DNA of 63,774 bases from Yinghuangia seranimata (GTDB lineage: Bacteria; Actinomycetota; Actinomycetes; Streptomycetales; Streptomycetaceae): contig NZ_JASAOI010000082.1 in NCBI RefSeq assembly GCF_029953285.1, forward strand, positions 1 to 63,774, read 5' to 3'. The translations under genes were made by a program, and so were the position numbers. The notes under the pieces were generated by a model. That model was not told where the DNA came from. It made no database searches and saw only the letters and a program-made list of their open reading frames with translations. This document shows positions 1 to 63,774 of this stretch, in pieces; position 1 is the stretch's first letter; the number at the start of each line of letters is the position of its first letter.

Positions 1-6
1 TCATCC

Positions 7-295
7 GGCGACCACGCTGGGGCCGCGGGCGGGCAGCGGCAGCCGGGCAAAGCGGCGCCACACTCCCCGCCCCTGCCGCTAGTTGCCGAGGTCGTTAGCG
101 CGGACGGCACGCGGGTCAAGCCGCCCCCTCGGCCCCGGGACAGGCCGCCTGTCCGTGGATGGATCACCGCGGCTTGACGCGCGGGCCGGCCGCGCGAAAA
201 TCTAAAAGCGGGAGGGGCGGGAGGCCGCCAACAGCGATACAGGCCCGGGACGGTGCAGCCTGGCGCCGTCCCCGCCGCAACGGAACAGGCCCACC
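7..295 (+). repeat. Dispersed hairpin repeat, copy R1
   Basis: First of six related intergenic elements. Block A (GCGACCACGCTGGG) starts near 8. B is at 63-79, C at 98-124, the D loop with GACAGG-CCG-CCTGTC near 139-154, C' at 169-195, B' at 208-223, E (CCCGGGACGGTGCAG) near 244-258 and F (CCGCAAC..AACAGGCCCACC) near 274-295. C pairs with C' at 24 of 27 positions and B pairs with B'. F lies about 95 bp from the stop codon of the minus-strand gene that ends at 392. Any partner copy facing block A would lie outside the window. Confidence 0.85.
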
Positions 296-391
296 CCGAA
301 CCGGTGCTGCTGGCAATGGCCGCCCTCGCCGTCCGCAGCCGCGGCAAACGCTGAGGCGGGACGAGGCCACCGGAGTCACGGGAAACGAAGG

Positions 392-694
392 TCACGGGCC
401 GCCGGGTGAGGGGAACAGGCCGGCGAGGGCCTTGTCCACCTCCTGGTAGGCCTTCATCGCCTCGTCGACGCCCTTGATCGTCGCGTCGATGTCCTTCTCG
501 ATCTGGTCGAGGCCGTACTTCCACTTCTTCTGGAAGGTGTTGCAGGCCTGGTCGAGCTTCTTGGTCCCGACGCGGTCGGCGTCGGTCTTGTTCATGGCCG
601 CCATGGCGTCGGTCATCGCGGCCTGGGCAGCCTGGAGTTTGGTGACCAAAGCGCGCATCTGGTCGACGTTGACCTGGAACATCTCGGTACCCAT
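392..694 (-). CDS. WXG100-like small helical protein
   Basis: The product is 100 residues, the usual size of WXG100 (ESAT-6-like) proteins exported by type VII secretion. It has no signal peptide, is predicted to be almost entirely helical, and carries a W-K-Y-G turn near residue 55 in place of the canonical W-x-G between two helices. The ATG overlaps the stop codon of the upstream gene (TGATG), so translation is probably coupled. It is the last gene of a four-gene minus-strand operon whose first gene also has a WXG turn, so the two may be partners. No secretion ATPase is visible in the window, and the assignment rests on length, fold and context. Confidence 0.6.
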   Translation of the reverse strand: MGTEMFQVNVDQMRALVTKLQAAQAAMTDAMAAMNKTDADRVGTKKLDQACNTFQKKWKYGLDQIEKDIDATIKGVDEAMKAYQEVDKALAGLFPSPGGP

Positions 695-1758
695 CAGACT
701 CCCCTGCCTGTCGAACGGAGCCCGGCCTGCGCCATGAACTCCTCACCTGCGTAAGCCCGCACGCCGATCGGCAGCAGAACCCGTACACCGCTGCCCGAGC
801 TGTCGGCGATGTGGACCAGATCAGCCTGGAACCGGGCCATGGCGTCGACGTCGTCGGCCACCCCGAAGGCGTCGGCGCGCTCCATCAGCGGTACGTAGAC
901 CCCGGCCCATCCGAGCCGGGCACCGCCCCAGGCGACCGCGTCGGCGGGGCTCCGCACGACGCCGAACACGGACTGCCCCAGGAAGACGACCTCTTCGAGC
1001 TGGTCCCAGCGGAGCGAGACCGGCTCGGGCGCGTCCTTGTGCCAACCAGCGGTGTTCAACGAGACGTTGCCGATCGGGCGCCCCTTCTTGTCACGCCGCA
1101 CCGACTCGACCGAAGACCGCGGCAGGTAGCCGAAGGGCGCTTCGAGGTTGAAATCGACGTCTCGGCGGTCGACGACAGCCACGAACGGCGTATTTGCGGG
1201 AAACACCCCGGCCGCCAGAGCACGCCGGTCCGACTCCACGTCCGTGACCGGCCAGTACGGCATCGGCGGCGCCGGAACGTACCGAACCCGGCCCGCACCG
1301 GCCACGGCCAGCACGATGCCGCTCCGCAGGTCCCCTGCGCACAAAACGGATCCGGTCCCGCCGCCCGGGACGCTCTCCCACACCTTGCGTCGCCAGGGCG
1401 GACCGGGAATGCGTCCGCGCCGCGTGCCGACCGTCACCGTCACGTTGCTGAACTTTCCGTCCACGGGCTGCATTTCGAACGTCGCCGGTTCCACGGGGAA
1501 CGCCGTGAGCAGGCGACGGACGGAACGGGCGTCGGCGCGGCCGGTCAGGACAAAGCCGATGAACTGAAGCCACGCCGCGACAAGGACGACGGGGGCCGCA
1601 ACCGCCATCGCCGAGTCCTCTGGCACCAGCCGGGCCACCGCGATCAAGAACCAGGCCCAACCGACAGCGAGGAAGAACGTGCTGACCACCACACGCCCCC
1701 GCCGCTCGCGGTTGGCGCGCAGCAACAGGTCGTCGCCCACCTTCGCGTCGCTACTCAT
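694..1758 (-). CDS. Membrane protein of unknown function in WXG100 operon
   Basis: The product is 354 residues. Two hydrophobic segments near residues 22-42 and 50-72 look like a transmembrane hairpin, and the remaining 280 residues are soluble and mixed alpha/beta. I recognise no enzyme motif. The start overlaps the stop of the upstream gene (ATGA) and the stop overlaps the next start, so this gene sits inside a translationally coupled set with two WXG100-like genes. A membrane-anchored accessory role in export or handling of those proteins is an inference from context only. Confidence 0.5.
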   Translation of the reverse strand: MSSDAKVGDDLLLRANRERRGRVVVSTFFLAVGWAWFLIAVARLVPEDSAMAVAAPVVLVAAWLQFIGFVLTGRADARSVRRLLTAFPVEPATFEMQPVDGKFSNVTVTVGTRRGRIPGPPWRRKVWESVPGGGTGSVLCAGDLRSGIVLAVAGAGRVRYVPAPPMPYWPVTDVESDRRALAAGVFPANTPFVAVVDRRDVDFNLEAPFGYLPRSSVESVRRDKKGRPIGNVSLNTAGWHKDAPEPVSLRWDQLEEVVFLGQSVFGVVRSPADAVAWGGARLGWAGVYVPLMERADAFGVADDVDAMARFQADLVHIADSSGSGVRVLLPIGVRAYAGEEFMAQAGLRSTGRGV

Positions 1759-2462
1759 CCGAGGATCGCCCGAATGTCCGTGCCGCCAGCGGGCGGCGGA
1801 ACCGGTGAGGAGAGACTCGGTGGTTCACCGTCGAACCAGAACGTCGTCGCGATCCCCGCCACGAGTTCCTCGTACTCACCCAGGACGTCCCCGTCGATCG
1901 TGGAGCACTCCAGGACCGCTATGAGCGTTCCGGTGGGATCCACGACGGCCGCGTGCGCCTGGTGGGCCAGTCCGACCTCTCGCCGCCCGTCCTCGTCGCC
2001 TCCGACACCCGTCGCCGTGACCGGAACGCTGCTCGACCACTTCACCGCCGGGCCCGCGGGCACGTCGAATTCCTCGGGCTCACAGGCCCACTTCCCCCGC
2101 ACGAGTCCGGCCACGGCATGCCGGGTGGTACCGCTGTCGGGTATCTCGCACGTCAGCGTGGTCAGCGTCAGGCAGCAGGTGCTCATGGTGCCGTCCTCCC
2201 GCTGGAAGGTCCCCATCGCGAACAGGCGTACGCCCTGACCCAATAGATCGAGCACCAGACTCATCGCGGCTCCCACCGCCGCCTCGGCTTGCCGCCGCCC
2301 CGCGTCGTCCGCGAACGAGTCGATGAACTCTCGGCATCGGAGTGCGAGTTCATTCGGGTCTCCGGCCAGCGGAACCGCGTGGAATCCCGGAGGAAGGGAC
2401 AGCCACACAGACCGCTCGGACGCCGCGACCGCCGCCCCCCGCTCAACCGCTGTATCAAGCAC
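1755..2462 (-). CDS. Hypothetical soluble protein in WXG100 operon
   Basis: I place the start at GTG 2462-2460 because AGGAGA (2473-2468) sits 5 nt upstream; an upstream ATG at 2507 would run back into the preceding gene. The product is about 235 residues, with no signal peptide or membrane segment and no motif I recognise. It lies between the WXG-domain gene and the membrane-protein gene and overlaps the latter by 4 nt (ATGA). A chaperone or accessory role for the WXG proteins is possible, but nothing in the sequence proves it. Confidence 0.5.
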   Translation of the reverse strand: MLDTAVERGAAVAASERSVWLSLPPGFHAVPLAGDPNELALRCREFIDSFADDAGRRQAEAAVGAAMSLVLDLLGQGVRLFAMGTFQREDGTMSTCCLTLTTLTCEIPDSGTTRHAVAGLVRGKWACEPEEFDVPAGPAVKWSSSVPVTATGVGGDEDGRREVGLAHQAHAAVVDPTGTLIAVLECSTIDGDVLGEYEELVAGIATTFWFDGEPPSLSSPVPPPAGGTDIRAILG

Positions 2463-2475
2463 GATGTTCTCCTGG

Positions 2476-3753
2476 TCAGCGCGTCGCGACGATGGCCGGA
2501 CCGACACTCGTCAGCAGGCCGAGCGAGTCGAAGGCCGACGTGTCGACGTCAACGCCGAACTTGTCCGCCACGTATGCGGTACCGCTCACCGCGACCCCGG
2601 TGGCGGCCAGGGCCTTGCCCATGTCCTCGGCGGTGACCGCCACGGAGCCGAGCGGGATCATCAGGCCGTTCTTCGCGGCCCTCGCCCCCTCGATCGCCTC
2701 GGAGGCCGCGTTCACAAGGACGTTCGCGCCGCCGCTCTTCGCGGCGTCGACGGCGGCCTGGAAGCCCTGCGCGGCACCGGACACCACGCCGGTGCCCGCC
2801 CGGGCGCCCGCGACGGCTCCGGTGACCACCGACTTCGCCGCACCGAAGCCGGGGATGACGCCCGCGACGTCGGCACCGACGGAGAGCCAGTTCTTCCAGT
2901 CGCCCGGATTCTGGATGAGGTCCTTGCTGTGCCCGGCCGCCGCGGCCGCGCTGACCGCGCCGGCGGCCATCAGCAGAACCACGCCCGCGGTTCCGCCCGT
3001 TCCGACGATGAGCGCGGCCGTCGCGAGCACGCCCGCGACGATGGCCAGAACGTCGGCCGCGTCGGCGAGTTTGTCGATCGCACCCTTCACCGCGTCCTTG
3101 ATCGAACCCCAGACGCTCTTCTTCGGCTTGTGCGGCGCGATGTCGTCGGCGTCGTCGAGGCGGGACGCGACGCCCTTCGCGTCGTCGTCGTGCCGGTCGT
3201 CCAGTTGCTCGGCACGGCGCTTGATGTCCTTGAGGGCGTCCTGCGCGTTCTTCAGGTCGGCGTTGGCCCGGTTCACCGCGCCGACGGCCGCGTCGTAGCG
3301 CTGCTGGAGGCTGCTCAGCTCGGCGTCCGTCTCAGCCTTCGCACCGGCCAGTTTCAGGTCGGCGTTGCCGGACGCCTGCTGCGCGGTCTGGTCCGCGGCG
3401 GCGAGCTTCTGCTTCGCGGCGGCGGCCTCCGCCTCGAGGTTGCGGGCGGTGTCCTGATGGCCCATCAGCATCGTGTGCCACTGGGCAAGTTCACCGGCCG
3501 CACGACCGAAAGACTGCTGCGCCTTGTCGAGGCGCTTCGGCAGGTTCTCCCGCATGTCCTTGCGGAACGCGTCGGCAGCTTTGCCCTGCCAGGCCGAGCT
3601 GTCGGCGTTGGCCACGGTCTGCGTCGCCGAACGTGCCTCGTCGAGCGCGACTTTCGCGCGGTTCAGCGCGTCGACGAGGCCCTGCACGTTGTCGGGCACA
3701 CCCTGGGCAGGGTCGAAGCCCAGATTCGGGTACGCGGCCGGATTTCCACTCAT
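2476..3753 (-). CDS. Long WXG-domain protein, putative type VII substrate
   Basis: About 425 residues from the ATG at 3753; an in-frame ATG at 3813 is also possible and neither has a strong ribosome site. The N-terminal region is helical and carries the classical W-Q-G turn inside SAWQGKAADAFR, then an Ala/Gln/Lys-rich coiled coil to roughly residue 210. A hydrophobic Gly/Ala-rich hairpin follows near residues 245-290, and then a Gly/Ala-rich tail. WXG proteins with long C-terminal extensions are often type VII secretion effectors, but I recognise no toxin domain here. It is the first gene of the operon. The intergenic DNA upstream carries a 14-bp palindrome. Confidence 0.6.
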   Translation of the reverse strand: MSGNPAAYPNLGFDPAQGVPDNVQGLVDALNRAKVALDEARSATQTVANADSSAWQGKAADAFRKDMRENLPKRLDKAQQSFGRAAGELAQWHTMLMGHQDTARNLEAEAAAAKQKLAAADQTAQQASGNADLKLAGAKAETDAELSSLQQRYDAAVGAVNRANADLKNAQDALKDIKRRAEQLDDRHDDDAKGVASRLDDADDIAPHKPKKSVWGSIKDAVKGAIDKLADAADVLAIVAGVLATAALIVGTGGTAGVVLLMAAGAVSAAAAAGHSKDLIQNPGDWKNWLSVGADVAGVIPGFGAAKSVVTGAVAGARAGTGVVSGAAQGFQAAVDAAKSGGANVLVNAASEAIEGARAAKNGLMIPLGSVAVTAEDMGKALAATGVAVSGTAYVADKFGVDVDTSAFDSLGLLTSVGPAIVATR

Positions 3754-3897
3754 GCTCGACCTGCCCGGCGCCCGACCGGAGTGTTCGGACATGCAGAAGG
3801 CACGACGCATCATCCCCCGTTGATCGCGTCCTCAGGCGCGCTCGCGCGTCGCCGCGGAGCGGCGCAACCGACGGGCCTGGAATGACAATTGGCTGCA

Positions 3898-3911
3898 AAC
3901 GAACGTTCGTT
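3898..3911. promoter_or_regulatory. Perfect 14-bp palindrome upstream of WXG operon
   Basis: AACGAACGTTCGTT is a perfect palindrome lying between the WXG operon (start 3753 or 3813) and the end of the RsbW-like remnant. Short perfect palindromes of this kind are typical operators for dimeric regulators. The regulator is unknown. Confidence 0.35.
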
Positions 3912-3942
3912 CGCTGCTGAGGCGACATGCTAGCGCGCCCCT

Positions 3943-4098
3943 TCATTCCTGTGTCCAGCGAGGGCTGAGCGGGACCGGGATCTCGGCCCAGACGACCTTG
4001 CCGTGCGGGCGGCGCTCCGCGCCCCAGGTTCCGAGCGAGGCGAGGACGGCGAGCCCGCGCCCGTCCACGGCGCCGTCGTCGGCCGGTGGCGGGACCGC
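3943..4098 (-). pseudogene. RsbW-like anti-sigma kinase, 3' remnant only
   Basis: Reading the minus strand from about 4098 to a TGA at 3945-3943 gives around 50 residues that match the C-terminal end of RsbW/HATPase_c serine kinases. They include a DGRGL G-box followed by LAVLASLGTWG and the terminal strand KVVWAEIPVPL. The ATP-binding N-terminal half (N-box and first G-box) is absent, because the next bases upstream are the middle of a DUF5753 gene on the other strand. In intact WhiJ-type loci this gene is the anti-sigma-like member, divergent from the HTH gene. It has no start and is taken to be dead. Confidence 0.75.
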
Positions 4099-4558
4099 CC
4101 GCGCGATCTACTCCTCCGCCCAACCACCGCTCTCGCCCGACGAGATCGAGGCCAAGGTCGAGGCTCGGATGGCACGCAAAGAGATCCTCACGCGTGCCGA
4201 CCCGACTCAGGTCTGGATCGTGCTCGACGAGGTCGTGCTTATGCGCTGGCCGTCAGGCGCTTCCATCGTCAAGCCCCAACTGCAGACGCTGCTCGACTTG
4301 GGCGACTTGCCCAACGTTACGGTCCTCGTGGTTCCGATCAACCACGGCGTGCATGCGGGCCGCGACGGCTCTCAAACTCTTTTGTCGTTCACCGGCTCCG
4401 ACGACCTCGGATACGTCGAGCCGCCGGGCGGTGGACTGGTGATCTCGGACTTCATGAGAGTTGCGTCCCTGCGGCGTCGCTACGATCTTTTGTTGACGGA
4501 AGCCTTGTCATCAGACAAGTCCGCGCAGCTGATCCACTCTCGTATGGAGGGTTCGTGA
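3998..4558 (+). pseudogene. WhiJ-type regulator lacking its HTH half (DUF5753 remnant)
   Basis: From about 4101 the frame encodes ARAIYSSAQPPLSPDEIEA and then a normal DUF5753 domain (ARKEILTRADP, WIVLDEVVL, LPNVTVLVVP) to the end. Family members are about 280 residues and begin with an XRE-type helix-turn-helix, which is missing. The DNA before 4101 reads as the antisense of an RsbW-like gene, so residues from the ATG at 3998 up to the junction are not native. Without the HTH it cannot bind DNA in the usual way. It still overlaps the downstream DUF397 gene by 4 nt (GTGA). Expression of the remnant is possible but not shown. Confidence 0.75.
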
Positions 4559-4740
4559 GCGACACGGGGCGAGTTTGGCGCAAGTCGACGTACAGCAGCG
4601 AGCAAGGCGAATGCGTCGAAGTCGCCCACAGCGAATCCGCCCTCATCCCCGTCCGGGACAGCAAGGACATCTCTCGCGGTGTCCTCACCGTCCCCATCAC
4701 CTCATGGGCGGCGATGACCGCTGGTCTCAGCCGTCAGTAG
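4555..4740 (+). CDS. DUF397 protein of WhiJ-type locus
   Basis: This 61-residue protein starts at a GTG that overlaps the preceding stop (GTGA), with GGAGG at 4546-4550. It has the DUF397 signature: WRKSTYS near the N-terminus, CVEVA, VRDSKD, and a C-terminal SWAAMTAGL helix. In Streptomyces such small proteins are encoded beside WhiJ-like HTH regulators and are thought to bind or modulate them. Here the partner has lost its DNA-binding half, so this intact gene may be an orphan or may act on a WhiJ-like protein encoded elsewhere. It converges with the next gene with only 4 nt between them. Confidence 0.85.
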   Translation: MSDTGRVWRKSTYSSEQGECVEVAHSESALIPVRDSKDISRGVLTVPITSWAAMTAGLSRQ

Positions 4741-4744
4741 GCCG

Positions 4745-5242
4745 TCACGCCAACGGCAGTTCCATGACCAGCTCGCGGCTGAGGCCGTCCGGGGTGGGGT
4801 CACCGAGGATGTCCGTGTGCTGGAAGCCGTTGCGTTCGTAGGCGTGGGTGGCTCGGGTGTTGTCGGGGACCACGGACAGGCGCAGGACCGTGTTGCCGCG
4901 TTCCGCCGCCCAGCGGGCGATGTCGGCTATGAGAGCGTCGACGACGCCGTGGCCGCGGGCAGGCGGGGTGACGAACATCGAGATCAGTTCGGCGACGCCC
5001 GGCTCCTCGTCCGGACCCGGGATGCCCGAGGCCATCGCGCTCGGCCGGCCGTTGACGAGGGCGACCAGGTTGTACGAGCCGGGTATGTCGAGGCGGGCGC
5101 GCCAGCGTTCCTCGCGGTCGCCGTCGCCCTGCCATTCGGCCAGCGTCGTGCCGAACGCGTTCGGCGCCTCGGTCAGGGCCTGGAGGCGCAGGTCACGCCA
5201 CAGGGGCCAGTCGTCGGCGGACAACACGTGCATTTCGATCAT
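4745..5242 (-). CDS. GNAT family N-acetyltransferase
   Basis: The product is 165 residues, a single GNAT domain expected to transfer an acetyl group from acetyl-CoA to an amine. Visible hallmarks are an N-terminal WRDLRLQAL helix, the central strand ELISMFVTP followed by the acetyl-CoA loop RGHGVVDAL (motif A, R/Q-x-x-G-x-G/A), and the C-terminal RLSVVPDNTRATHAYERNGF with the Y-x-x-x-G-F motif B. The substrate cannot be inferred. It stands alone on the minus strand, with 4 nt separating it from the convergent DUF397 gene. Confidence 0.85.
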   Translation of the reverse strand: MIEMHVLSADDWPLWRDLRLQALTEAPNAFGTTLAEWQGDGDREERWRARLDIPGSYNLVALVNGRPSAMASGIPGPDEEPGVAELISMFVTPPARGHGVVDALIADIARWAAERGNTVLRLSVVPDNTRATHAYERNGFQHTDILGDPTPDGLSRELVMELPLA

Positions 5243-5291
5243 GCCGGGGATAGTGCACGGCGGACCGCGCGCCCGGCAACGGGATATCCGG

Positions 5292-5837
5292 CTACATCAG
5301 GTACGCGCCCGAGACCAGGCCGTTCAGGATCGCGTCGGCGGTGGTCTCGGCGTCCCAGTGGGTCGAGTCCAGCGCGTGGGGTTCGTAGGTGCCGAGGTCG
5401 CGGAGTCGGCGGTGGAGGTCGAGGACCGGTTCCGGGTCGGTCAGCGCGTCCGGGTCGCGGGCGGTGGCGCGGGCGAGGGTGGTGGCCTCGTCCGGGCGCA
5501 GGACCACGTAGTGCAGTTGGACGCCGCGGGCCCGGGCGGCGTCGCGGAAGCGGTCGATGAACCACGGGCCCACGACGCCGTCGGCGACCACCTGGTAGCC
5601 GCCGGACGCGTAGCCGGTCGCGGCTTCGGCGAACACCTGGGTGACGACCTCGTTCTGGCGGTTCGCCTCCGGCAGGTACGGCGGGATCGATCCGCGTTTG
5701 ATGACGTGCCAGAAATCGTCGCCCCGCAGGTGGACGCTCGGCCTCAACTCCTGGGCCAGCAGCCCCGCCACGGTGCTCTTGCCCGCGCCGGGCGGGCCGG
5801 TCAGGACGAGGACGCGGCCGATCGGGGGGATGGTCAT
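5292..5837 (-). CDS. P-loop small-molecule kinase
   Basis: About 181 residues from ATG 5837 (an ATG 11 codons upstream is also in frame). The N-terminus carries Walker A GPPGAGKST, then the DDFWHVIK segment seen in gluconate- and chloramphenicol-kinase-like proteins, and VVADGVVGPWF as a probable Walker B-like strand. Residues rich in Arg in the ATARDPDALTD region could form the lid. Proteins of this size phosphorylate small metabolites or antibiotics with ATP. The substrate here is unknown and there is no operon partner to guide a guess. Confidence 0.7.
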   Translation of the reverse strand: MTIPPIGRVLVLTGPPGAGKSTVAGLLAQELRPSVHLRGDDFWHVIKRGSIPPYLPEANRQNEVVTQVFAEAATGYASGGYQVVADGVVGPWFIDRFRDAARARGVQLHYVVLRPDEATTLARATARDPDALTDPEPVLDLHRRLRDLGTYEPHALDSTHWDAETTADAILNGLVSGAYLM

Positions 5838-5880
5838 CTGACGGATCGTAGACGAGGAGCCGCCGCGCATCGACGCGGAT

Positions 5881-6354
5881 TCAACCGATCGGCGCCGCCT
5901 CGATCTCGCGGACCTCGGTGTCCTTGCCGAACAGGCCCTTGAGGATGTCGGTGATGCCGTCCCGCATCGCCGCGCACGCCACCGGGTCGACGAGTGACGC
6001 CAGCGAGGCGATGCCTAGGTCGAAGCGGCTGGTGAAGGTGACCAGCGACCCGTCCGGCGTCTCGTCGATCCGCCAGGTGCCGGTGAACTTCGCGAAGTCA
6101 CCCTTGGTCTGGGTGAACTCGATGACGCGCGCGGCCGGGTCCAGGTGGTCGCGTTCGCTCCAGATCAGGATCCCGCGCCGGAAGGTGACCTCCCACGTCG
6201 AGTCCAGCAGCCCGTCGGAGGAGCTGTGGCGGACCGTCACGTTGCGGACGTTGTCCGTCAGTTCCGGGTAGCGCTCGAAGTCCGCGACGAGGGCGAACGC
6301 GTCGTCGGGCCGGCGGCCCGGCAGTCGGGCGTCCAGCACAACCGAGCATTCCAT
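5881..6354 (-). CDS. SRPBCC (START-like) protein, cyclase/CoQ10 type
   Basis: 157 residues with the pattern of polyketide cyclase/Coq10-like SRPBCC proteins: an N-terminal strand, the helix DDAFALVADFERYPE, alternating strands (VTVRHSSSDGLLDSTWEVTF, GSLVTFTSRFDL) and a long C-terminal helix containing MRDGITDILKGLF. Such folds bind a hydrophobic ligand in a central cavity and may be catalytic or carriers. It lies 16 bp downstream of the SDR gene and is probably the last gene of the transaminase-SDR-SRPBCC operon, so it may act on the product of those enzymes. The ligand is unknown. Confidence 0.75.
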   Translation of the reverse strand: MECSVVLDARLPGRRPDDAFALVADFERYPELTDNVRNVTVRHSSSDGLLDSTWEVTFRRGILIWSERDHLDPAARVIEFTQTKGDFAKFTGTWRIDETPDGSLVTFTSRFDLGIASLASLVDPVACAAMRDGITDILKGLFGKDTEVREIEAAPIG

Positions 6355-6370
6355 CTGGGTGGTTCCTCCC

Positions 6371-7438
6371 CTAGTCGGCCCACGAGAACGCCGGTGCGTG
6401 CCGGTTCGGCGCGTTCAGTTCGCGGATGAGGCGCCGGACGGAGACCCGCCACGCCTCCTCGTAGTCGTCCCTGCCGAGCGGTACTTCGCCCGCGATCAGC
6501 GCGTCGAGCGAGCTCGGCAGCTTGTCCGGGATCACGACGAACCCGCACACCGCCAGCAGCCCGTCGAGCTTCTTGAGGTCCTCCGGTGACAGCACGTCCT
6601 CGAAGGCGGGCCGCACGAGCCGGTCGACGATCGACGGTTCCACGATCCGGATCTCAGGTACGACCAGACCCGCTTCGCCTCCGACCTCGCGGACGAGTTC
6701 GATGAAGCGCGGTATCGACAGCGCGTGCTCTCCCGCCGTGGCCCAGTAGTCGCCGTCCCGGACTTCGCTGTCCAGCACGGCCCTGACGCACCGGGCGACA
6801 TAGTCCTGCGGCACCACGTCGACCTGCGCGCCCTCGACGGCCGGGATGAACGGGATCGTGCCGCGCAGCGTCGCCTCCGCGAGGCTGTGCACGCCTTGCG
6901 ACTGCCGCATCTCGCCGGTGCGCGAGTCCCCGATGATGACCGACGGCCGGACGATCACGGCGTCCAACCCGCAGCCGCGCACCATGCGTTCGCCCGCGAG
7001 CTTGGAGCTGACGTACTCGTCCGGCCGCGCCGACGACTTCGCCGCGTCGACCGCGCCCAGCGTGCCGCCCAGGTCGACGTGCCGCACGACGAAGGCCGTG
7101 CTCACGTGCACGAGCAGTGCGTCCGCGTCCGCCGCGAACTCGACGACACGACCCAGGCCTTCGATGTTGACGCGGTCGACCTCGGCCTGGTCGGCGGTGA
7201 AGTTCACGATCGCCGCCGAGTGCACGACCACGTCGACCTCGGCGCAGAGTCTGCGGTAGTCACCCGCCTCCAGCCCCAACCTGGGCGCGGTCAGGTCGAG
7301 TTGTACGACCCGCCCGGACCCGGCGGGCAGTCGGCGGTGCACGGCCGCGACGACCTCGTACTCGTCGAGGACGGCCAGCAGAGCCGTCCCGAGCACACCG
7401 CTCGCGCCGGTGACGAGCACACGCGCGCGGCCGCTCAC
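6371..7438 (-). CDS. Extended SDR, thioester-reductase-like
   Basis: I start it at GTG 7438, which overlaps the transaminase stop (GTGA), giving 355 residues. The NAD(P)-binding motif GASGVLG is at residues 11-17. The catalytic set typical of extended SDRs follows: Ser in HVSTAF (113), Tyr142 and Lys146 in YVSSKLAGE. The spacing and the VRPSVIIG segment resemble the reductase domains of carboxylic acid reductases and Lys2, and also NAD-dependent epimerases. The coupled class III transaminase suggests that an aldehyde or ketone made by one enzyme is used by the other. That pairing is inference. Confidence 0.7.
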   Translation of the reverse strand: MSGRARVLVTGASGVLGTALLAVLDEYEVVAAVHRRLPAGSGRVVQLDLTAPRLGLEAGDYRRLCAEVDVVVHSAAIVNFTADQAEVDRVNIEGLGRVVEFAADADALLVHVSTAFVVRHVDLGGTLGAVDAAKSSARPDEYVSSKLAGERMVRGCGLDAVIVRPSVIIGDSRTGEMRQSQGVHSLAEATLRGTIPFIPAVEGAQVDVVPQDYVARCVRAVLDSEVRDGDYWATAGEHALSIPRFIELVREVGGEAGLVVPEIRIVEPSIVDRLVRPAFEDVLSPEDLKKLDGLLAVCGFVVIPDKLPSSLDALIAGEVPLGRDDYEEAWRVSVRRLIRELNAPNRHAPAFSWAD

Positions 7439-8805
7439 CGCCGGGCCTCCGCCCCGCGCGGGAACCGCTTCGCGCACGCGGCGCACGCGCGTTCCACCGC
7501 CTCGACCAGCGCCCGTTCCTCGTCCTCGGTCAGGACGGCCGGCGGCGTGAAGCGGATCACCGGCAGCGCGTTCATCGAGTGGTTCGCGATGACGCCGGCG
7601 TCCAGCAGGTCGAGCAGGAACTCCGCGGCCAGGTGCCCGTCCACGAACTCGACACCGATCAGCACGCCGCGCCCGCGGACGTCGGCGACCAGGTGCGGGA
7701 TGTACGTGTCGACCAGCCCGTTCAGCGCGGCGAGCAACCGCTCCCCGAGCAACCGCGCGCGGTCGACGAGCCCCTCGCGTTCGATCGTCTCCACGGTCGC
7801 CCGCACCGCCGCCATCGCGACCGGGGCCGCCGAGAACGTCGAGGTGTGCAGGTAGGGGTCCGCGTCGAACGGCGCGAAGTAGGCGTCGTTGACCACCGTC
7901 GCCGCGACCGGCACCATCCCGCCGCTGAGGCACTTGCCGACCAGGATCACGTCCGGCACGACGCCTTCCAGGTCCGCGCCCCACCACGCGCCGAGCCTGC
8001 CGAGGCCGGTCATGACCTCGTCGAGCACCAGCATCGCGCCGCGTTCGCGGCACAGCGCCTCGACCGACTTCAGGTAGCCGCCCGGCGGCAGGACGACGCC
8101 GCCCTCGCTCTGGATCGGCTCGACGATCACGCACGCGTCGCTCGCGTCGTCCCCCAAGGCGCCCGCCAGGGCGGGGGCGTCGCCGTAGGCGACGTGCACC
8201 GCGTCGGGCAGCAGCGGCCGGAACGGGTCCTGGTAGACGGCGCGCGCGGTCAGCGTCAGCGCGCCCATGGTCTTGCCGTGGTAGCCGCCGACCATGGAGA
8301 TCAGGCGCCGCCGCCCGTTCGCGCGGGCGATCTTGATGGCGGTCTCGACCGCCTCCGCGCCCGTGCACGAGAAGTGCACCTTGTCCATACCCCGCGGGGT
8401 GATCCGCGTCAGCGCGGCGGCGGCCCGCGCCGCGGCCTCGTTGATGAGCACGCGCGTGGACAGCGCCTGGCGCTCCAGCTGGCCGCGCACGGCGGCGAGT
8501 ACGGCGGGATGCCCGGCGCCGACGAAGAACGTCCCGTAGCCGCCGCAGTTCAGCAGCTCGCGCCCGTCCTGGCAGCGCACCCGCGCGCCCTGGGCGGCCT
8601 CTTCGACGGGCAGGTCGAGCAACGTCGCGACCCGGCCCTGGCCTTCGCCCAGATGTCTGCGGTAGAGATCGATGATGTCCGAACGATCCAAGGGCTCCAC
8701 GACCTCGGATGGTTCGGCCAACTCACGGGACTCAAAAGGTGTTTCGTCTCGTTTGTCATCAGACACGCGAGCCAAGCTACCCACGCGCGGACGGCCGACG
8801 TCCAC
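7435..8805 (-). CDS. Class III PLP-dependent aminotransferase
   Basis: 456 residues from GTG 8805; GTG 8766 is an alternative, and neither has a clear ribosome site. The fold-type I landmarks are all present: FSCTGAEAVETAIKIAR for phosphate contacts, GGYHGKTMGA, the PLP-binding Asp262 in LDEVMTGLGR, and the Schiff-base Lys291 in VGKCLSGG. Relatives include acetylornithine, diaminobutyrate and omega-amino acid transaminases, which move an amino group between an aldehyde or ketone and an amino acid. It is first in an operon with an SDR (4-nt overlap) and an SRPBCC protein, and it diverges from a crotonase gene across 91 bp. The substrate is not predictable. Confidence 0.85.
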   Translation of the reverse strand: MDVGRPRVGSLARVSDDKRDETPFESRELAEPSEVVEPLDRSDIIDLYRRHLGEGQGRVATLLDLPVEEAAQGARVRCQDGRELLNCGGYGTFFVGAGHPAVLAAVRGQLERQALSTRVLINEAAARAAAALTRITPRGMDKVHFSCTGAEAVETAIKIARANGRRRLISMVGGYHGKTMGALTLTARAVYQDPFRPLLPDAVHVAYGDAPALAGALGDDASDACVIVEPIQSEGGVVLPPGGYLKSVEALCRERGAMLVLDEVMTGLGRLGAWWGADLEGVVPDVILVGKCLSGGMVPVAATVVNDAYFAPFDADPYLHTSTFSAAPVAMAAVRATVETIEREGLVDRARLLGERLLAALNGLVDTYIPHLVADVRGRGVLIGVEFVDGHLAAEFLLDLLDAGVIANHSMNALPVIRFTPPAVLTEDEERALVEAVERACAACAKRFPRGAEARR

Positions 8806-8896
8806 CGTCGGGTAACCGCCCGGTTTCGCCGACGCCGCGACCGCACGGTTATCGCGCGGTGGGTCGACTCCCGGCGCTCATGGCTAGCTTGGCGGC

Positions 8897-9823
8897 GTGG
8901 ACAGCATCCAGCCCGGTCCGGCGCCCTCCGCCGAACCGTACGAGCAGATCACGTACGCGGTCGCCGACCGCGTCGCCACGATCACCCTCAACCGCCCCGC
9001 CGCCCGCAACGGCTACACGCTGCGCATGAGCGAGGAGTTGGTCGACGCCTTCGACCGCGCGGACGTGGACGACGACGTTCGCGTGGTCGTCCTCGCCGGG
9101 GCCGGCGACCACTTCTGCGCCGGACTCGACCTGGCGCCCGAGGAGATCGCCGCGATAGCCGCGAACGCCCCGGAAGGGGAAGGCGACGAGTGGTCCGAGC
9201 CCGCAGGCGCGTGCACGATGAGGATGTTCACCATGAACAAGCCCGTCATCGCGGCCGTCCAGGGCGCGGCGGTGGGCGCGGGGGCGACGATCGTGCTCGC
9301 CGCCGATTACCGGCTCGTGGCGAGCGACGCCCGGTTCGGCTTCGTCTTCAGCAGGCGCGGCATCTACGCCGAGGCCGCGTCGACGTGGTTCCTGCCCCGC
9401 ATCGTCGGGCTGGGCGTCGCGCTGGACTGGCTGATCACCGGACGGGCGTTCGACGCGCGCGAGGCGATGGCGTCCGGACTGGCGCACAGCGTCCACGAAC
9501 CCGACCAGCTGCTCCCGAAGGCGTACCGCCTCGCCGGGGCCATCGCGGCGAAGACCGCGCCGGTGTCTGTCGCCGTGATCAGGCGGATGGTATACCGGAT
9601 GAGCGCGTTGGAGTCTCCCGCCCCGGCGCACCGCCTGGACTCGAGGCTCATGGCGGACAGCCTGCAAAGCCCGGACGCCACCGAGGGGTTCGACGCTTTC
9701 CTGCACCGCCGCGACCCGCACTTCCCGGGTCGGATCGGCAAGGACCTGCCTCACTACCTGCCATGGACGGCCGCCTCCGAGGAGGGATCATCTCAGCCGC
9801 AGGAGCAGTCACCGAGTCCGTGA
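8897..9823 (+). CDS. Enoyl-CoA hydratase/isomerase family protein
   Basis: 308 residues starting at GTG 8897. Crotonase features are clear: the strand VATITLNRPAARNGY, the oxyanion-hole segment AGAGDHFCAGLDL, and VQGAAVGAGATIVLAADYRL, followed by FGFVFSRRGIYAEAAST where a glutamate aligns with the catalytic position. Family members hydrate or isomerise acyl-CoA thioesters. The next gene, an SRPBCC protein, overlaps it by 4 nt, and the pair diverges from a transaminase-SDR-SRPBCC operon, so a joint CoA-thioester pathway is plausible. The specific substrate is unknown. Confidence 0.85.
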   Translation: MDSIQPGPAPSAEPYEQITYAVADRVATITLNRPAARNGYTLRMSEELVDAFDRADVDDDVRVVVLAGAGDHFCAGLDLAPEEIAAIAANAPEGEGDEWSEPAGACTMRMFTMNKPVIAAVQGAAVGAGATIVLAADYRLVASDARFGFVFSRRGIYAEAASTWFLPRIVGLGVALDWLITGRAFDAREAMASGLAHSVHEPDQLLPKAYRLAGAIAAKTAPVSVAVIRRMVYRMSALESPAPAHRLDSRLMADSLQSPDATEGFDAFLHRRDPHFPGRIGKDLPHYLPWTAASEEGSSQPQEQSPSP

Positions 9824-10290
9824 CCATCGCGGTCGGACCGAAGCCGGCGTACGACGTCGTCGTCGACGTGGGCTCGATCGGCAGCCGCAGCCCGGAGACC
9901 GTCGGCGTGACGCTGCGCGACTCCCGGGCGCTGGCCGTCGGGTCGCGGTTCACGGGGCACAACCGCAACGGGCGGTTCCGCTGGTCGACCCGTTGCACGG
10001 TCGTCGCGGCGGACGCGGGACGGGAGTTCGCCTTCGACGTCGCGTCCGCGGGCTTCCCGATCTCCTCCTGGCGCTACGAGTTCGCGCCGACGGAGGACGG
10101 AACCGGGACCGTCGTGACCGAGACCTGGTACGACCGGCGCGGGATGCTGATGAAGGCGCTCAGCACGGTGGTGACGGGCGTACGCGACCGGCCCCCGCAC
10201 AACCGGCGGACCATGCAGGCCACGCTCGCGGCCCTCAAGACGCAGTTGGAAGAGCGGCCGCACGAGCAGCCCGAGGGCGACGCCCCCTAA
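9820..10290 (+). CDS. SRPBCC family protein
   Basis: I choose GTG 9820, which overlaps the crotonase stop (GTGA), giving 156 residues. The sequence begins VTIAVGPKPAYDVVVDV and goes on through SRFTGHNRNGRFRWSTRCTV, FAFDV and SSWRYEF, a strand pattern typical of SRPBCC/polyketide-cyclase proteins found in actinobacteria. It ends with a helix containing MQATLAALKTQL. Coupling to the crotonase suggests a shared pathway. A strong hairpin just after the stop (10294-10325) probably ends the transcript. Confidence 0.7.
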   Translation: MTIAVGPKPAYDVVVDVGSIGSRSPETVGVTLRDSRALAVGSRFTGHNRNGRFRWSTRCTVVAADAGREFAFDVASAGFPISSWRYEFAPTEDGTGTVVTETWYDRRGMLMKALSTVVTGVRDRPPHNRRTMQATLAALKTQLEERPHEQPEGDAP

Positions 10291-10293
10291 CGA

Positions 10294-10325
10294 CTCGTGC
10301 CCAGGCCGGACGGCCTGGGCACGAG
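10294..10325. terminator. Bidirectional hairpin terminator
   Basis: CTCGTGCCCAGGCC (10294-10307) and GGCCTGGGCACGAG (10312-10325) form a perfect 14-bp stem with a 4-nt loop. It lies between two convergent genes and could serve both. There is no strong T-run, as is common in actinomycetes. Confidence 0.75.
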
Positions 10326-10343
10326 CTGTGGCGGGCTAAACGT

Positions 10344-10778
10344 TTAGGGACACGGGTTGTGCGGGGGCTTGTGCTCCGGCGGCTTGTGCTCCGGCGGGCA
10401 CGGCGGCTCATGCTGCGGGGGCTTGTGCTCCGGCGGCTTGTGCTCGGGCGGGCACGGCGGCTCGTGCGGTGGCGGCACGTGCGGCGGCTTGTGCTCCGGA
10501 GGCTTGTGCTCCGGCGGGCAGGGCGGCGGCGGGCAGTCGTCCTTGTGCCAGGACGGCGGGGTCCACGGAACGTGGCCGTGCACCCACAGCCCCCAGTGCT
10601 CCGAGTGCTCCGGGTACTCCACGCCGATGCCCCGGGACGCGTCCTGGTCGTCCATGGTGTCGGCCATGGCGGCACCGGCCGGGCCCAGGGCGACGATGGC
10701 CGCCGCCAGGATGAACGCGCCGCCTAGTCGTTTCCCCCCACGGCGCCGGTCGGTACCGGCGCACGAAGTCCTTCTCAT
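10344..10778 (-). CDS. Secreted His/Pro-rich repeat protein
   Basis: I start at ATG 10778 because GGAAGGAGA sits 5-8 nt upstream; the product is 144 residues. An Arg/Lys-rich N-terminus is followed by a hydrophobic stretch (GAFILAAAIVALGPAGAAMA) and a likely signal-peptidase site. After a short Trp/His-rich segment (HWGLWVHGHVPW), the C-terminal half is low complexity: three CPPEHKPPEHKPP-type units plus HVPPPHEPP. The dense histidines and repeated Cys-Pro pairs suggest metal binding at the cell surface, or a polyproline spacer; this is inference. It stands alone, converging with the SRPBCC gene. Confidence 0.7.
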   Translation of the reverse strand: MRRTSCAGTDRRRGGKRLGGAFILAAAIVALGPAGAAMADTMDDQDASRGIGVEYPEHSEHWGLWVHGHVPWTPPSWHKDDCPPPPCPPEHKPPEHKPPHVPPPHEPPCPPEHKPPEHKPPQHEPPCPPEHKPPEHKPPHNPCP

Positions 10779-10938
10779 CCGTCTTCTCCTTCCGCCGTGG
10801 CCACTTGCCGCGGCGCATTTCATGCTGCGGCCGGGCATTTCATCCCTTTAAGCGACACACCCCAGCCGAAGGGGTGAATGTGCGTAACCACACGGACGGA
10901 CGGTCGTAGGCGCGCAAAGGTCGGACGACCGGGCCCCA

Positions 10939-13929
10939 CTATCCCGTTGGCGGACTCCAGCGCTCGGTCAACGCGGCAAGCCGCAGCAGCCCGTTCGACG
11001 CGGGTCCCGCCGCCGTCAGCGCACGCAACGTCTCGGCGTCGTCGCGCTGTTCGAGCCAGTGCTGGACCCGCGCCTGGGCGGCCGCACGGGCCGCGCGCGG
11101 CATGCGGGCGTAGGCCACGTGGCGTACCGGGCCGTGCCGGAAGGTGTACTGGGCGTCGCCGTCGACGGCGCTGCTGGGGGCGCGGTCGAGGAGGCCGTGA
11201 CGGGCCAGGGCGTCCAGCAGGGCCTCGGTCTCGCGCGTGCCACGTTCACAGGCAGCGGCCACGGCGCCGGACCACACGGTGTCGCCGACGACCGCGGCAT
11301 CACGCAGCACCGTCTTGGCCTCGTCCGGCAGCAGGTCGAGGCGGGCGGCGATGACGCGGCGGACGGCCTTCGGCAGCAGACGGGCGGCGAGGTCGGGCGC
11401 CGGAACGGCACGTCCCGGGCGCACACCGTCCACGAACGAACGGACGAACTCGGCGGCGAAGAACGGATTGCCGTCCGCCAACGACACCAGCAGCGCGGCG
11501 AGTTCGTCGTCCGACGCGACGGCCGGTTCCGGCGGCAGGCCGTGCTCGCGAAGCAGGTACCGGACCTGCCGGTCGACGTCCTGGTCCGACAGCGGCCGGA
11601 GGGCCACCTGCGTGACGGTGTCGGCGGCGCTCCACTGCGGACGCCGGCCGGCGAGCTCCGGACGAGCCGCCGCAAGCACGAACAGGCCGCTGTCGGCGCA
11701 CTGTTCGCGCCCGGAGACACCGCGCGCGGTGCGATCGACCAGATCCAGGACGGTGTCGTCAGCGGCATGCAGGTCGTCAATGAGTACGGCCACCCGACGC
11801 CGCGCGGAGAGGCGCTCCAGGAAGACCCACCACGCGGTGACGATCGATTCGAGGTCGATCGTCTCGCCCAGCTCCTGCCCGGCGCCGAAGGCCGCATAGA
11901 GCCGTGACAGCAGCCATTCCGCCTCCCGCGGCGTCTCGGCCGCGGCGTGGACGTGCTCCCAGAGCCGTTCGCGCAGGGCCTCGGGCGTGGCAACAGCCGC
12001 GCCGAGCGCGGCCCCCGAGGTCCGAGCAGCCCGGACGCCGCCCCCAACCTCCACGCCCACCCCGCCCTCACACACCAACCCGCAGCAAACACACAGCCCT
12101 TCGGCGATCAGCCCGAGCAGGCTCTCATCAACGAGCCTCGGCACCATGTGGACCACAAGCGGGTCCGTGTCCTCCCGCTTGGCGTCGCGGCGCACGACCG
12201 CCTCGAACTCGCCGAGCAGCCGGCTCTTGCCGAGCCCGGCCTCGGCCGTCACGACCACCGGCCCGCCACCCCGACCCGCACGGAAGGCCTCCACCAGAAA
12301 AGCCAGTTCGTCGTCCCGGCCGAACAACGGAGCACAGGGGGACGACTCGGCGGCCGGGTCACGCAGCCCCGCCGCCGACCAGGCGCACGCGGTGGCGCGG
12401 GCGGGCTCATAGCCGACGCGGGTGTCCGTGTTGCGGCGGGTCTCCTCGGTGACCCACACCTCCTGACGCGGGATCAGCGGCAGTGCGGACTGGCACAGGT
12501 CGAGCACCGGCCCGGTCACCCGCGGCGCACCCGCGGCCTCGGGCGCGCGACCGGCCTGCGCAGCCTCCGCCTGATACCGGACCAACGCCGAGCCGGTGGC
12601 GACAGCGGCGCGCACCGACACCCCGGGCAGCGCCGTCGCCGACCCGCTCCCCGCGATCCGGTGCCGAATCGCCAGGGCCGCGAACACCGCATGCAGCGCG
12701 TCGTCGTCACGACTGCGGCGGGCCCCGAAGAACGCCACCCACAGCGAGCCGATCCGGGTCGCGAGCAGGCCGCCGAAACGCGCGATCTCACGCCGGATCG
12801 CGGTGTCGGCGCGCTCAAGCGCCGTGTCGATGTCCTCGGCGTCGGCGCGCCCCTGCGTCGGCTCGAAGGTGACCCGAAGAACGAGGGTGGCAACCTCTTT
12901 GCGCTCGGTCACGGTGACATCAGCCGCGGCACACACGCCCGACTCGGCGGCGAAGCCGCGCCCGGGATCAGTCAACGGCGCGACGAACACGGAACCTTCG
13001 CCCCCTACCCCCTCCCTCAACGGCACCACGGCGGAGGCCGGGACCCTTTGATCCGTCCGCACCCCGACGGCAGGCGGGACCCCTCCCGCTGTCCCCACCA
13101 CAGCGGAAGCCGGACCCCCTCGGTCCGTCCGCATCGGCCCCGGATACAGCAACCGCGCGTCGTGCGTCAGGATCGCCTGCCGTAAGTCCCGTAACTCACG
13201 GCCCGGTTCGAGCCCGAGCTCGTCGACGAGGTCGGCACGCGCGGCGTCGAAGGCGGCCAGGGCCTCGGTCTGGCGGCCGCAGCGGTACAGCGTCAGCATC
13301 AGCTGCCCGAGCAGGCGTTCGCGGCGCGGTTCGGCGCGTACCGTCGCCTGGAGGTCGGCGGCGACCGCCTCATGCCGCCCTAACGCCAGCTCGGTCTCGA
13401 AGAAGTCCTCGAGCAGGTCCAGCCTGGCATTGCCGACGGCGCGCAGTTCGGGCCAGCGGACGCCGTCCTCCACAAGATCGGCCAGCACCGGCCCGCGCCA
13501 CAACGCCAGCGCGTCGCGCCACAGTTCGGCGGCGGCCGCGGGCGCCCCGGCGTCGAGTTCGGAACGGCCTTCAGCAGCAAGGGCGCGGAAGCGGTGCAGG
13601 TCGACGTGCGCGGGCTCGACGCGCAACAGATATCCGGGCGCACGGGTGAGGAGTTCGACGTCGGGGCGGATGGACTCGGGCGTGCCGGGCTCGGGTTCGA
13701 AGAGCCTGCGGAGCCGCCACACGGTGTTCTGCAGGACCTTGCGCGCCGACGCGGGCGCCGCGTCGCCCCACAAGGCGGTGATCAGGCGGCTGGTGGCGAC
13801 CACCTGGTTCGGGGACAGGAGCAGGTAGCCGAGCATGGCGCGTTGCCGGGTTCCGCCGAGGGGCAGTTCGCTGCCGTGGCGTACGGCGGCGAGTGGCCCG
13901 AGGATCCTGAACTGCGTTCCGTACGGCAT
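10939..13929 (-). CDS. Large SARP regulator with cyclase-like and AAA/NACHT-type domains
   Basis: 996 residues. The N-terminal 250 form a SARP module: an OmpR-like winged helix (RILGPLAAV, LGGTRQRAMLGYLLL, RKVLQNTVWRLRR) followed by the BTAD helical repeat. Residues of about 345-445 resemble a class III adenylate/guanylate cyclase domain used as a sensor module (VATLVLRVTFE, GGLLATRIGSLWVAFFGA, HAVFAALAIRHRI). A P-loop AEAGLGKS lies near 560-567, and after it a LuxR/AfsR-type ATPase region with VLIDDLHAAD as Walker B. Such proteins activate secondary-metabolite or developmental genes in an ATP-controlled way. It lies 30 bp behind a smaller SARP gene and is probably co-transcribed with it. The target is unknown. 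Confidence 0.85.
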   Translation of the reverse strand: MPYGTQFRILGPLAAVRHGSELPLGGTRQRAMLGYLLLSPNQVVATSRLITALWGDAAPASARKVLQNTVWRLRRLFEPEPGTPESIRPDVELLTRAPGYLLRVEPAHVDLHRFRALAAEGRSELDAGAPAAAAELWRDALALWRGPVLADLVEDGVRWPELRAVGNARLDLLEDFFETELALGRHEAVAADLQATVRAEPRRERLLGQLMLTLYRCGRQTEALAAFDAARADLVDELGLEPGRELRDLRQAILTHDARLLYPGPMRTDRGGPASAVVGTAGGVPPAVGVRTDQRVPASAVVPLREGVGGEGSVFVAPLTDPGRGFAAESGVCAAADVTVTERKEVATLVLRVTFEPTQGRADAEDIDTALERADTAIRREIARFGGLLATRIGSLWVAFFGARRSRDDDALHAVFAALAIRHRIAGSGSATALPGVSVRAAVATGSALVRYQAEAAQAGRAPEAAGAPRVTGPVLDLCQSALPLIPRQEVWVTEETRRNTDTRVGYEPARATACAWSAAGLRDPAAESSPCAPLFGRDDELAFLVEAFRAGRGGGPVVVTAEAGLGKSRLLGEFEAVVRRDAKREDTDPLVVHMVPRLVDESLLGLIAEGLCVCCGLVCEGGVGVEVGGGVRAARTSGAALGAAVATPEALRERLWEHVHAAAETPREAEWLLSRLYAAFGAGQELGETIDLESIVTAWWVFLERLSARRRVAVLIDDLHAADDTVLDLVDRTARGVSGREQCADSGLFVLAAARPELAGRRPQWSAADTVTQVALRPLSDQDVDRQVRYLLREHGLPPEPAVASDDELAALLVSLADGNPFFAAEFVRSFVDGVRPGRAVPAPDLAARLLPKAVRRVIAARLDLLPDEAKTVLRDAAVVGDTVWSGAVAAACERGTRETEALLDALARHGLLDRAPSSAVDGDAQYTFRHGPVRHVAYARMPRAARAAAQARVQHWLEQRDDAETLRALTAAGPASNGLLRLAALTERWSPPTG

Positions 13930-13959
13930 CCTGCCTCCGGTGCGCTCGGGGGTGCGCGG

Positions 13960-14796
13960 TCACGTGGGTAACGCATGTGTAGTGCCAGGGCTCGGCCAGT
14001 GGACGAAGCGCAGGGCCGCTTCCGGGGTGTCGAGGCCGGGCGCGTGCGTGAGGATCTCGCGTTCGAGCTCGCGCAGGCCGTCGGGCGGCCTGCCTTCCTG
14101 AGCCTGATCGGCCCGGCCGAGGGGGCCGGTCTGGCGGGCGCGGCGGGTGCGCCGGCAGGCGTCCAGGGCGTCCGTCTGCCGTCCGCTGCGGTAGAGCGCG
14201 AGCATGAGCTGCCCGCACAGCCGGTCGCGGGACGGGTCGGTGTGGTGTGCGACGTGCAGTTCGGGGACGACGTCTGTGTGCCGGCCGAGCAGCAGGTCCG
14301 CCGTGACGCGGTCCTCGAAGGCGGCCAGGCCCGCCTCGTTGAGCTCGGCCAGTTCGGGCCACTTGAGGCCTGCCTCGAGCAGGTCGGCGAGGGCCTCGCC
14401 GCGCCACAGGCCGAGCGCGCGACGGAGCAGAGCCGCAGCGTCCGCCCATTCGCCGGCGACCAGTCCGGCGCGGCCGCGCGCGGCCAGGTCGCGGAAGCGG
14501 GACAGGTCGATGTGCTCGGGCGCCACCTGGAGGCGGTAGCCGTCGCGGGTGGTGACGATCGAGCACAGCAGCTCGTCGGAGCGGCGCAGGCTGGAGACGG
14601 CGTTCTGGAGGATCTTGCGGGCGGTGTCGGGCTGTTCCTCGGTCCATAAAGCATCGACAAGGCGGCTGACCGGAACCGTGGAGTTCGCATGCAGGAGCAG
14701 GTAGGCAAGGGTGGCGCGCCGACGCACGCCCCCCAGCGGCACAGAAACGTTATTGCGCACGACTTCCAAGGGGCCCAGCACGTTGAAGGGTGTCAA
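13960..14796 (-). CDS. Small SARP family transcriptional activator
   Basis: I start at TTG 14796 because a G-rich ribosome site (AGGGGGGA) precedes it and the product then begins exactly at the winged-helix domain (TPFNVLGPLEVV). Length is 278 residues, normal for a minimal SARP. It shows VPLGGVRRRATLAYLLLHA, DALWTEEQPDTARKILQNAV and a BTAD region to about residue 240. It resembles the N-terminal third of the larger SARP gene 30 bp downstream, so the two may be duplicates. Three 11-bp-spaced GTCTAC/T repeats upstream look like a SARP binding site, which suggests autoregulation or control by its neighbour. Confidence 0.8.
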   Translation of the reverse strand: MTPFNVLGPLEVVRNNVSVPLGGVRRRATLAYLLLHANSTVPVSRLVDALWTEEQPDTARKILQNAVSSLRRSDELLCSIVTTRDGYRLQVAPEHIDLSRFRDLAARGRAGLVAGEWADAAALLRRALGLWRGEALADLLEAGLKWPELAELNEAGLAAFEDRVTADLLLGRHTDVVPELHVAHHTDPSRDRLCGQLMLALYRSGRQTDALDACRRTRRARQTGPLGRADQAQEGRPPDGLRELEREILTHAPGLDTPEAALRFVHWPSPGTTHALPT

Positions 14797-15186
14797 GGAT
14801 TCCCCCCTGGAAACCTTCGGGGACCCTCGGTGCGGTGCCCCCCGATCCACACCGAACGGATCGTAGCGTGACCATATAGACGAAACGTAGACACTCTGTA
14901 GACGCGCGTCGACCTGCTCGGATGCGCCCGCGAAGGTGATGTGGCGCAGCACAACGCGGGTGCAGAACGGGTGTGACGCAAACCAGTCCGAGCCGCACCC
15001 GTCACCCTCCGCGACCAAAACGCGGCGACGGACGGTCGCACCGCAGTGTCGGAGCCAACCCGTAAGGTCAAGGGCGCCCCACCATCGGCCCCGACCGAAG
15101 CGACGGGCTCACCGAACCCGGCCCGGGCGAGGACGACAACGAACGGCACCGGCCTGGGGGCCCGGATCCGGCGAGAAGGAGGCGGT
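14797..15186. other. Divergent intergenic region between SARP and polymerase genes
   Basis: About 390 bp with no convincing gene. It holds the SARP-type direct repeats (14876-14903), a possible minus-strand -10 hexamer TACGAT (14865-14860), one GTGTGACGC word near 14971, and AAGGAGG just before the polymerase start. An ATG at 15018 could extend the SARP frame upstream, but the extra residues do not resemble the family. Confidence 0.6.
14876..14903 (-). promoter_or_regulatory. Predicted SARP binding site (three direct repeats, 11-bp period)
   Basis: On the minus strand the hexamers GTCTAC (14903-14898), GTCTAC (14892-14887) and GTCTAT (14881-14876) recur with an exact 11-bp period. A TACGAT hexamer follows about 10 nt downstream. 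SARPs are known to bind direct repeats with this helical period just upstream of the -10 element. The site lies about 80 bp upstream of the small SARP start codon. Confidence 0.65.
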
Positions 15187-16935
15187 ATGAGCGCGGCGGA
15201 CCCCGTGCCCGAAGGCTGGCCCGACCGGGCCGCGCGCGCGGCGCTGGTACCGGACCCGCAGGGCGGCGGAGGACGCCTCCAGCCCCTCGCCGAAGACGGC
15301 ACCCCGACCGGCCCCGCCGCCCGCGCCGCCGACGTGTGGGCCGCCGTCGCCGCAGTCGAAGCGCGAGGCACCGCCCCGCGCTGGGTGTGGGCGGCCGCCG
15401 ACAGCGGTTACACGCCCATGCTCCCGGGACGCGTCACCCGATGCCACGACCTGGCCCTCACCGAGGCACTCCTGGTCGCACACGACGGCGCCTTCGGACA
15501 ACCGCGCTCGCTCGGCGCCGCATGGGCACGGCTGCACGGTCTGCCGGTGCCGGACGACCTCGGCGTCGGCGCGGACAGTGGCGACCAGGACAGCCTGTTC
15601 GCCCCCGACCGCCTCCAACTACCGCCCGGCACCGACCCGTTGACCGCCGTGGTCGCCGTGCACGCCGACCAGCAAAGGCGCGTCGCCGCGCTGGACGACA
15701 GCGACGGAACAAAGGCCAGGTTCCGACTCCTCGTCGCCGCGGAGTCGGCCGGCGGGCTGGTCGCGGCGGAAATGGCGTACGGCGGACTCCCTTGGCGCAA
15801 CGACGTCCACGACGCGCTGCTGGCCGACAAGCTCGGCCCGCGCCCCGTGACGCGCGGCGCCCTCCCGGCCAAGCTCGCCGAGACCGCACAGCGACTGCAA
15901 GAGGCCCTCGGCGGAAGGCCGTTCAACGCCGACTCCCACGCGCAGGTCATCAAAGCGTTCGCGGACCAGGGCGTACGACTGGCCTCGACCCGCACGCGGC
16001 ACCTGCGGGAGATCGACCACCCGGCCGCCGAAATCCTCATCCACTACAAGGAGTTGTCGCGGCTGCACGCCGCACACGGCTGGGCCTGGCAGGACGCCTG
16101 GGTCCGCGGCGGACGCTTCCGCCCCGAATACGTCGTCGGCGGCGTCGTCTCGGGCCGCTGGGCGGGACGAGGCGGCGGCGCGCTGCAGATCCCGCGAATC
16201 CTTCGAGGCGCGGTGGTCGCCGACCCGGGCTGGTGCCTCGTCGTCGCCGACGCCTCCCAAGTCGAACCACGCGTCCTCGCCGCGCTCTCCCGCGACGCGG
16301 GCCTGGCCCGCACGGCCGCCGAGGGCGACCTGTACCAAGCCCTCGCCGCCGAGGCCTTCGGCGGCGACCGCGACCAGGCCAAGCTCGGCCTCCTCGGCGC
16401 GATGTACGGCCAGACCAGCGGCGACATCGGCCCGCTCCTGGCCACCCTGCGACGCCGCTACCCGGCGGCCATGGGCTACGTCGAGGCCGCGGCCCGCACC
16501 GGCGAGGACGGCGGCCTGGTCCGCTCGGTCCTGGGCCGCACCTGTCCCCCGCCGTCCGCCGAGTGGCTCGACCGCACCGAAGGCCTGGAACCGGGCGCCG
16601 ACCGCGCCGACCGCGCCGACGACGACGTGGCCCGCTCGGCCCGCTCCCGCGGCCGGTTCACCCGGAACTTCGTCATCCAGGCCAGCGCCGCCGACTGGGC
16701 CCTGGTCCTGCTCGCCGTCCTCCGGGGCCGACTGCACGACGAGGCGGCGCCGGCCCGGCTGGTGTTCTTCCAGCACGACGAGATCGTCGTCCACGCCCCG
16801 AAGGAACTGGCGGAGCGGGTCGCCGAACTGATCACAGAATCCGCCGACGAAGCCAAACGCCTGACCTTCGGCCAGACCCCGGTGCGCCTGCCGATGGTCC
16901 CGACGATCGTCGAGAGCTACGCCGACGCGAAGTAA
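15187..16935 (+). CDS. Family A DNA polymerase (PolA-like, 3'-5' exonuclease-type N-terminus)
   Basis: 582 residues from ATG 15187, with AAGGAGG 4 nt upstream. It lacks the 5'-nuclease domain of full-length Pol I. The N-terminal ~200 residues resemble a degenerate 3'-5' exonuclease region. The polymerase core is recognisable: motif A VVADASQVEPR (near residue 354; the family usually has DYSQIELR), the O-helix RDQAKLGLLGAMYGQ (near 395-411) with the conserved Arg, Lys and Tyr-Gly, and motif C QHDEIVV (near 530). Actinomycetes carry such a second PolA-like protein, often annotated as a bifunctional exonuclease/polymerase. A repair or lesion-bypass role is likely but not shown. It diverges from the SARP pair. 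Confidence 0.85.
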   Translation: MSAADPVPEGWPDRAARAALVPDPQGGGGRLQPLAEDGTPTGPAARAADVWAAVAAVEARGTAPRWVWAAADSGYTPMLPGRVTRCHDLALTEALLVAHDGAFGQPRSLGAAWARLHGLPVPDDLGVGADSGDQDSLFAPDRLQLPPGTDPLTAVVAVHADQQRRVAALDDSDGTKARFRLLVAAESAGGLVAAEMAYGGLPWRNDVHDALLADKLGPRPVTRGALPAKLAETAQRLQEALGGRPFNADSHAQVIKAFADQGVRLASTRTRHLREIDHPAAEILIHYKELSRLHAAHGWAWQDAWVRGGRFRPEYVVGGVVSGRWAGRGGGALQIPRILRGAVVADPGWCLVVADASQVEPRVLAALSRDAGLARTAAEGDLYQALAAEAFGGDRDQAKLGLLGAMYGQTSGDIGPLLATLRRRYPAAMGYVEAAARTGEDGGLVRSVLGRTCPPPSAEWLDRTEGLEPGADRADRADDDVARSARSRGRFTRNFVIQASAADWALVLLAVLRGRLHDEAAPARLVFFQHDEIVVHAPKELAERVAELITESADEAKRLTFGQTPVRLPMVPTIVESYADAK

Positions 16936-17199
16936 TGGATGCCCTGACCACTGTGTGACGCAGGTGTGACGCGAACACCCCCCAATGAGGGAGTTCTGGT
17001 GATTCGCATACGTGACGGCAAAGTGATGGGGGGTCGAGGCCGCGCCCCCGACCGACTCAAACAGGCGCGGCCCCCGCTGGAACGACCCCCGGCAGCGCAA
17101 CAAACCCCAGCAACAAAACCCGCCCGGAACCCCAAGCGAAACCGCAGCCCGGCAGCGCAGCGCCAGGAGCGGTGAAGCAGAACCGCAAAACGAAGCAAC
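16936..17199. other. Intergenic region with GTGTGACGC direct repeats
   Basis: About 260 bp between the polymerase stop and repeat R2. Two GTGTGACGC words (16953-16961 and 16964-16972) recur with an 11-bp period. A Pro/Arg-rich reading frame here has no coding character. Further right, CCGCAGCCCGGC occurs twice (once before R2 and once as its A block). Confidence 0.45.
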
Positions 17200-17445
17200 A
17201 CCGCAGCCCGGCGGGGAAACGAAACAAGCGCATCCACACCCCGCGCCCCTCCCGCCAGGTGCGAGGTGGTTCAGCGCGGACGGCCCGCGGGTCAAGCCGC
17301 AACAGGACAAGGCCAAATGACCAAACGCTGCCAGCATCGGCTTGAGGCGCGGGCCGTCCGCGCGGAACATCAAAAAGCGGGAGGGGCGTCAGGCCACCAC
17401 CGAAAACCAGGTCAGGAACGGTGCAGGGAAGCCCGCAACCCAAGG
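17200..17445 (+). repeat. Dispersed hairpin repeat, copy R2
   Basis: A-block remnant (CCGCAGCCCGGCGGGG) begins at 17201. B with CGCGCCCCTCCCGC is near 17242-17255, C at 17274-17300, C' at 17338-17363, B' with AGCGGGAGGGGCG near 17376-17388, and E (AGGTCAGGAACGGTGCAG) at 17409-17426. C and C' pair at 24 of 26 positions. The D loop is degenerate (ACAGGACAAGGCC). F is partial and abuts the stop codon of the minus-strand SRPBCC gene at 17446. Confidence 0.8.
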
Positions 17446-17991
17446 TCAGGTCTTCAGCCGCGCCGCGGCAATGAAGTCCCGCAACCCCGCCAACGCCCGT
17501 TCGAGCGTCTCCCCGGGCCCGACCGCCCCGCCCCCCTGCGGATCGACCAACCCAGGGTGCCCGGACACGTTCCCGATGGCCAACCCCTCGTAGCCAGGGG
17601 AGCCACCGAAGCGTCCAGGGGCATGGGCATGACCCCAGGGAGTCCCGTCAGGACGCAGCCCCCACGCGGTGTCGTCGAGCTTCGCCCGAACGATGCAGGA
17701 GTTCCAGCCGTCCATGTCCGGCCCCGGAGTGACGGCGACCTCCCCTCGGCAGCGCGGGCTGTCGAGTTCCCAGGAGACGTGCCAGAGATCCCAGTCCGCG
17801 AACGTCCGCAGGATCGACCGGTGGGTCGTACCGTCCCGCTCCGCGGCGGTGAGCCACACCGAGTCGGGACCGTGCTCTTCGACGCGGACGACCGCGTCCA
17901 GGTAGTCGGGAATGCGGTGCGGGTCGGCCAGCAGGTGGAACACCGTGTCCTGCGGGGCGGCGACCTCGACCGCGCGCTCGTGGGTGGCCAT
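17446..17991 (-). CDS. SRPBCC family protein (aromatase/cyclase-like)
   Basis: I start at ATG 17991 (GAAGG about 7 nt upstream), giving 181 residues; an upstream in-frame ATG at 18141 would add an unlikely leader. The sequence opens with the START-like pattern ERAVEVAAPQDTVFHLLADPHRIPDYLDAVVRV and continues with VWLTAAERDG, LWHVSWELDSPRCRGEVAVTP and a final helix, much like the repeats of polyketide aromatase/cyclases and related ligand-binding proteins. There is no operon partner. Its 3' end touches repeat R2. Confidence 0.75.
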   Translation of the reverse strand: MATHERAVEVAAPQDTVFHLLADPHRIPDYLDAVVRVEEHGPDSVWLTAAERDGTTHRSILRTFADWDLWHVSWELDSPRCRGEVAVTPGPDMDGWNSCIVRAKLDDTAWGLRPDGTPWGHAHAPGRFGGSPGYEGLAIGNVSGHPGLVDPQGGGAVGPGETLERALAGLRDFIAAARLKT

Positions 17992-18073
17992 GGCAACCTT
18001 CAATCGCAGCGGAATATCCCCGCGATCAAGACGTACCCGGATCCGTCCACATGAATGCAGGACGGGACGCCAA

Positions 18074-18108
18074 CGAGGGCCGACGGGGGTGAATCCCGTC
18101 GGCCCTCG
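18074..18108 (-). terminator. 14-bp perfect hairpin terminator
   Basis: CGAGGGCCGACGGG (18074-18087) pairs perfectly with CCCGTCGGCCCTCG (18095-18108) around a 7-nt loop. It lies downstream of the small basic-protein gene (18184-18396, minus strand) and upstream of the SRPBCC gene, so it most likely ends the former transcript. Confidence 0.7.
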
Positions 18109-18183
18109 GGACCGGGCGGCCGCACGCGCGGGCGGCGTCACGCCGAGCGCGCTTCAGGTGCGGTTCCGATCAATCGGCCGCTG

Positions 18184-18396
18184 TCACTGGCGGCCGCGGC
18201 CACGCGGACCGTTCTGCTGGCCGCGGGACTGCTTGCGGCCCTTCGCTGCGGGGCGCTGCTGCTGGGCGTTGTCGCGCTCGGAGACCAGCGTCGCGCCTTC
18301 GTGCGCGCGCTCTTCGTCGCCGTGTGCCGCGCGAGCGGCGTCCGCGAACATCGGGCTCTTGCTCTGCATGTGCGGCTTGGCCTTCTGCTTGGCCAT
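18184..18396 (-). CDS. Small basic Gln/Lys/Arg-rich protein
   Basis: I start at ATG 18396, preceded by GGAGG at a good distance, giving 70 residues. The N-terminal half (MAKQKAKPHMQSKSPMF) is basic, the middle (DEERAHEGATLVSERD) is acidic, and the tail is rich in Gln, Arg and Gly (KGRKQSRGQQNGPRGRGRQ). No domain, signal peptide or membrane segment is visible. The charge pattern suggests a disordered nucleic-acid-binding or stress protein, but I do not recognise the family. A strong hairpin follows the gene. Confidence 0.65.
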   Translation of the reverse strand: MAKQKAKPHMQSKSPMFADAARAAHGDEERAHEGATLVSERDNAQQQRPAAKGRKQSRGQQNGPRGRGRQ

Positions 18397-18669
18397 GGGG
18401 TGATCCTCCTTGACGGCCTTACGGCCCCTACCGGATGAATCCGTTGGATCCGGACTCCTCTTCACTGTGACACCGCTCGTCACTCTCCGCCTCTTGAGCG
18501 GTCACTTTCCGCTCCCGCCCCAGGTCAGAAGGTCCGCAAGACGGTTGCAAAGCCCCCCGACCACACACCGCCAGCACAACCCCGGAAACAAAACCACCGC
18601 CGAACGAGTGAACATGACGGGCATCCATGCTTAGGTGCCGTCAAGGCCCGACCACCACCTGGGGCGCCG

Positions 18670-19530
18670 ATGACAACCACCGTGACGCCCGAACTCGCGC
18701 GCCGTCTCTGGCGGGCGATCGAGCCGATCCACGGAGTGGCCTACTACGCCCCCGAGTCCATCGAGGCCACCCGCGGTCTCGGCCTGATCGGTTACTGGAT
18801 GGGCTACTTCGCCGGGCGGCTCGCTCCCGTCGGAGCGGTGGACGCACGTACGGCATCCGCGCTCAGCTTCGCGTTCGCCCCGCGCCGCGTCGAGCGCGCG
18901 ATACCGGAGGCCTGGGCCATCGCCGCCCCCGACAAGGTCGTTCAGGCCCGCCTCGACGCGGTGTCCACCACGCTGAAAGGCGCAGGCGCAGAGCGGAAAG
19001 CCATCGCCCGGCTCGCCGATCTCTTCGAACTGGCCGTCGAAGGCTGCGCGTTCGAGGGCCGGGCACTGGCCGCCGGATGGGCCGACGTGCCGCGCCCCGC
19101 CGACCCGGAGGCCCGGCTGTGGCTCGCGACCGCGGTGCTACGTGAACACCGGGGCGACGGCCACGTCATCGCGGTGACATACCACGGCCTGAGCGGCCTC
19201 GAGGCCGGTGTCACGCACGTCGCCACGGGCGAGGTGTCGCGGGAGCTGATCCAGACCACGCGCGCGTGGACGGACGAGGAGTGGGAGCAGGCGGTCGAAC
19301 GCCTCACCACCCGCGGACTGATCGCCGAAGGCGGCGGGCTCACCGACAAGGGCCGGAACCTGCGCCGGGAGATCGAGGACACCACCGACCGCCTCGCATC
19401 GTCCCAGGCCGACACTCTCGGAACCGAAGGTGTCGAGGAGGCCCTCACCCTCGCCGTCTCCATCGGCCGCCGCATCTCGGAACGAGGCCTGTTCCTCGTC
19501 CCCAACCCGATCGGCGTCCCCCACCCCTGA
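18670..19530 (+). CDS. SCO6745 family protein (HTH-like helical protein)
   Basis: 286 residues. The N-terminus (ARRLWRAIEPIHGVAYYAPESIEATRGLGLIGYWMGYFAGRLAPVG) and the segments FAFAPRRVERAIPEAW and HVIAVTYHGLSGLEAGVTHVA are hallmarks of the actinobacterial SCO6745 family. The C-terminal third (WEQAVERLTTRGLIAEGGGLTDKG) looks like a MarR-type winged helix. The biochemical role of the family is not established. The stop codon lies in the first unit of a 14-bp tandem repeat. No operon partner is apparent. Confidence 0.75.
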   Translation: MTTTVTPELARRLWRAIEPIHGVAYYAPESIEATRGLGLIGYWMGYFAGRLAPVGAVDARTASALSFAFAPRRVERAIPEAWAIAAPDKVVQARLDAVSTTLKGAGAERKAIARLADLFELAVEGCAFEGRALAAGWADVPRPADPEARLWLATAVLREHRGDGHVIAVTYHGLSGLEAGVTHVATGEVSRELIQTTRAWTDEEWEQAVERLTTRGLIAEGGGLTDKGRNLRREIEDTTDRLASSQADTLGTEGVEEALTLAVSIGRRISERGLFLVPNPIGVPHP

Positions 19531-19565
19531 CCTACCGCCCCTGACCTACCACCCCTGACCTGCCG
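19524..19565. repeat. 14-bp tandem repeat, three units, spanning a stop codon
   Basis: Three head-to-tail units of CCCCTGACCTRCCR lie at 19524-19537, 19538-19551 and 19552-19565. The TGA in the first unit is the stop of the SCO6745-family gene. Units two and three repeat the stop context. Confidence 0.8.
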
Positions 19566-19570
19566 TCGCG

Positions 19571-20344
19571 TCAGCGGAAGGCGGCCGCCAGCTGCCTGGC
19601 AAGCACGTCCGGCGCCTCGACCAACGACGGGCCGTACCAGGTGAGGTGACGTCCGCTCACCAAGGCGCTCGGGACGGGGGCGAAGGCCTCGGGCCCGTCG
19701 TCGGCGGTGAACCGGTACGGCTCGTCGGGCAGAACCACCAACTCGGCGCCACACTCACCGAGTTCATCGATCGGAATCCGCGGGTAGCGGTCGGCGTGCG
19801 CCGCGTAGACGTTCCGCACGCCGAGGCGTTCGAGCACGTCCCCCGCAAAGGTGTCGCGGCCGACGACCATCCACGGCTTGCGCCACACCGGCACCACGGC
19901 CGGAACCGGCCGGTCGGCGAGCGGCCGGACGTCGTCCCACGCGGCCCGGGCGTCGTCCAGCCACGCCGGCACACCGAAGCCGCACGCCTCCGCGAAGAGC
20001 CGTTCCAGCGAGGTGAAGGCCTCGTCGAGCGTCCGGATCCGCGTCACCCACACCGCGACGCCGGCAGACCGCAGCGCGTCGAGGTCCGGTACGCGGTTCT
20101 CCTCCTCGTTCACCACGACCAGGTCGGGCGCGAGCCCGACGACCGCGTCGACGTCCGGGTTCTTCGTCCCGCGCACCCGCGCGACATCCAACCCACCCGG
20201 ATGCGTGCACCAGTCGGTGGCCCCGACGAGGACCCCGGGCGCCGTCGCGGCGACGGCCTCGGTGAGCGAAGGCACCAGCGACACGACACGGCGCACCGGC
20301 CGGGTGAGCGGAACATCGAAACCCAGGTCGTCAGTCATGTCCAT
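19571..20344 (-). CDS. BtuF-like helical-backbone metal/cobalamin receptor, no signal peptide
   Basis: 257 residues. It has the fold of ABC-transporter class III substrate-binding proteins: an N-terminal lobe beginning VRRVVSLVPSLTEAVAA, the strand LAPDLVVVNEEEN, a long connecting helix (LDEAFTSLERLFAEACG), and a C-terminal lobe with WMVVGRDTFAGDVLERLG. These proteins capture cobalamin or ferric siderophores. The protein begins MDMTDDLGFDV, without a signal peptide or lipobox, and no transporter genes adjoin it. It may therefore act in the cytosol or be a stand-alone relative. It converges with the SCO6745-family gene. Confidence 0.75.
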   Translation of the reverse strand: MDMTDDLGFDVPLTRPVRRVVSLVPSLTEAVAATAPGVLVGATDWCTHPGGLDVARVRGTKNPDVDAVVGLAPDLVVVNEEENRVPDLDALRSAGVAVWVTRIRTLDEAFTSLERLFAEACGFGVPAWLDDARAAWDDVRPLADRPVPAVVPVWRKPWMVVGRDTFAGDVLERLGVRNVYAAHADRYPRIPIDELGECGAELVVLPDEPYRFTADDGPEAFAPVPSALVSGRHLTWYGPSLVEAPDVLARQLAAAFR

Positions 20345-20447
20345 GCCAGCACGCTAGCCGGACCCGCCGCGACCCAAGACCACTCCGGACCCACACCGAC
20401 CGCGGACCCACTCCGCCCCGCGACCCATTCCGTCCCCCAACGCGGCC

Positions 20448-20480
20448 GAGCGCCGCACCGCGGCATGCGGTACGGCGCTC
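20448..20480 (-). terminator. Hairpin downstream of the LAQTG protein gene
   Basis: GAGCGCCG and CGGCGCTC pair over 8 bp, extended inward by CCGC/GCGG after a mismatched CA/TA step, with a short loop containing GGCAT. It lies about 50 bp beyond the stop codon at 20531. Confidence 0.55.
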
Positions 20481-20530
20481 GACTCCGAAACTTCGGCGAG
20501 CCCCGCAGGCCCCGAGGTGCGTTGCAGGCC

Positions 20531-21367
20531 TTACTCGTCGCCCCCGTGGGCCGCAGCCGCAGCCGCCGCGCGGCGCCGCAGCAGGTAGCCGCCGCCGACC
20601 AGCGCCGCGGCGACCGCCGCGATGCCGCCGACCGCGAAGCCGCCGGTCTGGGCGAGCGTGCCGCCGCCACTGCCGGTGTTGGTGGTCCCGCCCGTGGTGG
20701 TCGAGCCGGCGGCGGCGCTGCCGCCCGTGGTGCCGGTGGTCTGGCCGCCCGCGGTGGTGCCGCCGGTGGTCTGGCCACCGGTCGTCTGGCCACCCGTAGT
20801 CTGGCCGCCCGTGGTCTGACCCCCGGTCGTCTGGCCACCCGTCGTCTGCCCGCCGGTCGTCTGACCACCCGCGGTCTGGCCGCCCGTCGTCTGACCACCC
20901 GTGGTCTGACCACCGGTCGTCTCACCCGTGGTGCCGCCGGGCTTCTCGCACTCGACCCAGAAGACCTTGTGCTTCGCCGCGCCCTTCTCACCCGCGAAGT
21001 TCCAGAACAGCTTGTAGTGGCCGTCCGGCAGGGCGATGTCCTCGGTGCGCTTGTGGCCGTCCTTGTCGCCGACGAGGCCGCCGGTCTTAACCACGGTGCC
21101 CTTGTCGTCGTCGCCCGGGGCCCAGACCTGGATCTCCCAGCTGAACTTCTGCTCGGCGTCGAAGAAGAACGCGTCGAGGTAGAACGTGCAGACGTGCGGC
21201 TCGTTCTTCGTGAGCTCTTCGCCCGTGGTCGCGTCGTGCACCTTCACCGTGCCGTTGTCCGCGGCGACGGCGAACGCGGCCGACGGGAGCAGTGCGAGAG
21301 CGGTCGCGGCCGTGGTGGCGGCGACGGCGCCGGCCACGCGGGCCGGGGCGGAGACAGCAAGACGCAT
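20531..21367 (-). CDS. Secreted wall-anchored protein with TTGGQ repeats and LAQTG sorting signal
   Basis: I start at ATG 21367 (AAGGA upstream), giving 278 residues. A signal peptide (about residues 1-35) precedes a globular domain of about 110 residues with paired Trp and Cys residues. Ten T(T/A)GGQ pentapeptides follow, then more Gly/Thr-rich sequence. The C-terminus has LAQTGG (near residue 239), a hydrophobic helix and an Arg/Ala tail, the layout of a sortase substrate. LAXTG is the motif used by class E sortases of Streptomyces, which also anchor long chaplins. The function of the globular domain is unknown. The repeat is prone to length change by slippage. Confidence 0.8.
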   Translation of the reverse strand: MRLAVSAPARVAGAVAATTAATALALLPSAAFAVAADNGTVKVHDATTGEELTKNEPHVCTFYLDAFFFDAEQKFSWEIQVWAPGDDDKGTVVKTGGLVGDKDGHKRTEDIALPDGHYKLFWNFAGEKGAAKHKVFWVECEKPGGTTGETTGGQTTGGQTTGGQTAGGQTTGGQTTGGQTTGGQTTGGQTTGGQTTGGQTTGGTTAGGQTTGTTGGSAAAGSTTTGGTTNTGSGGGTLAQTGGFAVGGIAAVAAALVGGGYLLRRRAAAAAAAHGGDE

Positions 21368-21614
21368 CGCGATCGTCCTTGTGACGTGATGGGGACCCAG
21401 GCAGAGGCTCCCAATGAGGCGCTCACCTTCTTGCGCCACACCGCCCACGTCAACCAACGCCCGTACCACACGTCCCTTTTGGCATCATCTGGACGGCCGC
21501 TCGACCATAACAATTTCCGCCAACCATCCGATTTGTCATCGACTATCCGACACGCCCGCATGTGCGCCCGACACCGTGGTGAACGGAACCCGCGGGGCCC
21601 TAGACTGCCGCGCC

Positions 21615-22169
21615 ATGACCCCGCCCTCACGGCGTTCCCGGCGGCACGCGAGTGTCGCCGGCCCGGACACGCCCTCCGACGAGCAGATATTCGTCGACGC
21701 GAGCGGACGCCGTAAGCGCTGGATGCGGCGCGGCGCCTTGGGGCTCTGCATACCTTGCGCCGCATACCTGGGCCTCCTGGCGACCGGCGTGGTCTCCTCC
21801 TCGCCGCTCGGCACGCCGCCCTGGGTGGCCAACAACGACAACGGCGGGGACCACGACGGCGACAAAAAACCGTCCGACGACGCCTCCGCGGGCGCCGAAT
21901 CCGGAAAGCCCGGCTCCGGAACCCCCGGCACGCCGACGCGCGGCGGGAAAACGGCACCGGCCACGGCGCGCGCGACGGCCGCACCCAACCCACCGGCCCC
22001 CCAGGGCTCGGCGACGAACCCGGCCGCGCCCGCACCTGTGCCCGGTACCACCGCCGCCCCCACGGTCGCGACGACCAAGCCCGGCAACGCGCCCACAGAG
22101 CCGCCCGGGCAGTCTCACCGGCCGACCGCGGCACCGACGAACGCGCAGACCAACAAGGGCGGGCGCTAG
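21615..22169 (+). CDS. matA: MatA-like membrane protein
   Basis: 184 residues from ATG 21615. A basic N-terminus with RRKRWMRRGALG is followed by one transmembrane helix (LCIPCAAYLGLLATGVVSSS), then a long disordered Pro/Ala/Thr-rich extracellular tail. The stop overlaps the start of the next gene by one base (TAGTG), so the two are coupled. In Streptomyces a small membrane protein (MatA) is encoded directly before the bifunctional deacetylase/glycosyltransferase MatB and both are needed for mycelial pellet formation. The symbol rests on position and architecture, because this type of protein has little conserved sequence. Confidence 0.6.
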   Translation: MTPPSRRSRRHASVAGPDTPSDEQIFVDASGRRKRWMRRGALGLCIPCAAYLGLLATGVVSSSPLGTPPWVANNDNGGDHDGDKKPSDDASAGAESGKPGSGTPGTPTRGGKTAPATARATAAPNPPAPQGSATNPAAPAPVPGTTAAPTVATTKPGNAPTEPPGQSHRPTAAPTNAQTNKGGR

Positions 22170-24382
22170 TGGCGGGTCAGCGCCGCAAAGACCGTCCGGC
22201 CGCGGCTCGTTCGACCGCACCCGCCGCCCCGCGCCGTGCCGCGGCCGGGGGCCGGCCACGGGAGGCCCGCGCGCACTGGGTCGTCCTCGTCTTCACCCTC
22301 CTGGTCGCCGCCGCCGCTCTGCTGCTGGACGGCTATGCGCGGCACACGGTCGGCGACGCCGGCACCGTGTCGGCGTCGGCCGACCCCGCGTCCTGCACCC
22401 CGGCACCGCCCGAGATCCGCGACGGCGGCCCGGTGATCCGGAACGCCCCGGGCGACACGCAGTCCGCCGCGATGCCCGCCAAGACGGTCGCGCTCACGTT
22501 CGACGACGGGCCCGATCCGACGTGGACGCCGCGGATCCTCGACGTGCTGGCCCGGCACGGCGCGAAGGCGACGTTCTTCATGATCGGCGCCGAGGCGGCC
22601 GAGCACCCCGACCTGGTGCGGCGGGTCCACGACGCCGGCCACGAAATCGGCTCGCACACGTACACCCACGCCGACGTCGGCGCGCTGCCCGCCTGGCGCA
22701 CCGACCTCGAACTCTCGCTCACCCGCAACGCGATCGCCGGGGCGGCCGGCGTACAGGTGCGCCTGATGCGCCCGCCCTACTCGTCGTCGCCGTCGGCGTT
22801 CTGCGGTGCCACCTGGGACGCGGTGCGCCGCATCGGCGCGGACGGCTACCTCGTGGTGGCCGCCGACCTGGACTCGAAGGACTGGGCGCGGCCCGGCGTC
22901 GACTCGATCGTGGGCGCGTCGACCCCGCACGGCGGCCGCGGCGCGGTCGTGATGTTCCACGACGGCGGCGGCGACCGCGCGCAGACCGTGGACGGGCTGG
23001 ACCGGCTGCTCACCACACTGCAGAAGGACGGCTACCGCTTCACCACGGTCTCCGACGGGCTCGGCCTGCCCCGGGAGGAACAGGCCGGGACCGCGGCGGT
23101 GTGGCGCGGCCGCGCGCTGATCTGGGCGCAGCGCGGGGCGCACTGGTTCGTGGTCGCGATGACCTGGATCCTCACCGCGGCCGGTGTGATCACGGTGCTG
23201 CGGCTGGTGGTGATGCTGATCGCCGCGCGCGTGCATGTGCGCCGGGTGCGCCGTACGCGCCGACGCGGGGAGCGGCCGCCGGCCGTGTGGGACCCGGTGT
23301 CGGTGATCGTCCCGGCGTACAACGAGGCGGCCGGGATCGAGGCGACGCTGCGCTCGCTCGTGGCGTCGACGCACCCGAACGTCGAGATCATCGTGGTCGA
23401 CGACGGCTCGACCGACGAGACCGCGGACATCGCCGAATCGTTGGGGCTGCCCGGCGTCACGGTGATCCGACAGCAGAACGGCGGCAAGGCGTCGGCGCTG
23501 AACACCGGCATCGCGTGGTCGACGCACGAGCTGATCGTGATGATCGACGGCGACACGGTGTTCGAGCCGGACGCCGTGCACCGGCTCGTCCAGCCGTTCG
23601 CCGACCCGGCCGTGGGTGCCGTCAGCGGTAACACGAAGGTCGGCAACCGGCGTGGTGTACTCGGGCGTTGGCAACACCTCGAGTACGTGATCGGGTTCAA
23701 CCTCGACCGGCGGATGTTCGACGTGCTCAAGTGCATGCCGACGGTACCCGGTGCCATCGGCGCGTTCCGCCGCGAGGCGCTGGCCGGTGTGGGCGGCGTC
23801 AGCGAGGACACGCTCGCCGAGGACACCGACCTGACCATGGCGCTGTGCCGGTCGGGTTGGCGCGTGGTGTACGAGGAGACGGCGCTGGCCTGGACGGAGG
23901 CGCCCGAGTCGCTGCGGCAGCTGTGGCGGCAGCGCTACCGGTGGTGCTACGGCACGCTCCAGGCGATGTGGAAGCACCGGCGCGCGGTCGTCGAGCGGGG
24001 TGCCGCGGGGCACTTGGGACGGCGCGGGTTGCCGTACCTGTTCCTGTTCCAGGTGATGATGCCGCTGCTGGCCCCCGTGGTCGACGTGTTCGCGCTGTAC
24101 GGCCTGGTCTTCCTCGGGCTGGGCCAGACGCTGGCGATCTGGTCGGCGTTCCTCGTCGCCCAGTTGCTGACCGCGTTGTACGCGCTGCACCTGGACCACG
24201 AGAAGCCGGGACCGTTGTGGACCCTGCCGCTCCAGCAGTTCGTGTACCGGCAGCTGATGTACCTGGTGGTCATCCAGTCGGTGGTGACGGCGGTGCTGGG
24301 CAACCGGGTGCGCTGGCAGCGCATGAAGCGCACGGGTACGGCGGGGGAGCAGCTCGCCCGCTCGGGCGGCGCGGCCGTCTGA
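22169..24382 (+). CDS. matB: MatB-like bifunctional polysaccharide deacetylase/glycosyltransferase 2
   Basis: 737 residues from GTG 22169. After one N-terminal transmembrane helix comes a NodB/CE4 deacetylase domain: TFDDGPDPTW near residue 110, HEIGSHTYTH near 161 with the metal-binding histidines, and RPPYSSS. A second membrane helix leads to a GT2 domain: VIVPAYNE near 376, DDGSTDE near 411, EDTDLT near 550 and QRYRWCYG near 587 (the Q-x-x-R-W motif of processive synthases). Several C-terminal membrane helices follow. The enzyme should polymerise N-acetylglucosamine-type sugars and deacetylate the product at the cell surface. Length and layout match MatB of Streptomyces. Confidence 0.8.
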   Translation: MAGQRRKDRPAAARSTAPAAPRRAAAGGRPREARAHWVVLVFTLLVAAAALLLDGYARHTVGDAGTVSASADPASCTPAPPEIRDGGPVIRNAPGDTQSAAMPAKTVALTFDDGPDPTWTPRILDVLARHGAKATFFMIGAEAAEHPDLVRRVHDAGHEIGSHTYTHADVGALPAWRTDLELSLTRNAIAGAAGVQVRLMRPPYSSSPSAFCGATWDAVRRIGADGYLVVAADLDSKDWARPGVDSIVGASTPHGGRGAVVMFHDGGGDRAQTVDGLDRLLTTLQKDGYRFTTVSDGLGLPREEQAGTAAVWRGRALIWAQRGAHWFVVAMTWILTAAGVITVLRLVVMLIAARVHVRRVRRTRRRGERPPAVWDPVSVIVPAYNEAAGIEATLRSLVASTHPNVEIIVVDDGSTDETADIAESLGLPGVTVIRQQNGGKASALNTGIAWSTHELIVMIDGDTVFEPDAVHRLVQPFADPAVGAVSGNTKVGNRRGVLGRWQHLEYVIGFNLDRRMFDVLKCMPTVPGAIGAFRREALAGVGGVSEDTLAEDTDLTMALCRSGWRVVYEETALAWTEAPESLRQLWRQRYRWCYGTLQAMWKHRRAVVERGAAGHLGRRGLPYLFLFQVMMPLLAPVVDVFALYGLVFLGLGQTLAIWSAFLVAQLLTALYALHLDHEKPGPLWTLPLQQFVYRQLMYLVVIQSVVTAVLGNRVRWQRMKRTGTAGEQLARSGGAAV

Positions 24383-24417
24383 ACGGCGTCACCGCGGAAC
24401 CCCGGCAGTTTGTATGA

Positions 24418-26751
<2,334 letters not shown>

Positions 26752-26806
26752 CGGGGCGGCGGCCGTCGGGGAAGTACGCCAGGCCGCCCGGGGAGTCGCT
26801 GGGGGT

Positions 26807-26841
26807 GGTGCGGAACGGAGTGGGGAAGCTCCGACCGCACC
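26807..26841. terminator. Hairpin between convergent genes
   Basis: GGTGCGG (26807-26813) pairs with CCGCACC (26835-26841), with an inner GGAG/CTCC helix. It lies between geosmin synthase and the convergent LysR gene and could terminate both. Confidence 0.5.
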
Positions 26842-26853
26842 GCCCCTCCGGCA

Positions 26854-27804
26854 TCACCCCTTCAACGCCGCGCGCAGCGCGTCGCCCTCCGTCTCCAGGT
26901 GCCGCAGGAACTCGCGGACCGCCGGGGTCGCGGGCCGGTCGGCGAGCAGCGTCGTGCCGACGGTCCTGCGCACCGACTCCAGCGCGACCGGCAGGGCCGC
27001 GAGCCGGTCGTCGCCGGTGACGACCAGTTCGGGCAGGGCGGCGATCATGTCGGTCGCCGTCAGCAGTGCGCGCACCGTCAGGATCGACGTGCACTCCACC
27101 CGGTCCGTCGGCAGCGGCAGGCCGTGCCGGTCGAAGACGCCCTCCAACTCACCGCGCAGCGTGGTCTGTTCAAGCGGCAGGATCCACGGGTGGGCGAGCG
27201 TGTCGGCGAGTGCCAGTTCGCCGCGGGCGGCGTGCAGCGGGTGCTCGCGGCGGGCCATCAGCCGGATCGGCTCGTGGTACAGCGTGTGCTGCCGTACCCG
27301 CCCCGGCTCCGGCGGCGGGCTGAGGCGCCCCACGACCAGGTCCACCTCGCCCGCCAGCAGCTGCTGGTAGAGGACGTCGTACGTGGCCTCCCGCACCACC
27401 ACGGTGACCTGCGGCCGCTCCCGCTTGAGCGCCGCGACCGCGCGCGGCAGCAGGACGCTGGTGCCGGCCAGGAGCGTGCCGACCGTGACCGTGCCGGTCT
27501 GGCCTTCGCGCAGCCCCGCGAGGTGCTCGCCGGCGCGGCGGACCTCGGCGAGGATCAGCCGCGCGTGGTCGACCAAGGCCGTGCCGTACACCGTCGCCGT
27601 CATGCCGCGCGGGCCGCGCTCGAACAGCCGCGCGCCGACCAGCTCCTCCAGCTCGCGCAGGCTGCGGGTCGCGGCGGGCTGGGTCAGGTGCAGGGCCTCG
27701 GCGGCGCGCACGACGCTGCCGTGGTCCGCGATCGCGGTGGCCAGCGTGAGGTGCCGGAACTTGAGGCGGCCGTCCAGCAGGTCGAGCGAGGTCATGTCGG
27801 CCAC
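26854..27804 (-). CDS. LysR-type regulator, probable regulator of the kynurenine operon
   Basis: 316 residues. The winged-helix region (FRHLTLATAIADHGSVVRAAEALHL, TQPAATRSLRELEELVG, ARLFER) is followed by an effector-binding domain (VTVGTLLAGTSVLLPRAVAAL, EVDLVVGRLSPPPEPG), typical of LysR proteins of the GbpR/aromatic-catabolism group. It is divergent from the 3-hydroxyanthranilate operon, with 151 bp between them. LysR genes commonly control a divergent catabolic operon using a pathway intermediate as inducer. By that rule the ligand could be 3-hydroxyanthranilate or a downstream muconate, which is inference. Confidence 0.85.
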   Translation of the reverse strand: MADMTSLDLLDGRLKFRHLTLATAIADHGSVVRAAEALHLTQPAATRSLRELEELVGARLFERGPRGMTATVYGTALVDHARLILAEVRRAGEHLAGLREGQTGTVTVGTLLAGTSVLLPRAVAALKRERPQVTVVVREATYDVLYQQLLAGEVDLVVGRLSPPPEPGRVRQHTLYHEPIRLMARREHPLHAARGELALADTLAHPWILPLEQTTLRGELEGVFDRHGLPLPTDRVECTSILTVRALLTATDMIAALPELVVTGDDRLAALPVALESVRRTVGTTLLADRPATPAVREFLRHLETEGDALRAALKG

Positions 27805-27825
27805 GTTATACCGATGTGGATATAC
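27805..27825. promoter_or_regulatory. Candidate LysR operator in the divergent region
   Basis: GTTATACC (27805-27812) and GGATATAC (27818-27825) form an imperfect dyad around GATGT, containing ATAC-N7-GATAT, close to the ATAC-N7-GTAT form of LysR boxes. It abuts the LysR start codon and is A+T-rich for this genome, so it could serve in autoregulation and in activating the operon. Confidence 0.4.
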
Positions 27826-27955
27826 GAGCCAGCAGAATCAGCATTGGTTCGGCATGGCTCGGCGGCTCCATGATGCGTGCTGTAAGCAATCGCGCCACGG
27901 TTCCGGCCCCCAGCGGTTCGGCCCGGATCCGCCTGTTCCGAGGGAGAGCGTTCCC

Positions 27956-29446
27956 GTGCCCCTGCCGCCGCCCCGCACCGCGCCGCAGCCGACCCGATGG
28001 GAGCACTACGTCGGCGGCCGGTTCGACGCCACGAGCGAAGGCGACCCGTTCGAGCTCGTCGACCCGGTCACCGGGCGCGCGTTCGGCCGCGTCCCCCAGG
28101 CCGGCGCGGCCACCGTGGACCGTGCGGTGTCCGCCGCGCGTGCCGCGCTGACCGGGCCCTGGGGCGCGATGGACACCGCCGAGCGGTGCCGCGTCCTGCG
28201 CCGGGTCGCGGACGGCATCGAGGCGCGCTTCGAGGAGTTCGCCGCCGCCGAGATCGCCGACACCGGCAAGCCGTACGCGCTCGCCTCCACCGTCGACATC
28301 CCGCGCGGCATCGCCAACTTCCGCAGCTACGCCGACCTCGCCCTCGGCCGCGCCGAGGAGGCGTACCGCACCACCACCCCCGACGGCCTCGGCGCGCTGA
28401 ACTACACCGTGCGCCGCCCGCTCGGGGTCGTCGCGGTCGTGTCCCCCTGGAACCTGCCGCTGCTGCTCCTGACGTGGAAGGTCGCCCCGGCGCTCGCGGC
28501 CGGCAACACCGTCGTCGCCAAACCGTCCGAGCTGACGCCGTCGACGGCCACCCTGCTCGCCGAGGTGATGGACGAAGCGGGCGTGCCCGCAGGCGTGTTC
28601 AACCTCGTGCACGGCCTCGGTACGGGCAGCGCGGGCGAGTTCCTCACCGCGCACGAGGGCGTCGACGCGATCGCCTTCACCGGCGAGACGCGCACCGGCA
28701 CCGCGATCATGCGCGCCGCCGCCCGCAACCTCACCCCGGTCTCCTTCGAACTCGGCGGCAAGAACGCCGGGTTGGTCTTCGCCGACGCCGACCTGGACAA
28801 GGCCGTCGAGGGCACCGTCGCGTCCGCCTTCACCAACGGCGGCCAGGTGTGCCTGTGCACCGAGCGGGTGTACGTGCAGCGCGAGATCTTCGACGAGTTC
28901 GCCGCCGCGCTGGCGGCCCGCGCCGCGGACCTGGTGCTCGGCCGGCCGTACGACGACGCGACCCGGCTCGGGCCGCTGGTCTCCGCCGAGCACCGCGCCA
29001 AGGTGCTCGGCTACTACGGGCGGGCCGCCGCCGACGGCGCGGTCCTCGCGGGCGGCGGCGTACCGGAGTTCGGCGACGACCGGGACGGCGGGTTCTACGT
29101 CGAGCCGACCGTGCTGGCCGGCCTGCCGGAGTCCCACCCGGTGGTCCGCGAGGAGATCTTCGGACCGGTCTGCCACCTCGCGCCGTTCGACACCGAGGAC
29201 GAGGCGGTCCGGCTGGCCAACGACAGCCCGTACGGCCTCGCCGCGACCGTCTGGACCTCCGACGTCTCCCGCGCCCACCGTGTCGCGCCGCGCCTGGAGG
29301 TCGGCATCGCCTGGGTCAACTGCTGGAACCTGCGCGACCTGCGCACCCCTTTCGGCGGCGTCAAGTCCTCCGGAATCGGCCGCGAAGGCGGCGTCCACTC
29401 CCTCGAGTTCTTCTCCGAACCGACGAATGTGTGTGTGAAGTTGTGA
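27956..29446 (+). CDS. nbaE: 2-aminomuconate 6-semialdehyde dehydrogenase
   Basis: 496 residues from GTG 27956. NAD+-dependent oxidation of 2-aminomuconate semialdehyde to 2-aminomuconate is expected. The ALDH active site is intact: Asn166 in SPWNLP, Lys189, Glu265 in SFELGGKN and Cys299 in NGGQVCLC. These, and Arg117 in [10 protein letters not shown], keep a constant offset of three from N169, E268, C302 and R120 of the Pseudomonas fluorescens enzyme, in which the arginine binds the substrate. The C-terminus NVCVKL is also typical of muconic-semialdehyde dehydrogenases. It is the first gene of the operon and overlaps the next by 4 nt. It could also accept 2-hydroxymuconate semialdehyde. Confidence 0.9.
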
Positions 29447-30252
29447 CCGACGAACGCGCGAAAGCGCTGAAGGAAGCCGCCGATCAGCTGGACTGGGCGC
29501 GGCGGAACGGGACGCCGTGTCCGCCGGTGCGGGACGTGCTGCCGCGCGGGGACGTGGCCGCGGCGTACCAGGTGCAGCAGCTCCAGACCGAACGACGGAT
29601 GACCGCGGGGCACCGGGTCGTCGGCCGCAAGATCGGGCTGACGTCGGCCGCCGTGCAGGCCCAGCTCGGCGTGGACAGCCCCGACTTCGGGGTGCTGTTC
29701 GACGACATGGCGGTGCCGGACGGCGCGGAGATCCCGGTCGGAGCGGTGCTCCAGCCGCGGGCCGAGGCGGAGGTCGCGCTGGTCCTCGAGCACGACCTGG
29801 CGCACGAGCGGCACACGGTCGCGGACGTGATCCGCGCGGTCGCGTTCGTGCTGCCCGCGATCGAGGTGGTCGGCAGCCGGATCCGCGACTGGGACATCAC
29901 CATCGTCGACACCGTCGCCGACAACGCCTCGTCGGGCCTGTACGTGCTCGGCGGCCGCCCGACCCTGCTGCGGGACATCGACCTGCGCGAGGCCGGGATG
30001 GTCATGGAACGCCGCGGCGAACAGGTCTCGGTCGGCGCGGGGGCGGCATGCCTGGGGCATCCGCTCAACGCCGCGCTCTGGCTGGCCGACGCACTCGTCA
30101 AGCTCGGGGATCCGCTCCGGGCCGGGGACACGGTACTGACCGGAGCCCTGGGCCCGATGGTCGCGGCCGCACCGGGCGATGTCATGGAGGCGCGGATCCA
30201 GGGGCTCGGCAGCGTCCGTGCCGCGTTCGCGAAGAACGGAGCCAACGAATGA
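29443..30252 (+). CDS. nbaH: 2-oxopent-4-enoate hydratase
   Basis: 269 residues from GTG 29443, which overlaps the previous stop (GTGA). It belongs to the fumarylacetoacetase-like hydratase family (MhpD, DmpE). Visible are [17 protein letters not shown], the metal-binding region [13 protein letters not shown], and the conserved [20 protein letters not shown]. It adds water to 2-oxopent-4-enoate to give 4-hydroxy-2-oxovalerate, the substrate of the aldolase three genes further on from the dioxygenase. The next gene, a paralogous decarboxylase, overlaps it by 4 nt. The two families are alike, and the MhpD-type motif here separates them. Confidence 0.85.
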
Positions 30253-31027
30253 CCGGACGTGTGGACGGCTGGTCGGCGGCCCTCGACGACGCCGCGACCG
30301 GGCGCAAGCCGCTCTCCGGGCCGACCGAGCTCGCGGACGTGTCGCTGGCCGACGCCTACGCGGTGCAGCGCGCGCTCGTGCGCCGCAGGCTCGACCGCGG
30401 CGACCGGATCGCCGGGTTCAAGCTCGGCTTCACCTCGGTCGCCAAGATGCGGCAGATGGGCGTGCACGACCTGATCAGCGGCTGGCTCACCGAGGGCATG
30501 CGGGTCGCGGACGGCGGCACGGTCGACGTCGGCGCGCTGCTGCACCCGCGGATCGAGCCCGAGGTCGCGTTCCTGCTCGACAAACCGCTGGGCGCGGGAG
30601 CGGATAACACCGAACCGCTCGCCGCCGTCGCCGCGGTCGCGCCCGCGCTCGAGATCATCGACTCGCGGTATACAGGCTTCTCGTTCACGCTTCCCGAGGT
30701 CGTCGCGGACAACGCGTCCTCCGCCGGCTTCGCGGTGGGCGCCTGGCAACCGGTCCGCGACGTCGACAACCTCGGCGTCCTGCTGGAGGTCGACGGCCGG
30801 CTCGCGCAGGCCGGCTCGACCGCCGCGATCCTCGGGCACCCGGTGCGGTCGCTCACCGCCGCGGCCCGGCTCGCGGCGGCGGCCGGGACGACCCTGCAGC
30901 CCGGATGGGTCGTGCTCGCCGGTGCCGCGACCGCCGCCGTGCCGCTGTCCCCCGGCGCGCACGTGCGGGCCACGGTCACCGGCCTCGGCGCCGTCGAGGT
31001 CACCGCGTCCGTGCCGCGGGAGGCGTC

Positions 31028-31031
<4 letters not shown>
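30249..31031 (+). CDS. nbaG: 4-oxalocrotonate decarboxylase
   Basis: 260 residues from ATG 30249, overlapping the hydratase stop (ATGA). It is homologous to the hydratase before it but carries decarboxylase-type features: [22 protein letters not shown], the metal-site region [13 protein letters not shown], and [24 protein letters not shown]. It should remove CO2 from 2-oxohex-3-enedioate (4-oxalocrotonate), produced by deamination of 2-aminomuconate, to yield 2-oxopent-4-enoate. Hydratase and decarboxylase of this pathway are known to form a complex, and adjacent overlapping genes fit that. Confidence 0.85.
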
Positions 31032-33186
<2,155 letters not shown>

Positions 33187-33190
<4 letters not shown>

Positions 33191-34116
33191 CCCGTACCAA
33201 GGTCGCGATCATCGGCTCGGGCAACATCGGCACCGACCTGATGATCAAGGTGATCCGCGGCGCGGAACACCTCGAGATGGCCGCGATGATCGGCATCGAC
33301 CCGGACTCGGACGGCCTCGCCCGAGCCCGCCGCCTCAAGGTCGCCACCAGCGCCGACGGCGTCGAAGGCCTCGTGAAGCTCGACGAGTTCGCCGACATCG
33401 GCATCGTCTTCGACGCCACCTCCGCGAAGGCCCACCGGCACCACCACGACACGCTCACCGCGCACGGCAAGCGGCTCGTCGACCTGACGCCCGCCGCGAT
33501 CGGCCCGTACGTCGTGCCGCCGGTCAACCTCGGCGCGCACCTGGACGCGGCCAACGTCAACATGGTCACCTGCGGCGGCCAGGCCACCGTGCCGGTCGTC
33601 GCCGCGGTGAGCGCGGTCGCGCCGGTCGCGTACGCGGAGATCGTCGCGTCCATCTCGTCGAGGTCCGCGGGCCCCGGCACACGCGCCAACATCGACGAGT
33701 TCACCGAGACCACCGCGCGCGCCCTGGAGGAACTGGGCGGCGCGCGCCGCGGCAAGGCGATCATCGTCCTCAACCCGGCCGAACCGCCGCTGATCATGCG
33801 CGACACCGTGCACTGCCTGGTGCCCGAGGCCGACGCGGACGCGGTCCGGGAGTCCGTGCACGGGATGGTCGAGCGGGTCCGGGCGTACGTGCCGGGCTAC
33901 CGGCTCAAACAGGAGGTCCAGTTCCTGCCGGTCGCCGCGTCCGACCGTGCCGCGCGCATGGCCGGGCTGGCCGAAGGCGGCTGGCAGGTCAGCGTGTTCC
34001 TGGAGGTGGAGGGCGCCGCGCACTACCTGCCTGCGTACGCCGGGAACCTCGACATCATGACGGCGGCGGCGCTGCGCACCGCCGAGCACCTGGCCGCCGG
34101 GAGGGCCGCCGCATGA
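33187..34116 (+). CDS. nbaI: Acetaldehyde dehydrogenase (acylating)
   Basis: 309 residues from ATG 33187, overlapping the previous stop (ATGA). It has the N-terminal NAD-binding motif [11 protein letters not shown], the catalytic Cys129 in [12 protein letters not shown], and the [20 protein letters not shown] segment typical of DmpF/MhpF enzymes. It converts acetaldehyde, CoA and NAD+ to acetyl-CoA. DmpF-type enzymes form a channelling complex with the aldolase, whose gene follows with a 4-nt overlap, so the toxic aldehyde need not be released. Confidence 0.95.
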
Positions 34117-35174
34117 CCACCGACTCCACAGGCATATCCCCGACTCCGCACGTCTACGTGCAGGACGTGACACTGCGGGACGGCATGCACGCCATCCGGC
34201 ACAGCTACACCCTCGACCAGGTCCGTGCGATCGCCGCCGCACTCGACGCGGCCGGCGTGGACGCCGTCGAGGTCGCGCACGGCGACGGCCTGTCCGGCGG
34301 CTCCCTCACCTACGGGCCGGGCGAACACACCGACTGGGAGTGGCTCGAGGCCGCCGCGTCCGTGCTCACCCGCGCGAAGCTGACGTCGCTGCTGCTGCCC
34401 GGAATCGGCACCGCCGACGACCTGCGTCGCGCCCGCGACCTGGGCGTCGCGTCGATCCGCATCGCGACGCACTGCACCGAGGCCGACATCTCCGCCCAGC
34501 ACATCGGCCTGGCCCGCGAGCTCGGCATGGACGTGTCCGGCTTCCTGATGATGTCGCACATGGCCGAGCCGAAGCTCCTCGCGGCGCAGGCCAGGCTCAT
34601 GGAGTCGTACGGCGCGCACTGCGTCTACGTCGTCGACTCCGGCGGCCGCCTGACCATGGACGGCGTACGCGACCGCGTGCGCGCGTACCGCGACGTGCTC
34701 GACCCGGCGACCGAGATCGGCATCCACGCGCACCACAACCTCGCGCTCGGCGTCGCGAACAGCGTCGTCGCGGTGGAGAACGGCGTGCGGCGCGTGGACG
34801 CGTCGCTCGCCGGGCAGGGCGCCGGCGCCGGCAACGCGCCGCTCGAGCCGTTCGTCGCCGTCATGGACCTGCTCGGCTGGGAGCACGGCTGCTCGCTGTT
34901 CCCGCTGATGGACGCCGCCGAGGACCTCGTGCGGCCGACCCAGGACCGCCCGGTGCGGGTCGACCGCGAGACCCTCACGCTCGGCTACGCGGGCGTGTAC
35001 TCGAGCTTCCTGCGGCACGCCGAGGTCGCGTCGGCCCGCTACGGCGTCGACACGCGCGACATCCTCGTCGAGGTCGGCGCGCGCCGCATGGTCGGCGGCC
35101 AGGAGGACCTGCTGCCGGACGTCGCGCTCGACCTGGTCGCGCGCGCCGAGGCGGCCCGGAAGGAGCAGCCGTGA
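34113..35174 (+). CDS. nbaJ: 4-hydroxy-2-oxovalerate aldolase
   Basis: 353 residues from ATG 34113, overlapping the previous stop (ATGA). The DmpG/BphI signatures are clear: [16 protein letters not shown] near the N-terminus with the catalytic Arg-Asp pair, [12 protein letters not shown], and the metal-binding [13 protein letters not shown]. The C-terminal domain needed for contact with acetaldehyde dehydrogenase is present, so the length is normal. It splits 4-hydroxy-2-oxovalerate into pyruvate and acetaldehyde. The kynureninase gene follows with a 4-nt overlap. Confidence 0.95.
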
Positions 35175-36445
35175 CCGACCCCGACACGCGTGTCGCCGGC
35201 GCGCTGAAGCGCCTGGCCGACCGGGCTGCGCTGCTCGACGCCGCGGACGAACTGGCCCACCTGCGCGACCGCTTCCTGCTCCCCGACGGCGTCGTCTACC
35301 TGGACGGCAACTCGCTCGGCGCGTTGCCCGCCGCCGTGCCGCCCGCCGTCGAGGACGCCGTGCGCCGCCAGTGGGGCACCGACCTGATCCGCTCGTGGAA
35401 CGACAACGCGTGGTGGGACGCCCCGACCCGGATCGGCGACGCGATCGGCCGGCTCGTCGGCGCCGCGCCCGGCCAGGTCGTGTGCGGCGATTCCACCAGC
35501 GTGCAGCTCTACAACGCGCTGACCGCCGCCGCCCGGCTGCGCCCCGACCGCACGCTGCTGCTGACCGACCCGGACCACTTCCCCACCGACCAGTACATCG
35601 CCGACGCCGTCGCGCGCGTCCTCGGGCTGACCGTGCGCCGCGTACCGGTCGCCGAGCTCCCGGACGTGCTGGCGGCCGAGGGCCACCGGGTCGCGGTCGC
35701 GGCGTACGGCCCGGTCGACTACCGCACCGGCGAGCTGTACGACACCGCCGCCCTCACCGCCGCCGTCCACGGCGCGGGCGCGGTCGTGCTGTGGGACCTG
35801 TGCCACGCCGCGGGCGCACTTCCCGTCGAACTCGACGCGATAGAAGCGGACTTCGCGGTCGGCTGCGGCTACAAGTACCTGTCCGGCGGCCCCGGCGCGC
35901 CCGCGTTCGTCTACGTCGCCGCCCGCCACCAGGACGCGTTCGACCACGCGATCACCGGATGGCACGGCCACGCCGCGCCGTTCGCGATGGAGGGCACCTA
36001 CACCCCGGCGTCCGGCATCACCCGGGCCCGGATCGGCACGCCGCCGCTGCTGTCGATGCTCGCCCTGGAGGCGGCGTTGACCGCGTTCGACGGCGTCGAA
36101 CTGCCGGAGCTGCGCGCCAAGTCGCTGTCCCTGACCGGGTTCTTCCTGGACTGCGCCGACATCCTCCTGGACGGCCTGGGCTTCACCGTGGCGACCCCAC
36201 GCGAGCCCGAACGCCGGGGCAGCCAGGTCTCGTTGCGGCACGAGCACGCCTACCCGATGGTGCAGGCGCTGACCGCGCACGGCTTCATCGGCGACATGCG
36301 GGCGCCGGACATCCTCCGGTTCGGCTTCAACGCGCTGTACGTCACGCACCGCGACGTGTACGGCGTCGTCGCCGAGCTGCTGCGCGTCACAGCCGGCGGC
36401 GAGTACGCCGACGACAGGTACGCGGCCCGCGCGACCGTGACCTGA
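35171..36445 (+). CDS. kynU: Kynureninase
   Basis: 424 residues from GTG 35171, overlapping the aldolase stop (GTGA). It is a PLP enzyme that hydrolyses kynurenine or 3-hydroxykynurenine to (3-hydroxy)anthranilate and alanine. Evidence: [12 protein letters not shown] at the N-terminus, WNDNAWWD, the cofactor-contacting [18 protein letters not shown] with the PLP Asp near 209, the Schiff-base Lys235 in [14 protein letters not shown], and [11 protein letters not shown]. It supplies the substrate of the dioxygenase encoded upstream. Tryptophan dioxygenase, formamidase and kynurenine 3-monooxygenase are not in the window. It is the last member of the overlapping gene string. Confidence 0.95.
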
Positions 36446-36501
36446 GCAACCCCCATCCCCTGCACCGGCCCTCCGCACATCCCCCGAGGAAGGACCGTTA
36501 T

Positions 36502-38346
36502 ATGCGCACGCCCAGATCCCTCCCCCGTCCACCGCTCGGCCGCAGATCCGGGGCGTTCGTCGCCGCCGCCGTGGCGACCGCGACGACCGCCGCCCTGCTC
36601 GCGCCGTCCGGCGGCGGCACCCCGCGCACGGCGCCCGTCGCCGCCGCGCCCGACGGCACCGACCCGAACATCCCGTTCGTCTGCGAGAACCGCCGCCCTG
36701 AGCCGGTCGACCCCGGCAGCTACGGCATGCAGCTCGACGGCAGCTTCCTCAGCCCGGCCGCGACCCCGGTCGACGAGGAGAACCCGCACGCGTTCCCGGG
36801 CCGCATGGACGACTACGACGGCCGGTCCTACAGCAAGAACGTCAAGGTGGAGGCGTCCTACGAGGGCGAGGCCTTCACCCCGGACTTCTTCCACACGTGG
36901 CAGAACATCGTCGACTTCAACGGCCGCCGGTACATGTTCCAGTACGACCGCTCCGAAGGGCGCGTCTACGACATCACCGACGTCAAGCACGTCACCGTCG
37001 TCGAGCGGATGAGCCGCAACGACGTCGACGGCGACGAGTCGAAGGCCAACGGCTCGTGGAACGCCTACGACTACTGGGGCGGCACCACGATCCAGTGGAA
37101 CGCCGCGCTCAACGCGTACGTGATGGTGATGTCGTTCGAGGACAAGCGGCAGATCCACGAGCTCGAACCCGAGCCCGGCAAGGACAAGTTCGACAACCAG
37201 GCGGGCGTCGCCGCGGTGCGCGCCAAACTCGGCCTGAAGGGCTTCAAGGTCTTCAAGCTCAACGGCCCCACCAAGAAGGACTGGCAGCTCCTCGCGACGG
37301 TCTCCACCGACTCGACGCAGCAGGACCCGCTGCACAGCGACCTCACCAAGCCGCAGCAGGGGTCCGGTTCACTCGACGTCCCGATGTGGGACGGCGGCAA
37401 GTACATGTTCATCGCCGTCGCCCCCAACGACACCTACTCCAACACCGAGTACCCGACCAACCTGCACTCGGCCGGCTACCAGTCGTGGGACATGTCCGAC
37501 CCGGCGCACCCCAAGCTGCTCGACACCTGGCACCTCCCCGGCCAGGTCAAGGGCGAGGACGCCGCGTACGCGAAGAACCCGCGCTGCGGCAACCGCACGA
37601 GCTGGATGGGCGCGCGCATGCCGCTGTTCGTCCCCAAGCCCGTCGAGCAGGGCGGACGGTACGCGTTCGCCGTGCAGGGCGGCTTCGGCATGACCGTCCT
37701 CGACATCTCCGACCCCGCGCACATGAAGCAGGTCTCGCACCTCGACCTGCCGCCGTCGGTCGCGGGCACCGAGGGCGACAACATCGACGTGTCGCAGTAC
37801 GAGAAGACCGGCATGGTCTACGTGTCCGGCTACCCGCTGACCGAGGACTGCTACGAGCCCTACAAGCCGGTCTTCCAGGTCGACGTGCGCGACCCGGCGG
37901 CGCCGCGCATCGTCGGGCAGCTGCCCAGGCCGACGCCGCCGAAGTCGTCCGGCATGACGGACTACTGCCAGCGGCGCGGCAGCTTCGGCCCCAAGCGCAC
38001 CGGCTACTACACCAACCCGGGCAAGCACGACAACGGGACGCTGGTGTACGGCTTCTACAACGCCGGCGCGCAGATCTTCGACGTCAAGAACCCCGCGAAG
38101 CCGGAGATCGAGGCGTACTTCGTGCCCAAGGCGTACGGCACGACGACGAAGGACTGGCCGACCGAGGACGGCACGTTCCCCGACTGGGCCAAGGGCAACC
38201 AGACGCACGGCGTGTACGTGGAGTGGGACCGCAACATCGTGTGGGTCCTGACCAACCACGGCATCTACGCGCTGTCGTCGCGCGACGTGCTCGGCAAGCC
38301 GAACCTCGGCGCACCCGAACAGCCGTTCCGCAACAGCCAGTTCTGA
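36502..38346 (+). CDS. Secreted LVIVD-type beta-propeller-like protein
   Basis: 614 residues from ATG 36502, with GAGGAAGGA upstream. A twin-Arg-containing leader (GRRSGAFVAAAVATATTAALLAP) targets it outside the cell. The mature part has repeated blade-like segments (YDITDVKHVTVVERM, WDMSDPAHPKLLDTW, LDISDPAHMKQVSHL, VDVRDPAAPRIVGQL, FDVKNPAKPEIEAYF), the pattern of LVIVD repeat proteins. A few cysteines could form disulfides. No enzyme motif is recognised. It starts 56 bp after kynureninase on the same strand, so it may belong to the operon, but it has its own ribosome site and a link to the pathway is only positional. Confidence 0.7.
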   Translation: MRTPRSLPRPPLGRRSGAFVAAAVATATTAALLAPSGGGTPRTAPVAAAPDGTDPNIPFVCENRRPEPVDPGSYGMQLDGSFLSPAATPVDEENPHAFPGRMDDYDGRSYSKNVKVEASYEGEAFTPDFFHTWQNIVDFNGRRYMFQYDRSEGRVYDITDVKHVTVVERMSRNDVDGDESKANGSWNAYDYWGGTTIQWNAALNAYVMVMSFEDKRQIHELEPEPGKDKFDNQAGVAAVRAKLGLKGFKVFKLNGPTKKDWQLLATVSTDSTQQDPLHSDLTKPQQGSGSLDVPMWDGGKYMFIAVAPNDTYSNTEYPTNLHSAGYQSWDMSDPAHPKLLDTWHLPGQVKGEDAAYAKNPRCGNRTSWMGARMPLFVPKPVEQGGRYAFAVQGGFGMTVLDISDPAHMKQVSHLDLPPSVAGTEGDNIDVSQYEKTGMVYVSGYPLTEDCYEPYKPVFQVDVRDPAAPRIVGQLPRPTPPKSSGMTDYCQRRGSFGPKRTGYYTNPGKHDNGTLVYGFYNAGAQIFDVKNPAKPEIEAYFVPKAYGTTTKDWPTEDGTFPDWAKGNQTHGVYVEWDRNIVWVLTNHGIYALSSRDVLGKPNLGAPEQPFRNSQF

Positions 38347-38477
38347 CTCGTTCCGGCTTGTCACGCGTCACAACCCGCGGTGCGGATTTCTGCCGTACCG
38401 GCCAGTTAACCGGGACATTCCCAGCCTGCATGATGTGCGGCAGCGCATTCCGCTCTCCGCCATCAGTAGGGGGAAAC

Positions 38478-39392
38478 ATGAAGTCCTCGTACCGGCAAGG
38501 GTTCTGGCGCACGGTGATCAGTCGGCGGCTCGGGGTCGGCCGGGGCGTGCTCGCAGCCGTGGCGCTCGCGGGGTTGGCCGTGGGGGCGGGGGCCGGACAG
38601 GCCTCCGCCGCCGTGGAACGCGAGGTGTACGTCGCGCTCGGGGACTCGATGGCGTCGGGGCCGCTGATCCCCGACGTCACCGGGCCGCTGGCGTGCGCAC
38701 GGTCCACGCACAACTACGCGCACGAACTGGCCGCCTCGCTCGGCGTCGACGAACTGCGCGACGTCACGTGCAGCGGCGCCGACACCGGCGACATGACGTC
38801 GCCGCAGCACCTGTCGCTGCTCGGCGTCGACATGGGGTACGCGGCGCCGCAGTTCGACGCGTTGTCCGCCGACACGACGCTGGTGACCCTCACCATCGGC
38901 GGCAACGACGCGGGCCTGGTCGGGGTCGCCCAGGACTGCGTCAACCTCAACCCGTTCGCGGCCACCTGCAAGAGCCGCTACACCGCGGGCGGCGTCGACC
39001 AGGTCGCGCAGCGCGTCGACGCGGTCGGGCCCCGGCTCGCGACGGTGCTCGACACGATCCACGCCAAGGCCCCCGCGGCGCGGGTCGTCGTCACCGGGTA
39101 CGGCCTGTACGTCAAGCCCGGCGGCTGCTGGCCGGTCCAGCCCGTGCTGCCGACCGACGCCGACTACCTGCAGGCCAACGTCGACCGGCTGAACACCGTC
39201 ATCGCCACGCAGGCCGCCGCGCACGGCGCGCAGTACGTCGACGTGCGCGGCCCGAGCGCCGGGCACGACATCTGCCGGTCCTCGTCGGCCCGCTGGATCG
39301 AGGGCTTCGTACCGACCAACCTGGCCGCGCCGCTGCACCCGAACCAGCGCGGCGAGGCGAACTACGCGGCGGTCCTGCGGGCCGCCCTGTAG
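38478..39392 (+). CDS. Secreted SGNH/GDSL hydrolase
   Basis: 304 residues from ATG 38478 (AGGGGGAAAC upstream). A signal peptide ends near AGQASAA. The four SGNH blocks follow: GDSMASG with the nucleophilic serine, the glycine around CSGADTGDM, TIGGNDAG, and DxxHP-like LHPNQRGEANYA with the catalytic histidine. Six or more cysteines suggest disulfides as in Streptomyces lipases of this class. It should hydrolyse lipid or carbohydrate esters outside the cell. It is downstream of the LVIVD gene by 131 bp and probably has its own promoter. Confidence 0.85.
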   Translation: MKSSYRQGFWRTVISRRLGVGRGVLAAVALAGLAVGAGAGQASAAVEREVYVALGDSMASGPLIPDVTGPLACARSTHNYAHELAASLGVDELRDVTCSGADTGDMTSPQHLSLLGVDMGYAAPQFDALSADTTLVTLTIGGNDAGLVGVAQDCVNLNPFAATCKSRYTAGGVDQVAQRVDAVGPRLATVLDTIHAKAPAARVVVTGYGLYVKPGGCWPVQPVLPTDADYLQANVDRLNTVIATQAAAHGAQYVDVRGPSAGHDICRSSSARWIEGFVPTNLAAPLHPNQRGEANYAAVLRAAL

Positions 39393-39557
39393 GGCGTCTT
39401 GAAACTCCGGGGACTGTCCAGACAACGCGGAAACCGGCGGTTTTCTCCGGGATGTCCGGCCCCTCCCCCGCCCCAGCGCCCCGCCGGTGACACAATCGGC
39501 GGTCTGAACGACCACCCACGAGGTCGACCGTAGGCGCGATGCGGGGAGGGGCCGGGC

Positions 39558-40487
39558 GTGCTCGAACGCCACGAGATCGAAGCGTTTCTGGCCGTCGCCG
39601 AAGAGCTGCACTTCGCGCGCGCGGCCGACCGGCTGCTGGTGTCCCGGGCCCGGGTCAGCCAGACCATCCAGAAGATCGAGCGCTACGTCGGCGCTCCGCT
39701 GTTCGAGCGGACCAGCCGCAAGGTGCTGCTCACTCCCCTCGGCGCGCGGTTGTACGAGGACCTGCGGCCGCTCTACGACGGCATCGGCGACGCGATCGAG
39801 CGGGCCCGGGCGACCGCGCGCGGTGTCGGCGGCGTGCTGCGCGTCGGCATCATGGGCGCCGTCGGGCACCTGCTGATCGACGTCCTCGACGGGTTCGCCA
39901 AGCGGCACCCCGACTGCGAGGTGCAGATCCGCGAGGTCCACTTCAGCGACCCGTTCGGCGGGCTGCGGTCGGGCGAGATCGACCTGTCGGTGCTGTGGAT
40001 GCCGGTGCGCGAGCCCGACCTGACCGTCGGGCCGGTCGTCCACCGCGAGGGCAACGTGCTGTGCGTCTCCGCCCGGCACCGGTACGCCGGCCGCGAGTCG
40101 GTGTCGCTGGAGGACCTGGCGGACGAGCTGGTCGTCTCGGTGGACGCGAGCGCGCCGGTGCCCGCCTATTGGCAGCAGGGGCACGCTCCGGCGTTCACGA
40201 AGAGCGGCGCGCCCATCCGCCGCGGGCCGAGCGCCGCCACGTTCCAGGAACTGCTGACGATGGTCGCGACCGAGCAGTGCATATCGTTCGCGTCCGAGCA
40301 CGTCGTCGAGTTCTACCGGCGCCCGAGCCTCGCCTACGTCCCGATCAGGGACGCCGACCCGATCCTGTGGGGCCTGGTCTGGCGCACGTCGGGCGAGCTG
40401 CACCGGGTGCGCGCGTTCGCCGAGGTCGCCGCGGAGATCGCCGTCGCGAAGGGAATCCCGCAGGTCACCGATCCGGCTGCCGGATGA
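39558..40487 (+). CDS. LysR-type transcriptional regulator
   Basis: 309 residues from GTG 39558. The N-terminal winged helix (LERHEIEAFLAVAEELHFARAADRLLVSRARVSQTIQKIERYVG, FERTSRKVLLT) and the substrate-binding-like domain (RVGIMGAVGHLLIDVL, GEIDLSVLWMPVREPDLTVGPVV) are typical LysR. It resembles Streptomyces LysR proteins that often control a neighbouring transporter or dehydrogenase, but no divergent gene is present here; the GDSL gene upstream is co-directional. Its 3' end overlaps the convergent AraC gene by 23 bp, so the two may interfere by transcription. Effector and target are unknown. Confidence 0.85.
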   Translation: MLERHEIEAFLAVAEELHFARAADRLLVSRARVSQTIQKIERYVGAPLFERTSRKVLLTPLGARLYEDLRPLYDGIGDAIERARATARGVGGVLRVGIMGAVGHLLIDVLDGFAKRHPDCEVQIREVHFSDPFGGLRSGEIDLSVLWMPVREPDLTVGPVVHREGNVLCVSARHRYAGRESVSLEDLADELVVSVDASAPVPAYWQQGHAPAFTKSGAPIRRGPSAATFQELLTMVATEQCISFASEHVVEFYRRPSLAYVPIRDADPILWGLVWRTSGELHRVRAFAEVAAEIAVAKGIPQVTDPAAG

Positions 40488-41298
40488 ACCGGCCCGGGCT
40501 GGTCCCGAGCACCCGGCGGAAGTGCCGGTTGAGGTGCGACTGGTCGTAGAAGCCGGCGGCCACCGCCGCCTCGGACGGGCGCTGCCCCGCAAGCAGGAGG
40601 CGGCGCGCGACGTCGACGCGGCGGCCGGTCAGGTACTGGTGCGGCGGCAGTCCGTACTCGCGGTGGAACGCGCGCACCAGGTACGCCGGGTTCGCGCCCA
40701 GCACGGCCGCGGCCTCGTCGAGCGTGACGCCGTCCGCGACGCGCGCGTCCAGCAGCTCGCGCAGCCGGCCGGCGAGCCGCCGGTCCCGCGGCGCCTCCGG
40801 CGGCCCGACCCGGTCGGTGAGGTGCTGGGTGAGCCGCTCGCGGATCAGCGTGAGGCGGCTCTGCGCCTCCAGTTCCTCATGGCGCTGCCCGAGCACGCCG
40901 TGCAGCTGGTGCAGCCGGCGGCGCAGCGCGGGATCCCGCACGCTCGGCCGATCCACGGCGGCGCCGATCAGCTCGGTGCCCAGCTGGTCCTCGTCCAGGT
41001 ACAGCACGCGCTTGCGGAACCCGGTCTCGTGCACGGCCCGGCCGGTGTGCGGGACGTGCGGCGGCAGCAGCGCGACGGTGTCGGTCGGCGCGCCGTGCTC
41101 GCGCTGGTCGAGCCCGTAGCGGACCATGCCGTCGTCGACGAGCAGGACCGTCCAGGTGTCGTGCGTGTGCGCGGGGTAGGCGTGCTCGATGAACCGGGCG
41201 TACAGCACCTCGGCGACACCGGGCACTTCAGGGCGCCACGCCGCGACGGTCTCCTTCGCCGCCGCGTCGCCGGTAACGCCGCCTCGTGCCATGGACAA
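40465..41298 (-). CDS. AraC family regulator with cupin sensor domain
   Basis: 277 residues. An N-terminal AraC_binding cupin (FIEHAYPAHTHDTWTVLLVDDGMVRY, VALLPPHVPHTGRA) precedes a linker and a double helix-turn-helix (VTLDEAAAVLGANPAYLVRAFHREYGLPPHQYLTGRRVDVARRLLL, SEAAVAAGFYDQSHLNRHFRRVLGTSPGRF). It diverges from a DUF2000 gene with 44 bp between the starts. AraC-DUF2000 pairs are frequent in actinobacteria, where the regulator is likely to control the partner. The effector is unknown. Confidence 0.9.
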   Translation of the reverse strand: MSMARGGVTGDAAAKETVAAWRPEVPGVAEVLYARFIEHAYPAHTHDTWTVLLVDDGMVRYGLDQREHGAPTDTVALLPPHVPHTGRAVHETGFRKRVLYLDEDQLGTELIGAAVDRPSVRDPALRRRLHQLHGVLGQRHEELEAQSRLTLIRERLTQHLTDRVGPPEAPRDRRLAGRLRELLDARVADGVTLDEAAAVLGANPAYLVRAFHREYGLPPHQYLTGRRVDVARRLLLAGQRPSEAAVAAGFYDQSHLNRHFRRVLGTSPGRFIRQPDR

Positions 41299-41342
41299 GA
41301 ACGTACAAGACCGGCCCGGGAGGCGTCGGCGAGGCTTCCGGC

Positions 41343-41828
41343 ATGAACTCCCTGACGACGCCCGACGCCCCGCCGACCGCCGCCCCGTCCGACGTGGTGT
41401 CCCCGGACCTCGCGCCGGTCCGGTTCGACACCAAGATCTCGGTGCTGCTGCGCGACGACCTGGCGGTATGGCAGCGCCTGAACGTGTGCTCGTTCCTGGT
41501 CAGCGGCGTCACCGCGGCCAATCCGGAGTTGATCGGCGAGCCTTACGCGGACGCCGACGGCACCGCGTACCTGGCGATGTTCCGGCAGCCGGTGCTGGTG
41601 TTCGAGGGCGCGGCGGAGACGCTGACCACCGCCCACCAGCGGGCGCTCGACCGGGGGCTGGCGGTCGCGGTGTTCACCGCGGACCTGTTCGCGACCGGCA
41701 ACGACCGCGACAACCGCGCCGCCGTGCGGGCGGTGCGGCGCGACGCGCTCGACCTTGTCGGGATCGCGGTGCACGGCCCGCGCAACGCCGTCGACAAGGT
41801 CATGAAGGGCGCGCGGATGCATCCGTGA
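41343..41828 (+). CDS. DUF2000 family protein
   Basis: 161 residues from ATG 41343. The family signature is plain: FDTKISVLLRDDLAVWQRLNVCSFLVSG near the N-terminus, then YLAMFRQPVLVFEG and a C-terminal helix. It is predicted to have an alpha/beta fold related to peptidyl-tRNA hydrolase 2, but no activity is established for the family. It diverges from an AraC regulator and overlaps the 3' end of the convergent ketopantoate-reductase-like gene by 29 bp. Confidence 0.85.
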   Translation: MNSLTTPDAPPTAAPSDVVSPDLAPVRFDTKISVLLRDDLAVWQRLNVCSFLVSGVTAANPELIGEPYADADGTAYLAMFRQPVLVFEGAAETLTTAHQRALDRGLAVAVFTADLFATGNDRDNRAAVRAVRRDALDLVGIAVHGPRNAVDKVMKGARMHP

Positions 41829-42828
41829 GCCGGCCCGACCGCCGCCGGGCGGTGATCGCGTCGGCCTCGGCAAGGATGTCCGCGACGGTCGCCGTGCCCG
41901 GCGGGCGGCCCTCCACGGCGTGCCGGACTGCGATGCGGTGCACCGCCTCGTTGACCGGGGTCGGCACGCCGTGCAGCCGACCGAGCCGCACGACCTCGCC
42001 GTTGATGTAGTCGGTCTCGATCGAGCCGGCACCGCGCAGCAGGCTCTGGAACGCCGAGCCGCCGGGGCGGGGCACGCCGCCGACCGGCAGGTCGACGACC
42101 CGTTCGCGGCGCGGCGGATCGGCCGGGTCGTCGAGCGGGACGATCCCGGCGGCCTCGTACACCGCGTGGCCCTCCGCGAGGGCGAGCCGCTGCACGGCGT
42201 TGCGGCGGCCTTCGGGACCGCACAGGGCCTCGACGGCGGTGGACAGGTTCAGCAGCAGCTTGGCGTACTTCCAGCGCATGATCTCGGGACGCACCTCGGC
42301 GCCGAACGTCGCGCCGCGCAGCGCCTCGGCGATCGCGTGGGCCGTGGGGTCGGCGGCGTCGGGGTCGTGCGGGTAGCGGCCGAGGTCGAGGGTTCCGGCG
42401 TACGGCGCGGAGTGCGCCTGGACGACGCCGGGTTCGACGTGCAGCGCGGGCAGCACGACGCGCATGCCGTAGACGTTCGCGAAGTGCCGCAGCGCGAGGT
42501 CCTCGTTGGCGACGCCGTTCTGGGCGCACACCAGCGGGGTGTCGGCGGACGCGGCGAGCGCGAGGTCGCGCAGCGCGGCCGGGGTGTCCTGGGTCTTGAC
42601 CGCGAGCAGGACGACGTCGCCGTCCCGGAAGGCGAGTTCGCGCGGGTGGGCGACGACGGGCACGGGCAGGGTGTCGTCCCGGTCCGGCGCGACCACGCGC
42701 AGCCCGCGCTCGGCTATCGCGGCACCGTGCGCGCCCCTGGCTATGAGCACCACCTCGTGCCCGGCCTGGAACAACCGCCCGCCGACGACCCCGCCGACCG
42801 CGCCCGCCCCGTGTACGACGAACCGCAT
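41800..42828 (-). CDS. Ketopantoate reductase (2-dehydropantoate 2-reductase) family protein
   Basis: 342 residues from ATG 42828. The N-terminal Rossmann motif VVHGAGAVGGVVGGRL, LLAVKTQDT, and AQNGVANED with the conserved Asn match ApbA/PanE enzymes; MRWKYAKLLLNL carries the catalytic lysine, and GSIETDYINGEVVRLGRLHGVPTPVNE is the C-terminal signature. PanE reduces ketopantoate with NADPH for pantothenate synthesis. Many bacteria have additional family members acting on other 2-keto acids, and no pantothenate genes adjoin this one. The crotonase gene upstream on the same strand is 138 bp away. Confidence 0.85.
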   Translation of the reverse strand: MRFVVHGAGAVGGVVGGRLFQAGHEVVLIARGAHGAAIAERGLRVVAPDRDDTLPVPVVAHPRELAFRDGDVVLLAVKTQDTPAALRDLALAASADTPLVCAQNGVANEDLALRHFANVYGMRVVLPALHVEPGVVQAHSAPYAGTLDLGRYPHDPDAADPTAHAIAEALRGATFGAEVRPEIMRWKYAKLLLNLSTAVEALCGPEGRRNAVQRLALAEGHAVYEAAGIVPLDDPADPPRRERVVDLPVGGVPRPGGSAFQSLLRGAGSIETDYINGEVVRLGRLHGVPTPVNEAVHRIAVRHAVEGRPPGTATVADILAEADAITARRRSGRLTDASARPS

Positions 42829-42966
42829 GGACACCCGCCTTCCCCGCCGGACCCGTGCGGGATCGCCGCGGGACCCGTCAACCACCTGGACGCCCCCGAT
42901 CCTGTCGCCCACCGGGCGGTGGTGTCCATGCGGGTGCGAGTCATCGGCTGGGGACGAGCCGAGCGG

Positions 42967-43731
42967 TCAGCGGCCGGTCCACTCCGGGGGGCGCTTTTCC
43001 AAGAAGGCGGTCAGGCCTTCCGTCGCGTCGGCGGAGGCGACGACCGTGCGGAAGCCGTCCTCGGTGGCCTGCCAGCCGAGTTCGTCGTCGGCGCTGATGG
43101 CGCGTTCGACCGCCTGGAGCGTCTGGGACACGGCCGTCGGGGAGTTGCGGCAGATCGCCTCGGCCGTCGCGAGCGCGCCGGCGAGCGCCTCGCCCGGCTC
43201 GGTCAGGCGGTTGACGACGCCGAGCTGGTAAAGGCGTGCGGCGTCGGTGGGTTCGCCGGTCAGCAGCAGTTCGCGGGCGACGTTGACGGGGAGGGTTCGG
43301 GGCGCGCGGAAGATCGCGCCGCAGTTGGCGAGCAGGCCGCGGCGCACCTCGGGCAGGCCGAACGCGGCGGTGCGGGAGGCGACGACGAGGTCGCAGGCCA
43401 GGACGATCTCGAATCCCCCGCCCAACGCGAGGCCTTCGACGGCGGCGATCAGGGGCTTGGTGCGGGGGCGGCGGATGACGCCGTACTGGCCGCCGCGCTC
43501 GGTTTTCGGCGCGTAGCCGGCCGCGAGGTCGGTGCCGGCCGAGAAGACCGTCGTCGTGCCGGTGATGACGCCGGCCCACAGGTCGGGGTCGGACTCGAGG
43601 AGGTCGAGCCCGGCCTCGATGCCGTCGCTGATGTCCTGGTCGACGGCGTTGCGCTTGTGCTCGCGGCGCAGCGCGATCACCAGGACGCGCCCGTGCCGTT
43701 CGTGGACGACGGTTTCCGCCGCTTCCGCCAT
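42967..43731 (-). CDS. Enoyl-CoA hydratase/isomerase
   Basis: 254 residues, a standard single-domain crotonase. Visible are VLVIALRREHKRNAVD, the oxyanion-hole strands TTTVFSAGTDLAAG and EGLALGGGFEIVLACDLVVAS, and FGLPEVRRGLLANCGAIFRAPR, in which the glutamate takes a catalytic position. The C-terminal region (ATEGLTAFLEKRPPEWTGR) is the usual end of this family. It may form an operon with the ketopantoate-reductase-like gene behind it. Its acyl-CoA substrate is unknown. It is clearly different in sequence from the crotonase at 8.9 kb. Confidence 0.88.
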   Translation of the reverse strand: MAEAAETVVHERHGRVLVIALRREHKRNAVDQDISDGIEAGLDLLESDPDLWAGVITGTTTVFSAGTDLAAGYAPKTERGGQYGVIRRPRTKPLIAAVEGLALGGGFEIVLACDLVVASRTAAFGLPEVRRGLLANCGAIFRAPRTLPVNVARELLLTGEPTDAARLYQLGVVNRLTEPGEALAGALATAEAICRNSPTAVSQTLQAVERAISADDELGWQATEDGFRTVVASADATEGLTAFLEKRPPEWTGR

Positions 43732-43778
43732 GCCTGCCTCCGCTGCACCCGGTTTTGCTTGACCAGGTCAACCTAGAG

Positions 43779-44852
43779 TCACGCGGCGGCGGACACCACC
43801 GCAGGCACCGCGGCCTTCGCGACCGCCTCGACCTGGGCCTCGCCCGCCTCCTCGCTCCGCTGGCCGTCCGAGAGCACCACGACCAGGAGTTCGTGGCCCT
43901 GGAAGGAGATCCGGCCGATGCTGTTGATCACCCAGAGGCCGGTCTCGTCGCGCGGCAGCCAGCCGTTCTTCAGCACGGTGTCCCCGCCGTCCGCGGCCGC
44001 CGAGACGCCCCACGCCTGGTCGGCGTCGACGGAGCCCATCAGGTCCTGGAGGTACGCGCGGGAGGAGGCGTTCAGCGGCGAGTCCTCCGCGATGACGTCG
44101 TGCAGCAGGGCGAGTTGGTCGCCGACCGTGGTCGAGGTCAGGCCCCACAGGCCGTCGGCGCCGGGGACGGTGGAGGTCAGGCCGAGGGCGGCGTTCGCGG
44201 TGGCGAGGGCGTGCGCGCCGCCGATCTCGTCCCAGAGCGTGTCGGCGGCGTCGTTGTCGCTCTCCTCGACCATGGCCTCGGCGGTCTGGCGCTCGGAAGC
44301 GCTCAGCGTGCGGCGGTCCTGCTGGGCCTGGAGGAGGAGGGTCGCGAGGATGTCGACCTTGACGATGCTGGCGGTCGCGTACGAGCGGTCGCCGCCGCTG
44401 GTCGCGGACACCCCGGTGGCGATGTCCAGCACGCCGACCGAGACATTGCCCGCGGTCTGCGGCAGCGCGGCGGCGAGACGCTCGTCGAGGGACGGAACGA
44501 CACGGGACTGCACCGACGAGTCGCTGGTGACGGCTGCGGAGGGGGCGGTCTCCGCCGCGGGTGCGGTGCTGGTGTCGGCCGCGGGAGTGGTGGCGGTGTC
44601 GACCCCCGGAGTGGTGGCGGTGTCGGCCGGGGTCGGCGCCGCCGACGAGGCGGGCGCCGTGGGCACGGTGGCGCCGACCGGTGCGGCGCTGTCCTGAGCG
44701 GTGCCCGTGTCGGGGGTGGCGGTCGGATCCGCCTCCTCGGCGACCTGGCCGTACGGGCTGCGGATCAGCACCGCCAAAGCGGCGATGACGGCGAGCAGCG
44801 AGAACAGGATGACCGTCGAAGGGTGCGCCCGGCGCGGGGGAATCCGGCTCAT
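43779..44852 (-). CDS. Membrane-anchored serine hydrolase, class A beta-lactamase fold
   Basis: 357 residues from ATG 44852 (GGAG upstream). A short cytoplasmic stretch, one transmembrane helix (about residues 12-31) and a disordered Ala/Thr/Pro-rich linker to about 115 lead to a class A beta-lactamase-type domain. Ser162-I-V-Lys165 matches S-x-x-K, Ser198-Asp-Asn200 is the SDN loop, and Lys295-Asn-Gly297 stands at the K-T/S-G position, where Asn replaces the usual Thr/Ser. No clear Glu166-type omega-loop is evident. It may be a wall-associated peptidase or penicillin-binding-like protein rather than an efficient beta-lactamase. Confidence 0.75.
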   Translation of the reverse strand: MSRIPPRRAHPSTVILFSLLAVIAALAVLIRSPYGQVAEEADPTATPDTGTAQDSAAPVGATVPTAPASSAAPTPADTATTPGVDTATTPAADTSTAPAAETAPSAAVTSDSSVQSRVVPSLDERLAAALPQTAGNVSVGVLDIATGVSATSGGDRSYATASIVKVDILATLLLQAQQDRRTLSASERQTAEAMVEESDNDAADTLWDEIGGAHALATANAALGLTSTVPGADGLWGLTSTTVGDQLALLHDVIAEDSPLNASSRAYLQDLMGSVDADQAWGVSAAADGGDTVLKNGWLPRDETGLWVINSIGRISFQGHELLVVVLSDGQRSEEAGEAQVEAVAKAAVPAVVSAAA

Positions 44853-45225
44853 GGACTCCACCGTGGCAAGCCCACCTGGTAGGGCTCTGAGGGCAACCTG
44901 AACGTTGCCTGAGAAGGTGGGGCCGCGGGGGCGGGCGAGGGCACCCGTCGCGGGCCCGGCTCGGGCCTGTCCAGGGGACGCCGTCGACCGGAACCCGCCC
45001 GTCGCGCCGGGCCCAGTCGGCCCTTCCGCGTGCCGTGCGTCGTCGGGTGCCGCGGACACGCTCCACGGCGCTGGGCGCTCGCCCGTCGCTAGGTGTGGTC
45101 GCCCGCGCGAGGCGGGTCATAGGCGGTTGTCGACCGGCTCCGGATCGCGGGCCGATCACCGGTCCAGCGACCGCCGTTCCGCTGATCCGCCGTTCCGCCG
45201 ATCCGCTGATCCGCTGATCCGCTGT
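44853..45225. other. Intergenic region with 8-bp tandem array
   Basis: About 370 bp between the serine-hydrolase start and the next stop codon. The left part should hold the hydrolase promoter; I see no clear hexamers. The right end is the 8-bp tandem array at 45172-45227. No coding signal is seen. Confidence 0.5.
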
Positions 45226-45227
45226 TC
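45172..45227. repeat. 8-bp tandem array CGCYGWTC, seven units
   Basis: Seven consecutive 8-bp units fit CGCYGWTC (for example CGCCGTTC, CGCTGATC, CGCCGATC, CGCTGTTC). The last unit runs into the stop codon of the secreted repeat-protein gene ending at 45226. Confidence 0.85.
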
Positions 45228-46539
45228 AGTGCGACCTGACGCCGTGGTCGTGTGCTCCGCCGCGCGGCAGCACCCTGGGCGTGGCCGGGCCGGGGAGCGG
45301 GGACGCCTGGGTCGCGGCGGCCGGCGCAGCCGGGCGCGGGGCCGTGCCGTAGCCCTCGATGACGGCGTGCCAGTTGGTCTCGGGCGTGGACGGCAGGTTC
45401 GAGCCGGCCGCCCATACCGTGACGCCGCCCGGCTGGGCGTCCGGCACGGCGGCGACCGCGAACAGTGACGCGCCGACGCCGCCCGGCTCGGGCGCGGCCG
45501 GGAGTTCCCGCCAGCCCGCCCCGTCCCAGCGCAGCGTCAGGGCCGGGGTCTCGCCGGTCGCGCGGCCGCCGACCGCCCAGACCGTGCCGGTGGCCGGGTC
45601 TGCGGAGACCGCGTGGAGTGCGGCGTCGATGGCCGGGGCCTGCACCTGCGTCCACGCCGCGCCGTCCCAGTGGTACACGAGCGGCCGCGACTCCCCCGAC
45701 TCCGTGCTGACGCTGCCGACCGCCCACGCGTCGTCGGGGCCGAGCGCGGTGACTCCCTCCAGGCTGTACGCGTGCTGCGCGTCGAACGGCACCGTCACCA
45801 GGCGCCACGCGGTGCCGTCCCAGTGCTCGACCAGCGGCCGCCCGACGCCGTCCTTGTCGTACGCGACGCCGACCGCCCACACGCCGCCGGCCCGGTCCGC
45901 GGCGGCCGACAGGAGGATGGCGTCGCCGCCGGTGTCGGGCGTACGCGCCGAGCGCCAGCGGAGCCCGTCCCAGTGGTACGCGAGCGGCGCGGGCGCGACG
46001 AGCCGGTCGGTGGCGGTCGCGCCGACCGCCCACACGTCGTCGGACCCGAGCGCGGCGGCGGCGAACGGGTAGGCGGAGCGGTCCTCGGGCTCGTACGGCA
46101 TCGGCGTCTCGCGCCACGTCCACCCGTCGAAGTGCACCGCGAGCGCACGGTCGTTGTGCGCGGCCATGTCGTTCCAGTGCCCGATCGCCCACACGTCGCG
46201 CGCGCCGAGCGGCAGCACGGTCTCGAAGTGGCCGCTGAGGCCGTGGCCCGGAACGTTGACGGCCTGCCAGGCGATGCCGTCGAAGTGCTGGACGAGGGGG
46301 CGTGCCGTGTCCAGCGAGCCCTGGTAGCCGACCGCCCACGCGTCGCGTGGCCCGAGTGCGGCCACCGCGCGTAACTCCTGCTGGTCGCGCGCGGAACCGA
46401 GCGGCCACACGTGCCACCCGGGCTCGTCCGTACGAGGGTCCGCCGCCCCGCCCGCCGCGGCCTGACCGGCAGGGCCGGTGAAGGCCAGGGTCATGACCGC
46501 CGTGGCGGCCGCCAAGGCCGCCCTTCCGCGCGTGCGCAC
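45226..46539 (-). CDS. Secreted repeat protein, probable beta-propeller
   Basis: 437 residues. A signal peptide (RGRAALAAATAVMTLAFTGPAGQAAA) precedes six or seven repeats of about 50 residues. Each has the core LGxxDAWAVG followed some 15-20 residues later by PLVxHxDGxxW (for instance PLVQHFDGIAW, PLVEHWDGTAW, PLVYHWDGAAW). That periodicity fits propeller blades. A Pro/Ala-rich tail ending GGAHDHGVRSH follows, with no anchor motif. It is a stand-alone gene whose ligand or partner is unknown. Confidence 0.75.
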   Translation of the reverse strand: MRTRGRAALAAATAVMTLAFTGPAGQAAAGGAADPRTDEPGWHVWPLGSARDQQELRAVAALGPRDAWAVGYQGSLDTARPLVQHFDGIAWQAVNVPGHGLSGHFETVLPLGARDVWAIGHWNDMAAHNDRALAVHFDGWTWRETPMPYEPEDRSAYPFAAAALGSDDVWAVGATATDRLVAPAPLAYHWDGLRWRSARTPDTGGDAILLSAAADRAGGVWAVGVAYDKDGVGRPLVEHWDGTAWRLVTVPFDAQHAYSLEGVTALGPDDAWAVGSVSTESGESRPLVYHWDGAAWTQVQAPAIDAALHAVSADPATGTVWAVGGRATGETPALTLRWDGAGWRELPAAPEPGGVGASLFAVAAVPDAQPGGVTVWAAGSNLPSTPETNWHAVIEGYGTAPRPAAPAAATQASPLPGPATPRVLPRGGAHDHGVRSH

Positions 46540-46847
46540 AGCGCCGCTCCTCCCGTCGGATGTCGGAGCGGTTGACGCTACAAGATCATCACGGGTTGAT
46601 AACGCCCACGGATGCCCAAGCGCCGGAGACCACCCGGAAGTCCACCCGTACGGCCCAACGTGGGGTTCGGGGACGTCTCGCCGACGCGTCGCGCCGTCGT
46701 CGCACGAGGCCGCCAGGCCGCGTTCTGCCTAGCGGGCCCGACACGGCACGGTGACGATTCGCGCACGAACCGGCCCACCGTCTGGTCGGTCTGCCCCCGA
46801 GACGACCAGCATCGGGGACGCACACGTTCCGAACGGGGGGCGGCGTC
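46540..46847. other. Divergent promoter region, no gene seen
   Basis: About 308 bp between the divergent starts of the secreted repeat protein and the membrane protein. A stretch richer in A+T near 46580-46600 (AAGATCATCACGGGTTGATAA) may hold the minus-strand promoter. No clear repeats or coding sequence were seen. Confidence 0.4.
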
Positions 46848-47543
46848 ATGCCGAATTCGTCGACGTTCTCACCGGGATGGCCACACGAGCCCGATCCGGG
46901 GCAGCCGTCTGATCCCGCCGCACCCGGCCGCCTGCGCCGCTGGAGCCTCGCAGCCTCCGCCGGGCTGGCGGCCTTCGCGTTGGTCAACGTCATGGCCTGC
47001 GTCGTCTACCTCCGCTGGCGCACCGAACTCGCCTCGCGCGTCGACGATCCCGACGAGCGAGCGGCGCTGCATGCGACCCACAAGATCGTTCCGCACGGCA
47101 ACGAGGCCACGACGACGATGGTCAAGGTGATCGCGCTGGTAGCGCTCGTGACGGTCGTCCTGCTCATCCGATGGGCCGTGCTGGCGCTCCGCAATCGCGA
47201 TGCCCGTTACGGTCGGTCGCGCGGGTTCGCCGGCGCGTACAGCCCTGATCGGTGGACTCCCGGGGCGCGGCGTACAGCGATCGGACCGGCGTGGGTGCTG
47301 TGGCTCACCGCCCTGGTGTTCCTCTACACCTCGTTTCTGCGGGTGACCGGCCCGCTCGGCGAGTCGCCCGGGCTGCCGGGCGACGAGCAGGTGGACGTGG
47401 AAGTCGACTTCGTCCACCGCAGCATCGCCCTGGCCCTGGTCCAGGCCGCCTGTGCGTTGGCGGTCCTGTTCGTCGTCGTCCGGACGACGCGCCGGAACGA
47501 ACGGGGCGTCGGGTCTCAGTCCGCGCTGTCACGGGGGATCTGA
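46848..47543 (+). CDS. Four-helix membrane protein of unknown function
   Basis: 231 residues from ATG 46848. The N-terminal ~25 residues are disordered and Pro-rich. Four hydrophobic segments follow near residues 33-55, 92-112, 142-162 and 190-212, each long enough to span the membrane, with RWRTELASRVDDPDERAALHATHKI between the first two. The last is followed by a basic tail. No motif identifies a function and there is no operon partner. Repeat R3 begins 22 bp after the stop codon. Confidence 0.6.
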   Translation: MPNSSTFSPGWPHEPDPGQPSDPAAPGRLRRWSLAASAGLAAFALVNVMACVVYLRWRTELASRVDDPDERAALHATHKIVPHGNEATTTMVKVIALVALVTVVLLIRWAVLALRNRDARYGRSRGFAGAYSPDRWTPGARRTAIGPAWVLWLTALVFLYTSFLRVTGPLGESPGLPGDEQVDVEVDFVHRSIALALVQAACALAVLFVVVRTTRRNERGVGSQSALSRGI

Positions 47544-47565
47544 CGCAATGCCCCGGATCGCCGGG

Positions 47566-47856
47566 ATGGGCCTCGCCTGTTGCGGCGTGGACACCGCAGG
47601 CCATGTGCCGTCCCGGACCTGTCTGCCGGCGGCGGCCACCTCCCCCTCCCGATTGTGGATTGTCCGCGCGGCCGGTCGCCTGTCAAGGCGCGGTGGATCA
47701 TGTACGGACCGGTGGCCTGTGCCGTGTTCGGGGAGGCGCCTTGACAGCCGCCCGGCCGCGCTAAAGACCTCGGCAACTATCGGGAGGGGGAGGCGGTGTG
47801 GAGGCGCATCGGGTGCTTTCGCGTTGCCGGGTTGCGGTCCCAGCGTGGTGGGCGCC
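47566..47856 (-). repeat. Dispersed hairpin repeat, copy R3
   Basis: Minus orientation. F (GGGCCTCGCCTGTTGCGGCG) is at 47568-47587, B' (CACCTCCCCCTCCCGAT) at 47637-47653, C' at 47666-47691, C at 47736-47761, B (ATCGGGAGGGGGAGG) at 47779-47793 and A (GCGGTCCCAGCGTGG) near 47834-47848. C and C' pair at 24 of 26 positions; B and B' pair over 15. It begins 22 bp after the stop of the membrane-protein gene. Confidence 0.9.
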
Positions 47857-48092
47857 GGGGCGGCCCGGGCTTTCCAAGATCATGAGAGGTTGGCGGGGAT
47901 ATGTTTGCGCGCCCCGCTCAGGTAAATGGTGTGGGGGGGCCCGGCCTTACAACGTTCAGGCCCGGGCGCCGCAACTCGGTGGCCCCCCACCTCTCATGAT
48001 CATGATGTGGGAGGGCGGCGGGCACCGATTCCGCACTCCCAGCGAGCATAAAGGCCCTGAATCCGGCATATTGGCTGGGCTGTTCATGATCG

Positions 48093-48131
48093 TGGGAACG
48101 GAATGGACGCTCAGCGTCCATTGGGTTCCCA
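48093..48131. other. 18-bp hairpin in the R3-R4 spacer
   Basis: TGGGAACGGAATGGACGC (48093-48110) pairs with GCGTCCATTGGGTTCCCA (48114-48131) at 16 of 18 positions around TCA. It shares the order GAAC-N3-ATGG ... CCAT-N3-GTTC with the hairpin in the R5-R6 spacer. Confidence 0.75.
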
Positions 48132-48190
48132 GGGTCGTGGAGCGGGTGGCGAGGGAGCGGGGTGCGGGCCTTTCCGGCGACGGAGTCGGC

Positions 48191-48475
48191 GGCGACCACG
48201 CTGGGACCGCAGCCCGGCACGACCAACGCGACCAAAGCGCCTTCACACCCCGCGCCCCTCCCGATAGCTGCCGGGTTTTCTGCGCGGACGGGCGGCTGTC
48301 AAGCCGCCCCCAACAGCACGCGACAGGCCACCTGTTCGTCGAAGATCCATCGCGGCTTGACAGCCGTTCGGCCGCGCGGACCATCAAAAGTCGGGAGGGG
48401 CGCCAGGACACCGCCGGCAGACGGGCCCGGGACGGTGCAGGTCTTCGACGTCCACGCCGGAACAGCCGAGGCCTA
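48191..48475 (+). repeat. Dispersed hairpin repeat, copy R4
   Basis: A (GCGACCACGCTGGGACCGC) is at 48192-48210, B (GCGCCCCTCCCGATA) at 48252-48266, C at 48282-48307, the D loop CGACAGGCCACCTGTTCG near 48321-48338, C' at 48352-48377, B' (GTCGGGAGGGGCGCC) at 48390-48404, E (CCCGGGACGGTGCAG) at 48426-48440 and F at 48449-48475. C and C' pair at 23 of 26 positions. It ends 70 bp before the stop of the minus-strand hydrolase gene. Confidence 0.9.
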
Positions 48476-48545
48476 CACCGTCATTCGGTGCTCTCCTCGG
48501 GGCCGCCGCCGGACGACGGCGGTGGCCCCGAGGCCGGGTGACCGG

Positions 48546-50636
48546 TCAGCCGGCCTTACACGGCGCGCCGGCGCAGACGTCGACGACCGTTCCCGTGGTC
48601 AGGAACACGGCCTTCTGCTCGCGGGCGAGGGCGCTGTTGCGCGGATCCGAGTGCGGGTCGCGGCCGTACTGCGGTCCGACCGGAGGCAGGTTGGTGGTCG
48701 GCGGGGCCGGGCTGCCGCTGTCCCAGACGACGAAGGCCGAACCCCGGTAGGGGTAGTCGCCGATCGGCGTGATGCCCCAGTACGGGGTCACGTCGGGGTT
48801 GCGGCCGTCAGTGATCGCCGGGGTGTGGACGCGGGCCCCGATGGTGCGGGCCTCGACCTCGGCGGCGACGTTGGTGACCTGGTGGTCGCCGAAGGCGATG
48901 TGCATGAGCACCTGGTGGCGCGGGGTCTCCGGCAGCGGATGGTCCGTCATGTTCGCGGCGTAGCCGTCGGGTTCGGCGCGGTCCCAGAGCATCTGCAGGA
49001 GGGAGAAAACCGTTTCCTGGTCGAGCTTGTCGGGGTAGCTCTGGTTCATCAGCTGCCCGAACGGCACGAAGTCCGTGCTGCGGCTCAGTAGCAGGCTGTA
49101 GTTCATGCCGGGCACGCCGAGCACCGCGCGGCGCACGTCCTGCGAGACGGCCACGACCGTGCCGCCCATGATGCCGCCCTGGCTGTTGCCGTCGTACACG
49201 ACGCCCTTGCGCTGGTCGACGAGCGGCCGACCGTCGGGGGTGCGGAACGCCGGGTCGGCGGACAGCCCCTTCGGGTGGGCGAGCAGCCGGCCGAGGAACA
49301 GCGTGTCGAGGACGCCCTGTTGGAGCCGGTCCGCGACGGCCGGGAAGTTCGCGATGTTCGTCAGGCTGCCGGCGACGACCTGGATGTCGTCCTCGCTCAT
49401 GCCGATCCACTTCGCCGCGCAGAACGTGAAGTCGTGTTCCTGCGCCATCGCCTTGACGTTGCCCGCGGCAACCTCGCGTTCGCTGCCGAGCAGGCCGTGC
49501 CCGTACAGCGAGGCCTGCGACGGCGCGTCGAAGGCCGAGCGCGGGATCTCGCACTGGAACGCCGCCTGCTGGGTGTTGCCCGGCAGCTGCCGCGGCAGCC
49601 CGTCGCGCCCGTAGTTGAACGACGAACCCGGCGGCCCGTCGGGCTGGTTGAGGTAGCTCGGGACGGTGACGACGCCCCTGACCTCCCGCGCGATCCGCGG
49701 GTCCTGGTCGGGCGTGCGGTCGGTGACCGAGGTGATCGTGTATGAGGGCGCCTTACCCCGCAGGTCCCGGAACGCGTCGTCGCGCATGTGCAGCAGCGCC
49801 CCGGTCAGGTTCTCGGTGCTCGCCACAGTGAAGTCCCAGGCGAGGTACAGCCCGCGCACATCCACGTGTGCGTGGTCGGCGAGTTCGCGCAGCGCGGGCC
49901 GCAGCCGCTTCTGCCGGGCCCACAGCGGGTCGGTGCGCGGCAGGTTGCCGCCGACGAGCCGGCTGAAGACCGGCCCGGCGGCGATGGGCGCGCCTGCCGT
50001 GTCGCGCAGCCCGCGCAGGCCGACGGCGTACGTGTGCCCCGGCGTGAAGGAGCGGGCCGGGTGGACGAGCAGCGCCTGGCGCGCCGGGTCGGTGGCCGTG
50101 GCGTCGAGTTCGGCCCAGTACGGCCAGCGGCGTCCCGTCTCGGTGTCGACGATGACGATCGGCGCGTCTGGCGCGAGCGAGCGGGCGACGTCGGTGACGG
50201 GCGCCGCGCCGCTGCGGGCGAGGTCCAGCCCCGGCACGTGGACGACGAGCATCGAGCCTGGCGAGAACCCGTCGGAGCGGTTCCACGCGGCCGGATCGAC
50301 GGACGCGCCAAGGGCGTTGGTGGGCAGCATCGCCGAGGTGAACGCGACCCGACGCCCGGTCTCGGTCGACCGGTCGCGCACGGTGTACCAGTCGTTGGGG
50401 AACGGCAGCAGGCACGCAGTCGGGTCGATCGGGTCGCAGCTGGGCGTGGACGCGGCCTCGGCGGCGGCGAGTTCGCCGCCGTCACCGGGGTCGCTTCCCG
50501 CCCCCGTGTCTGCGGACGCGGTCGCCGCGGGCCCGGTGAGGACGAGCGCGCAGGCCGCGACCGCGGCGAACGCACGACTCCGCCGGGCGGATCGGGCAGC
50601 GGGGCGGATGCTGTCGGACAGGGGTCTGGAACGCAA
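48546..50636 (-). CDS. Secreted alpha/beta-hydrolase, lipase-like
   Basis: I start at TTG 50636 because GGAGG lies 7 nt upstream; length 696 residues. A basic N-terminus and hydrophobic core (FAAVAACALVLTGPAATASA) form a signal peptide. The mature protein has a large N-terminal domain (CDPIDPTACLLPFPNDWYT) and a C-terminal hydrolase core in which YDGNSQGGIMGG supplies the nucleophile elbow G-x-S-x-G; HIAFGDHQV may carry the catalytic His or Asp region. Layout resembles large bacterial extracellular lipases of the virulence-factor lipase type. The substrate is not known. It diverges from a PucR-type regulator across 147 bp, a possible controller. Confidence 0.65.
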   Translation of the reverse strand: MRSRPLSDSIRPAARSARRSRAFAAVAACALVLTGPAATASADTGAGSDPGDGGELAAAEAASTPSCDPIDPTACLLPFPNDWYTVRDRSTETGRRVAFTSAMLPTNALGASVDPAAWNRSDGFSPGSMLVVHVPGLDLARSGAAPVTDVARSLAPDAPIVIVDTETGRRWPYWAELDATATDPARQALLVHPARSFTPGHTYAVGLRGLRDTAGAPIAAGPVFSRLVGGNLPRTDPLWARQKRLRPALRELADHAHVDVRGLYLAWDFTVASTENLTGALLHMRDDAFRDLRGKAPSYTITSVTDRTPDQDPRIAREVRGVVTVPSYLNQPDGPPGSSFNYGRDGLPRQLPGNTQQAAFQCEIPRSAFDAPSQASLYGHGLLGSEREVAAGNVKAMAQEHDFTFCAAKWIGMSEDDIQVVAGSLTNIANFPAVADRLQQGVLDTLFLGRLLAHPKGLSADPAFRTPDGRPLVDQRKGVVYDGNSQGGIMGGTVVAVSQDVRRAVLGVPGMNYSLLLSRSTDFVPFGQLMNQSYPDKLDQETVFSLLQMLWDRAEPDGYAANMTDHPLPETPRHQVLMHIAFGDHQVTNVAAEVEARTIGARVHTPAITDGRNPDVTPYWGITPIGDYPYRGSAFVVWDSGSPAPPTTNLPPVGPQYGRDPHSDPRNSALAREQKAVFLTTGTVVDVCAGAPCKAG

Positions 50637-50786
50637 CGGGCCACCTCCGGGGAACGACGCGGACGAGCCTGGGACGAGCCTGGGACGGACCTGCGAGGCC
50701 TGCGACGGACGTGGTTCACTGACATCCTGCTGGTCGAACAACGCAATGCCACCTGGGAAGTTACGCAGACTTAACGGGGGTGCGTG

Positions 50787-52217
50787 GTGACCCGTCACAA
50801 GGCCGGAGCGGATGGTGGCGCACGGCCCGACGCCCCCGGAGCGGGTGGTGCGGGCCGAGCAAAGGCCCCCGGAGCGGGGGGTGGCGCCCGGCCCGGCCCC
50901 AGCTCGGAAGTCGGCTCCGCCGCGTGTTCTGACGTTCCGTCGGTTGCGGTGCCTCCGCTCACGCTTGGAGGGCGGCCGATCGGGGAGTGGCTGGCCGGGC
51001 GCGCGGCGCGGATGAGCGGGGACGTCGTACGGCGGATCGTCGACGAGCTGCCGGTGTACCGGCAGTTGCCGCGCGAGGAGGTCACCGGCGAGATCGCCGA
51101 CATCGTCGAGCACAACCTGCGCGTGCTGGCACGGGTGTTCGCGGACCGGCGCGGGGCCTCGGAGGAGGAACTGGCGGCGCAGCGGTTGTCGGCGGCACGG
51201 CGGGCCGAAGAAGGCGTGCCGTTGGACGCGGTGCTCGGCGCGTACCACGTCGGCATGCAGGCGGCGTGGGAGGAGCTGTCCGAGGCCGCCGCCCCAGACG
51301 AAATCGCTGATGTGAAGGCCGCGTTGCGACTGTTGCTCCACATGCTACGGCAGGTGACGGTCGCGGTGAGCGCGGCGTATCTGGAGGAGCGCCGGACGCT
51401 GGAGACGCAGGAGCACCACGGCCGCCGGTCGTTGATGACCGCGCTGATGGCGGGCGACCCGGTCGACGGCATCGCGGAGCGGGCGGGACTGCGTCCGGCG
51501 CCGCACTACGTCGTGCTCACGCTGGTGATCGGTCCGCACCCCGACGAGGCGCCGGGCTCGGGCAGCCCGAAGATCGCGGCCCGTCGCAAACTGCGGCGAG
51601 TGCAGGGCGAGTTGGAGCGGTTCACCGACGAGCCCGCGCTGATGGTGATCGATGCGAGCGGTGGGACGGTGCTGCTTCCCGCGGCGGGCGGGCCTCCGGC
51701 ATGGGAGGAACTGTGCGGGCTGGTGGACCGTACGGCGAAGGCCGCCGGAGCGGAGATCACGGCGGCGGGTGCTGTGGCCGCACCGTCGGGGGTGCCGGAG
51801 GCGGCGCGGCAGACCGCGGAGGTCGTGGACCTGGTACGGCGTACCGGGCGTGGGACGGGGCTGTTCCGGCTGGCGGACGTCCTGCTCGACTACCAACTGA
51901 GCCGTCCGGGCGAGGCCAGGGAGCAGCTTGCCCGGCTCCTGCTTCCGCTGGCGACGCGTCCGGAACTACTGGAGACGTTGGAGGTGTTCGTGCAGTCGGG
52001 GTTGAGCCGGCGGAAGGCCGCGGCTCGATTGCATGTTCATCCGAACACGGTGGACTACCGGGTGCGGCGGATCGCCGTGTTGACGGGTCTCAACGCGGCC
52101 CGGGCCACCGACCTGCCGAGGATCCGGGCGGCGCTGGTGGCCCTTCGGGCCGGCCCTGTCGGGCGTGCCGGGCCTGCCGAGGCTGCCGGGCGTGCCGGGC
52201 CTGCCGGGCGGGTCTGA
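50787..52217 (+). CDS. PucR/CdaR-type HTH transcriptional regulator
   Basis: About 476 residues from GTG 50787 (an overlapping in-frame start lies 3 nt upstream). A Gly/Ala-rich low-complexity leader of about 55 residues precedes the helical RsbRD-like region (MSGDVVRRIVDELPVYRQLPREEV, HVGMQAAWEEL). A GGDEF-like middle domain follows (YVVLTLVIG, GTVLLPAAGG). The C-terminal HTH_30 helix-turn-helix is clear: LLETLEVFVQSGLSRRKAAARLHVHPNTVDYRVRRI. The tail is again Gly/Ala-rich. It is divergent from the lipase-like gene, which it may regulate. The effector is unknown. Confidence 0.85.
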   Translation: MTRHKAGADGGARPDAPGAGGAGRAKAPGAGGGARPGPSSEVGSAACSDVPSVAVPPLTLGGRPIGEWLAGRAARMSGDVVRRIVDELPVYRQLPREEVTGEIADIVEHNLRVLARVFADRRGASEEELAAQRLSAARRAEEGVPLDAVLGAYHVGMQAAWEELSEAAAPDEIADVKAALRLLLHMLRQVTVAVSAAYLEERRTLETQEHHGRRSLMTALMAGDPVDGIAERAGLRPAPHYVVLTLVIGPHPDEAPGSGSPKIAARRKLRRVQGELERFTDEPALMVIDASGGTVLLPAAGGPPAWEELCGLVDRTAKAAGAEITAAGAVAAPSGVPEAARQTAEVVDLVRRTGRGTGLFRLADVLLDYQLSRPGEAREQLARLLLPLATRPELLETLEVFVQSGLSRRKAAARLHVHPNTVDYRVRRIAVLTGLNAARATDLPRIRAALVALRAGPVGRAGPAEAAGRAGPAGRV

Positions 52218-52248
52218 TGCTAATTATTGATGAACAAAAATCGTTGAT

Positions 52249-52266
52249 CTTCAAACATGGTTGAAG
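52249..52266. promoter_or_regulatory. Candidate operator in A+T-rich patch upstream of YceI
   Basis: CTTCAAACATGGTTGAAG is an 18-bp near-palindrome (CTTCAA-N6-TTGAAG) inside a patch (about 52218-52290) that is far richer in A+T than the surroundings. MarR-family sites are often of this kind. It lies about 100 bp upstream of the YceI start. Confidence 0.4.
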
Positions 52267-52366
52267 ACGCAATGATCTGGTGGTTGAATTCGGAACGACC
52301 GCAGCGGGGGCGCGCGACTCCGCCCGGCGTCAGGCTCACACCCCCCACAGCACCCCGGGAGTCACC

Positions 52367-52927
52367 ATGACCACCGCCCTCGCACGCCCCGAACTCTCCG
52401 CCGGCACCTGGGTGATCGACACGGCCCACTCCGCCGTGACGTTCAGCGTCCGGCACTTCGGCCTCGCGGCCGTGCGCGGCGGCTTCCGCGAGTTCTCCGG
52501 CCAGATCACCGTCGGCGAGGACGTCCTCGCCGGCTCGGTGCGGGCGGAGATCGCCATCCCGTCGATCCACACCTTCAACGAGGCCCGCGACGGGCACCTG
52601 CTCAGCCCCGACTTCTTCGCCGCCGAGGAGCACCCGACCGCGGTGTTCACGTCCAGTGCGGTGTCCCAGGTCGACGCCGAGACGTTCGACGTCAAGGGCG
52701 AGCTGACGCTCAAGGGCGTCACGAAGCCGGTCGAGCTCACGCTGACCTTCAACGGCACCGAGACCGACCCGCAGAGCGGCGCGCTCAAGGCCGGCTTCAG
52801 CGCGACCACGACCATCCTGCGCAGCGACTTCGAGGTCGGACCGCACTACCCGCTGCCGTCGGGCAAGGCCGCCATCGCGGACAAGGTGCGCATCGACCTG
52901 GAGATCGAGGCGGCGCTCGCGAGCTGA
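52367..52927 (+). CDS. YceI family lipid-binding-type protein
   Basis: 186 residues from ATG 52367. It shows the lipocalin-like YceI pattern: GTWVIDTAHSAVTFSVRHFG, VRGGFREFSGQITVGEDVL, DGHLLSPDFFAAEEHPTAVFTS, GELTLKGVTKPVELTLTF and the final strand ADKVRIDLEIEA. YceI proteins bind isoprenoid-like lipids in a beta-barrel. This one has no signal peptide, as is usual for the cytosolic actinobacterial group. An A+T-rich patch with a near-palindrome lies upstream and a T-rich hairpin downstream, so it is probably monocistronic. Confidence 0.9.
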   Translation: MTTALARPELSAGTWVIDTAHSAVTFSVRHFGLAAVRGGFREFSGQITVGEDVLAGSVRAEIAIPSIHTFNEARDGHLLSPDFFAAEEHPTAVFTSSAVSQVDAETFDVKGELTLKGVTKPVELTLTFNGTETDPQSGALKAGFSATTTILRSDFEVGPHYPLPSGKAAIADKVRIDLEIEAALAS

Positions 52928-52947
52928 CGCGCCACGCCTAAGCGGCC

Positions 52948-52985
52948 GACGCCGCCGTGCCCCGGGGAGCGGGCGCGGCGGCGTC
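52948..52985 (+). terminator. Intrinsic terminator after YceI gene
   Basis: GACGCCGCCG (52948-52957) pairs perfectly with CGGCGGCGTC (52976-52985) around an 18-nt loop, followed by the T-rich stretch CGTGTTTGTTGCTG. Confidence 0.7.
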
Positions 52986-53057
52986 CGTGTTTGTTGCTGT
53001 GGGTTGTGTTCGTGTTTCTTGCCGGGGTTGCGTGTGGTGGTGGCTGCGGCTTCCCGG

Positions 53058-53609
53058 CTACGTCCGGCTAGAACGCGCTGCGTCGAGGACGCCGTTCATG
53101 ACTCTGAGGATGCGGTCGGCCGCCTCTTCCGGGTCCGGCTGTCCGAGATCGAGCCACGCGATGACGGCGTCTACGGCGACACCGGGCAGCAGACGCGCGG
53201 CCCAGTCCGTCCATGCGCCGGGTGGTAGGACGCCTGCCAGGCTGCGGCCGGCCAGATGCTCCGACACCTGGGCCAACTCGTCGTACAGCTCGCGGAATTC
53301 CGGTTCGCGTGCGGCGCACCGGTACAGCACACGGAACCCGTCGGGGTCGGCGGCGGCCGCGCGGAGGAACGCCGCGAGGCTGTGCTCGCCGTAGTTCCCC
53401 GATCCGACGCCTGCCATCAGACGGTCGCGGGCGCGCACGAAGACGGCTAGGCACAGGTCGTGCTTCGAGTCGAAGTGGCGGTACAGCAGAACGCGGGTGA
53501 TGCCGGCTTCGGCGGCGATGTCGTCGACGCTGGTGTTCGCGAAGCCGGTCCGGACGATGGCTCGGGTCGCGGCGTCCAGGATCTGCTCTCGGCGCTCGAC
53601 TCGGCGCAT
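53058..53609 (-). CDS. TetR family transcriptional regulator
   Basis: 183 residues from ATG 53609; a start further upstream cannot be excluded. The N-terminal TetR HTH is textbook: RREQILDAATRAIVRTGFANTSVDDIAAEAGITRVLLYRHFDSKHDL. The remainder is the helical ligand-binding domain. The gene lies between YceI (convergent) and a NUDIX gene upstream on the same strand, with 122 bp separating them. The target is not identifiable; an intermediate A+T-richer stretch at about 53640-53730 may hold its promoter and operator. Confidence 0.9.
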   Translation of the reverse strand: MRRVERREQILDAATRAIVRTGFANTSVDDIAAEAGITRVLLYRHFDSKHDLCLAVFVRARDRLMAGVGSGNYGEHSLAAFLRAAAADPDGFRVLYRCAAREPEFRELYDELAQVSEHLAGRSLAGVLPPGAWTDWAARLLPGVAVDAVIAWLDLGQPDPEEAADRILRVMNGVLDAARSSRT

Positions 53610-53731
53610 GCGGCGGACCGGTGCGGCTTCGTTCGACGGGGTTGCTGTGTCCGTGATCAGGTCCGGGGTTGTGAGTGGGTTTCGGTTCGTTTGCCTGTGT
53701 TCGGTGTATCTCTTGCCGTTGTGCAGGGAGT

Positions 53732-54298
53732 CTACAAATCCTGGGCGCCGGGCAACGGGCAACCGTTCACCAGGTAGGCACACCCGCCGGTCTCGCGGGC
53801 ACGGAGTGCGGCGGCCGCGCGTCGTGCGGTACGCGGGTGCAGCGCGGCCAGCGCCTCGTCGACGGGCAGCGCGGCGGCGCCGATCAGCTCGATGTCGACG
53901 GCTTGGAGGTCGCGGGTCTGGTCGGCGGTGAGCGGCGGCGCGTCGAAGACGAAGTTGAGGATGACCCGGCCGAACACCGCGGTGGAGGTGGCGTCGACGA
54001 CGAGGAGGCGCCCGGGGACGACGTCGAGTCCGATCTCCTCCGCCACCTCGCGCACCATGGCCTCGTGCGGCAACTCGCCTGGCTCCACCATGCCGCCGGG
54101 GAGCTCCCAGCCGTCCTTGTAGGACGGGTTGACGACGACCAGGCGTTGGTCCGGGTCGAGGATGAGGGCCATCGACGCGGACGGGTCGCCGGGGAGCGAG
54201 GCTACGAAGTCTCGGAGGCCTTGGTCGGGTTCGGGGATGGCCGTGGGGTCGGGGATGGCCGTGGGGTCGGCGTCGGTGGGCGGCTGGTACGTCGTCAA
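53732..54298 (-). CDS. NUDIX hydrolase
   Basis: 188 residues. The full Nudix box G-x5-E-x7-R-E-x-x-E-E-x-G is present in GGMVEPGELPHEAMVREVAEEIGL. An N-terminal tandem ADPTAIPDPTAIPEP is encoded by a short DNA duplication near 54233-54270. The enzyme should hydrolyse a nucleoside diphosphate linked to another moiety; the exact substrate is open. Its start is about 50 bp from repeat R5, so any promoter must lie within or next to that element. This is the only copy near a gene start. Confidence 0.88.
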   Translation of the reverse strand: MTTYQPPTDADPTAIPDPTAIPEPDQGLRDFVASLPGDPSASMALILDPDQRLVVVNPSYKDGWELPGGMVEPGELPHEAMVREVAEEIGLDVVPGRLLVVDATSTAVFGRVILNFVFDAPPLTADQTRDLQAVDIELIGAAALPVDEALAALHPRTARRAAAALRARETGGCAYLVNGCPLPGAQDL

Positions 54299-54347
54299 GG
54301 GTGGTTCCTCCTTGCTGTCGGGGCTGCGTTGGGGCTGAACCGTTGCC

Positions 54348-54635
54348 GGCCTGGTCCGTTGCGGCTGGCACCACTTTTGAGCTGCACCGTTCCTGGCCTG
54401 CTCCGTGGTCGGTGGCCTCCCGCCCCTCCCGCTTTTGATTTTCGCGCGGCCGCCCCGCGCGTCAAGCCGCGGTGGACCTTTGAAGTACCGGCGGCCTGTC
54501 CCGTGCAGGAGGGGGCGGCTTGACCCGCGGGCCGTCCGCGCTGAACATCCTCGGCACCTGCGGGAGGGGCGGGAGGTGTGGCGCCGCTCCCTCGCTTCGC
54601 GTCGCCGGGCTGCGGTCCCAGCGTGGTGGGCGCGC
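54348..54635 (-). repeat. Dispersed hairpin repeat, copy R5
   Basis: Minus orientation. F remnant (GGCCTGGTCCGTTGCGGC) is near 54349-54366, E (CTGCACCGTTCCTGGCCTG) at 54382-54400, B' (GCCTCCCGCCCCTCCCGC) near 54415-54432, C' at 54444-54470, C at 54515-54541, B (GCGGGAGGGGCGGGAGGT) near 54560-54577 and A (CTGCGGTCCCAGCGTGG) near 54610-54626. C and C' pair at 24 of 27 positions and B and B' over at least 16. Confidence 0.9.
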
Positions 54636-54726
54636 GGCGCTGCCGGTCGGTGTCGGCCGGGTGCCGGGACGGGTCGCGCCGCCGGGCCGCGGTCGCCGAT
54701 CTCTCACCTCTCACTGACAACGGTTT

Positions 54727-54770
54727 TCAAAAGAACCAGATGGCAACATGTGGCCATTTGGTTCTTTTGA
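54727..54770. other. 18-bp hairpin in the R5-R6 spacer
   Basis: TCAAAAGAACCAGATGGC (54727-54744) pairs with GCCATTTGGTTCTTTTGA (54753-54770) at 17 of 18 positions, the exception being a possible G-U pair on one strand. The loop is AACATGTG. Confidence 0.8.
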
Positions 54771-54868
54771 CGCAAAGTCAATAGGGGTTCGGCCGCCCCA
54801 ATGCCCGGATTTGGTGCGATATGAGACCCATGGAGCCCGGTCACCGGTCGTCAAAGGCGGTCGCCCGC

Positions 54869-55150
54869 CCACGCTGGGACCGCAGCCCGGCGACGCGAAG
54901 CACGCATTGCGCCTCCACACCGCCTCCCCCTCCCGATAGTTGCCGCGGTTTGAAGCGCGGCCGGGCGGCTGTCAAGGCGCCTCCCCGACACGGGACAGGC
55001 CACCTGTCGAGGACCGGTCCACCGCGCCTTGACAGGCGACCGGCCGCGCGGACAATCCACAATCGGGAGGGGGAGGTGGCCACCGCCGGCGTGCAGGTCC
55101 GGGGACCGTGCATGGCCGGCGGTTTCCACGCCGCAACAGGCGAGGCCCAC
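54869..55150 (+). repeat. Dispersed hairpin repeat, copy R6
   Basis: A (CCACGCTGGGACCGCAGCCC) is at 54869-54888, B (CCTCCCCCTCCCGAT) near 54923-54937, C at 54955-54980, D (GGGACAGGCCACCTGTC) near 54992-55008, C' at 55024-55049, B' (ATCGGGAGGGGGAGG) near 55062-55076, E (GGTCCGGGGACCGTGCA) near 55096-55112 and F (CCACGCCGCAACAGGCGAGG) near 55126-55145. C and C' pair at 24 of 26 positions; B and B' are perfect over 15. It ends 17 bp before the stop of the ABC permease gene. Confidence 0.9.
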
Positions 55151-55167
55151 CCCACGAGGCAGTACTG

Positions 55168-57756
55168 CTAGTCCGCCGCCACCGCGCTCAGGACGTCCAT
55201 CTTCGCGGCGCGGGCCGCCGGGCGGGTGCCGGCCAGCAGGCCGCCGAGTACGCCTGCCGCGACCAGGATGGCCAGCTGGCCCGCCGGGACGCTGACCGGG
55301 ATGTCCTCGGCGCCCGACAGCACGCCGACCGCCGACCAGGCCAGGAAGCCGCCGAGGAGCACGCCGGTCAGCGCGCCGAGGGCCGCGACGTACGCGGACT
55401 CCCAGCGCAGCGACGCGCGGACCTGGCCGCGTTCGGCGCCGATCGCGCGCAGGAGGCCGATCTCGCGGCGTCGTTCGTGTGCGGCCAGCGACAGCGTGTT
55501 GGCGATGCCCCCCAGTGCGATCAGCAGTGCCAGGGCGAGCAGCACGTAGACGACCATCACGAACATGTCGACCAGGGCCAGCGAGGCGTCGACGTAGCCC
55601 GCGCGGTCGTAGACCTTCGGGTTGCCGTACGCGGTCGCCAGCGCCTCCACTTCGGCCTTCACCGTGTCGGCCTTCGCGCCCGGCGCGAGTGCCAGGACCG
55701 CGAGGGCGTCCAGGTCGGCGACGGAGTGCGGGGCCCAGGCGGTGCGGTCGATCAGGTAGTCGCCGACGACCGAGTTGCGCTCGTACACGCCCGCGACGGT
55801 GAGGTCGGCCTTCGCTCCGTCGGGGTAGAGGGCGTGCACGGTCGAGCCGACCTTGAGCCCGTCCTCGTCGGCGGCCTTGCGCGAGACGGCGATCTTGTCG
55901 GTGCCGAGCGCGTTGGCGGTGCCGTGGGTGAGGTCGAGGTCGAGCGCGCGGTCGAGGTGCGCCGTGTCGCCGGCCATGACCGCGACGCTGGAGCCGTTCG
56001 CCAGGATGTTGCCGCGCTGGAGCCCCACCGCTTCCGCGACGCCCGGCAACGCCGCCGTCTTGCGGGTCAGTTCGGGGCTGTGCCCGGTGCCGGCGTAGCC
56101 GCCGGTCGAGGAGGCGATGACGACTCCGTCGGTGAGGGTGCTGTTCGTCTCGTGCTCGGTGCCGTGCTTGAGCGAGGCCGCGAAGACCGCGAAGACCGTG
56201 ACGACGGCGATGCCCACGACCATCGCGGTCGCGGCTCCGGCGGTGCGGCGCGGGCTGCGCAGCACGTTGCCGCGGGCCAGCATCGGGCCGGCGCCCAGCT
56301 TCGCGAACGGGGCGGTCAGCACGCGTCCGACGGCCCGGACGACGACCGGCGCCACCAGCAGCACACCGGCGAGTGCGGCCAGCGCTCCCGCCGCGAGGAC
56401 CAGGGCGTTGTCGGCGAGGGCGACCAGCACCGCGCCGGCCACGGTGAGCGCGACCCCCGCGATGGTGCGCCGGGCCGGGATACCCGATGTCTCGGCGGCC
56501 GAGCTCCGCAGTGCGGCGACCGGCGGGACCTTCGACGCCTTCAGCGCCGGGATGAGCGCCGACACCAGCGTGACGACGATGCCCACCGGCAGCACGATCG
56601 CGGCGGTCACGCCACGCAGCGTCAGCCCCGTGCCCGGGAGTTCCATGCCGACCGCGCTGAACAGCGCCTTGAGGCCGGCTGCCAGCCCCGCACCGGCGAG
56701 CAGGCCGAGCACCGACGCGGTGACGCCGATGATCAGCGCCTCGGCCAGCGCCTGCGTCCGGATCTGCCTGCGCGACGCGCCGAGCGCGCGCAGCAGCGCG
56801 GCCTCTCGGGTGCGCTGCGCCGACACGACGGAGAACGTGTGGTTGATGCTGAACGCCGCCACCACGAGCGCGATCCCGGCGAAGGCGGTCAGGAACGTGC
56901 GGAAGACCTTGAGGAATCCGTCCGCTACGGCGTCCACCTGCTCCTGTGTGGCGTCGCTGCCCGGCAGGGCCTGGGTGCCCGGGGGCAGGACCTTCTGGAT
57001 CGTGGCGGCGGCGGCGCGCTGGCCGGCCTTGTCCGGGTCGCCGGCGAGCCGTACGGAGACGGACGTGATCTCGCCCGGGGTGCGGGCGACGTGGGCGCGG
57101 GCGCCTTCGAGGCTGAAGCCCGCGTACGAGCTGCCGCCGAACGCGTCGACGTCGCCGAAAGTGGCGACACCGACGATCGTCGCCGCCACCGGCGCCGGGG
57201 TCAGCACGGTGATGTGGTCGCCGGGCTTGAGGTGCGCGGTGCGGGCCGAGGCGCGGTCGACCACAACCTCTTCTGGGCCCTGCGGCGCGCGGCCCTCGGC
57301 GAGACGGTAGGGGTTGAGCGCCGGGTCGCCGATCCAGTTCGAGGCGATGCGCGGGCCGTTGCCCGCGATCATCTTGCCGTCCTTGTCGACGAGTTGCCCG
57401 TAGCCGATGATGACCGGCTCGGCGTTGGCCACGCCCGGCACGCCGCGCACCAGGTCGGTGGTGCCGGCGGGGATGGCCGCCCGGTTGGTGCCGGGCTGGT
57501 CGGTGACGTCCGTGGCGTTCCGCACGACGACGTCGGTGCCCGCGCCGTTGTCGCGGATCAGGCCGCTGACGGAGTCCTGGACCGTGTCGGACAGGATCAG
57601 CGCACCCGACAGGAACGCCGTGCCCAGGATGACGGCGATCAGCAGTCCCGCGATGCGGCGCTTGTACGCGAGCAGGTTGCGCAGCGCGAGCCGGGGCAGG
57701 CTGATGCGCGCGACGGTGTTGTGTGCGGAAGTGCCCTGCGTGGCGGGGATGTTCAT
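55168..57756 (-). CDS. FtsX/MacB-type ABC transporter permease
   Basis: 862 residues from ATG 57756, overlapping the ATP-binding gene stop (ATGA). It has one N-terminal membrane helix (RIAGLLIAVILGTAFLSGALIL), a large extracellular domain, a three-helix FtsX core (LTAFAGIALVVAAFSINHTFSVVSAQRTREAALLRALGASRRQIR), a central pair of helices, a second extracellular domain and a second FtsX core (YVLLALALLIALGGIANTLSLAAHERRREIGLLRAIGAERGQVR). This double-FtsX architecture is typical of antibiotic- or lipid-exporting actinobacterial permeases. With the ATPase it forms an exporter, possibly controlled by the divergent two-component system. Confidence 0.9.
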   Translation of the reverse strand: MNIPATQGTSAHNTVARISLPRLALRNLLAYKRRIAGLLIAVILGTAFLSGALILSDTVQDSVSGLIRDNGAGTDVVVRNATDVTDQPGTNRAAIPAGTTDLVRGVPGVANAEPVIIGYGQLVDKDGKMIAGNGPRIASNWIGDPALNPYRLAEGRAPQGPEEVVVDRASARTAHLKPGDHITVLTPAPVAATIVGVATFGDVDAFGGSSYAGFSLEGARAHVARTPGEITSVSVRLAGDPDKAGQRAAAATIQKVLPPGTQALPGSDATQEQVDAVADGFLKVFRTFLTAFAGIALVVAAFSINHTFSVVSAQRTREAALLRALGASRRQIRTQALAEALIIGVTASVLGLLAGAGLAAGLKALFSAVGMELPGTGLTLRGVTAAIVLPVGIVVTLVSALIPALKASKVPPVAALRSSAAETSGIPARRTIAGVALTVAGAVLVALADNALVLAAGALAALAGVLLVAPVVVRAVGRVLTAPFAKLGAGPMLARGNVLRSPRRTAGAATAMVVGIAVVTVFAVFAASLKHGTEHETNSTLTDGVVIASSTGGYAGTGHSPELTRKTAALPGVAEAVGLQRGNILANGSSVAVMAGDTAHLDRALDLDLTHGTANALGTDKIAVSRKAADEDGLKVGSTVHALYPDGAKADLTVAGVYERNSVVGDYLIDRTAWAPHSVADLDALAVLALAPGAKADTVKAEVEALATAYGNPKVYDRAGYVDASLALVDMFVMVVYVLLALALLIALGGIANTLSLAAHERRREIGLLRAIGAERGQVRASLRWESAYVAALGALTGVLLGGFLAWSAVGVLSGAEDIPVSVPAGQLAILVAAGVLGGLLAGTRPAARAAKMDVLSAVAAD

Positions 57757-58556
57757 GACCGGACGCCTGCCTTCCCGGGGAGTTCGAACGCCTTCATGCG
57801 GTCGAGGACAGCCTGCGGGGTCGGGCCGTCCATGCGGTCGGCGGTGCGGCCGTCCGCGAGGAAGACGACGGTGTCGGCGTACGACGCGGCCACCGGATCG
57901 TGGGTGACCATCACGACGGTCTGGCCGAGCGTGTCGACGGCGTCGCGCAGCAGGCCGAGGACCTCGGCGCCGCTGCGCGAGTCGAGGTTGCCGGTCGGTT
58001 CGTCGGCGAGGACGAGTTCGGGACGGGTCGCGAGTGCGCGGGCGACGGCGACGCGCTGCTGCTGGCCGCCGGACAGCTCGCTCGGCCGGTGCCCCAGCCG
58101 ATTGGCGAGGCCGACGGCTCCGATCACCCGGTCGACCCACTCCGGGTCGAGGCGGGCCTTGGCGAGTGACGCGGGCAGCGTGACGTTCTCCCCCGCCGTC
58201 AGCGTCGGCAGCAGGTTGAACGCCTGGAACACGAACCCGATCCGGTCGCGGCGCAGCCGGGTCAGCTCCTTGTCGGACAGCGTGCCGAGGTCGGTGTCGC
58301 CGAGCAGCACCTGGCCGCCGGTGAGCGTGTCGAGGCCGGCCAGGCAGTGCAGCAGCGTCGACTTGCCGGACCCGGACGGGCCCATGACGGCGGTGAAGCG
58401 GCCGAAGGGGAATCCGAGCGTGACGTCGTCGAGCGCGCGGACCTCGGTGTCGCCACGCCCGTAGGCGCGGACGGCGTGCACAGTGCACGCGGCATAGCGG
58501 CCGCCCGACTCGGCGGCGGCCGAGCGTGCGGTGGGGGACGGAGACGTGCCGGACAT
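57753..58556 (-). CDS. ABC transporter ATP-binding protein (MacB/LolD type)
   Basis: 267 residues with a 25-residue disordered leader. Walker A GPSGSGKST, the Q-loop region FVFQAFNLLPTLTAGENV, the signature LSGGQQQRVAVARAL, Walker B LVLADEPTGNLDS and the switch HD in VTHDP are all intact, so ATPase activity is expected. The gene overlaps the permease by 4 nt. Upstream lies a 500-bp divergent region toward a sensor kinase/response regulator pair, an arrangement common for stress- or antibiotic-responsive exporters. Confidence 0.92.
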   Translation of the reverse strand: MSGTSPSPTARSAAAESGGRYAACTVHAVRAYGRGDTEVRALDDVTLGFPFGRFTAVMGPSGSGKSTLLHCLAGLDTLTGGQVLLGDTDLGTLSDKELTRLRRDRIGFVFQAFNLLPTLTAGENVTLPASLAKARLDPEWVDRVIGAVGLANRLGHRPSELSGGQQQRVAVARALATRPELVLADEPTGNLDSRSGAEVLGLLRDAVDTLGQTVVMVTHDPVAASYADTVVFLADGRTADRMDGPTPQAVLDRMKAFELPGKAGVRS

Positions 58557-59053
58557 GGCGGACTCCCGGAGAGGAGGCGGACGGTGGCTGGCTGGCTGCG
58601 CTGATGCGATGCGCGGCTACGCGAGTGGTGTGCGTCTTTGCGCCGCGGCTTTTGTGTGATGTGCGTTGTGCGGAGTGCGATATGCGGTGTGCGTTATGCG
58701 GTGCGCTTCGGCCGTGCGCTTCGGCCGTGCGCTTAGGCCGTGCGCGTTGTTCGGTGCGCGGTTCGGCGCTGTGCGGTGCGGCCCTGGCGGGATCCGGCGC
58801 CAGGTCTGCTTCGGCCGACCGGGTCGGCGTCGCACGGCTTGACGTCCCCAAGCCTGCTCGTCCGGCCGCCGCGGATCGTCCCGCTCCGGGAGGCAGTCTT
58901 GGGCCTCCCGCCGCAGGTCACCGGGCCTGTCCGGAGGCTCCCGGCGTACTCCCCCGGGAGCATCCGCACCCGGCTGGATGCTTCGTCGGGAGGCCCGGCG
59001 CGCACCGCCGTCAGGCGACGCCCCGGGGCACGCGCGCGTCCTACAGTGGCCGA
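58557..59053. other. Divergent region with 13-bp tandem repeats
   Basis: About 500 bp between the ABC operon and the sensor kinase. Around 58640-58790 it is dominated by degenerate TGCG/GTGC words, with three clean 13-bp units GTGCGCTTMGGCC at 58701-58713, 58714-58726 and 58727-58739. It presumably holds the promoters of both operons. No gene is supported. Confidence 0.6.
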
Positions 59054-60391
59054 ATGACCGCCATCGACACCTCCGCCGGCCCCGCCGAGCCCGCGCCGCC
59101 GGGCCGGTTCGGGCCGCGGTTCGGCCGGCCTTTCGCGTGGCTGGCGCGAGACGTCGCGGTCAGCGCGCTCGTTCTCGTGCTGCAGACCGTCGGCACGATC
59201 GGCGCCGCCCACGGGCAGCGCAACGACACGGACCTGCGCGGCCTGGATGCTCTTGCTCTGGTCCTGGTGTGCGTCGGGCCGCTGCTTTTGCTCGCGCGGC
59301 GCCGGCATCCGGTCGCGGTGCTCGTCCTGTCGCTGCTACCGCCGCTGGCGTACACGCTGCGCGACTACCCGCCGGGACCGATCTACCTGTCCCTGATCGT
59401 CGCGTTGTTCACGGCCATGACCGCCGGGCACCGCGCGGTGTCGTACGTCATGCTCGTCGTCGGCTACTTCACGCTCGGCTGGCTCGGCCCCTGGGTGCGC
59501 GACAACTCGCTCCCGGACGCCGCGTGGGCCGGCGGGGTCGCCGCGTGGCTGCTCGTGCTCGCGACGTTCAGCGAGGTCGTGCGCGTGCGCCGGCAGTACG
59601 CGGCGGCCGAACGCATGCGCGCGGCCGAGGAGCAGCGCCGGGTCACGGAGGAGCAGGCGGCGCGCGTCGAGGCCGAGCGGCGGCGGGCGGGTGAGGAGCG
59701 GCTGCGGATCGCGCGCGAGCTGCACGACGTCCTGGCGCACCACATCTCGCTGATGAACGTGCAGGCGTCGGTCGGCCTCGAGCTGATGGACGCCAACCCC
59801 GAGCAGGCCAGGAGCGCCCTGACCGCGGTCAAGCAGGCCAGCCGCGAGGCGCTGGGCGAACTGCGGGGTGTGCTGGCCGTCCTGAAGGGCGGCGACGACG
59901 CGGAGGCCGCACCGCGGACGCCGACCTATGGCATCGCCGACCTGGACGACCTGGCCGCCCGCGCCTCCACCGCGCATCTGGCGGTGCGGCTCGAACGGGC
60001 GGACGCGGTCTCCGACCTGACCGGGCCGGTCGGGCTCGCGGCGTACCGGATCGTGCAGGAGGCGGTCACGAACGCGGTGCGGCACTCCGGCGCGTCGGTG
60101 GTGACCGTGCGGCTCGCCCTGACGGACGGCGACGAGGCCCTGCGCGTCGCCGTCGAGGACGACGGCCGAGGCCCCGACGCCGACCCGGCGCCGCAGGCCG
60201 GCGGAGGGCACGGCCTGCGGAACATGCGCGAACGCGCGACGGCGCTGGGCGGCACGCTGTCCACGGGCGCGCGAGCCGGCGGCGGCTTCGCGGTGGTCGC
60301 GGTGCTGCCGCTGAGCCGTGACGACGCGCCGGCGCCGGCGCCGAATACGGGCACGGGCACCTCGAACGGGCGGTCGGATACGGCAGGATGA
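59054..60391 (+). CDS. Two-component sensor histidine kinase (HisKA_3 type)
   Basis: 445 residues from ATG 59054. Five or six membrane helices (residues 30-175) with very short loops form the sensor, as in intramembrane-sensing kinases. A coiled coil leads to the HisKA_3 dimerisation domain ERLRIARELHDVLAHHISLMNVQAS with phospho-accepting His224. The HATPase domain has AAYRIVQEAVTNAVRHSG (N-box) and GGGHGLRNMRERATALGG (G-box). It pairs with the response regulator 58 bp downstream and probably senses membrane stress or a compound exported by the divergent ABC transporter (inference). Confidence 0.92.
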   Translation: MTAIDTSAGPAEPAPPGRFGPRFGRPFAWLARDVAVSALVLVLQTVGTIGAAHGQRNDTDLRGLDALALVLVCVGPLLLLARRRHPVAVLVLSLLPPLAYTLRDYPPGPIYLSLIVALFTAMTAGHRAVSYVMLVVGYFTLGWLGPWVRDNSLPDAAWAGGVAAWLLVLATFSEVVRVRRQYAAAERMRAAEEQRRVTEEQAARVEAERRRAGEERLRIARELHDVLAHHISLMNVQASVGLELMDANPEQARSALTAVKQASREALGELRGVLAVLKGGDDAEAAPRTPTYGIADLDDLAARASTAHLAVRLERADAVSDLTGPVGLAAYRIVQEAVTNAVRHSGASVVTVRLALTDGDEALRVAVEDDGRGPDADPAPQAGGGHGLRNMRERATALGGTLSTGARAGGGFAVVAVLPLSRDDAPAPAPNTGTGTSNGRSDTAG

Positions 60392-60449
60392 ACGCTTTCA
60401 AGGCTTTCAACGGGGTGCCGACCCTCATCATCGAAAGGGCTGATGACGC

Positions 60450-61112
60450 GTGATCAGGCTGGTCCTCGCCGACGACCAGGCGCTGGTGCGCGCCGGGTTC
60501 CGCGCCCTCGTCGACGCGCAGCCGGACATGACGGTGGTCGCCGAAGCCGCCGACGGCGCCTCCGCGTTCGAGGCGGTGCGCGAGCACAAGCCGGACGTCG
60601 TCCTGATGGACATCCGCATGCCCGGTGGCGACGGCCTGGAGGCCGCGCGGCGCATCACCGCCGACCCTGACCTGGTCGACACCAAGGTGATCATCCTGAC
60701 GACGTTCGACCTCGACGAGTACGTGTTCGAGGCACTGCGCAACGGCGCCAGCGGGTTCCTCGTCAAGGACACCGAGCCGTCCGAACTGCTGCGCGGCGTC
60801 CGGTCGGTCGCGGAGGGCGACGCCCTGCTGTCTCCCGGTGTGACGCGGCGTCTGATCGAGGAGTACGCCGCTCAGGCGAGCCCGCCCGCGCAGACCCCCG
60901 ACCTCGAACTCCTCACCGCGCGCGAGCGCGAGGTCGTCGCGCTCGTCGGACAGGGCCTGTCCAACGAGGAGATCGCCGAGCACCTGGTGGTCAGTCCGCT
61001 GACCGCGAAGACGCACGTCAGCCGGGCGATGGTCAAGCTCGCGGTGCGCGACCGGGCGCAGTTGGTGGTGTTCGCGTACGAAACCGGCCTGGTCCGCCCG
61101 GGGCGGAAGTAA
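60450..61112 (+). CDS. NarL/LuxR-type response regulator
   Basis: 220 residues from GTG 60450. The receiver domain has the acidic pair in VLADDQ, phospho-accepting Asp54 in VVLMDIRMPGG, the Thr of ILTTFD and Lys near 104 in GFLVKD. The C-terminal LuxR-type HTH is ELLTAREREVVALVGQGLSNEEIAEHLVVSPLTAKTHVSRAMVKL. It is encoded directly after its sensor kinase and likely controls the divergent ABC exporter operon, an inference from position. Confidence 0.93.
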   Translation: MIRLVLADDQALVRAGFRALVDAQPDMTVVAEAADGASAFEAVREHKPDVVLMDIRMPGGDGLEAARRITADPDLVDTKVIILTTFDLDEYVFEALRNGASGFLVKDTEPSELLRGVRSVAEGDALLSPGVTRRLIEEYAAQASPPAQTPDLELLTAREREVVALVGQGLSNEEIAEHLVVSPLTAKTHVSRAMVKLAVRDRAQLVVFAYETGLVRPGRK

Positions 61113-61168
61113 CCGCCAGACCGCACCGGAACGGATCAATCCGCCCATGTGTGGGGAAGACCCCATGC

Positions 61169-61714
61169 ATGGACGCGCAGCTGCTCGCCGCGGAACTCGG
61201 AGTCGCCACGGGGCTGATCGGAGCGTACGTCCACCGCAGGGGCCGGGTGCGTGCCTGGCTGCCGCACTTATTGATGGCCGCCGCGATGGCGGCCATGGCC
61301 GTTCCGGCGCGCGATCCGCTGGGTCCCGCCGGCTGGATGCTCCTGCTCGGCTGCGCGGCGGCGTGGGCGATGGGGCGGCCGCGTCCCGGCCGGACCGGGA
61401 TCTCGGGGCGGCGGGCGGCGCTGGCGCTCGACCTGTACGCGATGGGGGTGCTGACGCTTCTGATGCCGGCAGTGCACGCGCATAACGTCGGCCCGCACCA
61501 CCACGAGGCCACAGCGGCGACCGGCTGGTGGCAGGCCCCCTATATCGGCTTGCTGTGCGTGTGGTTCACCTGCCGTGTGGCACTGGCGGCGGTTGAGGCT
61601 CGGCGGCGCGCGGCGCCTGTCGGTATTCCTGTTGAGGCCGCGAACCCGACTGTCACGTACGCCTGTTCGGCGGGGATGATGGCGGCGATGGGCCTGATGG
61701 CGTTCGGGCAGTGA
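61169..61714 (+). CDS. DUF5134 family membrane protein
   Basis: 181 residues from ATG 61169 (GGGGAAGA 9 nt upstream; a GTG 18 nt earlier is in frame). Four to five hydrophobic segments span the length, with the His-rich AVHAHNVGPHHHEATAA loop and a C-terminal SAGMMAAMGLMAFG helix that are typical of DUF5134. The histidines may bind copper or another metal, since members of this family often sit near copper-handling genes. No such genes are seen here. Function is not established. Confidence 0.7.
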   Translation: MDAQLLAAELGVATGLIGAYVHRRGRVRAWLPHLLMAAAMAAMAVPARDPLGPAGWMLLLGCAAAWAMGRPRPGRTGISGRRAALALDLYAMGVLTLLMPAVHAHNVGPHHHEATAATGWWQAPYIGLLCVWFTCRVALAAVEARRRAAPVGIPVEAANPTVTYACSAGMMAAMGLMAFGQ

Positions 61715-61723
61715 GGCCGGCGG

Positions 61724-62851
61724 TCAGCAGTCGAGCGCCCGCATGGCGAGCCACAGGTCGTGCTGTGCGGGCGGCGTGAGCAGGTCCATCGACAGCCGTT
61801 CCCCGAGCCTGATCAGGCGCTTGCGCAAGCCGGGCACGGTGATGCAGAGGATGTGGGCCACGGCCTGCATCTCGCAGTCGCACTGCAGCCATACGCTCAG
61901 CGTCACCGCGTCCACCGAGCCATGGGCGTGCAGCACGTCGCCGAGCAGTCCGAGCGCCCACGCGGTCGCGGCGGGCTGGGCGAGGACGTCGGCGAACCGC
62001 TCGGCGCCGCCTGCGACGGACACGCTCTCGGCGCGGCGGCCGGTGTCGATGCCCAGCGCCAGCGCGAGCTTCGCCCGCGCGCCCACGGTGGCCAGGTCGA
62101 CCCCGAGCAGCGCGCCGATCAGCCGGATGCGCGCCGCGACGGTGCTCCGGTGCAGGAACAACCGCCGCGGCGCGTCCCGTGCGGACAGCAGCCAGGTCCG
62201 TGCGGTGGCGACCAGGTCGTCACGCGCCGGGTCCTGGGCCCTGGCCGGCTCGTGCTCGTGCAGCGGACGCAGGAACGCCGCGGCCCAGCGGCGCCCGACG
62301 TCCCCGGCCACGGACGCCAGACCGCTCTCGAGGCCGCGGGGCACGCTGTCCCGGCCCGCGGCGCGAGGTGGTGTGAGCATGTCCGCGAGTGCGTGCCGGT
62401 ACGCGGAGGCGATGTCGCGCAGCGGCACGCTCACGCTCGCCGTCACGCGCCACTTCGGGTGCGCGTCGTCGGCCGAGAACAGCGGGCCGGACGGTGGCGC
62501 GATCACGACGGTGTGCCGTCGGTTCGGGCACCGGCCGGCCCACAACGACGGGTCGCCCGCGATCAGCGGGTGCGCCAGCACGTCGCCCCGTGCCTCGGGC
62601 CGGGTGTCGACGAGGAACACCCGTGCGGGGTCGGGGAGTTTCGCCCCGAGCACCGCCGCGACCCGCTCGGCGGCGCCGATCTGCCCGGCCAGGATGAGGG
62701 CGACGGCCCCGTCCCTGACCGTCGCCACGGCGGTCGACACCCGCTTTTCCCACGCGGCCAGTTCCCACGCCGCGGGCCGGATCGCGGCCGGCCCCGTCGA
62801 CCGCGCTCCCTCGCCGTACGCCGCCCCGCCCCGCCCGTCCTCTCCGAACAC
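61724..62851 (-). CDS. PucR/CdaR-type regulator
   Basis: 375 residues. The N-terminal half has a variable domain with weak similarity to GGDEF-like regions (VALILAGQIGAAERVAAVLG, HTVVIAPPSGPLFS). The middle and C-terminal parts show two HTH-like segments: RRLFLHRSTVAARIRLIGALLGVDLATVGARAKLALAL, and ALGLLGDVLHAHGSVDAVTLSVWLQCDCEMQAVAHILCITVPGLRKRLIRLGERL. The pattern resembles HTH_30 of PucR proteins but is divergent, so the family assignment is moderate. It converges with the DUF5134 gene at a 9-bp distance. The target is unknown. Confidence 0.65.
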   Translation of the reverse strand: MFGEDGRGGAAYGEGARSTGPAAIRPAAWELAAWEKRVSTAVATVRDGAVALILAGQIGAAERVAAVLGAKLPDPARVFLVDTRPEARGDVLAHPLIAGDPSLWAGRCPNRRHTVVIAPPSGPLFSADDAHPKWRVTASVSVPLRDIASAYRHALADMLTPPRAAGRDSVPRGLESGLASVAGDVGRRWAAAFLRPLHEHEPARAQDPARDDLVATARTWLLSARDAPRRLFLHRSTVAARIRLIGALLGVDLATVGARAKLALALGIDTGRRAESVSVAGGAERFADVLAQPAATAWALGLLGDVLHAHGSVDAVTLSVWLQCDCEMQAVAHILCITVPGLRKRLIRLGERLSMDLLTPPAQHDLWLAMRALDC

Positions 62852-62902
62852 TCTTCCCCGCTCTTGCCTTCGGCCTCGCCCGCTAAGGCCTTGCCCACCG
62901 GC

Positions 62903-63448
62903 CTAGTACCAGGGCGATTGGTCCATGTACCAGACCTGGTTCTCGTTGCCGTTGTAGTAGTACTGCTCGACCTGGGTCCCCGCGGCCGTGCTGTCGTGCG
63001 GCATGTCGATCGCCATACCGCTGTTGGCGTTGGTGAACGACGCGATGTTGTAGTCGCCCGTGGCCTTCGCCCAATTCCACACCTGGTTGGTCCCGTTGTT
63101 GCAGTCCCACTGGATCAGGCCGACGCCCGGGGACTTGCTGCCGTACGGCACGTCCAGGCACTTGAGGCTGTTGGCGTTGCGCAGGCGCGGGCGGCCGTTG
63201 CCGTCGTACTCGCGGAACCAGGCCTGGCTGCGCCGACCGGTGCACTGCAACTGGACGACGTGGGCGCCGTTCGCCGTGCTCGCGCCCTCGATGTCCAGGC
63301 ACAGGTTGGTGTTGGCGACCCAGCGCCGCATCTCGAACCAGCCCGACGGCACGTTGTCCGCGTGGGCGCTGCCCGCGGTGGCGGCGATCGCACCCAACGC
63401 GAGGACGCCGGAGGTTACCGCCATCGTCGCCTTCTTGCGCATGCTCAT
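62903..63448 (-). CDS. Secreted ricin-type beta-trefoil lectin
   Basis: 181 residues from ATG 63448 (GGGAGAAG upstream). A signal peptide (KKATMAVTSGVLALGAIAATAGSAHA) is followed by one complete beta-trefoil with the QxW repeats of ricin B-type domains: LCLDIEGASTANGAHVVQLQC ... QAW, LKCLDVPYGSKSPGVGLIQWDC ... QVW and MAIDMPHDSTAAGTQVEQYYY ... QVW. Paired cysteines are present in the first two subdomains. It has no catalytic domain, so it is probably a secreted sugar-binding protein. It stands alone, upstream of a mobile-element end. Confidence 0.88.
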   Translation of the reverse strand: MSMRKKATMAVTSGVLALGAIAATAGSAHADNVPSGWFEMRRWVANTNLCLDIEGASTANGAHVVQLQCTGRRSQAWFREYDGNGRPRLRNANSLKCLDVPYGSKSPGVGLIQWDCNNGTNQVWNWAKATGDYNIASFTNANSGMAIDMPHDSTAAGTQVEQYYYNGNENQVWYMDQSPWY

Positions 63449-63669
63449 GCTTCTCCCGATGGTTCGTCGGTGTGGGGGACGCACGGTCCGGATCGCGGAC
63501 CGTGCTCCGGGATCCTGACACCGGAAACCACCGTGGGTCACCACCGAACGCCCTTCAGGCGACCAGGAGTAACCGGGCGCCGTACTTACCCGTCAACTCG
63601 AAACCGGTGCGGGAGAAAGCCGGTTGGGCTGCTCGCGGGTTGCTTCTGGGCTAGGCAGCGTTTTGGGGA

Positions 63670-63774
63670 TCAAGGTCTGAGCCAGAGGCGGATGGCGGCA
63701 AGGGTGACCGTGCCGTGGAAGACGTAGGCGCGCTGGTCGTAGCGGGTGGCGACCGCCCGGAAGGCCTTCAGCCG
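63670..63774 (-). mobile_element. IS5-type transposase, 3' end only (cut by window edge)
   Basis: The minus strand from the edge to a TGA at 63672-63670 encodes 34 residues, starting RLKAFRAVATRYDQRAYVFH and ending AAIRLWLRP. This is the characteristic C-terminus of IS5-family DDE transposases common in Streptomyces. The rest lies beyond the window, so whether the element is intact is unknown. A terminal inverted repeat is expected near 63640-63665 but cannot be defined without the other end. Confidence 0.75.

Follow-up and report, generated by a model that had tools for sequence, protein, structure and literature searches.

Structured repeats of the window

The window analysed here (63,774 nt) is the complete contig C69 from the draft assembly of a Yinghuangia species, a soil actinomycete. 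It contains six long intergenic hairpins, R1 to R6 (Table 1), all of them found where the first-pass annotation had placed them; R3 and R5 lie on the plus strand and R1, R2, R4 and R6 on the minus strand. The two stems described for them (C/C′ and B/B′) are seen in individual folds and comprise 17 and 12 pairs, respectively, in the consensus of 34 copies. Chance is excluded as an explanation of these hairpins since the R5-R6 unit folds with a z-score of -14.3 against 20 shuffles (DNA parameters) and R5 used as query gave E values from 8e-148 to 1.5e-41 over 40 scored candidate places. Besides the single hairpins, four features were seen that the first-pass annotation had missed: arms are paired into units, a palindrome lies at the centre, R2 has an end of its own, and R1 is half of a unit interrupted by the end of the contig.

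Window positions 1-138 are an exact 138-base overlap with the end of contig C36, where the left part of the R1 unit is found, namely an arm (C36:124110-124280:+) plus an AbiEi-like gene; the cores of this arm and of R1 share an identity of 0.982. The single-arm unit of R2 is 96.4% identical, over 473 aligned columns, to a unit at another locus (C38:7128). Its type II outer end holds TCAC repeats, two 11 bp spacings and a small CCCCC/GGGAG hairpin, with GTGATTCGCATACGTGAC starting at 16999. The R5-R6 unit is 90-91% identical to the units at C33, C55 and C80. The central palindrome of R3-R4, which scored below the cut of the palindrome scan, resembles those of the C28, C8 and C25 units and of the gene-bearing C75 unit.

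Table 1. Positions of the repeat units and their parts in the window.
Feature	Positions	Strand	Remarks
R1	7..295	-	right arm; its gene-bearing unit is interrupted by the contig edge
R1 hairpin core	58-229	-	model R1, 173.9 bits
R2	16955..17426	-	single-arm (type II) unit; limits from the copy at C38:7128
R2 outer end, conserved	16955..17033	+	
R2 hairpin core	17234-17398	-	138.3 bits
R3-R4	47566..48475	.	paired (type I) gene-less unit; outer limits from the first-pass annotation
R3 core	47631-47801	+	152.1 bits; tail facing R4
R4 core	48243-48412	-	152.9 bits; tail facing R3
R3-R4 central palindrome	48093..48131	.	imperfect, GGAATGGACGCTCAGCGTCCATT type; read by eye
R5-R6	54378..55156	.	paired (type I) gene-less unit; ends from the C33, C55 and C80 units
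R5 core	54411-54581	+	181.4 bits; tail facing R6
R6 core	54915-55084	-	140.0 bits; tail facing R5
R5-R6 central palindrome	54727..54770	.	TCAAAAGAACCAGATGG... type; 22-nt arms, 2 mismatches

Family size and unit architecture

The family occupies at least 105 places in the genome (150 candidates scored), and all 105 lie outside called genes. Each arm is a long imperfect hairpin of up to about 280 nt with a core of about 172 nt, and between two inverted arms lies either a gene or a short central stretch that is usually palindromic in part. Neighbouring arms no more than 3 kb apart form 27 pairs, of which 26 are arranged tail to tail (plus, then minus), the lone exception being 2 kb apart; in 20 of these 26 the cores are separated by 306-353 nt. 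Comparison of paired units from different loci gives 88-94% identity over 702-825 nt. Paired and gene-bearing units have inverted arms; single-arm units are devoid of terminal inverted repeats. The type II outer end was detected at no fewer than 39 places (40 of 45 candidates scored), 33 of them near an arm and six within 375 nt of a contig end.

In this draft assembly 23 arms are located at or near contig edges. All 12 that lie up to 600 nt from a contig start are on the minus strand, and all 11 that lie up to 1.4 kb from a contig end (up to 600 nt for 10 of them) are on the plus strand, as if they were pairs cut by the assembly; the one on C24 belongs to a single-arm unit. Among the neighbour genes, the largest recurrent group comprises eight proteins in seven loci.

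Several further candidates were considered. A possible short reading frame starting in the type II end (GTG ATT CGC ATA CGT GAC after GAGGGAG) has nearly fixed first codons, after which the 39 copies diverge; no gene is claimed because lengths and frames differ among them. The TTGAC in the C stem was considered as part of putative outward-facing promoters, for which the sequence offers poor -10 boxes, and a relationship with group II introns or integron attC sites was considered from their general features and set aside.

Conservation of the stems

Paired changes between the hairpin arms had been named in the first-pass annotation, and they are real, being visible in an alignment of 100 of the 105 copies (five truncated ones were left out of the column counts). 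Columns 60-119 show C-G in 54 copies and G-C in 46, columns 22-162 show C-G in 55, A-U in 42 and G-U in three, and columns 11-173 and 12-172 change state together (68 versus 32). Mean identity is 92% in paired columns, 68% in internal loops and 61% in the D loop, and the cells deviating from the commonest pair comprise 157 both-sided changes, 17 one-sided ones that still pair and 19 unpaired ones. Constraint on the stems is thus supported, but the earlier conclusion that such changes imply selection on base pairing was too strong, since the events are few. When the tested columns were left out of tree building, the minimum number of changes required was two for 11/12, five each for 22-162 and 60-119, and three for 40-139. 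The independent pairs (three for 60-119, two for 22-162, one each for 11-173 and 12-172) all point in the same direction and are too few for the independent-pair tests to reach significance. Covariation is real but based on few events. The small hairpin GACAGG-N3-CCTGTC described for the D loop is present but not general, occurring in 13 of 100 copies; any D stem of at least 5 bp is found in 97 of 100 copies against 91% in shuffled letters.

It is conceivable, if rather doubtful, that the stem changes are unselected and originate from whole-arm exchange between subfamilies or from template-switch correction of palindromes during replication. The few events on the tree would fit, as would eight mosaic-looking combinations of states; in addition, some palindromes (C28, C44 and C75) are perfect over 25-31 bp, as correction would yield. 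However, mismatches persist in several other central palindromes, and neutral correction alone does not conserve stem sequence, whereas the paired columns are far more uniform than the D loop.

Gene-bearing units and their protein

Two of 79 units (C75 and C36/R1) are seen to carry a gene, in the same position and orientation, and share arms, tails and central palindromes with the gene-less units; within the C75 unit it is the only gene called with confidence. The arm cores within these two units are 97.7% and 98.2% identical, a closer match than in any of the other 25 adjacent arm pairs (0.68 to 0.91). The two encoded proteins of about 320 aa are 73% identical (dN 0.19, dS 0.85, dN/dS 0.23) and combine an AbiEi-like N-terminus with a nuclease-like C-terminus. 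For the Pfam AbiEi domain the C75 copy reaches 25.1 bits (cut-off 25) and the C36 copy 21.8, which is below the cut-off; PADLOC assigns the Yinghuangia protein as AbiEi-like at 6e-14 and reports AbiEi for the C75, metagenome-assembled genome (MAG) and Rhodococcus proteins. The C-terminus gives a sub-threshold match to Pfam MTES_1575 (E 0.038 and 0.017), and its residues D, E, S, H, D and R are invariant across four proteins; D, E, S and H may belong to a PD-(D/E)XK or EDxHD nuclease motif. The putative catalytic role of a restriction-endonuclease-like domain is read from this match and this motif. A relative with solved structure was not found by sequence, and the single structure prediction, made for the MAG protein, was unusable (pLDDT 38).

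Distant homologues are present in a Rhodococcus record (34.5% identical) and in an actinomycete MAG (about 25%). The MAG protein has an AbiEi domain at 32.1 bits in Pfam and a pairwise match of only E 0.004; the Rhodococcus protein gives no AbiEi_4 match in Pfam and a PADLOC AbiEi assignment at 5e-11. Homology to the most distant members is thin. Inverted repeats flank the gene on both sides in four of four copies from three lineages. Scored on the two 400-nt flanks of each gene, these copies reach 189, 78, 42 and 27, and none of 659 control genes attains such values (highest control 21). The palindrome beside the Rhodococcus gene occurs six times in that record, and a neighbouring gene also scores 21. 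By eye, the flanking repeats of the distant homologues look unrelated in sequence. Searches of phages (with the protein), of plasmids (with the MAG protein) and of viral contigs (with two DNA patterns and with protein alignments) yielded nothing, and no homologue turned up in 60 further contig pieces of the Yinghuangia genome, which cover 0.92 of its 9.8 Mb (best E 0.21).

Genomic context and related genomes

The first-pass annotation had proposed searching this genome and related ones; with strict filters the family was found in no genome beyond two of Yinghuangia, the same two among 61 and among 200 genomes. G002 has one copy, whereas the best candidate in G001 (16.7 bits, E 3.65) is not convincing, and distant blastn searches of phage and plasmid records with R5 gave nothing. 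Where flanking genes are shared, units are missing from the relatives, although this absence is not equally clean at all loci. At the R5-R6 locus 1,025 nt separate the matching blocks in the window versus 127 in G002; G001 has 770 nt of other sequence there. At the R3-R4 locus G002 has other genes, and at C38:7128 the intervals of the relatives are long. The interval with the C98:247837 unit measures about 1,950 nt, including an extra 335-aa gene, versus 28 in G001 and about 128 in G002, and that of the type II unit at C98:233959 is 396 nt shorter in G002. One arm near the tmRNA gene is also found at the orthologous place in G002; it is therefore old, and a host role is possible.

Similar units stand in unrelated flanks, often at gene 3′ ends. 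They are enriched in convergent gaps (26 of 59 units; background gene pairs 53 of 291, p 5e-5) and depleted in divergent ones (6/59 versus 68/291, p 0.02), and arm heads face a gene 3′ end at 73 of 105 places. Single-arm units in tandem contexts are found six times on each strand, and six of 28 lie in divergent gaps. A search for target-site duplications in 32 arm-to-end units (26 single-arm, six in pairs) gave no match above shuffles.

Origin of the family

Dispersal of the family is well supported, and we regard it as somewhat more likely than not that it is a mobile family in which most members are gene-less derivatives and the AbiEi-like protein is the candidate for moving them. Mobility is read here from sequence. 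Several observations speak against this explanation: the units searched lack target-site duplications, only two units are seen with the gene, homology to the remotest proteins is thin, the palindrome beside the Rhodococcus gene recurs in its record, the arm near the tmRNA gene is old, and absence from the relatives is not clean at every locus. The hairpins would be the ends of mobile DNA elements, and these elements would have multiplied within a single lineage of Yinghuangia, the gene-bearing units presumably being self-sufficient. The protein encoded there, with its AbiEi-like winged-helix domain and, behind it, a putative restriction-endonuclease-like domain, may recognise the arms or the central palindrome and cut there, and from cut or extruded hairpin ends the unit would be copied to a new site. 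Gene-less paired and single-arm units would then descend from such elements and be mobilised in trans, and a need of the transposing machinery for folded arms and centres would explain why the folding persists. Dispersed units with a gene-bearing form are also the larger point by which this analysis goes beyond the first-pass interpretation.

Alternatively, another, unseen enzyme moves the family and the gene, perhaps one for defence or of a toxin-antitoxin system, is a passenger that was acquired a single time and duplicated afterwards. Its rarity among the units, the lack of a homologue in the 60 contig pieces and the annotation of AbiEi proteins as antitoxins (five of them in one Rhodococcus erythropolis strain; PMC12915292) speak for this, but one-off capture would not predict that distant homologues elsewhere also lie between inverted repeats, arm similarity is highest in the units with the gene, and the search for another enzyme, which covered the Y1 type, found no such transposase. 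We consider a passenger unlikely. Still harder to credit are host-selected bidirectional terminators or mRNA 3′-end structures spread by recombination and not by transposition. Convergent enrichment, the orientation of heads, strong folding and the arm kept near the tmRNA gene agree with such a function; on the other hand, the near absence of arms from G002 and G001 means that the genus can do without them, the single-arm units in tandem contexts show no strand preference and occur in divergent gaps as well, and tolerated insertion also yields 3′-end enrichment.

If the mobile-element explanation with this protein as mobiliser is true, the database label “antitoxin” is misleading, and an actinobacterial gene type now classed as a type IV antitoxin would represent a new kind of transposase-like nuclease. 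REPIN/RAYT-like systems would then exist on an unrelated protein, i.e., REPIN-like repeat systems would have arisen more than once with unrelated enzymes. Only tentatively we suggest the wider view that proteins with AbiEi-like N-terminus and nuclease-like C-terminus mobilise undescribed actinobacterial single-gene elements with inverted, often self-palindromic ends, from which the roughly one hundred Yinghuangia arms in gene-less and single-arm derivatives would have arisen. Regardless of this, long, modular and strongly folded repeats are found at gene 3′ ends, and about 100 natural copies are at hand for testing hairpin pairing.

Comparison with known systems

The Yinghuangia repeats are a coherent, structured family. 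The first-pass annotation did not recognise it, and an Rfam search of the window gave zero matches at gathering level. According to PMC3116915, REPINs or BIMEs with RAYT are likewise dispersed extragenic inverted doublets around a spacer, with compensatory changes, one protein gene beside the repeats and inferred single-strand hairpins. REPs are, however, short (20-40 bp in PMC3733652) compared with the Yinghuangia cores and arms, and RAYT is a Y1 transposase, whereas here the candidate is an AbiEi-like nuclease. PF01797 (Y1) gave no match in the genome, which is 98% complete, the same search being positive in five of 14 control genomes; the Y1 HUH transposase expected for IS200/IS605-type elements is thus not found.

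MITEs, as outlined in the review PMC10969869, are also short and gene-less with inverted ends and predicted folds. The gene-less Yinghuangia units apparently derive from a longer gene-bearing form, whose ends they share and which may be self-sufficient. Yet MITEs are typically AT-rich there and the Yinghuangia units GC-rich, no target-site duplication was found in the 32 units searched, and unlike in MITEs the arms are hairpins in themselves; an IS parent was not identified. The bcr repeats of Bacillus cereus are likewise lineage-limited, interspersed and 100-400 bp long with mobile features and up to 130 copies; compared by description, they differ in that the excerpted text (PMC6542083) describes neither inverted doublets nor an AbiEi-like gene. 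With AbiE type IV toxin-antitoxin systems the protein shares the N-terminal AbiEi domain (by Pfam or PADLOC) and differs in its length, its nuclease-like C-terminus, its inverted-repeat flanks and the single gene called in the C75 unit.

Extent and distribution of the hairpin family

By sequence inspection and individual folds the six hairpin copies of the window (R1–R6) lie where the first-pass annotation had placed them, and the covariance-model search it had proposed reveals a far larger family with at least 105 places in the Yinghuangia seranimata genome (G000; 9.8 Mb, 113 contigs). The model of these arms (long imperfect hairpins with a core of about 172 nt) was built from 34 copies, and 150 candidates were scored. 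It returned 144 rows, from which opposite-strand echoes of the same palindromes were taken out by hand, so that 105 is a lower bound. All 105 places are outside called genes (simple codon-model gene calls).

Relatives were also searched. Arm-model matches occurred in 2 of 61 genomes (own genome plus 60 relatives) and in 2 of 200 family genomes, in both surveys solely in G000 and the same-genus relative G002, under strict filters (45 and 13 candidates scored per genome, respectively) that weak relatives could escape. When 150 candidates were scored, a single match (48.4 bits) emerged in G002, and in the relative G001 one that looks like chance (16.7 bits, E 3.65). The G002 arm occupies the place orthologous to G000:C44:52831 with flanks 79–81% identical, and both genomes have a tmRNA gene close by; its stem blocks are kept with much altered letters. 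A G002 gap near the tmRNA gene (L211, about 4051–4791) contains a degenerate array of ~135-bp repeats with GGCCGCGC-type palindromes. Neither an Rfam search of the window nor a search of phage and plasmid sequences gave a match to the family.

Architecture of the units

Three kinds of unit can be distinguished, namely paired (type I), single-arm with a conserved outer end (type II) and gene-bearing ones.

Representative units of the hairpin family
Unit	Position	Description
R2	16955–17426	single-arm (type II) unit with conserved outer end
R3–R4		paired unit
R5–R6		paired unit
C75 gene-bearing unit	C75:38712–40454	two arms flanking a 326-aa gene

Neighbouring arms up to 3 kb apart form 27 pairs, 26 of which are arranged plus then minus with facing tails; the sole exception (contig C25, minus-minus, 2,057 nt apart) is not a unit. 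The core-to-core gap measures 306–353 nt in 20 of the 26 paired units, and a scan detected a central palindrome with arms of 14–31 nt in 19 of the 26. Its letters alternate among at least three types with pairing retained. The type II end motif was located 39 times: 33 occurrences are close to an arm and the other six no more than 375 nt from a contig end; the same end also stands outside one arm in a few paired units. At these places (16955–17033 and 38 others) it shows TCAC motifs spaced 11 bp and 13 bp apart, which we take to resemble sites of OmpR/PhoP-type regulators, and a nearly invariant SD-GTG-ATT-CGC-ATA start. Tandem duplications of ~65 nt occur in the heads of arms C26:1, C98:233959, C25:2277 and C24:363.

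Pairing and constraint

In 100 aligned copies standard pairs fill 99.4% of 2,988 cells, with both sides changed in 157 cells; the alignment, having been fitted to the covariance model, is biased toward its structure. Shifting the partner column by one to three abolishes the agreement, and identity is 92% in paired columns and 61% in the D loop. The paired changes reported initially are real, and the data imply either constraint on the stems or their correction. The claim that such changes imply selection on base pairing is not proven, because changes on the tree are few (2, 5, 5 and 3), tests of independent pairs are too small to decide and the alignment is model-fitted.

Dispersal and insertion sites

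Paired units at unrelated loci are 88–94% identical over 702–825 nt, and the R2 unit matches one at another locus with 96.4% identity across 473 columns. The R5–R6 unit is absent in G002, where the matching blocks are 127 nt apart versus 1,025 in the window; in G001 this locus holds 770 nt of other sequence and is not a clean empty site. The C98:247837 unit is absent in both relatives, whose corresponding intervals measure 28 nt (G001) and about 128 nt (G002) versus about 1,950, and type II unit C98:233959 explains about 396 nt missing in G002. Within the ~1,950-nt interval an extra 335-aa gene (G000:C98, about 246815–247822) lies beside the unit and may have arrived with it or separately. Two further loci are less clean as well: in the relatives the C38:7128 interval is long and could not be aligned, and in G002 other genes lie within the R3–R4 locus. 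A gene-sized segment of contig C38 (L286, about 10429–10981), inverted relative to G001 and G002, adjoins a paired unit (11130–11827).

A search of 32 arm-to-end units for target-site duplications was negative. Convergent gaps are favoured (26 of 59 units versus 53 of 291 background gene pairs) and divergent ones avoided, in a count that omits 20 of 79 units with no called neighbour on one side. At C98:247837 the head of the unit provides the stop codon of the preceding gene.

Gene-bearing units and the AbiEi-like protein

Arm C36:124110 is adjoined by a gene 73% identical to, and oriented like, that of the C75 unit, and contig C36 ends in the 138 bases with which the window begins. Most likely, therefore, R1 is the right-hand arm of such a gene-bearing unit, its gene lying outside the window. 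Core-to-gene distances in the two units are 57 and 56 nt, and their arm cores are 97.7% and 98.2% identical, versus 0.68–0.91 in the other 25 adjacent pairs. The two genes (dN 0.19, dS 0.85) show, at the sequence level, purifying selection. A search of 60 more contig pieces, 0.92 Mb in all, found neither a homologue nor an arm.

The N-terminus of the C75 protein reaches 25.1 bits for AbiEi in Pfam (cut-off 25), the C36 copy stays below with 21.8, and PADLOC calls the C75 protein AbiEi-like at 6e-14. For the C-terminus the sole similarity is a sub-threshold one, to the MTES_1575 family of restriction endonucleases. The residues D, E, S, H, D and R are invariant across four homologues, and motifs of this kind are presumably shared with Vsr-like and DUF559-like nucleases. 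One homologue, 34.5% identical, is from a Rhodococcus ruber record (PADLOC AbiEi 5e-11; no Pfam match to AbiEi_4), another from an actinomycete MAG (about 25% identical, E 0.004; AbiEi_4 32.1 bits). A weakly matching frame overlapping an arm (G000:C73:272–1009) is probably a chance match (four-protein profile 13.6 bits, E 0.013).

The tie between such genes and inverted repeats recurs in these other lineages with other repeats. Inverted repeats of 55 nt with 91% complementarity bracket the MAG gene at distances of 29 and 24 nt, and the Rhodococcus gene lies between two copies of a ~50-bp palindrome present six times in 74 kb. When one flank is scored against the other flank reverse-complemented, the four copies, which are not fully independent (two are from one family), reach 78, 189, 42 and 27. 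Among 659 control genes (codon-model genes in 75 actinomycete loci and the Rhodococcus record, the four homologues excluded) the top score is 21, from a neighbour of the Rhodococcus homologue, and the next 15. Four of the six Rhodococcus palindromes (NZ_CP145323.1, L310/L311) lie between convergent genes. This “plasmid” record may be a chromosome piece since it holds pks13, fadD32 and arabinosyltransferase genes.

Comparison with known systems

The observations are most simply explained by a family of mobile elements whose ends are long hairpins, with one form that carries the gene and many derivatives that lack it. The AbiEi-like protein, the only candidate found tied to the arms, is its inferred mover. 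Among the titles and abstract openings retrieved on Yinghuangia repeats, on Streptomyces palindromic intergenic repeats, on stem-loop intergenic repeats with covariation and on actinobacterial MITEs or long palindromes, none gives an account of the family, nor do those on AbiEi with palindromes, repeats or transposition describe such a role. The family is similar to MITEs but showed no target-site duplication in those 32 units. Unit size and the missing Y1 transposase (none was found in G000) set it apart from REPIN/RAYT systems, although it works similarly.
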